A stretch of DNA of 33,450 nucleotides, taken from the NCBI RefSeq assembly GCF_017430385.1, contig NZ_JAFRNB010000100.1, positions 1-33,450 of the forward strand, read 5' to 3'. Below the pieces are notes generated by a model. It was not told the origin of the DNA, made no database searches, and was given only the letters and a program-made list of their open reading frames with translations. Positions within the stretch are counted from its first letter, which is position 1. Each line of letters begins with the position of its first letter. Positions 1-33,450 of the stretch are shown here, piece by piece. The translations under genes were made by a program, and so were the position numbers. The stretch comes from Treponema sp. (GTDB taxonomy: Bacteria > Spirochaetota > Spirochaetia > Treponematales > Treponemataceae).

Positions 1-152
1 AAAGAAAGAAGTCCGTTCACCTCATAAAAATGAAAATGCGAGCCAACCTGAACAGGCCGGTCGCCCTTATTCGTCACATCAAGCTGAATCGTCTTTCGTC
101 CCAGGTTCAATTCAATCGTCTTATTGCAGGAAATTACTTCACCAATTTTCAT
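1..152 (-). CDS. ureB: urease subunit beta, partial (3' end off window)
   Basis: The first 50 residues of the urease beta subunit are visible; the gene runs off the left edge. The sequence opens [16 protein letters not shown] and contains the family block [17 protein letters not shown]. Urease hydrolyses urea to ammonia and carbamate in the cytoplasm; beta is a small structural subunit packing with gamma (ureA) and the catalytic alpha subunit (ureC, expected just beyond the edge). The start is fixed by a strong GGAGG ribosome site seven or so bases upstream, in the 11-base gap after the ureA stop, so the two genes are clearly one operon. Identity is close to certain from the HFHF/EVN block. 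Confidence 0.95.
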
Positions 153-163
153 AATACCTCCGC

Positions 164-475
164 CTACTCAACTTCCCGAATCGGATTGTGAACCGTAACG
201 AGTTTTGTTCCGTCTGGGAAAGTTGCCTCAAGTTGAACTTCATTTATCATATCAGCCACGCCTTCCATAACATCTGCGGTCGTCAGAAGTTTTGCGCCTT
301 CCTGCATAAGCTGGGTCACAGATTTTCCGTCGCGGGCCTTTTCCATCAAAGCCGAAGAAATATAAGCCACCGCCTCCACATAATTGAGCTTCAAACCACG
401 CTCTTTCCGCCTTTCCGCCACAAAACCAGCATACGAAAGCAAGAGTTTTTCAGTTTCTCTGGGTGTAAGTTTCAT
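164..475 (-). CDS. ureA: urease subunit gamma
   Basis: A 103-residue protein, the normal length for the gamma subunit. It starts [17 protein letters not shown] and ends with the family-typical stretch [17 protein letters not shown]. It also has the conserved [11 protein letters not shown] and [13 protein letters not shown] segments. It is a structural subunit of the nickel urease. An ATTGAGGAATTATT leader with a GAGGA ribosome site precedes the ATG. It is the first gene of the urease operon here. Just upstream lie an interspersed palindromic repeat (about 484-572) and then the terminator of the preceding cobQ gene, leaving little room for a promoter outside the repeat itself. Confidence 0.96.
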
Positions 476-483
476 AATAATTC

Positions 484-572
484 CTCAATATGTGGGGGAA
501 AGCCTTCCCCACGCTCCAACCGCTGCGCGTTTTCCGCTACCCCTTCTATTAGGGTTGCACCCTAAAACCCGC
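484..572. repeat. interspersed palindromic repeat, short copy, upstream of ureA
   Basis: The stretch contains GTGGGGGAAAGCCTTCCCCAC (arms GTGGGG/CCCCAC around a short loop) and AGGGTTGCACCCT. Read on the minus strand it starts GGTTTTAGGGTGCAACCC and ends in GGGGAAGGCTTTCCCCC. It shares its order of modules (GGTTTTAGGG, then TAGA.GGGG, then GGGGAAGGCTTTCCCC) with the longer copy inside the ABC-CobQ gene at 2448-2668, in opposite orientation. It fills most of the gap between the upstream terminator and the ureA ribosome site. Confidence 0.6.
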
Positions 573-574
573 AG

Positions 575-611
575 CAAAATAAAAAAGCCGTCCTGAAAAA
601 ATCAGAACGGC
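575..611 (-). terminator. rho-independent terminator of the ABC-cobQ transcript
   Basis: On the minus strand a 10-bp stem (GCCGTTCTGA / TCAGGACGGC, one G-U pair) with a five-T loop is followed by TTTTTTATTTT. It lies about 135 bases past the cobQ stop and ahead of ureA, so it separates the two units. Confidence 0.85.
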
Positions 612-744
612 CTCGTTGCCAAAAATCAGTTTATTCTACATTTTTGGAAGATTTTTGTAAGTGGATTTTTCGCCCCAGAACTGGAACTTTAGTTCTAAGA
701 TGATTTTTCAAGCCCAAGGAAACACGGATTAATCGCGACAAATG

Positions 745-3438
745 TTAATCTGCACTTCTCGGGAGCCCCATGATTTCATAAATTTTCTTCATATCAAGAT
801 GCTTTCGGAGCGTTTCGGCAAGAAGATTGTACTGAGTTTCCTTAAATTCCTGAATAGAATGGAAATTTTTGCCCGAAAAAGTGCTTTCTGACATGCCAGA
901 TGATGCGGATTTTAAAGAATTTTTCATGCCACTTGAAGATTTTTCGCTTTCGTTGAAAATTTGTGACCATTTTTCTGAATCAATTCCCTTTCGAGCCGCA
1001 AGAATTTCCAAGAATTTTGAGCGGAATTCCGCTTCATCGAAAAGCCCATGAATGTAAGTGCCGAAAACATTGCCCGAAACTGCCCCATCAAACTTAGTCT
1101 CCCCAGAAACGGAATCCGTAATCTGAGAAAAATAAGCCTGCTCCGCACCACTGAGAAACTCCGTCTGCCCCTGATGAATTTCATACCCAGAAACCAAAAG
1201 TCCTGCAAGCGGAGAAAAAATCGAGTTTTCCGTTTTCCGTTTTCCACTTTCCACTTGCATGACTTTTCCCGAAACACGAGTGCGAGTCTTCTGTGAAGAA
1301 AAGACCGTAGAAACAGGCAACAATGAAAGCCCTGAAGAAAAACTTTCCTCGGCAGAAACGGCTTCCCTATCCATAACCCCGCTTTCCACTTTCCACTTTC
1401 CACTTTCCGTTTCCAACTTTTCTCCGAGGATTTGAAATCCGCCGCAAATTCCAACGACTGGCGTGCCTTTTTTGGCTTCGGATTGGATGAGTTCTGCAAG
1501 CCCACAGTCCTTGAGCCACTGTAAATCATCGAGTGTATTCTTTGTGCCTGGAATGATAATGCAGTCCGGATTACCTAAATCTTTGGGTTCCGCAGCATAA
1601 TACAAATTAACGAAAGGTAGGTTTTGGAGCGGAATGAAGTCCGTGAAGTTAGAAATATGAGGCAAACGAACGATAGCCAGCTGAATTTCGTCTTTTTTAT
1701 CTCGAAATTGTGTCAGGGTGTACAAATTAGTAGACAGTGAATCCTCATCATCAAGCTGTATCTTCATATATGGGAGCGTTCCGACACAAGGAATACATGT
1801 TTTTTCTTCGAGCATACGGATTCCGCTGTCCAAAATTGATTTGTCACCACGGAATTTATTGATAACAAAGCCTTTAACCCGGTTCCGCTCTTCTGGCGTA
1901 AGAAGCTCAATTGTTCCTAAAACCTGGGCAAAAACTCCGCCACGGTCAATATCAGCGACAAGAATCACAGGGCTGTCAGACATTTTCGCCATGCCCATGT
2001 TCACGATGTCATTTTCTTTTAGGTTGATTTCGGCAGGACTTCCAGCCCCTTCAAGCACGATAATCTCGTGTTCGGCTGTAAGCTGATTGTAGGCTTTCAT
2101 GATGTGAGGCACGAGATTTTTTTTGTATGCAAAATAATCTTTTGCGCTCATGTCGCCAAGCACTTCGCCGTTTACAATTACCTGGCTTCCTGTGTCACTG
2201 TTGGGTTTGAGCAGAATCGGATTCATAAGAACACTCGGCTCTACTCCGGCTGCCTCAGCCTGCATAACCTGAGCGCGCCCCATTTCCAAACCTTCGTTAG
2301 TTACAAAGGAATTAAGTGCCATATTCTGAGACTTGAACGGCGCAACAGAAAATCCATCCTGATTAAAAATCCGGCACAATCCCGCCACAAGGAAAGATTT
2401 TCCTGCACTGGACATTGTGCCCTGCACCATGATGGATACATTTATTGGGGTTTTAGGGGCATAGTCTCTAGTAGATGGGGGTGTTGCGGGTAGCGAGCGA
2501 CGGCGTAGCCGGCAAAACTCACGAGGTGAGTTTTGAGCGAGTCTCGGTGAAGGCTGAGCCTGAACCGCGGCCGCGCTTTTCGGGGATTTTAAGGGGTAAG
2601 TCCCCTTAGGAGATGGGGGTGTCGGCGCAACGAAGTGCGACACAGGGGGAAGGCTTTCCCCCTCACTTTTATTTTTATCACAAAATTGCTTTACTAAACC
2701 TTCGTAAAATGTTTCGGCGTAATCCTGTTCCGAAAGATTGTAGAGGGCGCAAATCTGATTTTTACATTCAGTTTCATTGCGGGAAAGTTCCGTGATTTCG
2801 CCCGGCCCGATGCACAAAATGCGGTGAGAAATTTTCAGGGCGAGGTCGATTTCGTGCATGGAAGCAATTATCGTCACTCCCTGCCCGCTCAATTTTTCGA
2901 GGATTTTAAGCAGTTCAAGCCGCCATTTTATGTCCAGATAGCTTGTCGGCTCATCTAAAACCAAAAGCCTTGGGTTCTGGCACAACGCTCGCGCAAACAT
3001 TATCCGCTGTTTCTGACCGTCGCTCACCTTCATGAAATCTTTGTGAGCAAAATCCTGCGCCTGAACAAGAGAAATCGCTTCATCGACCTTTTTTTCATCT
3101 TCTGCTTTAAGAACGGCGAAGCGGCCAGTGAACGGATAACGGCCCGAACTGACCACTTCCCGGCAAGTCATCAGCTCCGGCTTTATGGGTACCGTGAGCA
3201 ATGCCGAGGTCTGTCTGGAAAAGACTTTGAGAGAAAGCTCGCTCAGATTTTTTCCGCCAAGAAAAACTGCCCCCTCAACGGGAGAAAGCTCTTTAATCAG
3301 GGTCTTTATGAGCGTGGATTTTCCAGACCCGTTCGGCCCGATAAGCGCAAGAATCTCACCCCTCTCAATTTTAAGAGAAAACGGTTTTTGGAGAGGGGAT
3401 TTGTCATAACCGACTGCGAGATTTTTAATTTCTATCAT
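745..3438 (-). CDS. cobQ: fusion: FecE/BtuD-type ABC ATPase + cobyric acid synthase CobQ
   Basis: An 897-residue two-enzyme protein. Residues 1 to about 250 are an ABC transporter ATPase of the iron-complex/cobalamin type: Walker A GPNGSGKST, signature VSDGQKQR (a variant of LSGGQ), Walker B LLVLDEPTSYLD. From about residue 335 (MVQGTMSSAGKSFLVAGL) to the end it is CobQ, which amidates adenosylcobyrinic acid a,c-diamide using glutamine: N-terminal P-loop-like domain with FKSQNMALNS, then a glutamine amidotransferase domain with the nucleophile in GICGGFQILG (about residue 664), YEIHQG and a YIHGLFDE segment. The linker, about residues 255-335, is translated palindromic repeat DNA, and two short GKWKVES-type inserts lie inside the amidotransferase domain. 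The usual state is two separate genes, so the fusion looks secondary. The permease and binding protein lie upstream on the same strand. No ribosome site is visible before the CobQ part, which favours a true fusion over two starts. Confidence 0.88.
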   Translation of the reverse strand: MIEIKNLAVGYDKSPLQKPFSLKIERGEILALIGPNGSGKSTLIKTLIKELSPVEGAVFLGGKNLSELSLKVFSRQTSALLTVPIKPELMTCREVVSSGRYPFTGRFAVLKAEDEKKVDEAISLVQAQDFAHKDFMKVSDGQKQRIMFARALCQNPRLLVLDEPTSYLDIKWRLELLKILEKLSGQGVTIIASMHEIDLALKISHRILCIGPGEITELSRNETECKNQICALYNLSEQDYAETFYEGLVKQFCDKNKSEGESLPPVSHFVAPTPPSPKGTYPLKSPKSAAAVQAQPSPRLAQNSPREFCRLRRRSLPATPPSTRDYAPKTPINVSIMVQGTMSSAGKSFLVAGLCRIFNQDGFSVAPFKSQNMALNSFVTNEGLEMGRAQVMQAEAAGVEPSVLMNPILLKPNSDTGSQVIVNGEVLGDMSAKDYFAYKKNLVPHIMKAYNQLTAEHEIIVLEGAGSPAEINLKENDIVNMGMAKMSDSPVILVADIDRGGVFAQVLGTIELLTPEERNRVKGFVINKFRGDKSILDSGIRMLEEKTCIPCVGTLPYMKIQLDDEDSLSTNLYTLTQFRDKKDEIQLAIVRLPHISNFTDFIPLQNLPFVNLYYAAEPKDLGNPDCIIIPGTKNTLDDLQWLKDCGLAELIQSEAKKGTPVVGICGGFQILGEKLETESGKWKVESGVMDREAVSAEESFSSGLSLLPVSTVFSSQKTRTRVSGKVMQVESGKRKTENSIFSPLAGLLVSGYEIHQGQTEFLSGAEQAYFSQITDSVSGETKFDGAVSGNVFGTYIHGLFDEAEFRSKFLEILAARKGIDSEKWSQIFNESEKSSSGMKNSLKSASSGMSESTFSGKNFHSIQEFKETQYNLLAETLRKHLDMKKIYEIMGLPRSAD
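1225..1258. repeat. GGAAAACGGAAA-type short tandem repeat inside cobQ
   Basis: On the + strand the units TTTTCCG, TTTTCCG, TTTTCCAC and TTTCCAC run in tandem. In the coding frame this gives the low-complexity insert VESGKRKTENS (about residues 727-737), between the amidotransferase nucleophile and the YEIHQG segment. The same word family recurs at 1382-1420 and 31505-31545. Confidence 0.7.
1382..1420. repeat. GGAAAGT tandem repeat inside cobQ
   Basis: Four near-identical CTTTCCA units in a row, ending in CTTTCCGTTTCCAAC. The coding strand reads ESGKWKVESG, about ten residues after the amidotransferase cysteine. It is an in-frame expansion not expected in the CobQ family. Confidence 0.7.
2448..2668. 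repeat. interspersed palindromic repeat, long copy, read as the ABC-CobQ linker
   Basis: A chain of small perfect or near-perfect palindromes: AAAACTCAC-GAG-GTGAGTTTT, GGGG-TAAGT-CCCC, and GGGGGAAGGCTTTCCCCC. The block starts GGGGTTTTAGGGGCATAG and repeats GATGGGGGTGT twice. It is in frame with both enzymes and encodes the proline, serine and arginine-rich linker (PTPPSPKGTYPLKSPKS, LAQNSPREFCRLRRRSLP). A short relative lies at 484-572. Confidence 0.75.
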
Positions 3439-3446
3439 TTATGAAG

Positions 3447-3833
3447 TTAGTTCTTCTTGATGATAAGGTTGCCGTTTGCATCGACGGAAATATCATTTGC
3501 TTTGACGGCAAGTGAATATTTGTCAGATTCATCTTTCTGGATGTTGCCGAATCCGATTGCAGAAATTTTCTGGTCATAGAACTGGACATCTGCGTTGATG
3601 AAAATCAGGCTCACGCCTTTTGACTCGCGAATCTCAAGGTTCTTAATTTTATCACGAGGTATATACAAAACGATATCATTATTTTCAGCTGTGAATGAAG
3701 CTCTGATGTATTCGCCCTTTCCGTTGAGGAATTTTTCGGTATTTGTTCTGATTGATTCCTTTGTAATTGGCTCTGCGAAAGCAGTCAACGCACTCAAAGC
3801 GACTAAAGCACCAAAAATGATTGATTTCTTCAT
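3447..3833 (-). CDS. small exported protein of unknown function
   Basis: A 128-residue protein starting at MKKSIIFGALVALSALTAFA, a clean Sec signal peptide with a likely cut after AFA. The start is set by AAGGAGAA five bases upstream; the open frame extends 37 codons further but without a ribosome site and into the promoter. The mature part (about 108 residues) is beta-rich and ends DISVDANGNLIIKKN. It resembles small periplasmic domains of the putative auto-transporter-adhesin/DUF2807 style in its alternating pattern, but I do not recognise the family. It has its own promoter at 3859-3887 and ends 8 bases before the ABC-CobQ start, so it probably leads that transcript. A role near the corrinoid transporter is inferred only from position. 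Confidence 0.75.
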   Translation of the reverse strand: MKKSIIFGALVALSALTAFAEPITKESIRTNTEKFLNGKGEYIRASFTAENNDIVLYIPRDKIKNLEIRESKGVSLIFINADVQFYDQKISAIGFGNIQKDESDKYSLAVKANDISVDANGNLIIKKN

Positions 3834-3858
3834 AAGTATTCTCCTTAAAATACATTGA

Positions 3859-3887
3859 ATTATACTATATATTGGGGAAACTGTCAT
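3859..3887 (-). promoter_or_regulatory. sigma-70 type promoter for the small exported protein and ABC-cobQ
   Basis: On the minus strand, -35 ATGACA, a 17-base spacer and -10 TATAAT (a perfect -10). The predicted start of transcription is about 20 bases before the ATG at 3833, which carries an AAGGAG ribosome site. The permease stop at 3916 lies just upstream, so the cluster has an internal promoter. Confidence 0.75.
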
Positions 3888-3915
3888 CAGAGAAGCAGAA
3901 GGTCTTTTTTCAAAA

Positions 3916-4950
3916 CTATCTCTCCCCCTTCCTTCGCCGGACAATCATAAAAATCACGATAGGTGCTCCGAAAAATGACGTGACAGTGCTGATACTGAGT
4001 TCCAGAGGCGAAAACAAGCTCCGCGCAATCAAATCACAGAAGATACAGAAAACTGCCCCGCCCAAAAAAGAAGCCGGAATCACAATGAGTGGCCTTGCGG
4101 TGCGTAAAAGCTGCTTGACCAGGAAAGGAACCGCGATTCCCACGAAAGAGACCGGACCTGCGAATGCCGTGACTGTGGCAGAAAGCACGCTTGAAAGAAG
4201 AATCAGAATCGGACGGAAGATTTTTGTGTTCACGCCCATCGTTCGGGCATAAGTTTCACCCATAAGATAAGCTCCGATTGGCTTTGCGAGCAAAAAGACA
4301 CAGACGAGAGCGACGAAAATGATTGAACCAGAAACAGCACAGTCAGCCATGTCAAAGCCCGAAAAGCTGCCCTTTGACCAGCCGTGCAAGTTTGCGATGT
4401 CAGAATCTTCGGCAAATGCAATGAAAAAGTCAGTGATTGCGGAAGTGACATAGCCGATCATGATTCCAGAGACCAAAAGAGAGCCGATGTGATTGACTTT
4501 GCGGGCAACAAGCAGGATAAAAGACGTTGAAATAAGCGCACCCAAAAAAGCCGCACCCACGAGCGAAACCGAAGAAAGTGCGATTCCGTTTTTAAGGAAA
4601 AAAATCATGCTGGCAGCCACGCACATTTTTGCGCCCGAAGAAATACCAAGCACAAAAGGCCCCGCGATTGGGTTCTGAAAATAAGTCTGGAGCAAGAATC
4701 CAGAAAGAGAAAGCGCACCGCCCAAAATGCCGGCCATAATCAGGCGCGGAAGACGGATTTTTGTGATGATGTTGATTTCCTGCACGGAGAAAGAGCCACC
4801 CTCCCCGCCGAAAAGAATCCCGAAAATGCGGGCTGGCGGGATGGAGACATTTCCTGTACAGAGGGAGAGAATGCTTGCCAGAGCCAGGAGAATGAGGAAG
4901 AGGGAGAAGATTAGGGGGTAACGGGAATTGTTTATATTAAATTTGTGCAT
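3916..4950 (-). CDS. FecCD/BtuC-family ABC transporter permease
   Basis: A 344-residue inner-membrane protein with about ten hydrophobic segments, the length and pattern of iron-siderophore/heme/cobalamin permeases. Family marks include the opening IFSLFLILLALASILSLCTG, KIRLPRLIMAGILGGALSLSG (the conserved RLPR..A...G..L..SG block), FQNPIAGPFVLGISSGA and the late AGPVSFVGIAVPFLVKQLL. It pairs with the lipoprotein binding protein (5208-6422) and the ATPase part of 745-3438. A GAGGAAG ribosome site lies inside the end of a 40-codon upstream frame, one base away. The substrate is probably a corrinoid, judged from cobQ next door and cbiK in the same window; iron-complex uptake cannot be excluded. 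Confidence 0.9.
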   Translation of the reverse strand: MHKFNINNSRYPLIFSLFLILLALASILSLCTGNVSIPPARIFGILFGGEGGSFSVQEINIITKIRLPRLIMAGILGGALSLSGFLLQTYFQNPIAGPFVLGISSGAKMCVAASMIFFLKNGIALSSVSLVGAAFLGALISTSFILLVARKVNHIGSLLVSGIMIGYVTSAITDFFIAFAEDSDIANLHGWSKGSFSGFDMADCAVSGSIIFVALVCVFLLAKPIGAYLMGETYARTMGVNTKIFRPILILLSSVLSATVTAFAGPVSFVGIAVPFLVKQLLRTARPLIVIPASFLGGAVFCIFCDLIARSLFSPLELSISTVTSFFGAPIVIFMIVRRRKGER

Positions 4951-4951
4951 T

Positions 4952-5074
4952 TTATTCTTCCTCTAAAACAGATTTTCCATCTTCCAAAAACTTATCAAAA
5001 TCACTCTTATAAATTGAATCCTGAATTAAGCCTGTAATTACATCCAAAAAATGATTGTCAAAATCTTTTTGCAT
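4952..5074 (-). CDS. possible 40-residue ORF coupled to the permease
   Basis: The frame starts MQKDFDNHFLDVITGL and ends EDGKSVLEEE; its stop is one base before the permease ATG, and the permease ribosome site lies inside it. An in-frame TAG just upstream blocks extension. There is no clear ribosome site of its own. The charged, helical composition looks protein-like rather than random. It could be a tiny leader or coupling ORF, or the tail of a decayed gene that once filled 4952-5207. Confidence 0.35.
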   Translation of the reverse strand: MQKDFDNHFLDVITGLIQDSIYKSDFDKFLEDGKSVLEEE

Positions 5075-5207
5075 ACGATCGGAAGACTAAAAAGATATGC
5101 ACATGTTTTTTGAATCATCGAATGAAGCATAATTTAGAATACCATAGAATCAGAGTTCTTTCTATAAGCATCCCCATTGCAGACCACGACTTTCCCCAAA
5201 ATCCGTT
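5075..5207 (-). other. non-coding gap, possibly a decayed gene remnant
   Basis: Between the binding-protein stop and the small ORF. Minus-strand fragments in two frames read like coding sequence (CNGDAYRKNSDSMVF, then NYASFDDSKNMCISF) with a stop and a frame change between them. No palindromic repeat or terminator was seen here. Weak evidence. Confidence 0.25.
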
Positions 5208-6422
5208 CTACTCCACCCGCTCCAGGAAGCTCATCTGCTCCGTCTGGCCTGTGATAATCGCGCGCAGGTCTAGGATCATGTCGCCGATTCGGTCTGTGGC
5301 CTGGTAGAGGTATTTTCCTGTCATCCAGATTTCGTCATTTTGGACGGCTTTGAAGTCGGCGAAGAGAGGGCTTTTTGAAAGCAGGTCGGCTTTGCTGTGG
5401 AGGGTGTTGTCTATCGAGGAATTGTAAATCAGAATGTCAGAAGAAGCGCACTGGGCGTAGAACTGTTCCATTGGGATTGTGACTGAGGGCGAGGAGCTTT
5501 TGCGGGTGTTTTTGAAAGCGTATTCACCGCCTGCCATTTCAATCATTTTTACGATGTAGTCTTCGCTGCCCCGGATTACGACCATGCCGTTGCTTGTTAT
5601 ATAGAAGAAACTTACTGATTTTGTGGGGATTTTTTGAGAAGCGGTATTTGTTTCGATTCTTGCGACTTGTTTCTGAAAGAAGTCTTCGGCTTGCTCTTGC
5701 TTTTTGCATATTAGTCCGTAGAGTTTGATCCATTCCATGCGGCCGAGAGGGTTTTCTTCATAGCTCGATTTGTCCACGAAGACCGAGATTCCAAGCGACT
5801 CCAGTTTTTCTTTGATTTGTGGCGTGTGATAAATCATCGTGGATTCGATTGCGAGCGAGCAATTTTCTTTTAATAAAAGCTCAAAGTCTGGGGCGTTGTA
5901 CTTTCCGGCGTAGAGGATTTTGCCTTCGCCCATCGCGCGAGTGGCTTCTGGAACATACCAGTCTTTTTTTTGAATTGCGGAGAATTTGATTGAATCCAGC
6001 GAGCCGAGTCTGTTCCACAATGCCATTGCAGAGGAAGCGCAAAGATAGGCGTTCGTGACAGGCGTTCGGATTACGGTGACTTCGGAAGGAAGATTTTTGG
6101 GAACCGGGCAATCTTTTGGAAGAAGAATATAGCGGTCGGTGCCAGAGATTGTGACTATATATATAGAAGATTTTTGATCATTTTCTGATTTTGCCGATGA
6201 TTCTGAGGTCATTTCGACAGGCTGGTTGAAGCTTCGCTGCTCCGTTCCAATGTCAGAATGATATTCATCAATTTGAAGCTGTTTTGCATAAGTTAATGGA
6301 AGAGATTTTTTGTATGAAAGTCCTTCCAGTTCCAGAGGTGAATCTGACTTGGGAAGTTGCTTTGCACAGGAGATAAAAATCACTGGAATCAAAAAGACTG
6401 CAAAAAAGGTATTTTTCTTCAT
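5208..6422 (-). CDS. substrate-binding lipoprotein, BtuF/FecB (TroA-like) family
   Basis: A 404-residue lipoprotein: signal peptide MKKNTFFAVFLIPVIFISC with lipobox FISC, cysteine 19 being the predicted lipid anchor. Residues from about 90 on follow the class III periplasmic binding fold: SEVTVIRTPVTNAYLCASSAMALWNRLG, VPEATRAMGEGKILYAG, LAIESTMIYHTPQIKEKLESLGISVFVDKSSYEENPLGRMEWIKLYG split over the inter-lobe region, and VQNDEIWMTGKYLYQATDRIGDM at the end. It would hand substrate to the permease at 3916-4950. It is longer than typical BtuF because of an N-terminal serine-rich extension. Substrate (corrinoid or iron complex) is inferred from context. The ribosome site is weak, and no cobalamin riboswitch precedes it. 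Confidence 0.85.
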   Translation of the reverse strand: MKKNTFFAVFLIPVIFISCAKQLPKSDSPLELEGLSYKKSLPLTYAKQLQIDEYHSDIGTEQRSFNQPVEMTSESSAKSENDQKSSIYIVTISGTDRYILLPKDCPVPKNLPSEVTVIRTPVTNAYLCASSAMALWNRLGSLDSIKFSAIQKKDWYVPEATRAMGEGKILYAGKYNAPDFELLLKENCSLAIESTMIYHTPQIKEKLESLGISVFVDKSSYEENPLGRMEWIKLYGLICKKQEQAEDFFQKQVARIETNTASQKIPTKSVSFFYITSNGMVVIRGSEDYIVKMIEMAGGEYAFKNTRKSSSPSVTIPMEQFYAQCASSDILIYNSSIDNTLHSKADLLSKSPLFADFKAVQNDEIWMTGKYLYQATDRIGDMILDLRAIITGQTEQMSFLERVE

Positions 6423-6463
6423 TTCGTCTTATGATAGCAATTTTCATCTTCCTGTGCTATTGG

Positions 6464-6496
6464 AAAAAAAGAGCCCTAAAAAAATTGGGCTTTTTT
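6464..6496 (+). terminator. terminator-like hairpin between divergent genes
   Basis: Seven A, then AGCCC, a ten-base AT loop, GGGCT and six T. The shape works in both directions. It lies between two divergent start codons (6422 minus, 6539 plus), so neither neighbour can use it as an ordinary 3' terminator. It may end a short leader or small RNA. Confidence 0.55.
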
Positions 6497-6503
6497 GAGC
6501 GAA

Positions 6504-6534
6504 TTGAAAAATACAATAACATGTGAAATAATAC
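6504..6534 (+). promoter_or_regulatory. candidate promoter of the Abi_2-like gene
   Basis: TTGAAA at 6504-6509 and TAATAC at 6529-6534 (19-base spacer; AATAAT at 17 bases is an overlapping alternative). The -10 lies only 4 bases before the ATG at 6539 and no ribosome site is present, so the mRNA may be leaderless. Confidence 0.45.
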
Positions 6535-6538
6535 ACTC

Positions 6539-7522
6539 ATGTACAGTTTGCAGGATTTGTCGGAACATCTTAAAGAAATTCACGGTCTCCCGGTTCAAGA
6601 AAATCAGATTCAGGATTTGCGGAACATTGGGTATTATCATGGGTACAAAGGGTATCGGTTTATCAGGAAATCAAACAGCCCGATTAAATTCACTGCCTTT
6701 TCGCAGATAGTTTCCCTCAATAATTTTGATATGCAGCTAAAAGGCTTGATTTATCCGAACCTCATGTTCATAGAGAATGCCTTGAAAAGCTATGTTTTGG
6801 AAGCGACTCTTGCGGAAGTTCAGAGCGAAAGGCTCTCTGACATTTATAAGGAAGCCCTCACCTATTATAAAGATGAATTTCAACAAGGCAGCAACAATTA
6901 TAAAAAAGAATTCAAAAAGAGAATGGATCTGGAAATGAAAATCAATTCTTCTCTCACACGCGACTATATGCTTGGGAAAGATTTCGTCAATCATTTTTAT
7001 AATCAAGACCGGGACATTCCTATTTGGGCTGCATTTGAAAGCCTCACCCTGGGTGAATTCGGCACTTTTTATTCATGTGCAAATAAAAAGATTCGCGAAG
7101 CTGTTTCCAAACAACTGAATCTTCCAAAGAATTTTAATGATGACGGCTTTTTACTCGCAGATATAATTTTTGCCCTCAAAGACTTGCGGAACGCAATAGC
7201 GCATAACGGTATAATTTTTGACACACGCTTCGCAACACAAAAAGTGCCAGACCGCATAAAGAAAATGCTTGAACAAGAACTTAATATAAAAACTTTGGAT
7301 TTCAATTACATTGTTTCTTATATCGCATTGATAATTTTTCTTCTGAACAGAATGGAAGAATCAAAGCGATGCAAAAGTTTGGTACGCGAATTCCTGACCT
7401 TGCAGGAAATGCTGAATAAAATGCCTGTAGGTACAAAAATGCAGGTCAGGGGCGCAGAATTTGAAACAGTCATAAATGGTTTGGGCAAAATTCTTGGTGT
7501 TGACTTTTTCCCCAAAAAATGA
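6539..7522 (+). CDS. Abi_2 (AbiD/AbiF-like) abortive infection protein, HEPN fold
   Basis: A 327-residue protein, typical of the Abi_2 family. It shows an N-terminal DNA/RNA-contact-like segment (LRNIGYYHGYKGYRF), the helical core with KGLIYPNLMFIENALKSYV, DIPIWAAFESLTLGEFGTFY (a family hallmark) and the HEPN catalytic pattern R217-x4-H222 in LRNAIAHNG. HEPN Abi proteins are thought to be RNases that stop growth of phage-infected cells; that role is from the family, not shown here. An in-frame TGA at 6524 makes ATG 6539 the first possible start. It is alone on the + strand, facing the island's minus-strand operon, and shares the 7569-7604 terminator with it. Confidence 0.85.
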   Translation: MYSLQDLSEHLKEIHGLPVQENQIQDLRNIGYYHGYKGYRFIRKSNSPIKFTAFSQIVSLNNFDMQLKGLIYPNLMFIENALKSYVLEATLAEVQSERLSDIYKEALTYYKDEFQQGSNNYKKEFKKRMDLEMKINSSLTRDYMLGKDFVNHFYNQDRDIPIWAAFESLTLGEFGTFYSCANKKIREAVSKQLNLPKNFNDDGFLLADIIFALKDLRNAIAHNGIIFDTRFATQKVPDRIKKMLEQELNIKTLDFNYIVSYIALIIFLLNRMEESKRCKSLVREFLTLQEMLNKMPVGTKMQVRGAEFETVINGLGKILGVDFFPKK

Positions 7523-7568
7523 TATATTAATTTTTAGTTTACGGTGGAGCTTTCGGGCGACACTTAAG

Positions 7569-7604
7569 AAAGGAGCGGATGCGTTCGGCTCCTTTATTTT
7601 TTTT
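7569..7604. terminator. shared terminator of convergent genes
   Basis: AAAGGAGC (7569-7576) pairs with GCTCCTTT (7588-7595) around an 11-base loop, followed on the + strand by TTTATTTTTTTT. It ends the Abi_2 transcript. The T run overlaps the stop codon of the minus-strand VWA gene, which may also use the stem. Confidence 0.8.
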
Positions 7605-9435
7605 AAATCTCGTGTATTTTTCTTACAAGATGCCTCATCGCGTCCCTTGCGTTTGTGTCATACTGCCAGTGCTCATCGAACACTTTGATTACTTCGGGAT
7701 TTCCAGAATACCCCACTTCCAAAAGATAGAATTTCGATTTTTTTTCTTTTTGAGCGTTCACATCAGAAATAAGTTTGGCTGAAAATCCGCCCATTTCACC
7801 ATCGGTGACGGCAAGCACCTCGGCATTTTTCCACTCGTTTGTCTGCATGAGTTCAAGGGATTTTTCAAGTGCAGGGCTTGCATCCGTTCCGCCATTGAAA
7901 GATTTTCGCAAGAATTTTACAAGCTCCTCCAATCCTTTTGATTTTTCAAATTCTGACAAATCCTGAATTTCTATTTCTGTTGAGAAGGAAATCAAAAAGC
8001 ATTTGCGGTCTTCGTCAAGGCATTTTTTTGCAAGGGCGAAAGTGATTGTTTTTGCAACACGCTCAGGCGTTCCGTGCATTGAACCGCTCGTATCAACACA
8101 AATAATCACAGGTCCTTTCTGCTCAGTTTCTTTTACGGCTTTCTCTGTTTCTTCCTGCTTATGTTCTTCACGGATAGATTTCTGCTGATTAGTGTAAGAA
8201 TATGAAAGAAGTTTTTTTTCTGCAAATTTCTGGGCGAAATACAACTTCGTTACAGGATTTTGTGACATTGCAAGTTCTGTCGGCAATGCGGAAGAGATTT
8301 CCCCGCTCAACCGCAAGCCGCTGATTTGACCACGATATGCCGATTTCGGATGAAATTCTGTTTTGATTTCGACTTTATCCCGAAGTTCTTTTTCGTAGCG
8401 TTCTTTTTCTGCCTCCTGTCTGCCGATTAAGTCCGCAAGTTCTTTCAGAGATTTGTCATTTTCAAGCAAATCGGCAAAATCTTTGAGGATTTCAAAACCA
8501 TAGTCATCAAAATTGCCTTTCGACAAATCCCAGAGACGACCAAAATCCTTTATAAAGGGTTTAAGTAGCTCTTCAAGTTTTTTAAATTGCTCGATTTTTT
8601 TGTACAGTTCTTCAAGATAAGCACGGCGTTTTTTGTCGATTTCTTCAAGCTGCCATGCCATGTAGCGTTCGGTCAGAGATTTCTGCAAATCAGATTTGAG
8701 ATTTCGGGAAAGAATTTCAAATTCGTGGTTTAATTCTTCTTTGCTCTTTTTTGATTTCTTGTCTTTTTGAGATGGTGAATCAAGTTCGGCATGACTGTCT
8801 TTGTTATCCTGGACTTGCTTTTTGTCATCCTGATTTTGTCTCAGAATCTCATCGTATTCATTTTTATAAAAATCAAAATTGGCGGAATTATCTTTCCCGG
8901 TTAGAGTTTTCCCAAGTTCAGTTTTATGGCTTTCAAGATTTTTCAGTAACTCTTCGTTTGAAAGTCGCTGAGTTTTTTGAACAATAATATTTTCGTTATA
9001 AAAGGGATTTTCGGGATTCGTGATTTCAGTTTCTTCGTAGGAATTCTGCAGCGTATCAAGGATTTCGGTCTGAATCTGCTCGTTCAGCTGGGAATGATTT
9101 TTTGCAAAATCAAGCAAGTCTTTCTGAGTCTGATTTTGCGTCTGCAAAAATTTTGAAACTTCCGTGCTTTGAGAATTTGAAGCAAACGGCAGCTTTTCAG
9201 AATCAGGAAGCGTAGCGTCAAGAGCATCGGCAAGGCTTTGTGTCAGAGCTTTCCGCTCAATTTCATCGCCGAATTTTGATGAACCGAATTTCTCGAACTT
9301 ACGGATTTTCTTGTTCTCAGAATAGCTTTTTTTTACAACGCTTTCGTGAAAACTTCGCATCCTGTCTTTTTTTTCAAGCTTGCCCAATGCCAGAAGAGAA
9401 AATCTGCGTGATTTGTCGGAAATATGTTTTTTCAT
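7603..9435 (-). CDS. ViaA-like VWA-domain protein, partner of the MoxR ATPase
   Basis: A 610-residue soluble protein. The C-terminal VWA domain (about residues 435-610) carries the metal site: D-x-S-x-S in CVDTSGSMHG, the threonine in NGGTDASPAL, and the aspartate in VTDGEMGG. The middle third is strongly helical and charged (RYMAWQLEEIDKKRRAYLEEL), with a ViaA-like REAEKERYEKEL region and the YRGQISGLRLSGEISSALPTEL segment typical of ViaA. ViaA works with the AAA+ ATPase RavA, encoded 2 bases upstream here. Residues about 196-223 are encoded by an inverted repeat element (8769-8850) and look like an in-frame insert. Last gene of the operon; no ribosome site is visible, so translation is probably coupled to the ATPase. 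Confidence 0.85.
   Translation of the reverse strand: MKKHISDKSRRFSLLALGKLEKKDRMRSFHESVVKKSYSENKKIRKFEKFGSSKFGDEIERKALTQSLADALDATLPDSEKLPFASNSQSTEVSKFLQTQNQTQKDLLDFAKNHSQLNEQIQTEILDTLQNSYEETEITNPENPFYNENIIVQKTQRLSNEELLKNLESHKTELGKTLTGKDNSANFDFYKNEYDEILRQNQDDKKQVQDNKDSHAELDSPSQKDKKSKKSKEELNHEFEILSRNLKSDLQKSLTERYMAWQLEEIDKKRRAYLEELYKKIEQFKKLEELLKPFIKDFGRLWDLSKGNFDDYGFEILKDFADLLENDKSLKELADLIGRQEAEKERYEKELRDKVEIKTEFHPKSAYRGQISGLRLSGEISSALPTELAMSQNPVTKLYFAQKFAEKKLLSYSYTNQQKSIREEHKQEETEKAVKETEQKGPVIICVDTSGSMHGTPERVAKTITFALAKKCLDEDRKCFLISFSTEIEIQDLSEFEKSKGLEELVKFLRKSFNGGTDASPALEKSLELMQTNEWKNAEVLAVTDGEMGGFSAKLISDVNAQKEKKSKFYLLEVGYSGNPEVIKVFDEHWQYDTNARDAMRHLVRKIHEI
8769..8850. repeat. inverted repeat element read in frame inside the VWA gene
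   Basis: Two 27-base arms, 8769-8795 and 8824-8850, match as an imperfect inverted repeat (19 of 27 positions). The outer ends GAGAT and ATGAC/GTCAT are identical. The coding strand gives DNKDSHAELDSPSQ, a peptide typical of translated palindromic repeats (HAELDS). It resembles the dispersed GTCAT...GAACTTGATTC...CATCTC repeats common in bacterial intergenic DNA. Confidence 0.7.
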
Positions 9436-9437
9436 TG

Positions 9438-11450
9438 CTACAATGCCAGTTTACGAATCAAAAGAATATTAAATTCATGGTCTAAAGTCGTATAATCCGC
9501 TTCCCCAACATCAAAATCAAAGTAATAGGCAGCACCTTTTCCTTTTGTTGAAGAACTCCAGTATTTACCAGAAAGATCGAAATCATTTTTTTCATGGGAA
9601 TTCTCATAAATCTGCTTCAACTGCTCAATTGTCGGTAACATCCAGCCAGAATTATACGGCTCTGAAAAATCTTTGCCATATTCCTCAGCCTTTTTCTTTG
9701 CTCTTTTAAAATCAAAATCATTGAATTTTTCCCAAGCAATACCAAATGCTGAATCTGTCGTGTCGCCTTTCATACAAACTTTTGCAATAATGTCTGACTC
9801 AGCAACCTTAGACTTTGCTTTTTTGAAAGTACCGTTCTTCAAGATGATGTCACAAAGATCAAAATCAGATTTTACATTTGAGTCGGAAGCATAACGCTCA
9901 TGCTGTTCTTTGAGTTTGAGTTTTTTATCTTCCAGGATTTTGATTGATTCGTCAATTTTGTTCAGAAGAATCGGGCTATATCTGCTTGCATTGGCAAAGG
10001 CATTCTCGGTGAAAGGCTTTTCGTTCTCAGCTCTGAAATTCTGCAAATCCGCGATTTCTGAGTCAATTTGCTCAACAATCGGAGTGTATTCTTCTTTGTC
10101 AAAGGCTTCCATCAAGGTCTTTTTGGCAACTGGCTCGAAGAGTTTTTGTGAATTTTCATCATAATGAGCTGGAACAGCAGGAACTGGTTTTGTTTTGTTT
10201 ACTGTAAAGTCCCAATTACACCTGATTGTATCTCCAGTTCTAGTAAATGAATAATAATCATAATACTCTTTATTTGGCCTATATATATTATGATATGAAG
10301 AAGAATAGTTATCCCTTTCGCCTACACCAACATACCATGTTTCTCCATCGGAATTCCGTGTACACTCATAACATTTTTTGTTTCCGATTGTAACAATTTT
10401 ATCTTCGCTTGGCTTAGCAGGAACCTCGTCAACAAATTCAAACCATTTTTCGTCAACAGAATCCTTAAATTCATCAATCTGATCAGAAATATCTCCGATT
10501 GCAGTGGATTTGCCGATTCCGTTCTGTTTCAAAATCTTCTCGACAATTCCGCCTACTTCATCATGCTGCTTGTCGGTATTCCAGATAGCATATTCAATCA
10601 ACGAGCAGTCCATCAAATCCACGGAGTCACGACCGTTCAAGAACGCACTTGTTTTTAAGATATGCACGATTTTTTTCCAGCGGCGGTCTGAGACATAATA
10701 GTTTTCGCCATCTTCTGATTTGTGCTTTCCGTCCGCATTGAGCATGGTAAGTTCCTGGCGGATCGCTGTGATTACGGCTTTTGCTTCATCGCTAAGCACA
10801 ACTTTGTTTATTTCACCTTGCCATTTTTCCACATCACTTATTTCAAGCAAGGCAGATTTTTGTTCATCTGTAAGGACAAGCTCTTTGTTTCCGTCATCGA
10901 CGACTTTGAAAAAATCATCTTCGTTCGTAACAGGATTCACAAAAACTCGGAGGATAAACCTGTCCCAAAGTGCCTCAAGGCCGCGGTTCTTTTCGGGAAG
11001 CTCGTTTGAAGCAGAAGAAAGCGATACAAGCGGAACTTTTTCGACATTTTTTCCGTTGTGGAATTTCTTTTCGTTTATAATCGTAAGGAGAGTGTTCAGG
11101 ATTGCAGGACCACTCTTCCAGATTTCATCAAGAAAAGCGACTTTTGCACTTGGAAGATAGCCTTCGGTTTGTCGGTTGTAACGGCTCGGTTTTTCGTTGA
11201 GGGCAGAAAGGTCAACAGGTCCGCAGATTTCGTCTGGTGTGGAAAATTTATTCATCAGATATTCAAAATATCCGCCATTTTCAGTGGTAAATTTTCCGTC
11301 TTTATAAAAATCCTTGAATGCGGCGGCAATGCGACGGCTAATCATGGATTTTGCAGTTCCCGGAGGCCCCATAAAGAAAATACTTTTCATTCGATTTTGG
11401 AGCCGCACTTTCTTCCTGCAAGTCTTGTGGGCGTTCAATTGGTCGTTCAT
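9438..11450 (-). CDS. RavA-like MoxR AAA+ ATPase with C-terminal DUF1566-like domain
   Basis: A 670-residue protein. Walker A is GPPGTAKS at residues 28-35, Walker B VAFLDEIWKS with D108-E109, sensor SASNELPEKNRGLEALWDRFILR, and a RavA-type lid with SDRRWKKIVHILKTSAFLNGRD. MoxR/RavA ATPases work as chaperone-like remodellers with VWA partners. The linker is charged and helical; residues 602-670 read GWMLPTIEQLKQIY ... KYWSSS ... YYFDFDVG, the pattern of DUF1566/FGE-like (C-type lectin fold) domains. Only 27 residues precede Walker A, whereas RavA has about 45; the usual ER..AIRLALLAA segment is missing in every frame. The start overlaps the upstream membrane-protein gene by 113 bases (+1 frame relative to it). 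GGAG lies 11 bases before the ATG. Confidence 0.85.
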   Translation of the reverse strand: MNDQLNAHKTCRKKVRLQNRMKSIFFMGPPGTAKSMISRRIAAAFKDFYKDGKFTTENGGYFEYLMNKFSTPDEICGPVDLSALNEKPSRYNRQTEGYLPSAKVAFLDEIWKSGPAILNTLLTIINEKKFHNGKNVEKVPLVSLSSASNELPEKNRGLEALWDRFILRVFVNPVTNEDDFFKVVDDGNKELVLTDEQKSALLEISDVEKWQGEINKVVLSDEAKAVITAIRQELTMLNADGKHKSEDGENYYVSDRRWKKIVHILKTSAFLNGRDSVDLMDCSLIEYAIWNTDKQHDEVGGIVEKILKQNGIGKSTAIGDISDQIDEFKDSVDEKWFEFVDEVPAKPSEDKIVTIGNKKCYECTRNSDGETWYVGVGERDNYSSSYHNIYRPNKEYYDYYSFTRTGDTIRCNWDFTVNKTKPVPAVPAHYDENSQKLFEPVAKKTLMEAFDKEEYTPIVEQIDSEIADLQNFRAENEKPFTENAFANASRYSPILLNKIDESIKILEDKKLKLKEQHERYASDSNVKSDFDLCDIILKNGTFKKAKSKVAESDIIAKVCMKGDTTDSAFGIAWEKFNDFDFKRAKKKAEEYGKDFSEPYNSGWMLPTIEQLKQIYENSHEKNDFDLSGKYWSSSTKGKGAAYYFDFDVGEADYTTLDHEFNILLIRKLAL

Positions 11451-12231
11451 CCAGAATCACTCTCCAGCTTTGGGCAAGCATAATAAATGTGATAATCGTG
11501 CTCACGAAGATGAATGCAAGGATTGCAAAATTTGCCTGATTTTCAAACATTCTCATATAATAATATCCGCTAAACGCATGAAAGCCGAAGAATTCAAATG
11601 TAACAGCAGTCACGGCACCAAGAATAGCGAAATATGTTCTGCGGGAAAAATTGTTCCTTGTAAGAATCTTGAGCGACCAGTGCAAAAGAACAACGAGAGC
11701 CAAAAATGCAAGGAAAAGTCCTGAGGCGACTCTGAAATCAAATTTGGCGAAAATTAAAAGCCCCGCCAGAGCAAAAATCGCAAAAATCCGTTTTGTTCTG
11801 TAGGATTTTTTTGTCTTGGAAGAAAGAAAATAAGAAACAAAGCTGATTATGTAAAAACAAAGTATCATGGCATAAAACAGAGCCTCAAATCTGTTCTCAC
11901 AAAATCCATCTCTGTAGAATCTGTAATCTCGCGGAATGAATTTGTCAAAGTCTGGTTCACTCGTTATCGTCACCTGAATGTCCGTGTATTCAGATTTCTT
12001 GTTTTCACTAAGATTTTCATTTTCATTTTTTGAAAATCGCCCTGACTTTCTGAAACGGACTGGAGAAACCTTTCCTTCCAAAACTTTGTTGATTGCATTT
12101 TCAACTGTAAGTTTCACCTGCTCAAGTTCCTCGGCGGTTTTTGGGGTGTATTCTCTCTTTCGGGTTCCGTCTTCATTTGTTTTTTGGAAGGGAATATTTT
12201 TCATTTCTGTAATAAGGATATTGCTCATCAT
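11338..12231 (-). CDS. multi-pass membrane protein of unknown function
   Basis: A 297-residue protein with a soluble N-terminal part (about 1-112) and five predicted membrane helices near residues 116-136, 148-164, 170-187, 199-218 and 234-254. A 40-residue tail (DERPIERPQDLQEESAAPKS) overlaps the ATPase gene in another frame. CGGAGAAA lies just upstream of a double ATG (12231 and 12228); M10 at 12204 is a weaker alternative. It overlaps the preceding small membrane-protein gene by 59 bases. I do not recognise the family. Tight overlap with the RavA-like ATPase suggests it anchors or signals to that complex; this is inference. The N-terminal segment TAEELEQVKLTVENAINKVL looks like an amphipathic helix. 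Confidence 0.7.
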   Translation of the reverse strand: MMSNILITEMKNIPFQKTNEDGTRKREYTPKTAEELEQVKLTVENAINKVLEGKVSPVRFRKSGRFSKNENENLSENKKSEYTDIQVTITSEPDFDKFIPRDYRFYRDGFCENRFEALFYAMILCFYIISFVSYFLSSKTKKSYRTKRIFAIFALAGLLIFAKFDFRVASGLFLAFLALVVLLHWSLKILTRNNFSRRTYFAILGAVTAVTFEFFGFHAFSGYYYMRMFENQANFAILAFIFVSTIITFIMLAQSWRVILDERPIERPQDLQEESAAPKSNEKYFLYGASGNCKIHD

Positions 12232-12580
12232 TTTCTCCGTTCAGAGTGTAAGTGCCTTCCACATTCCCTTTGTAGATGATTTTCGGAGCCTCACATTCAA
12301 TTGAGTCTTTTGACTCCAGTTTCCAGCCTTTGTAAGAAAGCTCATCCTGGATGCGTTCAGAAATCTCATCTTTTGCGGTGAAATCATTTTTGAAATCTCC
12401 CGAATGATAATCGAAACCTTCTTTCAAAGAAATAAATTTCTCAGCGGCAAGATTTTCCATTTTCTTTGAAAGAGAGCTGAATTTAACCGAGTTATAAACA
12501 GAAATGCCTGTAATAACTCCCATACCTGCGCAGATTATTGCTGCGACTCCACCCAAGATTTTTTTTGCGTTCTTTTTCAT
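12173..12580 (-). CDS. small single-pass membrane protein of unknown function
   Basis: A 135-residue protein starting MKKNAKKILGG. One membrane helix at about residues 9-29 (GGVAAIICAGMGVITGISVY) is followed by about 105 soluble residues ending YPYYRNEKYSLPKNK. An upstream ATG (12589) would sit only 2 bases from the AGGAG ribosome site; the ATG at 12580 has a normal 10-base spacing and was chosen. It is the first gene after an internal terminator, so it leads the RavA/ViaA section. Helix orientation suggests a body outside the cytoplasm. No family recognised. Confidence 0.65.
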   Translation of the reverse strand: MKKNAKKILGGVAAIICAGMGVITGISVYNSVKFSSLSKKMENLAAEKFISLKEGFDYHSGDFKNDFTAKDEISERIQDELSYKGWKLESKDSIECEAPKIIYKGNVEGTYTLNGENDEQYPYYRNEKYSLPKNK

Positions 12581-12597
12581 AGTTCGCATTCTCCTAT

Positions 12598-12643
12598 AAA
12601 AAAAGGCTGTCCTTTCTGAAGTTTGATAACTTCTAGGACAGCC
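12598..12643 (-). terminator. strong terminator inside the island operon
   Basis: On the minus strand GGCTGTCCT pairs with AGGACAGCC, with an inner GAAGTT/AACTTC stem, followed by TTTTTTTATAGGAG. The T run is directly followed by the next gene's ribosome site. It separates the sigma-like gene (ends 12664) from the membrane/RavA/ViaA genes, so these need readthrough, antitermination or another promoter. Confidence 0.85.
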
Positions 12644-12663
12644 CCATGTTTTGTTATTTGTTT

Positions 12664-13800
12664 TTATCTAATCAGGAATCTCTTCGCAAAGTCTTTGTCA
12701 GATTCTTCGTTGAAGCCTGCCTTTTCGAATCTTTCAATGACATCATCATAAAAGCGCCCCAACTTTTTCGAGAAATAAGATTTTGCGTGATCAGCTTCCT
12801 TTTCCAAAGCCTGCATTTCCGGGAGTTTGTAATTTTCATCAGTGAACAGCTTATTCAAAATCGCTGAATCCAGAATACTTGCTTTTCGGAACAATTTTTC
12901 CAGATTCACAATATACTCGCTGTCTTCATTTGTGATTTTACGGACTTCCAAGAAACGACCGTCTTTGCCATCTTTTTTGGGTGCCAATCTTTGTGGGAAA
13001 TGCTTTCTGCACAAATCAACGGTCAGTGCTTTTGTGAAGTAAGTACGTTCTTCCAGTGATTCGTTGAATTTTTCCTCCAGTTCTGACTTTATCGCTTCAA
13101 GAAGCGATTCCAGCTGCGAATTTAATTCGAAGACTTTTGCTGGGCGCATGAAATATCCATTATGGATTTCTTCTACGCCGTTTTTCTCCTGTTTTTTATC
13201 AATGACATCAAACTCTTCGCTTTCATCATTTGTCTGAATCTGTGAAACAGTTTTTCTTTCCCAAAGAGCTTTCAATTCCACAACTTTTTCAATCGTGGTT
13301 TCAAGTGAGTCCGCAATCTTGATGTTGCGTTTTTTTTCATCCTTGAAACCGAATTTTTTATATTGCTCATCGAGAGCTTTGATTTTCTTTGCTTTTTTAA
13401 ATGCATCTTCGGGAATTTTCATGCCGCCATTTTTTTGTTCGGCCGAATCCTTTTGTTTAAGGAAATTCAACCGTCGTTTTATTGAAGAGCAGGCATACTG
13501 ACTGAACGACATTTTTCCGTTTGAATCGGATTTTTCGAAAGATTCAAGACAGTCCGCAGAAGTTTTGAAAATCTCATCGGAATAAGAGTTGTAGTTTACA
13601 TCTTCTGATTTGTCCTCGCCTTCTTCCGCACTTTTTGGAATGGTGACATAAACCTTGTACAATGCAATCTGGATTTTCTCCCTGACAGCCAGTCTTTTGC
13701 TCTCGACATTTGTTTGCCCTTGCAACGAGACATATTCCGCATAAAGGGCATTTATTTCGTCGAAGAACTTTTCTTTTGTGGTCTTTTCGTTCTCAGCCAT
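12664..13800 (-). CDS. divergent sigma-70-like factor (putative)
   Basis: A 378-residue soluble, charged protein. Residues 75-111 read like sigma region 2: DEIFKTSADCLESFEKS, a short linker, then GKMSFSQYACSSIKRRL, matching the D..Q.....L..A....D..G..FS.YA...I... pattern of region 2.2-2.4. Residues 127-201 resemble region 3: MKIPEDAF, IADSLETTIEKVVELKALW, then TVSQIQTNDESEEFDVID in place of the usual VSLD....ED...D. A helix-turn-helix-like C-terminus (about 330-365, KSYFSKKLGRFYDDVIE) could be region 4 but is weak. If correct it would redirect RNA polymerase to special promoters. Its ATG is 2 bases after the CARF-like gene with GAGGA over that gene's stop, so the two are translationally coupled. 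Alternative: another helical DNA-binding protein with chance similarity. Confidence 0.55.
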   Translation of the reverse strand: MAENEKTTKEKFFDEINALYAEYVSLQGQTNVESKRLAVREKIQIALYKVYVTIPKSAEEGEDKSEDVNYNSYSDEIFKTSADCLESFEKSDSNGKMSFSQYACSSIKRRLNFLKQKDSAEQKNGGMKIPEDAFKKAKKIKALDEQYKKFGFKDEKKRNIKIADSLETTIEKVVELKALWERKTVSQIQTNDESEEFDVIDKKQEKNGVEEIHNGYFMRPAKVFELNSQLESLLEAIKSELEEKFNESLEERTYFTKALTVDLCRKHFPQRLAPKKDGKDGRFLEVRKITNEDSEYIVNLEKLFRKASILDSAILNKLFTDENYKLPEMQALEKEADHAKSYFSKKLGRFYDDVIERFEKAGFNEESDKDFAKRFLIR

Positions 13801-13802
13801 AA

Positions 13803-14423
13803 TCAGTCCTCAAACAATGATTCTACAGCCTTAATCGCCTTTTCGCCGGTGCTTGATTCAATAGTGTTAGTGAATGAGTTGAGCAGATATAAAGGCGTGA
13901 TATCGTAAATCATTTCTGAGCCTTCTTTAATTTTTCCGCCAACAAATTCTACTTTTGAATAAACGATGTTGCCGACCGTGCAATCAAAGAATTTCTCAGC
14001 AAATTGAATCACTGTGAGAAGAAGAAAGGCAAGAGGTTTCGGGCCGTAAGTGACATCAGCATAAATCTCAGCCCCCTCTTCCAGCTCCTTGATGAGAGTC
14101 TTGAACATGAACTGGAAATTCGTTTTTGAAGGGTCGAAAGCACTTGGAAGGATTTCCTTGCTGATTTTTGCCCCGACTTTATTGAGCGAATTAAGTTCGT
14201 CGATGAAAAGCTTAGCATTTTCCGTGCCCGCATTCTCGCCGCCCTTTGTCTCAAGAAGAATTACTTTTATCTCATCATCTTTTTGTAGAGTGCTTGCAAC
14301 TGCAGGATTCACCGCGAAGTAAATAGGTTCCTCGCACTCAATAAGGGCGTTTCCGTCTACAGGGTATTTTCGTTTTTCAAGTCCCCCCTTCAAAGGGAGT
14401 GTCGCAAATACGATTTTTTTCAT
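13803..14423 (-). CDS. TM1812/CARF-like protein (putative nucleotide sensor)
   Basis: A 206-residue Rossmann-like protein. It starts with a beta strand (MKKIVFATLPLKGG), has a second strand KVILLETKGG, and carries ADVTYGPKPLAFLLLTVIQF at residues 122-141, the place where TM1812/Csx2-type CARF proteins have D-T-H-G-x-R-x-x-P. It is followed by NIVYSKVEF and MIYDITPLYLLNSFTNTIE, again the TM1812 order (I-Y-Y-G, then a D-L-T helix). CARF domains bind cyclic oligoadenylates in type III CRISPR immunity. Here there is no effector domain and no cas gene or array in the window. The HG of the motif is changed to YG. GAGG lies 10 bases before the ATG. It is coupled to the sigma-like gene downstream. 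Alternative: an unrelated Rossmann protein. Confidence 0.6.
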   Translation of the reverse strand: MKKIVFATLPLKGGLEKRKYPVDGNALIECEEPIYFAVNPAVASTLQKDDEIKVILLETKGGENAGTENAKLFIDELNSLNKVGAKISKEILPSAFDPSKTNFQFMFKTLIKELEEGAEIYADVTYGPKPLAFLLLTVIQFAEKFFDCTVGNIVYSKVEFVGGKIKEGSEMIYDITPLYLLNSFTNTIESSTGEKAIKAVESLFED

Positions 14424-14439
14424 TTTGGTTAAACCTCGC

Positions 14440-14700
14440 TTATTTCAAGTATAGAGCATAAAACTTACGCTCATTGTAATTTATTTTATTGTCGTTAATA
14501 AAATATTTGTAATGGGTCAGATGATAAAATCCGCATTCCGTGCAAAAGTATTTTCGCTTCGGTATATTCTTGCCTCTTTTATCATCGTTTCCATAATGAT
14601 GCCGCCTGGCCTGATTGATTACTTTTCCAGCCTCGCGCTCCGTATAGCAGATTTTTCCTTCCGCATAGCACCTGATGTCATTTCCGTACATATCTTTCAT
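14440..14700 (-). CDS. small zinc-knuckle protein (CxxC...HxxH)
   Basis: An 86-residue basic protein starting MKDMYGNDIRCY. AGGAGG 7 bases upstream fixes this start; an ATG 24 bases earlier lies ahead of the ribosome site and is rejected. Residues 53-63 read CTECGFYHLTH, a likely four-ligand zinc site (C53, C56, H60, H63) with basic residues before it (KRGKNIPKRK). Proteins with this C..CG.YHLT motif are common as small genes in phages and integrative elements; their function is not established. It sits 16 bases before the CARF-like gene and 38-base motif 14713-14750 is just upstream. Confidence 0.75.
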   Translation of the reverse strand: MKDMYGNDIRCYAEGKICYTEREAGKVINQARRHHYGNDDKRGKNIPKRKYFCTECGFYHLTHYKYFINDNKINYNERKFYALYLK

Positions 14701-14712
14701 ATTTGTTCCTCC

Positions 14713-14750
14713 TGATATAATCAAGGGATGAAAAATTTTTGAGTTGACAG
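14713..14750 (-). promoter_or_regulatory. shared upstream motif, copy 2 (before the zinc/CARF/sigma genes)
   Basis: Minus strand: CTGTCAACTCAAA, six bases later TTCATCCCTT, then ATAT. It matches the copy at 29664-29701 at 27 of 37 aligned positions without gaps, including 13 identical bases in a row. It ends right at the AGGAGG ribosome site of the zinc-protein gene. Read on the + strand it contains TTGACA with TATTAT 17 bases on, an alternative antisense promoter. Confidence 0.5.
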
Positions 14751-14768
14751 GAAAATGTGATTTTTTTA

Positions 14769-17700
14769 TTATCCGTCGTTCTCCTTGTCGTCATCGTCAG
14801 GCTCATCGTTAGCTTCTGTTGAAGTTTCGATTTTTGGCATTTCTGATGATTTTTCGCCATCAAGCCACAAAAGAAGATAATCAAGAAATCCTTCTTCGGA
14901 ATTTTCTGAGTCGGTGGAATTTGGCTCCTCCGAAACGAAACGAATCTGCCTTGTATAAAGCGATTTTCCAATTATTTTGAGCCATTCGTAGATTTTTTCA
15001 ATCTTTGAGATTATCTCTTGAATTTTAGGATTAAACGGCGACAGAAAATCTTGAAAATCCTTGCCAAACTGGCGGCATCGAATAAGAGCGCAGAGAAGTT
15101 CCAGATACGAGCGGATTGGATTGAGCTTGCGGTTTGAGATTTTTCCTTCTGTTTTTAAATCCCGCTTCAATTTGGAGAATTCATAATCTATCGCACTTAC
15201 AGTCTGTTCAAAAAGCACCTTGAATTTGGAGATTTCAATTTCTTTGAGCAGATTCTCGCTGCGCCATAAAGCAATCGTGAGAATCTGTAGCTTGAAGAAT
15301 GTCAAATCTTCACTTTCCGAAAAATCCAGCGCCCAGTCAAAGACTTGCTTTTGAATTCCAGAATTTGCATTGCCAATAAAATAACCAAATTGGAAAGATT
15401 TTTGCTCAATATTCTTCCAATTTTCTGAGAAATCAATCTCTTTTCCAAGAAGTTCCAGCATAAAGTTAGAAGTCAAACCTATTCCATCGGAATGCAGGGC
15501 ACAGGCAAAAAGAAGCAGCTCATTCCACAAACGAGGCTGATTTTTCACATCATCGTTTTTCAGAAGAAAGTCAAGGGCTTCTTTTACGCTCGCTGTTTTT
15601 TCTTTGAAAGACTCAGGCACATTCTCATCGTTAAGCACGGAATTCCTGATGTTCCAGATTTGCATTGTCGGGAAGCGGAGAGTTTTGGACAACCAATAAA
15701 TAGTTTTGTTAGCATGCATTTTTGCTCTTTTTAAATTGTAGAGGCGCTTCATGCTTATTTCTTTTCCAAGATACAAATCTCGCAAATTCAAAATCGTTTC
15801 GAAATTACTTTCTTCCCACTCGATCAAGTTATTGCCGTCAGGATTCCGGCTGTCTTTCCAGCAGACAAATTCTTCCCATTTTCGCACTTCCGGGAAATTC
15901 GGAATCGGGAACGAATTTTCATCAATCAGATTCCACTGAACTTTTGCGCGGATAAAAGACGCTGACGACTTCGGACGGAAGTACAGGTCAAAAGGCTGTT
16001 CCTGACCGTAAGAATAGTACATATCAAGCTCGCATGAAACATTTTCTTTTAACGGAAAAGCTGAATTTTGAAGAACGGCCTCGTATTTAAGCGAAGAAGA
16101 AGCCGCACCTTCTCCGCGAGTAAGCCTGAAATGATATTCTTTGACATTTTTCCCGAGAGTGAATGGTTTTGAGATGTCAATTTTCTGGCTTCTTCCACGG
16201 ATAGGAAGCACGATTTTTCCGTTCGTGAGGTTGATTCCGTCGCGTTTTCCGTTCTTGATTACGGTCATCTGGAGAACCGGCAAATGCTCGCTCCAAAGAG
16301 GGATTTCTGGAAGTTTTTCCTGAATCAGAACGGATTTTGCAAGGCCTCTGATAGCATTGAATGGTTCGTAAATAAAATGCCAGTTTGAATTTGACATTTC
16401 AAGACGGGCATTTTTGATTGATTCTTCAGGTGAAATTATATAAACGGAGCAATCCGGATTAAAGCCTTCCGTCGTTTTTGCCGCTCTCTGTATGTACTCC
16501 AAAACTTTTTCCGGCTCATAATCGCTTACAATAAATGGCGGATGATGTTCCCAGCGGATGTCTCCGGGAATCTGATCAAAAAATCTAAGGTCATAGATTT
16601 CTTTTTCTGATTTCTGATACTTTGTTTTTGCACAGACAGGAGTTACAGAAAAGATTTCTTTTTCAATTCCCTGGATTTCAATCTTTTTCTTTTCGATTAC
16701 GAATACAAAATCACCGTCTTTCAGTTTGAATTTTGAAAAATTCTCATTCAGCTGGAAATCAAACACAGTTCCGACGCTTCTTGGAACAGGATTTGAAGAT
16801 GAAAATACGGAGTTTGCTGATGAACGGATAATTCCGAGTGAAAAATCTTCTATATAATCTGGAATCAGATAATAGAAAGTGCCTGTATTATAATAATCGC
16901 GCAGGGAATTCATGAAATTGTAAACGGCTTCTGTCTCAATCTCAGCTGGTACTTTATTTTCAGACAAATCTTTGTACAAAACATCACCGAAAGAAACTTG
17001 CGTTATAGTCCAGCCATTGAGGAACTGTGAATAAAGTGCGGGAGAAACAGCACAATCAATATTGTGAATATCTGAAGAACTTGTCTGCGTCCAAAATTGT
17101 CTCAACAAAGTTTTTGGGAACTGATTTTCCGTAAATTCATTCTGCTCCGAGCAAACAAGAGAATCGTAAGGAGCCTGTGAAAAATCAAGGACCGCGAATT
17201 TCTGCTCATCCGGAAGATTTTTTACAATTAATCGCTCATTTTCAACTTCTGGTTTATAGATTGTACTTGCAAGATTTTTTGAGATTCTGAGCGCATCGGA
17301 AAGACTCTCAAGCTTTTCAGGGATTGATTTTCCGTCAACCTCAAAATTTTCAAATTCAATTCTGATTTCGTGCGTTGTTTTGTCGGACGATGAAAATTTA
17401 ATTTGGTTCTTTTCCAAAGCCAGAGAAAAATCTTCTGCATGGATTTCTGAATTATGAAGTTCTGAATCAGAAAATCCGACAGTCTCAATGAAAAAGTTTT
17501 TTGAATCAAAATTGAGAGGTGCCTGCTTTATTTTACAGCCCCTGTGCTGCAGATACGAAACCGTGCTCCAGTAAATGAAAGCCGCCAGAAGCTCATTCAG
17601 TTTTTCAAAATCTTCCTGAACGAAATCGTCCAAATCCAAAAGGAAACGCCAGGTTCGCCAGATTTTTTTGTAGAATTTGTCACACAAAAGAATGTTGTTA

Positions 17701-18329
17701 GGAGGAAGTTTCTGCCACTCACCTATTTCCTCCGCCTCATCACTTTTAAGCCATCTGCAAAATCTGGTATAGAGAACAGAAAGCGCAGAATCATCGTCTT
17801 CCCGCCCCAATTCTGAATAAGTATCGTTTCTCTCTTCAAGAATGTAAGTCAGCTTTACAATCAGCTTTTTCAAAAGACGGTTTTCGAGCGTATCAATGCT
17901 CTGCTGGCGTTTTACGGCAAGAACGCTCGGCTTGACAGCAATTTTTTCGCGGACAGTACGGCCCGGGCGACGGCAAATCTCGATTATTCCCGCAGAATCG
18001 ATTTCATGAGCCTGATAGATTTTCATCTGCTCATGGAACCGAAGAATCTCTTTTCGGGGAGAATCAAAAATGTGAAAGAGGGAGCGGCCGCTGTAAGACA
18101 AAATATTATGAACATAATCAAACACATTCTTATCCGACTTGTCGTTTTGAAAAAACTCATAATTCTTGTCAAGGAAATGAGTCAAATCATCAGAAAGTGC
18201 ATCTCCGCTCTCCTGGTCAAAGTCCAGGATTCGATTGAGCCAGTCGCGGAGAGAAACAAGGAGCACCGCTTTTTTATCGCCGTTTTTTAACTCATCAAGA
18301 AGCGATGAGTAGCCTGTGATTTCTGCCAT
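14769..18329 (-). CDS. large partner of the McrB-like ATPase, DUF2357-like segment
   Basis: A 1186-residue soluble protein, not confidently recognised. An N-terminal helical part contains RRPGRTVREKIA and AVKRQQSIDTLENRLLKKLI (about residues 115-160), close to the T.R......P......SVDTPENRFLK pattern of DUF2357 proteins, which pair with McrB-type ATPases in place of McrC. The centre is beta-rich, with regular short segments (VFDFQLNENFSKFKLKDGDFVFV; HFRLTRGEGAAS). The C-terminal third is helical, and the tail is acidic (EANDEPDDDDKENDG). I could not locate a PD-(D/E)xK nuclease site with confidence. Its ATG overlaps the ATPase stop (TAATG), so the two are coupled and probably form a complex. 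Length is well above known DUF2357 proteins. Confidence 0.6.
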   Translation of the reverse strand: MAEITGYSSLLDELKNGDKKAVLLVSLRDWLNRILDFDQESGDALSDDLTHFLDKNYEFFQNDKSDKNVFDYVHNILSYSGRSLFHIFDSPRKEILRFHEQMKIYQAHEIDSAGIIEICRRPGRTVREKIAVKPSVLAVKRQQSIDTLENRLLKKLIVKLTYILEERNDTYSELGREDDDSALSVLYTRFCRWLKSDEAEEIGEWQKLPPNNILLCDKFYKKIWRTWRFLLDLDDFVQEDFEKLNELLAAFIYWSTVSYLQHRGCKIKQAPLNFDSKNFFIETVGFSDSELHNSEIHAEDFSLALEKNQIKFSSSDKTTHEIRIEFENFEVDGKSIPEKLESLSDALRISKNLASTIYKPEVENERLIVKNLPDEQKFAVLDFSQAPYDSLVCSEQNEFTENQFPKTLLRQFWTQTSSSDIHNIDCAVSPALYSQFLNGWTITQVSFGDVLYKDLSENKVPAEIETEAVYNFMNSLRDYYNTGTFYYLIPDYIEDFSLGIIRSSANSVFSSSNPVPRSVGTVFDFQLNENFSKFKLKDGDFVFVIEKKKIEIQGIEKEIFSVTPVCAKTKYQKSEKEIYDLRFFDQIPGDIRWEHHPPFIVSDYEPEKVLEYIQRAAKTTEGFNPDCSVYIISPEESIKNARLEMSNSNWHFIYEPFNAIRGLAKSVLIQEKLPEIPLWSEHLPVLQMTVIKNGKRDGINLTNGKIVLPIRGRSQKIDISKPFTLGKNVKEYHFRLTRGEGAASSSLKYEAVLQNSAFPLKENVSCELDMYYSYGQEQPFDLYFRPKSSASFIRAKVQWNLIDENSFPIPNFPEVRKWEEFVCWKDSRNPDGNNLIEWEESNFETILNLRDLYLGKEISMKRLYNLKRAKMHANKTIYWLSKTLRFPTMQIWNIRNSVLNDENVPESFKEKTASVKEALDFLLKNDDVKNQPRLWNELLLFACALHSDGIGLTSNFMLELLGKEIDFSENWKNIEQKSFQFGYFIGNANSGIQKQVFDWALDFSESEDLTFFKLQILTIALWRSENLLKEIEISKFKVLFEQTVSAIDYEFSKLKRDLKTEGKISNRKLNPIRSYLELLCALIRCRQFGKDFQDFLSPFNPKIQEIISKIEKIYEWLKIIGKSLYTRQIRFVSEEPNSTDSENSEEGFLDYLLLWLDGEKSSEMPKIETSTEANDEPDDDDKENDG

Positions 18330-21109
18330 TATTGATTATCATTCTCCGTGCTAAGATATTCAGAAGTAACCCAAAGGAACTGACCGTCGCCAAATTTGAT
18401 TGCATTTTCGAAATCTTTTGTGATATTGAGAGCGTGCCCCTCACTCTTGAATTTCTCGATTTTATTTCGGATGTTTCCAAGCACCGTCTTCGATTCGCTT
18501 CTTGTTTCGATGCCGCGCAGTTTTGGCATTATTTTCTGAACAAGCTGGTCTTCAAATGCAGGGTCAATTTTTTCACTCAAATCTTTTACCAGAGAATCAT
18601 CTGTAAATACATTTGGATTTCTCAGAATAAAATCGCGGACGGTCGGGTAATTCCAGATGTAGTTTTCGATTGACTGCCATACACGATGACCGATTGCACG
18701 TCCGATATTTGAGATTTCCTTGTTGATTTCCTCGACAAATTCTTTGTAAGGAGCGATGATTTTCTCGGATTCATCTACCTGCTGTTTTGAAAGAACCATT
18801 TTCCAGGAATCCCAGGTTTTCGCAGAAAGATATTTTTCTTCGGTCTGGACAGTTGAATTAAGCTCGACACGCCTTTTGAAAGAATTTGGTCGCGGGAAAT
18901 TGATTACGATTCCACGGTCAAGAACTTTGTCAGAAAGGCTTTTTGTCGTTTCGTCCTGGTTCATCGTGCCGACCCAAAGAACATTTCTGCCAAGCGGAAG
19001 CGGATAAGAGTCCGTTCCGCCCAGTTTTACGGAAAGCTTCGGGAACTGCGGATTGTCTTCGCTCTTGCCTCGTCGTTCCTCAAGTTTGCTCAAGAATTCC
19101 GCAAAATATTGCTCGATGTGAGCAAGGTTCATTTCATCAAGAAGAACGATATTGAGCTGCTCTTTGAGGCTCGTATCATTTTCTGTATCAATTTCGCCAT
19201 TTTTGTTCAACGCATGTTCAAGCTGTGTCTGCACAAGGAATTGCAAAAGCGGCTGCGCCTCAAATTTGCTCGAAACAGTGTTGTAATAGCCAAGAAGGGA
19301 TTCCTGACTATCCCAGTTCGGCTGAACAGGAATATTCACGCAGTTGATTCCGCCGAATTTTGCGTAAAGCTGAGGAAGCTCTGATTTTCCAGTTCCAGAA
19401 ACACCTGCAAGAACGGCAAGCGGCGACCATTCTGCTGTTTTGAGTGCAGTGTGAAAGGCATTCAGAATTCTTGGTGAGAAGGCAAGCCCGTAATCAGAGA
19501 TTTTCTTGCTCACAGTTTCAAGCCATTTCAGTTCAGAATTGAAGAATTCTGGCTCAGAAGTGGTTTCAGTTTCTGCATTTTCTTCAGTCTCTGCAGATTC
19601 CTCATTTTCTGTTGAAGCTGTTTCCTCAGGAGTTTCAATTGTGCTTTCAGGATTTATATTTTCGGGATTTATGCTTTCTTCTGCCTGTTCCTGATTTTCT
19701 GCTTCTACAGTCGGCTCTGAAACTTCCGGCTCCAAAACAAGTTCTTCCTTGCGAATCTTATCTGCCGTAAAATTGTCGTGGGGAGCCATGACAGACTTTA
19801 TCTTTTCGGCATAAGTTGCTTCCTTGTCATAAAGCTCACGGTAATGCCTGATTGCCTGGGCCTGCTCTGCATTCAGCGTTTCAAGGAGCTCTTTATTCTG
19901 CTGTAAAACATTGTTCTGGCTTTCCAAATACGAGTTGTTAAGTTCGCTTATTTCAGCAGTCGCGGCAAGATTCTGAGCGGAACGTAATTTTTCTTTGCAT
20001 TCTGAAAGCTGGTCGTTGAGAGTCTGGATTTCTTCATTTTTTGAATCCAAAACTTCTTCAACATCATCAGGATACTTTGCAAGTTTTTCTCTAAGCGAGG
20101 CAATCTGCTTTTCCAATGCCTGCATTTTCAAAAGAATGATTTCAGGCTCTTCGTCACCAAGCCGAGCTTTTATTTCTTTGAATGCATTTACCTGTGTTTC
20201 AAGTGCGGCTCTCTCCCCGCTCAATCGTTCATACTGTGCCTTGAAGTTTTCAAGCTGGGCGTCCTTTTCCTTGATTCTAGCATCGGAGAGTGCCTGAACT
20301 TCTTTGTCCAATGCAGCTTTTCTGTTATCAAGGAATTTTTGCTTGGCTTCCTGAACCGCAATCTTCTGCTCATAATCTCGCAAATTCTGATTGAGAATAT
20401 CTCTCTCATTCTGCAACTTTATCTCTTCGTTATGGAAGAGGCGTTCTTTTTCATCGATTCTTGCTCGGAGTTCCTGTTCTTTTTGAGCAAGAAGATTTCT
20501 GCGCTCACTGAGCTCTTCATCTGTTTTTCTTACGCGTTCGCTTGTTTGGGCAAGAAGCAAGTCTTCGTGCTCTTTCTCTGATTTCTGATGGGCTTCGTTG
20601 AGTTTCTGGTTAAATTCTTTCTGCCGTTCAAGATTTTTTTCCGTAGTTTCTGACACACGCTCTTGAATCTGCCGCTCTGTTTCAGCAAGTTTCTGTGCAA
20701 AATTGTTAAGTGATTCCTGATACTTCGGCTCAAATTCAGCTTTTGTCCTGTCAAGTTCAATCCGCTGTTCTTCCAGAATTTTCAGTTTTTTGTCATATTC
20801 ATCAGTCACATCTTTAAGATGCGCTTCAAAGCCAGCTTCCTGAGATTCAAGCATTTTGCGGCGGGCATCAATTTCCTGCGCCATCTGAGATTCCTGGAGT
20901 TTCAATGCCTGTTCTCGCTCGGAACGATGGCTTTCAAAACGTTCTTTTTCGTGTTGAATACGCTGTTTCTCAAGAGCTATCTCATCAGTTCTGCGACTTG
21001 CCTCCAATTTCATCTCTTCGACTTTTTTAGACATATCCTGAATTTTTGAATTTGCCTCATTCAATTCCTGCTGTTTAGCTTCAAGTTCCTTTTTTCCAAA
21101 AACTGACAT
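18329..21109 (-). CDS. McrB-like AAA+ ATPase with long N-terminal coiled coil
   Basis: A 926-residue protein. Residues 1 to about 440 are an almost unbroken coiled coil rich in E, K, Q and R. Residues about 455-525 form an acidic S/T/E/P linker (STIETPEETASTENEESAE). From about 540 it is an AAA+ domain of the McrB type: Walker A GVSGTGKSEL (about 567-576), PNWDSQESLLGYYN, Walker B IVLLDEMNLAHIEQYF (about 650), and LWVGTMNQDETTKSLSDKVLDRG. McrB forms GTP/ATP-driven hexamers that drive a nuclease partner; here the DNA-recognition domain is replaced by a coiled coil, which could sense or dock on another protein. AAGGAGT precedes the ATG. It overlaps the downstream partner gene by one base. Confidence 0.85.
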   Translation of the reverse strand: MSVFGKKELEAKQQELNEANSKIQDMSKKVEEMKLEASRRTDEIALEKQRIQHEKERFESHRSEREQALKLQESQMAQEIDARRKMLESQEAGFEAHLKDVTDEYDKKLKILEEQRIELDRTKAEFEPKYQESLNNFAQKLAETERQIQERVSETTEKNLERQKEFNQKLNEAHQKSEKEHEDLLLAQTSERVRKTDEELSERRNLLAQKEQELRARIDEKERLFHNEEIKLQNERDILNQNLRDYEQKIAVQEAKQKFLDNRKAALDKEVQALSDARIKEKDAQLENFKAQYERLSGERAALETQVNAFKEIKARLGDEEPEIILLKMQALEKQIASLREKLAKYPDDVEEVLDSKNEEIQTLNDQLSECKEKLRSAQNLAATAEISELNNSYLESQNNVLQQNKELLETLNAEQAQAIRHYRELYDKEATYAEKIKSVMAPHDNFTADKIRKEELVLEPEVSEPTVEAENQEQAEESINPENINPESTIETPEETASTENEESAETEENAETETTSEPEFFNSELKWLETVSKKISDYGLAFSPRILNAFHTALKTAEWSPLAVLAGVSGTGKSELPQLYAKFGGINCVNIPVQPNWDSQESLLGYYNTVSSKFEAQPLLQFLVQTQLEHALNKNGEIDTENDTSLKEQLNIVLLDEMNLAHIEQYFAEFLSKLEERRGKSEDNPQFPKLSVKLGGTDSYPLPLGRNVLWVGTMNQDETTKSLSDKVLDRGIVINFPRPNSFKRRVELNSTVQTEEKYLSAKTWDSWKMVLSKQQVDESEKIIAPYKEFVEEINKEISNIGRAIGHRVWQSIENYIWNYPTVRDFILRNPNVFTDDSLVKDLSEKIDPAFEDQLVQKIMPKLRGIETRSESKTVLGNIRNKIEKFKSEGHALNITKDFENAIKFGDGQFLWVTSEYLSTENDNQ

Positions 21110-21121
21110 ATTTACTCCTTA

Positions 21122-23326
21122 TTAAATGTATTGAATCAATTCTTTTATAATATAAGTGGCAATTTTATTGTAAGTTGACACCTGCTGATCAGAATATTCA
21201 TTTAAATCTGAATGTCCTCGTTCTTCCAAAAGATTTGAAAGGTCAAGAATGAATTTATCATTATTTTTTGCCACATTCCGCAATTCCTCAGGCGAAAGCA
21301 AAAGCAAGAATGCGATTATCGCCGCGCCAAGAGTATCGCAGCCACCTCCACAGACAGCCTTGTTTATCCTTTTGTAGTTCACCGTCCTCAAAGAATCTGG
21401 CAGTCTTCCCGCTTTCAGGAAAAATCCAGCAGTTTTGATTTTTTCTGACGCAAAATCTGCATTACGCTCAGATTTTTCAGGCGGAGACACATATTTTAAG
21501 AGTGAAAGAACCGCACTTTCAAAGAATTGCTGCAAAAGCGAACAAGAACTTCCGGCAACAAATTTTTTTTCAGCAAGCGTTATCTTCCAGTTTATCATCT
21601 GGTTCACAAGATTTGTCGGGAGCCGGTTGATTACAGAATAGCCAAAATCATCATAAAGCTTCGTTTTTTGATTGTAACGCTTCTGTAAAATCTTTTGACT
21701 GTTTGAAGCGTTTATTTGGAAAGAATTTTTCGTTTTTTTGTTAATCGTCTCAAAATCATTCCCAAGTTTCACGTTCAAAAACCTGGAATATTCCATAATC
21801 TTTTGCAAAATATCCTTGAGTTTTTTCTCTGAGACATCAGTAGCCCTAAGTCCAGGCCCGTGCGCCATCAAAGTGTTGTCACGCAAAGATTTCAAATCAA
21901 AAATATCCCGAATAAAATCTGGGTCTTCCTGTGCAAGATATGCGAGCGGGCTTTCTGTATCGGAATTCGCATAGGCCAAAGTCAGGCACAAAAGAGGCGT
22001 AAGTTCAGGCTCGTCTCCCTTTCTTATTCCGTCAATTTTACCCTGATACACTTTGAGAAGTGACAAATCCTCGCTTGAAACATTAAAACCAAGTCTTTGA
22101 GCAAGCAGATAAAACAATCTTCCGCTATCAATTCCTTCCATCTCCGAAATTTTTTCTTTGTTGAGTTTTCTGGCCTCTGTATCAGCAAGGGCAATCAGTT
22201 CGTCTTCTTTACACGTATCGTTGAAATCGGCGTAATGTAATTGCAGCGCATATTCAAAAGCCGTATATGCGGAGTAAACAATCTTTTCGCCGACTCGTTT
22301 TATCTCTTCCCTCAGGTTTGAATCAGATTTCACGTTTTCCTGCAACTTCTGCAAGTTACAAACTGAATCATACAAAACCCTGGAAATTTTCGGATATTCA
22401 AAGCGGATTTTTTCTTCAATAAGATTTTCTTCTGATTTATTTTCCGTTTCAACATTTCCTTTTTGATAAATACTGCTTATCCATGGGAAAGAGTCCGAAT
22501 CAGATTTTTTTATGAATTCCGTAAATATATCTGATATTCCAAGCCCGGCCGCATCAGTTGAAAAAATATCTCCGGAAGAATTCGAGAATCCCTTTGTATG
22601 AACAAGAACAAGCTGGCGTGTCTTGATTTCTGCAGAATTTGATTTATCGTTCAGATGAACAGGAGAATTTTTGCCCGCAATTCTTTGGAATTTTCGGATT
22701 GCCCTTAGAATAAGAAATTTCTCAGGCTCAGAAGATTTTAAGCGATTGAAATCAAATAAATTCGCAGGGACTACGATATTTCCAACAAGAGTTTTTTCAT
22801 CAGGCAAATTGCACCGAGTCCGCAACAAATCTGGCTCTTCTTTTTTTGAAAAACTTCCACCAAAAGAATTCTGGGCAGGATGTTCCTCAACATAATCAAG
22901 GAAAAGACCTGTGTTCAAATCTCGCAAAAGCGAAACGACTTTTATCTCACCAGAATTTTTTTGCGCAAATTTATCAAGTTTGCCCCTGCCTCTCTCGGTA
23001 ATCGTGAAAGTCCTGTCATTCAAAAGGCCTTTTATTACAAGCCTGTTCTGAATGAATTCAACCGTCTCGGACTCCATACACAAATTTTCAGCCAGTTCTT
23101 TTGTTTTTGTGATTTTACAGTCCGAAAGCTTTAGAACCGTCCGTTCAAAAATATCCAAATCGACGGAATCAACCTTCACTTCCACCTGATAAAGCATACA
23201 AGGCCAGAACAAATTCGTTTTTGTAGAATCAATCGGAGAAAAACCTTCGTAATTCGGTTTGTTTGAGATAATTCCCTTACATTCTTTATCCAAAATATTT
23301 CTGAATTCTTGCAATCTTTCATTCAT
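21122..23326 (-). CDS. winged-helix protein with HEPN-like RNase motif (putative)
   Basis: A 734-residue soluble protein. Residues about 60-125 look like a winged helix: RTVLKLSDCKITKTKELAE, SETVEFIQNRLVIKGLL, then the wing RTFTITERGRGKL. In the middle, a helical region holds SLRDNTLMAHG: R482-x6-H489 fits the R-x4-6-H active site of HEPN RNases, preceded by long helices and followed by KKLKDILQKIM as in HEPN folds. A C-terminal helical part contains CGGGCDTLGAA. Function is unknown; a toxin-like RNase or nucleic-acid-sensing subunit is plausible. It sits 18 bases after the helicase and 12 before the McrB-like gene, so it belongs to the same complex or pathway. The HEPN call rests on one motif and on context. 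Confidence 0.5.
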   Translation of the reverse strand: MNERLQEFRNILDKECKGIISNKPNYEGFSPIDSTKTNLFWPCMLYQVEVKVDSVDLDIFERTVLKLSDCKITKTKELAENLCMESETVEFIQNRLVIKGLLNDRTFTITERGRGKLDKFAQKNSGEIKVVSLLRDLNTGLFLDYVEEHPAQNSFGGSFSKKEEPDLLRTRCNLPDEKTLVGNIVVPANLFDFNRLKSSEPEKFLILRAIRKFQRIAGKNSPVHLNDKSNSAEIKTRQLVLVHTKGFSNSSGDIFSTDAAGLGISDIFTEFIKKSDSDSFPWISSIYQKGNVETENKSEENLIEEKIRFEYPKISRVLYDSVCNLQKLQENVKSDSNLREEIKRVGEKIVYSAYTAFEYALQLHYADFNDTCKEDELIALADTEARKLNKEKISEMEGIDSGRLFYLLAQRLGFNVSSEDLSLLKVYQGKIDGIRKGDEPELTPLLCLTLAYANSDTESPLAYLAQEDPDFIRDIFDLKSLRDNTLMAHGPGLRATDVSEKKLKDILQKIMEYSRFLNVKLGNDFETINKKTKNSFQINASNSQKILQKRYNQKTKLYDDFGYSVINRLPTNLVNQMINWKITLAEKKFVAGSSCSLLQQFFESAVLSLLKYVSPPEKSERNADFASEKIKTAGFFLKAGRLPDSLRTVNYKRINKAVCGGGCDTLGAAIIAFLLLLSPEELRNVAKNNDKFILDLSNLLEERGHSDLNEYSDQQVSTYNKIATYIIKELIQYI

Positions 23327-23344
23327 TTTCGCTTTTCCTCAAAC

Positions 23345-26300
23345 TCATTCAAAATTAAGTTTCTTTGAATCAAGCACAAGCCCGTAATCAGCATCGTTTT
23401 TGCAAAGCTCGTAAAAATCATAAAGCTCAGGAACGGCAACTTTCGCAATCTGGCTCGTAAACAGATTTTGGTCACCAATTACCATAAGTGCCTTTTTCTG
23501 GCGGCTCATACTTACACAAAGACGATTCTTCGACATCAAGAATCCAAAAAGCCCCTGCTGCTTTTTTAATCCCTCTTCTTCGTTTCTTTGATGCTCTTTA
23601 TATGCGTTCTTAATTTTCATGTCATTTGCGGAACGAACTGCACACAAAATAACCACATCAAATTCCATTCCCTGAAAAGCATCAACCGTTCCAATCCGGA
23701 GCCTTACTCTTACCTCGCCATTTTTGTCAGGGGCGGTGTATTTGTATTCCTCCAGTATTTCTGAAATTCCGTCTTTGTTTTTTGCGTAAATACCATACGA
23801 ACAAAGCTGATTCTTTATCTCATTGCATTGAGCAGAATAAAAACTTATGATTCCGAAATTCATTTTCTTTTCCGAGTCAAAATCCAGCCAGGATTTCAAG
23901 AATTTCGCCGCTAAAATCGCCTCGCCCCTGCGGAAACGACTTCGGGATTTATTTAGGCTCTCAGAATCCTGCCCGGTGTCGTTCGGAAGTTCACACCAGA
24001 CAGCAGCCTTTCCTCTAATCAATGGCAGGTTGTGCACAAATTTAGACACTTCCAGGGGAGATTCGAATCCTTCGTTGTGAATCTCATAAAATTCCTTGCT
24101 CACAAAATTTCCCAAAAGCGGGTGCATTCGGTATTGCTTGTTGAGCGTGATTTTTTTGTCTATTCCAAGCTGCGAAAAAAGCCGTTCGAATGTACTTTCG
24201 TTCAAATATTTCACATCTTCGGAACTCGCTGACTCCGCCTCCATTTTTCGCTCAATTTCCTGGTCAACCTGTTGCGGAAGCTGCCTTTGGTCACCCACAA
24301 GAATTATATGCTTTCCTTTTGACATAGGAATCAGCAAATCTGGCGGGGACACTCGCGCGGCCTCATCGATTATCACATATTCATACGCTTTGCTTCCCTC
24401 TTCCATCGAGTCCAAACCAAGCTGCTTTCGCTTTTTCGAGATTTCCCTGCCTTCACTCTGCTGGACAGTCGCCGCAAAAACAGGATTATAGCTGAGCAAA
24501 GTGTTCGTAATTCCGTCTGGATTGTTGTTAAGCTCATAAATGAATTCCGCAAGAGCCAGATTTTTCTTCTCACTTGGATCAAATGGATATTGCTCAATGC
24601 GCTCGGAAACTTCCTTTACGATTTCAGAAATTGCTGAATTTTCCTTCTTTCGGCGATACTCAACAACTGGAAGATTTTCTTCTATTAAATTGAGCCGCAA
24701 ATTCTCCAAATCACCAAGAAAATCCAGATTCATTCCGTCTTTCCATTCAGATGCCTTTTTAAGACAATCAGGCACAAAAGAGTTTTCATTTTCCAGAAGA
24801 ATCCTCAAATACATCGCTCTTGCAGCTCCATCATCAGCAAAAGATTTTTCATCCGTGCGAAGAGCATACAGTGTTTTTAAAATCTCTTTGTTTTCCAAAG
24901 ATGAATTCCCTTCAATTTCACCAAGAATTGAATCGATTTTTTCGAGTATCGCTGGTGTTGTAAAACGCTCGCTTAGGTTTTTGATTCCGTTTAGTAATTC
25001 AATTTCCATCGCCGTGGACGGAGACTTGTGATAATCAAGAAACATAGAATAGAGATTCTGAAATTCAAGGGATTGTTTTACAGAAGGTGCATTTTCTTCG
25101 ATTTTCCTTGCAGTATTCCGGCTCCATTCCGCAATATTCTCCTGGGTTTTGCTAAGGCTCAGTTCATCCTCAGCGCTTGAACGACCGAATTTCACAGTCG
25201 GAAGTGCATTGATTGAGAGACGGCTCGCAATGTTGTAGACCGCATCATGCTGAAGAGCCGAGACAAAAATCTTTCCTGCAAGCTCGTTGCTTTTCTGAAA
25301 TTCTTCGTTCAAAGACTCGATAATTGCACAAATAACTGTGGTTTTTCCTGTTCCAGGAGGACCTTGAATTACTGCGATGTCGGAAGTGTTGAGCGCAATA
25401 CGAACTGCGTTTCTCTGGTTTTCTGTCGGATCATATTCAAAGACTTTTTTCTGCACTTTCATAGACATTTTTTTTACTGAACCCGACAAAGACGGGATAT
25501 TTGAATAATGTCCCTGCGTTCCATCCAAAATCAATCCCAGATTACTGATTGCACTTTTTCCGTTACCAATGTTAAGACGAGCACGGCGACGACGTTCAAC
25601 TTGAATTTTGTCACCAGCAATAGAAAGAACCAGGAACAATTCACCGTTATCCCCGCGTTTTGGAAGCCCTTTTACTCCAGATTTAACCGAAAGCTTTAAA
25701 TAATCAGAACCTATTTCAGTTATTTTGAGATTGCTCCATTTTTTTTCTTCGTCATCATTTTCTTTTTCTTCTTTTGATTTTTTTTCTCCAAGAATAGATT
25801 CAGCTTCAAGTTTTGCATCCACATCTTCAATCCATTCATCATAAGTCATAACGGGATTTTTAAGATATTCAGGAAGCTCACGAACTATATCAATGGTGTC
25901 AAAATCCATAGAGATATTTTCAAAATTGCAGGATTTCACGTTACTGAAAGAATAATTCACGACAATTTCATGGATGCCGTTATATTCAATTCTCCCCGAA
26001 ACAGCCGCATAACCGATTTTGCGTGCGTTTTCCAAAAGCCGCTTGCCGATTTCCGCATTATACTCATCCCATTTTCCGATGTAACTGTTGCCCGCACTGA
26101 GATTTTTCTGGATTTCCGTCGCATTCAGTTTTGAAATTGCTTCTTTTGTCAGATATGAAAATTTTATCCGTCCTTGAGCAAGATAAATTTGATTCTCATA
26201 ATTCCGGGGAAAATGATTTTTGATTCCGATCGTAAAAAGTACTGTCTCATCGTTGAGTTTTGAAGATTTTACAGCTAAATGCCATTCTTTGTTTACAAGC

Positions 26301-26818
26301 GTAAAAGAATCTTCCTCTTCAGCAGATTTTTTTGGATTCGCCATAAAAAGAAAATAAGGATTTGATGAACTGCCGAGGACAAACTGAGATGAAAGGATAT
26401 TGCACAAATCCTCTCCTGTTTTCTTGGAAAAATTTGCTTTTGCCGCAGAGCCGTTTTTTTCTTCATCGACAAAATCTTCGGTGACATTGATTCGAAGGCC
26501 GTCTTTAAAAATCTTTAATTCCCGGAAAAAAACAAGCTCAACCTCAACCTGTCCGTTTGAAAGAATATTTTCTACCTCAAAAAGATTCGTTTGTCCTGCC
26601 AGAAGCCTGTTGTCCAAGGACGGAGAATCAGAGCAGTCAACGAGACGAACCATTTTGAAAACAGAGCCATACTGAAAAATATACCCATCACCTGCATTCT
26701 TTGATTTTTGGATAGTGCCAAGAGGATTTTTGCTGTCGGTAATTTTTTCGTTTTTGTTTAAATAAGGCTCAAACCTGCATTTAAAATGCTCACCGTATCT
26801 TAATTCACTCAATTTCAT
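23345..26818 (-). CDS. superfamily 1 (UPF1/DNA2-like) helicase
   Basis: A 1157-residue protein. The C-terminal part is an SF1B helicase of the AAA_11/AAA_12 type: motif I QGPPGTGKTTV (about 484), motif II IIDEAARVSPPD (about 815), motif III GDQRQLPQQ (about 838), motif IV QYRMHPLLG (about 893), motif V VDAFQGMEFDVVIL (about 1043), and motif VI LCVSMSRQKKAL (about 1105). The N-terminal 440 residues contain beta-rich segments, including an OB-like stretch (LKLSVKSGVKGLPKRGDNGELFLVLS) before the core. A long helical insert separates motifs I and II (about 540-790). It would unwind DNA or RNA with ATP. GGAG overlaps the kinase stop just upstream, so the two are coupled. Confidence 0.9.
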   Translation of the reverse strand: MKLSELRYGEHFKCRFEPYLNKNEKITDSKNPLGTIQKSKNAGDGYIFQYGSVFKMVRLVDCSDSPSLDNRLLAGQTNLFEVENILSNGQVEVELVFFRELKIFKDGLRINVTEDFVDEEKNGSAAKANFSKKTGEDLCNILSSQFVLGSSSNPYFLFMANPKKSAEEEDSFTLVNKEWHLAVKSSKLNDETVLFTIGIKNHFPRNYENQIYLAQGRIKFSYLTKEAISKLNATEIQKNLSAGNSYIGKWDEYNAEIGKRLLENARKIGYAAVSGRIEYNGIHEIVVNYSFSNVKSCNFENISMDFDTIDIVRELPEYLKNPVMTYDEWIEDVDAKLEAESILGEKKSKEEKENDDEEKKWSNLKITEIGSDYLKLSVKSGVKGLPKRGDNGELFLVLSIAGDKIQVERRRRARLNIGNGKSAISNLGLILDGTQGHYSNIPSLSGSVKKMSMKVQKKVFEYDPTENQRNAVRIALNTSDIAVIQGPPGTGKTTVICAIIESLNEEFQKSNELAGKIFVSALQHDAVYNIASRLSINALPTVKFGRSSAEDELSLSKTQENIAEWSRNTARKIEENAPSVKQSLEFQNLYSMFLDYHKSPSTAMEIELLNGIKNLSERFTTPAILEKIDSILGEIEGNSSLENKEILKTLYALRTDEKSFADDGAARAMYLRILLENENSFVPDCLKKASEWKDGMNLDFLGDLENLRLNLIEENLPVVEYRRKKENSAISEIVKEVSERIEQYPFDPSEKKNLALAEFIYELNNNPDGITNTLLSYNPVFAATVQQSEGREISKKRKQLGLDSMEEGSKAYEYVIIDEAARVSPPDLLIPMSKGKHIILVGDQRQLPQQVDQEIERKMEAESASSEDVKYLNESTFERLFSQLGIDKKITLNKQYRMHPLLGNFVSKEFYEIHNEGFESPLEVSKFVHNLPLIRGKAAVWCELPNDTGQDSESLNKSRSRFRRGEAILAAKFLKSWLDFDSEKKMNFGIISFYSAQCNEIKNQLCSYGIYAKNKDGISEILEEYKYTAPDKNGEVRVRLRIGTVDAFQGMEFDVVILCAVRSANDMKIKNAYKEHQRNEEEGLKKQQGLFGFLMSKNRLCVSMSRQKKALMVIGDQNLFTSQIAKVAVPELYDFYELCKNDADYGLVLDSKKLNFE

Positions 26819-26824
26819 AACTCA

Positions 26825-28294
26825 TTACTCCACAGTCAAAATCACTGAATATCCATAACGATTTTTGTATTTCAGGCGGACAAAAAAATTTTCATTATCA
26901 ATATTGAATTGCATTCTTCCCGCAAGGATTTTTTCATCCGCATTATCTTGCGAAATTACAATTGCTTTTTCATCATCAAGAGGTCGAAGTTCCAGAAGAT
27001 TATTTTCAAATTTTACTCCGGCAAGGCCCTCATCTCCTTTTAAAATCCTCAGCGGCTCAAAAACTCTTGATGGCAAAACCGTTTCATTTTTCCTGATTTC
27101 ACGCACGAATAAATGAGACGGATTTTCAGCCCCATGCAAATAACTTTTTGCAATTAAAATCTTGCCCCGTTTTTGAGAGCAATACGGACAACAAAAATTT
27201 CCCTTTTCCTCATAGTCATAATAATGAGTCATTCCGCAAGCAGGACATTCGACCGTTAAATCAGCGCTGTCCGAAAATGCTTTTGACCATCTAGCCAAAG
27301 GTGTCCGCAACAACGGCTTCGTGTGCCCTTCAGAAAAAGTATTGTCAAAAAGGGCGAAAAGTGTTGGCGTCAAAAACAGTGAATTAGCCTGCTCCATGCT
27401 TCCGTATGAATTTGAATCATCATTCTGGTCAAAAATCCACGGAAATGTGCCGTCGTCACAAAAATTGTTCGGGGCCGTTTTCTGCTGCCTTAACACGGAC
27501 TTTGACCATCCTTCATCTTCGTTTTCTTCGCCAAGAACTTTGCTTCCCTTAAAAGGATGCATCATCGTGATTACATAAAAAGCTACCACAGAAAATGCAT
27601 AGGCATCAGAAAAAATCGTGGAATGACTCCGCCCTGTCACAATTTCCGGTGCACCGAAGCCCGGAGTAAAGTAAGTTTTGCTTTTTCCGGCAAAATTTAT
27701 GTTGTCGGCATCAATCAATCCAGCAGAGAATTTTTCCCCATCAGCCAGGAACATAAGGTTACCGCTGGAAATGTCTCCATAGACAAGACCTGCCGAGTGC
27801 AAAGAAGCAAGCAATTCTGAGATTTTATAAAGAGCCAGAAGCCGTGCCCGCAAACTGCCTGTTTTGCAATAGTTTGCCCAGATTTCTGGTTCAGGAACAG
27901 GTTCTCCGTCCGCATTTTTTAACCATGACGGAATTTCTTCTTCTATTTTTCCATGCAATTTTAGAAATGAATCAAAACTTTTCATTCCGTTCATAAAAGA
28001 CATCACATAGCCAGCGTGACTTTTTAAAATCGCAAGAGGTTTGGAGAGATTTATGTTTTCTGGAATAGGAAGAAGCCTGATTGCCTTGAGTTTTTCATAC
28101 TCTGCCCTTACCGCAGAATCGTCCTGTTCAAGATTTCCTTCCCTATCAGCAACAAGTTTTACGGCAATATCCAAATCGTTTTTCACATGATAGACGGCAC
28201 CTTGTCCGCCCTGCCCGATTTTTTCACCAAGCGTATATTTGAGATTATCTGTGTCTATGACTTCGAATTTTTCATCTTCCTGATTTTCTTCCAT
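26825..28294 (-). CDS. TerY-P-type serine/threonine kinase with zinc ribbon
   Basis: A 489-residue protein. The kinase domain (about 17-310) has the glycine loop GQGGQGAV, lysine 46 (IAVKL), catalytic VYGDISSGN with D174 and N179 (YGD instead of HRD), metal-binding D195 in LIDAD (instead of DFG) and FGAPE. Residues 350-372 form a zinc ribbon, C350-x2-C353 and C369-x2-C372. The last 110 residues are beta-rich. YGD/DxD variants are normal in the kinase group that occurs beside TerY-type VWA proteins, as here with two VWA genes directly upstream. Usually a PP2C phosphatase completes that triad; none is in this window. It likely phosphorylates components of the same operon (inference). Confidence 0.85.
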   Translation of the reverse strand: MEENQEDEKFEVIDTDNLKYTLGEKIGQGGQGAVYHVKNDLDIAVKLVADREGNLEQDDSAVRAEYEKLKAIRLLPIPENINLSKPLAILKSHAGYVMSFMNGMKSFDSFLKLHGKIEEEIPSWLKNADGEPVPEPEIWANYCKTGSLRARLLALYKISELLASLHSAGLVYGDISSGNLMFLADGEKFSAGLIDADNINFAGKSKTYFTPGFGAPEIVTGRSHSTIFSDAYAFSVVAFYVITMMHPFKGSKVLGEENEDEGWSKSVLRQQKTAPNNFCDDGTFPWIFDQNDDSNSYGSMEQANSLFLTPTLFALFDNTFSEGHTKPLLRTPLARWSKAFSDSADLTVECPACGMTHYYDYEEKGNFCCPYCSQKRGKILIAKSYLHGAENPSHLFVREIRKNETVLPSRVFEPLRILKGDEGLAGVKFENNLLELRPLDDEKAIVISQDNADEKILAGRMQFNIDNENFFVRLKYKNRYGYSVILTVE

Positions 28295-28315
28295 AATTTA
28301 CCTTCCTTATACATA

Positions 28316-28786
28316 TCACACCGGGGAAAAAGATTCTAAAGCCGCTTCCAGATCCAATGCAGAGAATAAAAATCTGTCCTTATCGGCTACAACAAGATTT
28401 TTCGGGAAAAAATTACTTGCCATGACTTCATCAAAATCTGCGCCAATGCCAATAAGCCTGAAATTTAAGTCTTCAGTTTCTCCGATTAAATTCCGAATCT
28501 GACCAGCATCTTCATCAATGAATCCGTCGGTCAGCAAAAGAATATTTTTGAGATTTTGAGTCTGGATGAATTCGACCAGTTTTGAAAGATTTGATTTTCC
28601 GCCTGCGTCAAAAGAAAGCCCTGAATTTCCAGAAGGAATCTCTTCAACCGACTCCGACCAGGAATAGAAATTGAATTCAAATCCTTCGTGAAGTAAAAGA
28701 TTCCTGCACACGCTTTGAATTATGTCATCCTTAGACAAAACACTCATACTGCCAGAACAATCAATTATTACCGAAATTTCTATCAT
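28316..28786 (-). CDS. small VWA-domain protein (second of two)
   Basis: A 156-residue protein that is little more than one VWA domain. The metal site is D9-x-S11-x-S13 (IDCSGSM), and D86 sits in LLLTDGFID; the usual threonine of the middle motif seems replaced by serine 64 (GGKSNLS). It begins at once with the first strand (MIEISVIIDCSGS). VWA proteins of this size in TerY-P operons are thought to act as metal-dependent adaptors. It follows VWA-1 after a 66-base gap with a hairpin, and precedes the kinase by 21 bases. GGAG lies 9 bases before the ATG. Confidence 0.85.
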   Translation of the reverse strand: MIEISVIIDCSGSMSVLSKDDIIQSVCRNLLLHEGFEFNFYSWSESVEEIPSGNSGLSFDAGGKSNLSKLVEFIQTQNLKNILLLTDGFIDEDAGQIRNLIGETEDLNFRLIGIGADFDEVMASNFFPKNLVVADKDRFLFSALDLEAALESFSPV

Positions 28787-28804
28787 TTTTACAAGCTCCA
28801 GACT

Positions 28805-28850
28805 AATAGAGTTGTCCGAAAACCTTGCCGGCTTCCGAACAACTCTATTA
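28805..28850. other. long hairpin between the two VWA genes
   Basis: Arms 28805-28824 and 28831-28850 pair over about 18 of 20 positions (AATAGAGTTGT / ACAACTCTATT plus CGGAA and GCC inner pairs) around a six-base loop. It starts right after the VWA-1 stop. There is no T run on the minus strand, so it is more likely an mRNA-stabilising or processing structure that sets the ratio of VWA-1 to downstream genes than a terminator. Confidence 0.6.
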
Positions 28851-28852
28851 TT

Positions 28853-29557
28853 TTACCAGTAATTCTGTGTGGTTACCACATTTTTTGGAGATTCAAGAAG
28901 TTCTTTTGGAGCTTCGATTTTCACGACCTGATTCGAAGTCTGGGAACGGGTTCGGGTTGTAACAGTCATTGTGACAAACTTGAAAAATTTGTGCATTGAT
29001 GCAGCATCTTTTGCATAGAACAGTGGATTTTCTGTTCCGGCGATGAATTTTTTGAGGACAGACTCGTCTGCGCCACTTCCGATTGCCATAGCCATTCGGT
29101 CACACTTTGAGCTTCGTCCGCTGGAAATGAAATCCTGCATCGGCTGTTCCCAATTATCGTTTGGTTCCCCGTCAGAGCAAAGAATTACCAGAGGCCTGTA
29201 TGCCCGTCTAGAAGTAACTTCCTTATCTTCTATCATGTCTTTTGCCATTCTAAGGGCTCCTCCCATCGGAGTCATTCCACCCGCCTCAAGTTTTACAAGC
29301 TCTACTTTTGATGCGTTTGTGTAAGGGAGAGCAAGTTTTACACCTTCTCTGCCAAAAGTGATAACCGAAACATCGATTTCAGTTTCAAGCTGCTCCTCAT
29401 GAGCAAAATCCTTGAGCATTTCCCTGACCGCGCTGTCAAGTTCCTCGATTTTAGATTGCTCCCTGCCTCCATCCATGCTTGAGCTTGTGTCCAGCAATAA
29501 AACGACTGGAAGTGGTTTTGCCTTTGCAACTGTGTACTTTGATGGATCGAATGCCAT
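28853..29557 (-). CDS. TerY-like VWA-domain protein (first gene of the island operon)
   Basis: A 234-residue VWA protein. The full metal site is visible: D23-x-S25-x-S27 in LLLDTSSSMDG, T96 in GGMTPMGGAL and D129 in LCSDGEPND. The GGMTPMGGAL and WEQPMQDF segments and the length match the TerY group linked to tellurite/stress and conflict operons. The tail from residue 200 (TTRTRSQTSNQVV) is basic and looks flexible. AGGAGA lies upstream with normal spacing. It leads the operon, behind the promoter at 29625-29653, palindrome 29602-29622 and shared motif 29664-29701. Confidence 0.88.
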   Translation of the reverse strand: MAFDPSKYTVAKAKPLPVVLLLDTSSSMDGGREQSKIEELDSAVREMLKDFAHEEQLETEIDVSVITFGREGVKLALPYTNASKVELVKLEAGGMTPMGGALRMAKDMIEDKEVTSRRAYRPLVILCSDGEPNDNWEQPMQDFISSGRSSKCDRMAMAIGSGADESVLKKFIAGTENPLFYAKDAASMHKFFKFVTMTVTTRTRSQTSNQVVKIEAPKELLESPKNVVTTQNYW

Positions 29558-29601
29558 AGTTAAGTTCTCCTATATTAGATCTTCCCCCCATCTACTTTTT
29601 G

Positions 29602-29622
29602 TTGACACAAAACTTGTATCAA
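29602..29622. promoter_or_regulatory. palindromic operator candidate before the island operon
   Basis: TTGACACAA-AAC-TTGTATCAA, two 9-base arms with one mismatch pair and a 3-base centre. It lies just downstream of the predicted -10 (29625-29630), over the start of transcription, a usual place for repressor binding. Confidence 0.5.
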
Positions 29623-29624
29623 CG

Positions 29625-29653
29625 ATAAAAAGCAAGGGAGGTATTTGGCTCAA
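29625..29653 (-). promoter_or_regulatory. candidate sigma-70 promoter of the island operon
   Basis: Minus strand -35 TTGAGC, 17-base spacer, -10 TTTTAT, about 65 bases before the TerY-like start codon. Both boxes are imperfect. The shared motif at 29664-29701 just upstream is a competing promoter-like signal. Confidence 0.4.
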
Positions 29654-29663
29654 CTGAACCTTA

Positions 29664-29701
29664 CAATATTTATAAGAGATGAATTAACTTTGAGTTGACA
29701 G
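29664..29701 (-). promoter_or_regulatory. shared upstream motif, copy 1 (before the TerY-like operon)
   Basis: Minus strand CTGTCAACTCAAA, then TTCATCTCTT six bases on, then ATAT. It aligns without gaps with 14713-14750. Each copy stands upstream of the first gene of a section of the island. It could be a regulator site or an alternative-sigma promoter. Confidence 0.5.
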
Positions 29702-29715
29702 AAAAAATTTATTTT

Positions 29716-30651
29716 CTACCATTTTTCTCCGGCCAGTTTCTGCACGAATTCGCGGCTGAGCATTTCGCTTACAGTTCCACGGGTGAGAAGGGTTTCTTTT
29801 GAACAGACGAGACCGTATCGAATGCAGTTTCTGACAGATTCCTTTTCCAAAAATCCCATCAAAAATCCTGATGCAAAAGCATCGCCGGCACCGATTGTGT
29901 CCACGACCTGAACCTGCATGTACGGCGGCTCGATGTAAGTGTCCGCACCAACTGCAACGAGAACGCCTTTTTCGCCGAAAGTGACGATGAAATCCCTGTA
30001 GCCGAGGGCACGGAATTTTTGAACTGTGGTAATGTCCATGAGCGGCTCTTCGCCCAAAATTGCGGCAGCTTCAAATTCGTTGCAGGCAAAAAGATCAATC
30101 AGGCTGACATAAGGCAAGGTTTTTCGTGCCAAGTCCGGGGATGTCGCGTTCTGGAAAATGAACAGCGACGGATGAGATTTTTTGTATTCGTAGATTTGCG
30201 CGAAAGTTTCTAAAGAAAGATTTGAATCGAGGGCAAGACTTTGAATATTCTCGCTCTCAACGAAAGAAGTGATTTCGCTTCCAAAGTCGATGTGGCGGAG
30301 AATTCTGGTGGAATAAATGCACGATGCCCTGCTGCCCGCGCTTGCCATGACAGAAAAAAGAGATGTGCATTCGCCCGGCACTTTTCGCAGGAGCGTTGTG
30401 TTTACGCCCTCGGTGTGCATTCCGTGTCGCAAGAAATCGCCGAAAATGTCATCGCCGACAACGGAATAAATGTAAGAATCAAGGCCAAGATGCCGTAAAT
30501 TCATGGCCATTCCGCGGGCCACGCCGCCAGGAACCAAATCAATCGTACCGTCACGGTAAGCCTCGCTGGTGTCTTCTTCCATGCTGTAGGCTTTAATATC
30601 AACGGAAACATTCCCGATGCACAAGATTTTCTGTTTTTTAGTATCGCTCAT
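29716..30651 (-). CDS. PfkB-family sugar/nucleoside kinase
   Basis: A 311-residue cytoplasmic kinase of the ribokinase/PfkB fold. N-terminal ILCIGNVSVDIKAY and PGGVARGMAMNLRHLG (the GG..N.A..L..LG signature), then the C-terminal VVDTIGAGDAFASGFLMG with the catalytic aspartate of DTIGAGDAF. It phosphorylates a sugar or nucleoside; the substrate cannot be read from sequence, and the GGVARG.A.NL pattern also occurs in pseudouridine kinases. It has its own strong promoter (30658-30686) placed so that transcription begins at or next to the ATG, with no ribosome site, so a leaderless mRNA is likely. It is not obviously part of the island or of the B12 genes. Confidence 0.9.
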   Translation of the reverse strand: MSDTKKQKILCIGNVSVDIKAYSMEEDTSEAYRDGTIDLVPGGVARGMAMNLRHLGLDSYIYSVVGDDIFGDFLRHGMHTEGVNTTLLRKVPGECTSLFSVMASAGSRASCIYSTRILRHIDFGSEITSFVESENIQSLALDSNLSLETFAQIYEYKKSHPSLFIFQNATSPDLARKTLPYVSLIDLFACNEFEAAAILGEEPLMDITTVQKFRALGYRDFIVTFGEKGVLVAVGADTYIEPPYMQVQVVDTIGAGDAFASGFLMGFLEKESVRNCIRYGLVCSKETLLTRGTVSEMLSREFVQKLAGEKW

Positions 30652-30657
30652 TGTACA

Positions 30658-30686
30658 AATTTAAATGTCGAAGCGTTGTATGTCAA
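30658..30686 (-). promoter_or_regulatory. promoter of the PfkB-family gene
   Basis: Minus strand -35 TTGACA (perfect), 17-base spacer, -10 TAAATT. The -10 ends 6 bases before the start codon at 30651, implying a leaderless transcript. Confidence 0.75.
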
Positions 30687-30701
30687 GATTAAAATTTCTT
30701 G

Positions 30702-31574
30702 CTAAAATTTCTTTCGGGTCTTTTTGGCGGAGTTTGAATCGAACTGGAGCCAGTAATTGATTTCGTGGGCTTTGCTCATGGCTACTGTGTCTGCGGTGAC
30801 TGGAAGTTTTTTGTCGAATGCGTAGACTGGGATTCTGAATGTGGAATTGCCGCCTTTTTCAAGGATTTTTGTGTCTGCGTCGTAGCGTTCGTGATTCACT
30901 TTCATGTAGTCGAAATTCGGACTAGACCACTCGATGATTGCAACTGCCTTTCCGCCCTTCACGCTGACTTTGGCAGGGCTTGTGATTTTTGCACGGCCAC
31001 TTCCGCCGGTCAATTCTACATTTACGAAATAGTTTCCGTCTTTGAGATTGATTTGCTCAATCTTTGGGCTGGACAGGAGTTTTTCGGCTGGCAAAGTTGA
31101 AGCATCAAAAAGAATGTCGCGGTCATACCACTTGCTCTTTTTTTTGCTGAATGCGGCACATTTAATAGAAGAATTTAATGCAGAAACCGGGATTTCAAAC
31201 ATAACCGGCCCATCATCCTGAGCCGAAGCAAGCGGAAGAATCTCGCCCTCGCCTTTTGAATCGCCAGCTTCTTCGGAAGTTCCCAGAAAAAGCTTTGAAT
31301 AGCCCTTCCCGCTCATCGTTAGAGTTGCGGTCATTTTGCCGTCTTTTACATGAAGAACGCTCTGCACGATTCGGAACATCGAAGCGCTGGACTCAACCGC
31401 AATTTCATAATCCCCATCCAAAACATCTTCCGCAAAAAGCTCAAGCATGTCGTCAGTGCCCACTTTGCGGGGAGCCAACACCTCTGAAGATGAAGCAGAT
31501 TGAGGGAAAGCGGAAAACGGAAAGTTGAAAACGGAAAGCTGGAAGATTATCGCAAGGAAGATGGATTTTCGCAT
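30702..31574 (-). CDS. exported protein with two beta-sandwich domains
   Basis: A 290-residue protein with a Sec signal peptide (MRKSIFLAIIFQLSVF ... SAFPQSAS). The mature part has two repeats of one plan: DGDYEIAVESSASMFRIV with VKDGKMTATLTMSGKGYSKLFLGT, then DGNYFVNVELTGGSGRAKI with VKGGKAVAIIEWSSPNFDYMKV and STFRIPVYAFDKKLPVTADT. The D-G-x-Y start and V-K-x-G-K strand resemble NEAT-like ligand-binding domains, and similar proteins occur near corrinoid/iron-complex transporters; this is from memory of the pattern and not firm. It lies downstream of cbiK on the same strand, behind an inverted repeat. A ligand-binding role in B12 or metal uptake is possible. The signal peptide itself overlaps a GGAAAACGG repeat (31505-31545). 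Confidence 0.65.
   Translation of the reverse strand: MRKSIFLAIIFQLSVFNFPFSAFPQSASSSEVLAPRKVGTDDMLELFAEDVLDGDYEIAVESSASMFRIVQSVLHVKDGKMTATLTMSGKGYSKLFLGTSEEAGDSKGEGEILPLASAQDDGPVMFEIPVSALNSSIKCAAFSKKKSKWYDRDILFDASTLPAEKLLSSPKIEQINLKDGNYFVNVELTGGSGRAKITSPAKVSVKGGKAVAIIEWSSPNFDYMKVNHERYDADTKILEKGGNSTFRIPVYAFDKKLPVTADTVAMSKAHEINYWLQFDSNSAKKTRKKF
31505..31545. repeat. GGAAAACGGAAAG repeat inside a signal-peptide coding region
   Basis: The + strand reads GGAAAGCGGAAAACGGAAAG, then TTGAAAACGGAAAGCTGGAAG. It encodes the hydrophobic stretch FQLSVFNFPFSAF on the minus strand. It is the same word family as the two repeats in cobQ, but read on the opposite strand relative to the gene. Confidence 0.6.
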
Positions 31575-31594
31575 AGGGGTGTCCTAAAAAAAAT

Positions 31595-31714
31595 AACCAC
31601 AGATTACACAGATTACACCGATTATAAATTCCGTATTACGAAAATCTCGACTTTTATACGACAATTTTTCGTAAATGAACTATTTAATCTGTGACATCTG
31701 TGTAATCTGTGGTT
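31595..31714. repeat. inverted repeat of CAGATTACA units between cbiK and the next gene
   Basis: Arms 31595-31624 and 31685-31714 are 30 bases each and pair at 27 positions. Each arm contains tandem CAGATTACA-like units (AACCACAGATTACACAGATT). The 60-base loop contains a second inverted repeat, TTACGAAAA/TTTTTCGTAA. The whole fills the gap between cbiK and the exported-protein gene and could form a large RNA hairpin reducing readthrough. Confidence 0.8.
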
Positions 31715-31722
31715 TCAAAATT

Positions 31723-32610
31723 TTATTTGTTAATTGAAGCCTTTACGTGGTCAACATAAATCTGCTGAATTGTTGCATCCTGGCCAAGACCTTCGAGCAC
31801 ACACTCAACCTCGAATCCGGCTTTCTGGAATATTGATTTCCATGAATCATCCTCGTCGCCAGCCATATCGTTGTTTGCGTGATCACCTGCTACAACCATG
31901 AGCGGATTGAGGACGACTTTTTTGTATGAGCCTTTTGCCTGAACTGCAGCGAGCAAGTCTTCTACGCTAGGTTTAGCCTCAACTGTGCCGACATAGTAGT
32001 TAGCATAGCCTTTTGAAGCCAGAACTTCCTGCATTTTTGCGTAAACGCCGTTTGAAGCAGCCTCTGTTCCGTGTCCCATGAAACAAATTGCTGTTGCGCC
32101 GTCGTCGAATTTCTTTGTTTTTGCTGTGATTGCGTCTGCTACGCGAGAAAAATCCTCGTCTGTTGTGAGAAGCGGAGTTGAGAGAACGACCTTGCTGAAT
32201 TTGCTCTCGTATTTAGCAAGAATCTTCTGCAAGTCTGTGTACTCAAAGCCGTTCATAAGGTGAGTTGGCTGAACGACCAGTGTTTTTACGCCCTCGTTTG
32301 CGGCGCGAGTCAAAGCCTCGTCAACATTATCAACTGTGATATTGTCGCGCTCTTTGAGGATTTTGATGATTGTGTCTGCTGTGAAAGCGCGGGCAACCTT
32401 GTAATCCGGGAAAGCTTTTGCGATTGCGCCCTCGATTCCACCGATTGTAAGCTCGCGTGAATTGTTGTAGCTTGTTCCGAAAGATACGACGAGGATTTCT
32501 TTGTCGTTAGAAGCGGCTACCTTTGTGCTGCCACAAGATGTGAAAACTGATGAAAAAAGTACGCTTGCACTCAATGCTGCGAGTGCGACCAATTTTGAAC
32601 ATTTGTTCAT
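31723..32610 (-). CDS. cbiK: sirohydrochlorin cobaltochelatase CbiK, lipoprotein form
   Basis: A 295-residue anaerobic cobaltochelatase, which inserts cobalt into sirohydrochlorin (precorrin-2 level). Family marks: ILVVSFGTSYNNSRELTIGGIEGAI, the metal-site histidines in CFMGHGTEAA and VVAGDHANNDMAGDEDDSW, and TLVVQPTHLMNGFEY. The N-terminus is a signal peptide with lipobox FTSC (MNKCSKLVALAALSASV...SSVFTSC), so the enzyme is predicted to be anchored outside the cytoplasmic membrane, as for the periplasmic CbiK type known in Desulfovibrio. AGGAG lies 7 bases before the ATG. A cobalamin riboswitch precedes it. With an extracytoplasmic location it may serve cobalt/tetrapyrrole capture rather than synthesis. 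Confidence 0.93.
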   Translation of the reverse strand: MNKCSKLVALAALSASVLFSSVFTSCGSTKVAASNDKEILVVSFGTSYNNSRELTIGGIEGAIAKAFPDYKVARAFTADTIIKILKERDNITVDNVDEALTRAANEGVKTLVVQPTHLMNGFEYTDLQKILAKYESKFSKVVLSTPLLTTDEDFSRVADAITAKTKKFDDGATAICFMGHGTEAASNGVYAKMQEVLASKGYANYYVGTVEAKPSVEDLLAAVQAKGSYKKVVLNPLMVVAGDHANNDMAGDEDDSWKSIFQKAGFEVECVLEGLGQDATIQQIYVDHVKASINK

Positions 32611-32624
32611 TTAAAAACTCCTAT

Positions 32625-32745
32625 AGAACACTGCGTTAGCAGCGTTGCATGGAGGCAACGGATAAGCAAGTTTTCGCCAACGGTGAAAACTTGGCCGTGA
32701 AAAAATTACAGGGATGTAATTTTTTCATGCCTCCTTTGTCTCGAA
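32625..32745 (-). other. structured leader between riboswitch and cbiK, looks like an inserted modular repeat
   Basis: Four hairpins follow each other: 32631-32642 (CTGC..GCAG), 32643-32660 (CGTTGC..GCAACG), 32667-32693 (CAAGTTTTC..GAAAACTTG) and 32698-32727 (TGAAAAAATTACA..TGTAATTTTTTCA). GGAGGCA at 32651-32657 can also pair with TGCCTCC at 32728-32734, closing the last two into one larger structure. The last hairpin's T-rich arm could act as a weak terminator on the minus strand. The 73-codon open frame across this stretch is not a gene. Confidence 0.6.
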
Positions 32746-32765
32746 GAAGACATCTTATAAATCTT

Positions 32766-32880
32766 AGGCTGGTGTCTGGCTCAGAAAGAAAACCTTTCAA
32801 CACAGTAGCGGCACTGCCCGGGATTTTCACCCGGTTCCCATTTAAGCCCGCCTCCAACTGCTGCTGTTATGCGGGCACCT
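32766..32880 (-). promoter_or_regulatory. cobalamin riboswitch controlling cbiK
   Basis: The minus strand carries the conserved B12-element core: TGGGAACCGGGTGAAAATCC, then GGCAGTGCCGCTACTGTG, then the B12 box GAGCCAGACACCAGCC. The AGGTGCCCGC beginning fits the outer stem. It senses adenosyl- or methylcobalamin and lowers expression when B12 is plentiful. It is about 155 bases ahead of the cbiK start codon. Confidence 0.95.
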
Positions 32881-32894
32881 AAAATTTTATGAAA

Positions 32895-32923
32895 AGTTTA
32901 GCAGATATTGGAAAATCTTGCAA
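32895..32923 (-). promoter_or_regulatory. promoter of the riboswitch-cbiK transcript
   Basis: Minus strand -35 TTGCAA, 17-base spacer, -10 TAAACT; transcription would start a few bases before the riboswitch. Confidence 0.65.
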
Positions 32924-32963
32924 TCATTTACGACTTTCTAAAAATGAAGCTCTTTTCAAACCG

Positions 32964-32992
32964 TTGCCCCGACTAGGATAAATTATTATAAT
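32964..32992 (+). promoter_or_regulatory. promoter of the TRAP transporter gene
   Basis: -35 TTGCCC, 17-base spacer, -10 TATAAT. It is divergent from the riboswitch promoter about 40 bases away. A AAAGGGG ribosome site precedes the ATG at 33026. Confidence 0.7.
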
Positions 32993-33025
32993 TCTATATC
33001 ACAAAAAAAATTAAAGGGGTTTCTC

Positions 33026-33450
33026 ATGTTTAAAAAAGTCATGAGTGCGGTTGCCGTGGTAGAAAAATACCTTCTGGCAATCACAATGTCCGTTACGCTT
33101 GCCTTTACTTTCGCAAACGTTATCGGAAGGTTTGTTTTCAATCATTCACTGGCCTTTGCTGATGAGCTTGTGATTGCACTGTTCGTTCTTGTTTCGCTCA
33201 TGGGTGCTGCTCTCTGTGCACGCGAAAATGACGGTCTGATCGGTCTTGCCCTTGTTTCAAGCCGTCTCAGCGGAACTAAAAAAACTGTCCAGAAATTGTT
33301 TTCTGGCATCATCTGCATTATCTACTGTATAATTCTTACATGGCAGGGATTTATCCGCATGGTTTCAAGTATGCAGCAGGGCGAGCACACTTTCGTAATG
33401 CATCTTCCACGCTGGATTTTCTGGTCTTTTGTTCCTGTCTGCGGCATCTG
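33026..33450 (+). CDS. TRAP transporter small permease (DctQ-like), partial
   Basis: About 141 residues before the right edge, starting MFKKVMSAVAVVEKYLLAIT. Four-helix DctQ pattern: helix 1 LLAITMSVTLAFTFANVIGR followed by FVFNHSLAFADELVIALFVLVSLMGAALCARENDGLIG, where the F-x-x-S..W/A-x-E-L/E and AA...R....I marks of the family are seen, then helix 3 (IICIIYCIILTWQ) and the start of helix 4 (LPRWIFWSFVPVCG). It forms the small membrane subunit of a sodium-driven organic-acid uptake system with DctM and DctP, expected downstream. The start has AAAGGGG 6-7 bases upstream and a good promoter. Confidence 0.9.
   Translation, partial: MFKKVMSAVAVVEKYLLAITMSVTLAFTFANVIGRFVFNHSLAFADELVIALFVLVSLMGAALCARENDGLIGLALVSSRLSGTKKTVQKLFSGIICIIYCIILTWQGFIRMVSSMQQGEHTFVMHLPRWIFWSFVPVCGI

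Follow-up and report, generated by a model that had tools for sequence, protein, structure and literature searches.

The closest described counterpart of one half of the island studied here is the Type III-A CoCoNuT, a computationally predicted system with a duplicated VWA gene and the order VWA-VWA-kinase-CnuH-CnuE-CnuB-CnuCD, in which CnuB has an NxD motif and a long coiled coil, the DUF2357 protein contains Hsp70/HEAT-like parts but no PD-(D/E)xK nuclease, and CnuE carries a wHTH and two HEPN-like motifs, RxxxxH and RxH (Bell et al., eLife 2024; PMC11090510). For the control of such genes, three sensor systems invite comparison. RtcR is a CARF-AAA-HTH activator of sigma54 transcription, often found beside Type II CoCoNuTs (PMC11090510, PMC4012209), and Calp consists of a SAVED-Lon protein (CalpL), an anti-sigma factor (CalpT) and a sigma factor (CalpS) (PMC12751052). 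Csa3-type CARF regulators are likewise predicted to regulate the transcription of defence genes (PMC4012209).

We studied positions 7603-29557 of contig NZ_JAFRNB010000100.1 (Treponema sp., GCF_017430385.1), within a window, the whole stretch of DNA analysed, of 33,450 nucleotides. All genes and elements described below lie on the minus strand. The initial annotation listed thirteen genes, but missed a small ORF (14440-14724), so that there are fourteen (g1-g14). It saw in them one composite system outside any named defence type. The evidence does favour a multi-part, input-controlled defence island, but one that combines separable parts, namely a Type III-A CoCoNuT, a CARF-sigma pair and a RavA-ViaA-like set. 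The sigma70-family protein (SIG) likely switches on the CoCoNuT as well as the unit to which it belongs, through a promoter-like sequence common to the two.

Genes g1-g7 are a Type III-A CoCoNuT, a class described in 2024, here without PP2C. The TerY-like VWA protein g1 (28853-29557; PF00092, 7.5e-14) is followed by a short second VWA protein, g2 (28316-28786), which has no Pfam match and is called from a D-x-S-G-S motif seen by eye and from relatives that occupy the corresponding position in other loci; by eye it also lacks the middle threonine, as in extended Type III-A CoCoNuTs. The Ser/Thr kinase g3 (26825-28294; PF00069, 1.8e-13) ends in zinc-ribbon-like CxxC pairs, and g4 (23345-26818) is the UPF1-like SF1 helicase CnuH (AAA_11/AAA_12; PF13087, 7.3e-34), which precedes CnuE, g5 (21122-23326). 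The latter has a wHTH-like N-terminus and two HEPN-like motifs, from which its HEPN-type character is called, with no Pfam HEPN match to the protein; the RGH motif is common to locus L069, whereas the first motif is R-x6-H here and R-x4-H in L005 and L069. CnuB, g6 (18329-21109), is an McrB-like NTPase with MNQDE as its NxD motif, an AAA_5 score of 21.2 bits, just below the cut-off of 22, and an N-terminal region of ~450 aa that is heptad-rich and coiled-coil-like as judged by eye. The last gene of this block, g7 (14769-18329; CnuC/CnuCD), matches DUF2357 (PF09823, 3e-10), with no PD-(D/E)xK nuclease match in Pfam; its two best Foldseek matches are BiP Hsp70 (E 5e-5 and 2.5e-4), and ARM/HEAT proteins are among the further matches (E 0.19 and worse). 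PADLOC names the systems MkoA (g4, 4.7e-80), PDC-M26A (g6, 8.2e-27) and mads, which we judge to be shared-domain matches and not the systems themselves.

The TerY-P-like character given to this block in the initial annotation applies to the VWA and kinase members only: PP2C is absent from the profile matches of the island genes and there is no room for it between g2 and g3, the place at which L005 carries a PP2C-like protein (by eye). Unlike the Type III-A CoCoNuT of PMC11090510, the island lacks both PP2C and a CARF-D-ExK (Can/Card1) protein and adjoins a CARF-sigma70 pair. Such a pair has no mention in the text of that paper, whose sigma mentions are of sigma54.

The new part of the island is its middle, in which a stand-alone CARF protein stands with a sigma70-family protein, both of which had been correctly guessed. 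The Csx1-like g9 (13803-14423), which as a CARF protein would be a nucleotide sensor, is 206 aa long and matches PADLOC CARF2--CARF at 8.7e-77 over residues 1-205; it has neither a Pfam match nor an effector domain, PADLOC giving CARF/Csx1 models only, and the D-x-T-x-G motif is invariant in 22 of 22 CARF sequences. SIG (g10, 12664-13800) starts 2 nt after the CARF gene. Alone, g10 matches nothing in Pfam or NCBIfam, while the profile of its family, iterated with CARF ORFs excluded, joins the sigma70 family at E 1.4e-11 with support for regions 2, 3 and 4, and fold comparison agrees. One relative passes Pfam Sigma70_r3, and Cas-linked members carry a region 3.2-like S-L-x-x-P-[IV]-G..D..ED. 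Ahead of the pair lies the small Cys-containing g8 (14440-14700, the ORF being listed from 14724), with a likely ATG start after GGAGGT and with relatives adjoining CARF-sigma in three other loci (L006, L078 and L089).

CARF and SIG genes form a conserved pair. Of 71 CARF places found, 64 entered the analysis, without G071, G254 and five that were weak or partial; L006 and L007 from another search, whose six further loci are, judging by length, contigs already in the set, bring the total to 66 CARF genes. A full-length neighbour ORF is present for 58, and in all 58 it belongs to the SIG family. In the remaining eight, four pairs are cut by a contig end with a SIG fragment kept (L054, L056, L072, L096), two retain a remnant (L063, L064), one lies at a contig end (L083) and one has no neighbour (L102). 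A wider search beyond the host's family listed 31 of 392 genomes, 21 of them from the family; at six places in five of the ten others, SIG follows CARF in five and was not detected at L167, weaker matches (G587, G333, G349, G390, G454) being left out. Among 40 pattern matches in viral contigs there was no CARF relative.

A promoter-like sequence, TRTCAACT-N16-CTWAT, precedes many CARF-sigma pairs and, independently, the operons behind them. In the island the form TGTCAACT-N16-CTTAT stands ahead of the CoCoNuT operon (29672-29701, ~115 nt before g1) and again within the end of g5 (21152-21180, 42 nt before g6), and the form TGTCAACT-N16-CTTGA before the CARF-sigma cassette (14721-14750). Throughout the 3.3-Mb assembly (89.5% complete), the two search forms match only these three sites. 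Since the pair and the CoCoNuT operon share a promoter-like sequence that is rare in this genome, the pair would likely switch on the CoCoNuT once a signal is sensed. This sequence, which ties parts of the island together, had gone unseen in the initial annotation.

The spacing of the genes is mostly tight, as had been claimed, but two gaps stand out, one of 66 nt between g1 and g2 with a 21-pair hairpin (28787-28852; -30.8 kcal/mol, z -6.45), and one of 74 nt between g10 and g11 with a terminator-like hairpin followed by T7 (12602-12645). Because these hairpin gaps break the short spacing, the island probably comprises three transcription units.

Behind the terminator-like hairpin lie g11 (12173-12589), with an N-terminal hydrophobic stretch, and g12 (11338-12231), with several, which had been read as two membrane proteins, a reading consistent with these stretches as seen by eye; L060 carries relatives of both. 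They are followed by g13 (9438-11450), a RavA-like MoxR ATPase with a C-terminal Lcl_C-like domain, and by the ViaA-like VWA protein g14 (7603-9435; PF13519, 9.3e-10), so that the three VWA proteins (g1, g2, g14), the three NTPases (g4, g6, g13) and the kinase of the initial annotation are all confirmed. Like RavA and ViaA, g13 and g14 match the respective NCBIfam models (6.7e-77 and 4.6e-76), but they score far below the curated equivalog cut-offs (259.6 vs 681 bits and 257 vs 500 bits), and on these profiles we class them as RavA-ViaA-like only. Unlike RavA-ViaA, too, most relatives adjoining CARF-sigma add HEPN-type motifs; g14 lacks the N-terminal HEPN-type motif seen in its relatives, and the part of g13 ahead of Walker A is unlike that of its relative in L063. 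Inclusion of this set in the SIG regulon here is doubtful and the weakest link of our reading, because the genes lie behind the terminator-like hairpin, have no such promoter-like sequence and would be reached only by read-through.

The grouping seen in the island is not due to chance, since g1-g7-like blocks adjoining CARF-sigma recur. Four other genomes have the pair immediately ahead of a complete CoCoNuT with VWA, kinase, CnuH, CnuE, CnuB and CnuC, and the expected co-occurrence of at least five families thus holds for CARF-sigma with g1-g7-type genes, but no longer once RavA-ViaA is included. Elsewhere, as annotated from one representative per gene cluster, the pair adjoins RavA-ViaA(-HEPN), TerY-P, Abi_2, type I restriction-like or Cas6-Cas10 genes, although most pairs do not adjoin Cas10. 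All three parts occur together in none of 64 other loci within the stretch taken (~10 kb per side or less), a count that leaves out one contig apparently with relatives of g7 (P0028) and g10 (P0019). CARF-sigma, CoCoNuT and RavA-ViaA are separable modules, exchanged in Treponema. Although all genes lie on one strand with mostly tight spacing, a single new machine built from all thirteen genes first listed is hardly credible, given that g1-g7 are a described system, that a terminator-like hairpin lies inside and that the three modules are not found together in the other loci covered.

The same exchange of modules could suggest that CARF-sigma and the CoCoNuT are independent neighbours, with the pair regulating only itself and RavA-ViaA; defence genes cluster anyway, 12 of the 66 CARF genes precede RavA-ViaA genes, and in this island the CoCoNuT comes first and the pair after it. 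We regard this as unlikely, however, since the promoter-like sequence stands before the CoCoNuT and cnuB, with no other match of the search forms in the genome, the pair heads complete CoCoNuTs elsewhere, and of the two gene sets in question RavA-ViaA is the one without the sequence in this island. It is distinctly unlikely that TRTCAACT, instead of being part of a promoter read by SIG, serves some other regulator as its operator or is a TTGACA promoter in reverse. TGTCAAC reversed does contain TTGACA, and an 11/12 sigma70-like match runs on the plus strand over the promoter-like sequence before the cassette, but of 58 regions, 22 and 18 have the forward orientation against 3 and 1 with the reverse, and a -10-like element lies at fixed spacing downstream with none upstream. 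Further, the TATCAACT variant reversed is not TTGACA, and the variant tracks the SIG clade among the labelled rows of the SIG tree (22 of 58, the label being taken from a short stretch, which leaves the window's own row, whose place is unsupported, unlabelled). That sequences of one class precede the pair as well as the next operon, and vary with the SIG clade, also argues for promoter recognition and makes it very improbable that SIG is a sigma-derived blocker of RNA polymerase, acting as an anti-sigma-like or shut-off effector upon a CARF trigger, even though the SIG family has diverged strongly (mean column identity 27% across 34 members) and region 3 seems, by eye, to be missing from some of its short members.

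With SIG read as an activator, the pair would be a ligand-gated sigma factor controlling defence genes, similar to RtcR and Calp in its working but of another build. A CARF sensor would, as in RtcR, be tied to sigma-dependent transcription of defence genes, but RtcR is one protein acting on sigma54, whereas the pair comprises a separate CARF2-group CARF protein and its own sigma70-family protein; the fusion to NtrC-like AAA+ and HTH is absent from g9 in Pfam and PADLOC. As in Calp, cyclic nucleotide sensing would end in a freed sigma factor, but from two genes and not three and with most pairs seen not beside Cas10; Pfam, PADLOC and NCBIfam profiles match neither SAVED nor Lon in the island genes. 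Csa3 is predicted to act directly, via its wHTH. Its predicted CARF-based regulation resembles that proposed here, but the CARF protein of the island matches CARF models alone.

In the mechanism that we propose, the CARF protein would bind a nucleotide signal made or released in phage attack and, once ligand-bound, would free or activate SIG. SIG would then recognise the promoter-like sequence before the pair and the CoCoNuT, giving more SIG and more CoCoNuT by positive feedback, after which the CoCoNuT HEPN protein may cut RNA. As to the source of the signal, there is no Cas10 in the window, the best match in the genome (89.5% complete) being partial, at 24.3 bits and under the cut-off, and no SMODS cyclase was found in this genome. 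Among 274 genomes, 132 match PF22335 at E <= 0.001, many through short partial GGDEF-looking matches; 48 exceed the curated cut-off, and we counted the 19 with at least 38 bits over most of the domain, G265 being left out; the 19 also do not include G017, in which a contig (L098) ends in a fragment of Cas10.

More broadly, we lean slightly towards an exchangeable Spirochaetota cassette, a CARF protein with its own sigma70 and the promoter code TRTCAACT-N16-CTWAT with variants, that puts CoCoNuTs, RavA-ViaA-HEPN, TerY-P, Abi_2 and type III CRISPR under a single type of nucleotide signal. It would be the bacterial equivalent of an inducible transcription programme of immunity, and in most carriers its signal would come from neither Cas10 nor a SMODS cyclase. 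The presence of the CARF-sigma cassette also suggests that RavA-ViaA-HEPN operons likely serve in defence. If the proposal is true, a CARF-paired sigma factor would be the control point by which CoCoNuTs, costly systems predicted to cut RNA, are kept off; the promoter sequence would then allow further members of the regulon to be found, and a reporter of the promoter-like sequence ahead of g1 could reveal which ligand is bound by CARF proteins that do not belong to CRISPR systems.

The island consists of 14 minus-strand genes on contig C92, whose 33,450 bases make up the entire window (parent assembly 3.3 Mb, completeness 89.5%), and is flanked by an Abi_2 gene (6539–7522, plus strand), convergent to it, and by a pfkB gene (29716–30651) at the other border. 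Its GC content is 0.37–0.44 vs. 0.43–0.48 for most flanking kilobases, and annotation of the window genes bore out the gene families named in the initial annotation. Outside the island, the stretch 32643–32897, upstream of a gene at 31723–32610, holds a cobalamin riboswitch on the minus strand (73 bits) and matches TD-2 RNA on the plus strand (52.7 bits). In a single ORF at 745–3438 (minus strand), adjoined by FecCD and periplasmic-binding genes, a CobB/CobQ-like glutamine amidotransferase is fused to an ABC transporter ATPase.

Genes 1–7 are a Type III-A CoCoNuT. In PMC11090510, the source of the names CnuB, CnuC, CnuE, and CnuH, CoCoNuT systems comprise an McrB that has a coiled coil and an NxD motif, a UPF1-like helicase, TerY-P genes, a fusion of a DUF2357 protein with Hsp70-like and HEAT-like parts, and a wHTH protein containing a pair of HEPN domains, the second carrying an RxH motif; in extended Type III-A the VWA is duplicated, the second being shorter and lacking the middle threonine. 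Similarly, g6 (CnuB) contains MNQDE, g7 (CnuC) matches the DUF2357 profile, g4 (CnuH) is an AAA_11/AAA_12 helicase like the UPF1-like one, and g2 resembles the second VWA in being short and, by eye, without threonine at the middle position. HEPN-like motifs in g5 (CnuE) are R-x6-H plus a conserved RGH. An AlphaFold model of g7 (31 sequences, mean pLDDT 75.9) gave two BiP Hsp70 structures as top Foldseek matches (E 5e-5 and 2.5e-4); the weaker matches, from E 0.19 on, include many importin, ARM, and HEAT proteins. However, PP2C is absent from the window set, unlike the TerY-P part of Type III-A CoCoNuT. Between both VWA genes, at 28787–28852, lies a hairpin of 21 pairs (−30.8 kcal/mol) without a T run. 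For a relative of g7 (P0028, 73%) and for one of g10 (P0019, 65%), the longest contig is in each case given as 71,877 bases, so the CoCoNuT-CARF-sigma neighborhood may be conserved there.

The pair formed by the stand-alone CARF gene (g9) and the sigma70-family gene (g10, SIG) is conserved, whereas its neighboring genes are not. The CARF profile matched 58 of the 274 genomes of the host's family, four of them solely via weak partial matches, and 66 CARF genes from 65 loci were sampled for the pair analysis. All 58 CARF genes with a complete neighbor are followed by a SIG-family member, at a spacing of −32 to +23 nt. Beyond the family, the pair is present in five of six places fetched; in one of these five, L166, RavA, a small ORF, and ViaA lie behind the pair, and TGTCAAC sequences precede both CARF and RavA. 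In L063 and L064, only a SIG remnant is left, partly read in frame with CARF, and the RavA-ViaA adjoining the remnant in L063 is still open. A conserved ORF of about 140 amino acids (MKYFMVTAKCGHVGKNNYYKG...; 13 members, no Pfam match for the one member tested) precedes CARF in L005, L007, L044, L045, L046, L047, L050, L053, L054, L055, L056, and L057, and follows SIG in L058. Among the matches listed for open-access full texts on CARF plus sigma, CoCoNuT, TerY-P, MoxR-vWA, and RavA-ViaA-HEPN, titles and abstract beginnings indicated no CARF-sigma70 pair; passages of PMC4012209, PMC11229360, PMC12409355, and PMC12751052 treat sigma54/RtcR, Calp, ring nucleases, or other effectors. The novelty of the pair is provisional, because this search covered open-access papers.

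TerY-like VWA plus kinase or PP2C-like genes follow the pair in seven loci (L005, L044, L048, L061, L066, L069, and L079), and in four of these (L005, L061, L069, and L079) the stretches further on hold a complete CoCoNuT (CnuH, CnuE, CnuB with MN[QN]DE, and CnuC). In L044 and L048, a CnuH-like helicase is accompanied by no more than a weak CnuB-like match, without CnuC, and the L066 stretch stops at a contig end. A CnuH-like helicase comes directly after the pair in L067 and L071, Abi_2-cluster genes in L060, L081, L090, and L095, a TerY-P set with a DUF6884 gene follows in five loci, Cas6 and/or Cas10 in five, and other genes in the remainder. The pair directly precedes Cas6 and Cas10 genes in L097, L098, L099, L100, and also L101, Cas6 being in the first four; these type III CRISPR operons have a sigma-like gene at their head and, by eye, ordinary TATAAT-like upstream sequences. 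Upstream of the pair, seven loci have a member of a gene cluster represented by a type I restriction HsdR-like protein. Since close SIG relatives on a quick-method tree precede different systems (L065 and L066; L071, L073, and L085), the cassette seems to have been exchanged between operons.

RavA-ViaA follows CARF or the pair in 12 loci (L063, L065, L068, L070, L073, L075, L076, L080, L085, L086, L091, and L093), with intervening genes in L086 and L093 and adjoining the SIG remnant in L063. The first 11 have a ViaA-like protein with a HEPN-type RN-x3-H motif, and in most of these operons, a candidate new RNase defense operon, a small ORF of 94–108 amino acids sits between RavA and ViaA. Of 12 long ViaA-like proteins, 11 carry this HEPN-typical motif near the N-terminus, that of the window being the exception, and an RN-x3-H-type motif occurs in six of ten small ORFs of one cluster. 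In the window, g11 and g12, with relatives only in L060 among the loci compared, intervene between SIG and the RavA-like g13 and ViaA-like g14; SIG and g11 are parted by a hairpin (−22.4 kcal/mol) with a T7 tail, and the region between them contains no TRTCAAC. Also, g13 is unlike its L063 relative in the stretch before the Walker A motif. The RavA-ViaA set of the window may be decaying or under separate control.

A promoter-like sequence connects the CoCoNuT and the pair. CTGTCAACTCAAA-N5-TTCATC occurs in the window exactly twice (0.03 expected), at the CoCoNuT head and before the CARF-sigma pair, and TGTCAACT-N10-TCAT matches only these two places in the whole genome. TRTCAACT-N16-CTWAT likewise has two whole-genome matches, P1 before g1 and P2, 42 nt before cnuB; the reversed pattern, run as a control, matches nowhere in it. 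Across the 274 genomes, the pattern is found in 56, at most four times per genome, the reversed control scores as well, and the pattern is no marker by itself. Around the pairs, the shorter TRTCAAC is enriched: counts are 23 ahead of the pair (14.8 kb) and 18 from SIG to the next gene (7.3 kb), against 267 elsewhere (1893 kb). The SIG-to-next-gene regions, on which the definition of the sequence did not draw, show 8.7-fold enrichment (p 1e-11) relative to the upstream regions of other genes, where 99 kb contain 28 copies, and 11-fold (17 in 6.2 kb) with 50 non-redundant loci. Because TGTCAAC reversed contains TTGACA, an orientation test was needed, and it favored the forward reading. TTGGAAACTTT replaces TRTCAAC at TerY-P/DUF6884-linked pairs or close kin (5 of 65 regions vs. 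0.05 expected), the three sequence variants require two changes on the SIG tree (22 of 58 rows labeled), and all of these sequences are absent from 32 of the 65 regions. L004 (7460, plus strand) and L006 (98 and 2267, plus strand) have additional TGTCAACT/CTTAT-like sequences that lie kilobases before the pair and may mark other regulon members.

The D-x-T-x-G motif, which presumably binds the ligand as in Csx1 relatives, is invariant in all 22 aligned CARF proteins. Cas6/Cas10 after the pair in some loci fits a cyclic oligoadenylate signal. However, profile searches of the window's genome, at 89.5% completeness, gave no convincing Cas10 and zero SMODS matches; among the 54 strong-CARF genomes, SMODS is found in seven and Cas10 in at least eight (PF22335 match of at least 38 bits over most of the domain). 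We propose that nucleotide binding by the CARF protein would control SIG, which would bring polymerase to TRTCAACT/CTWAT promoters; by acting there, the pair would amplify itself and switch on the CoCoNuT.
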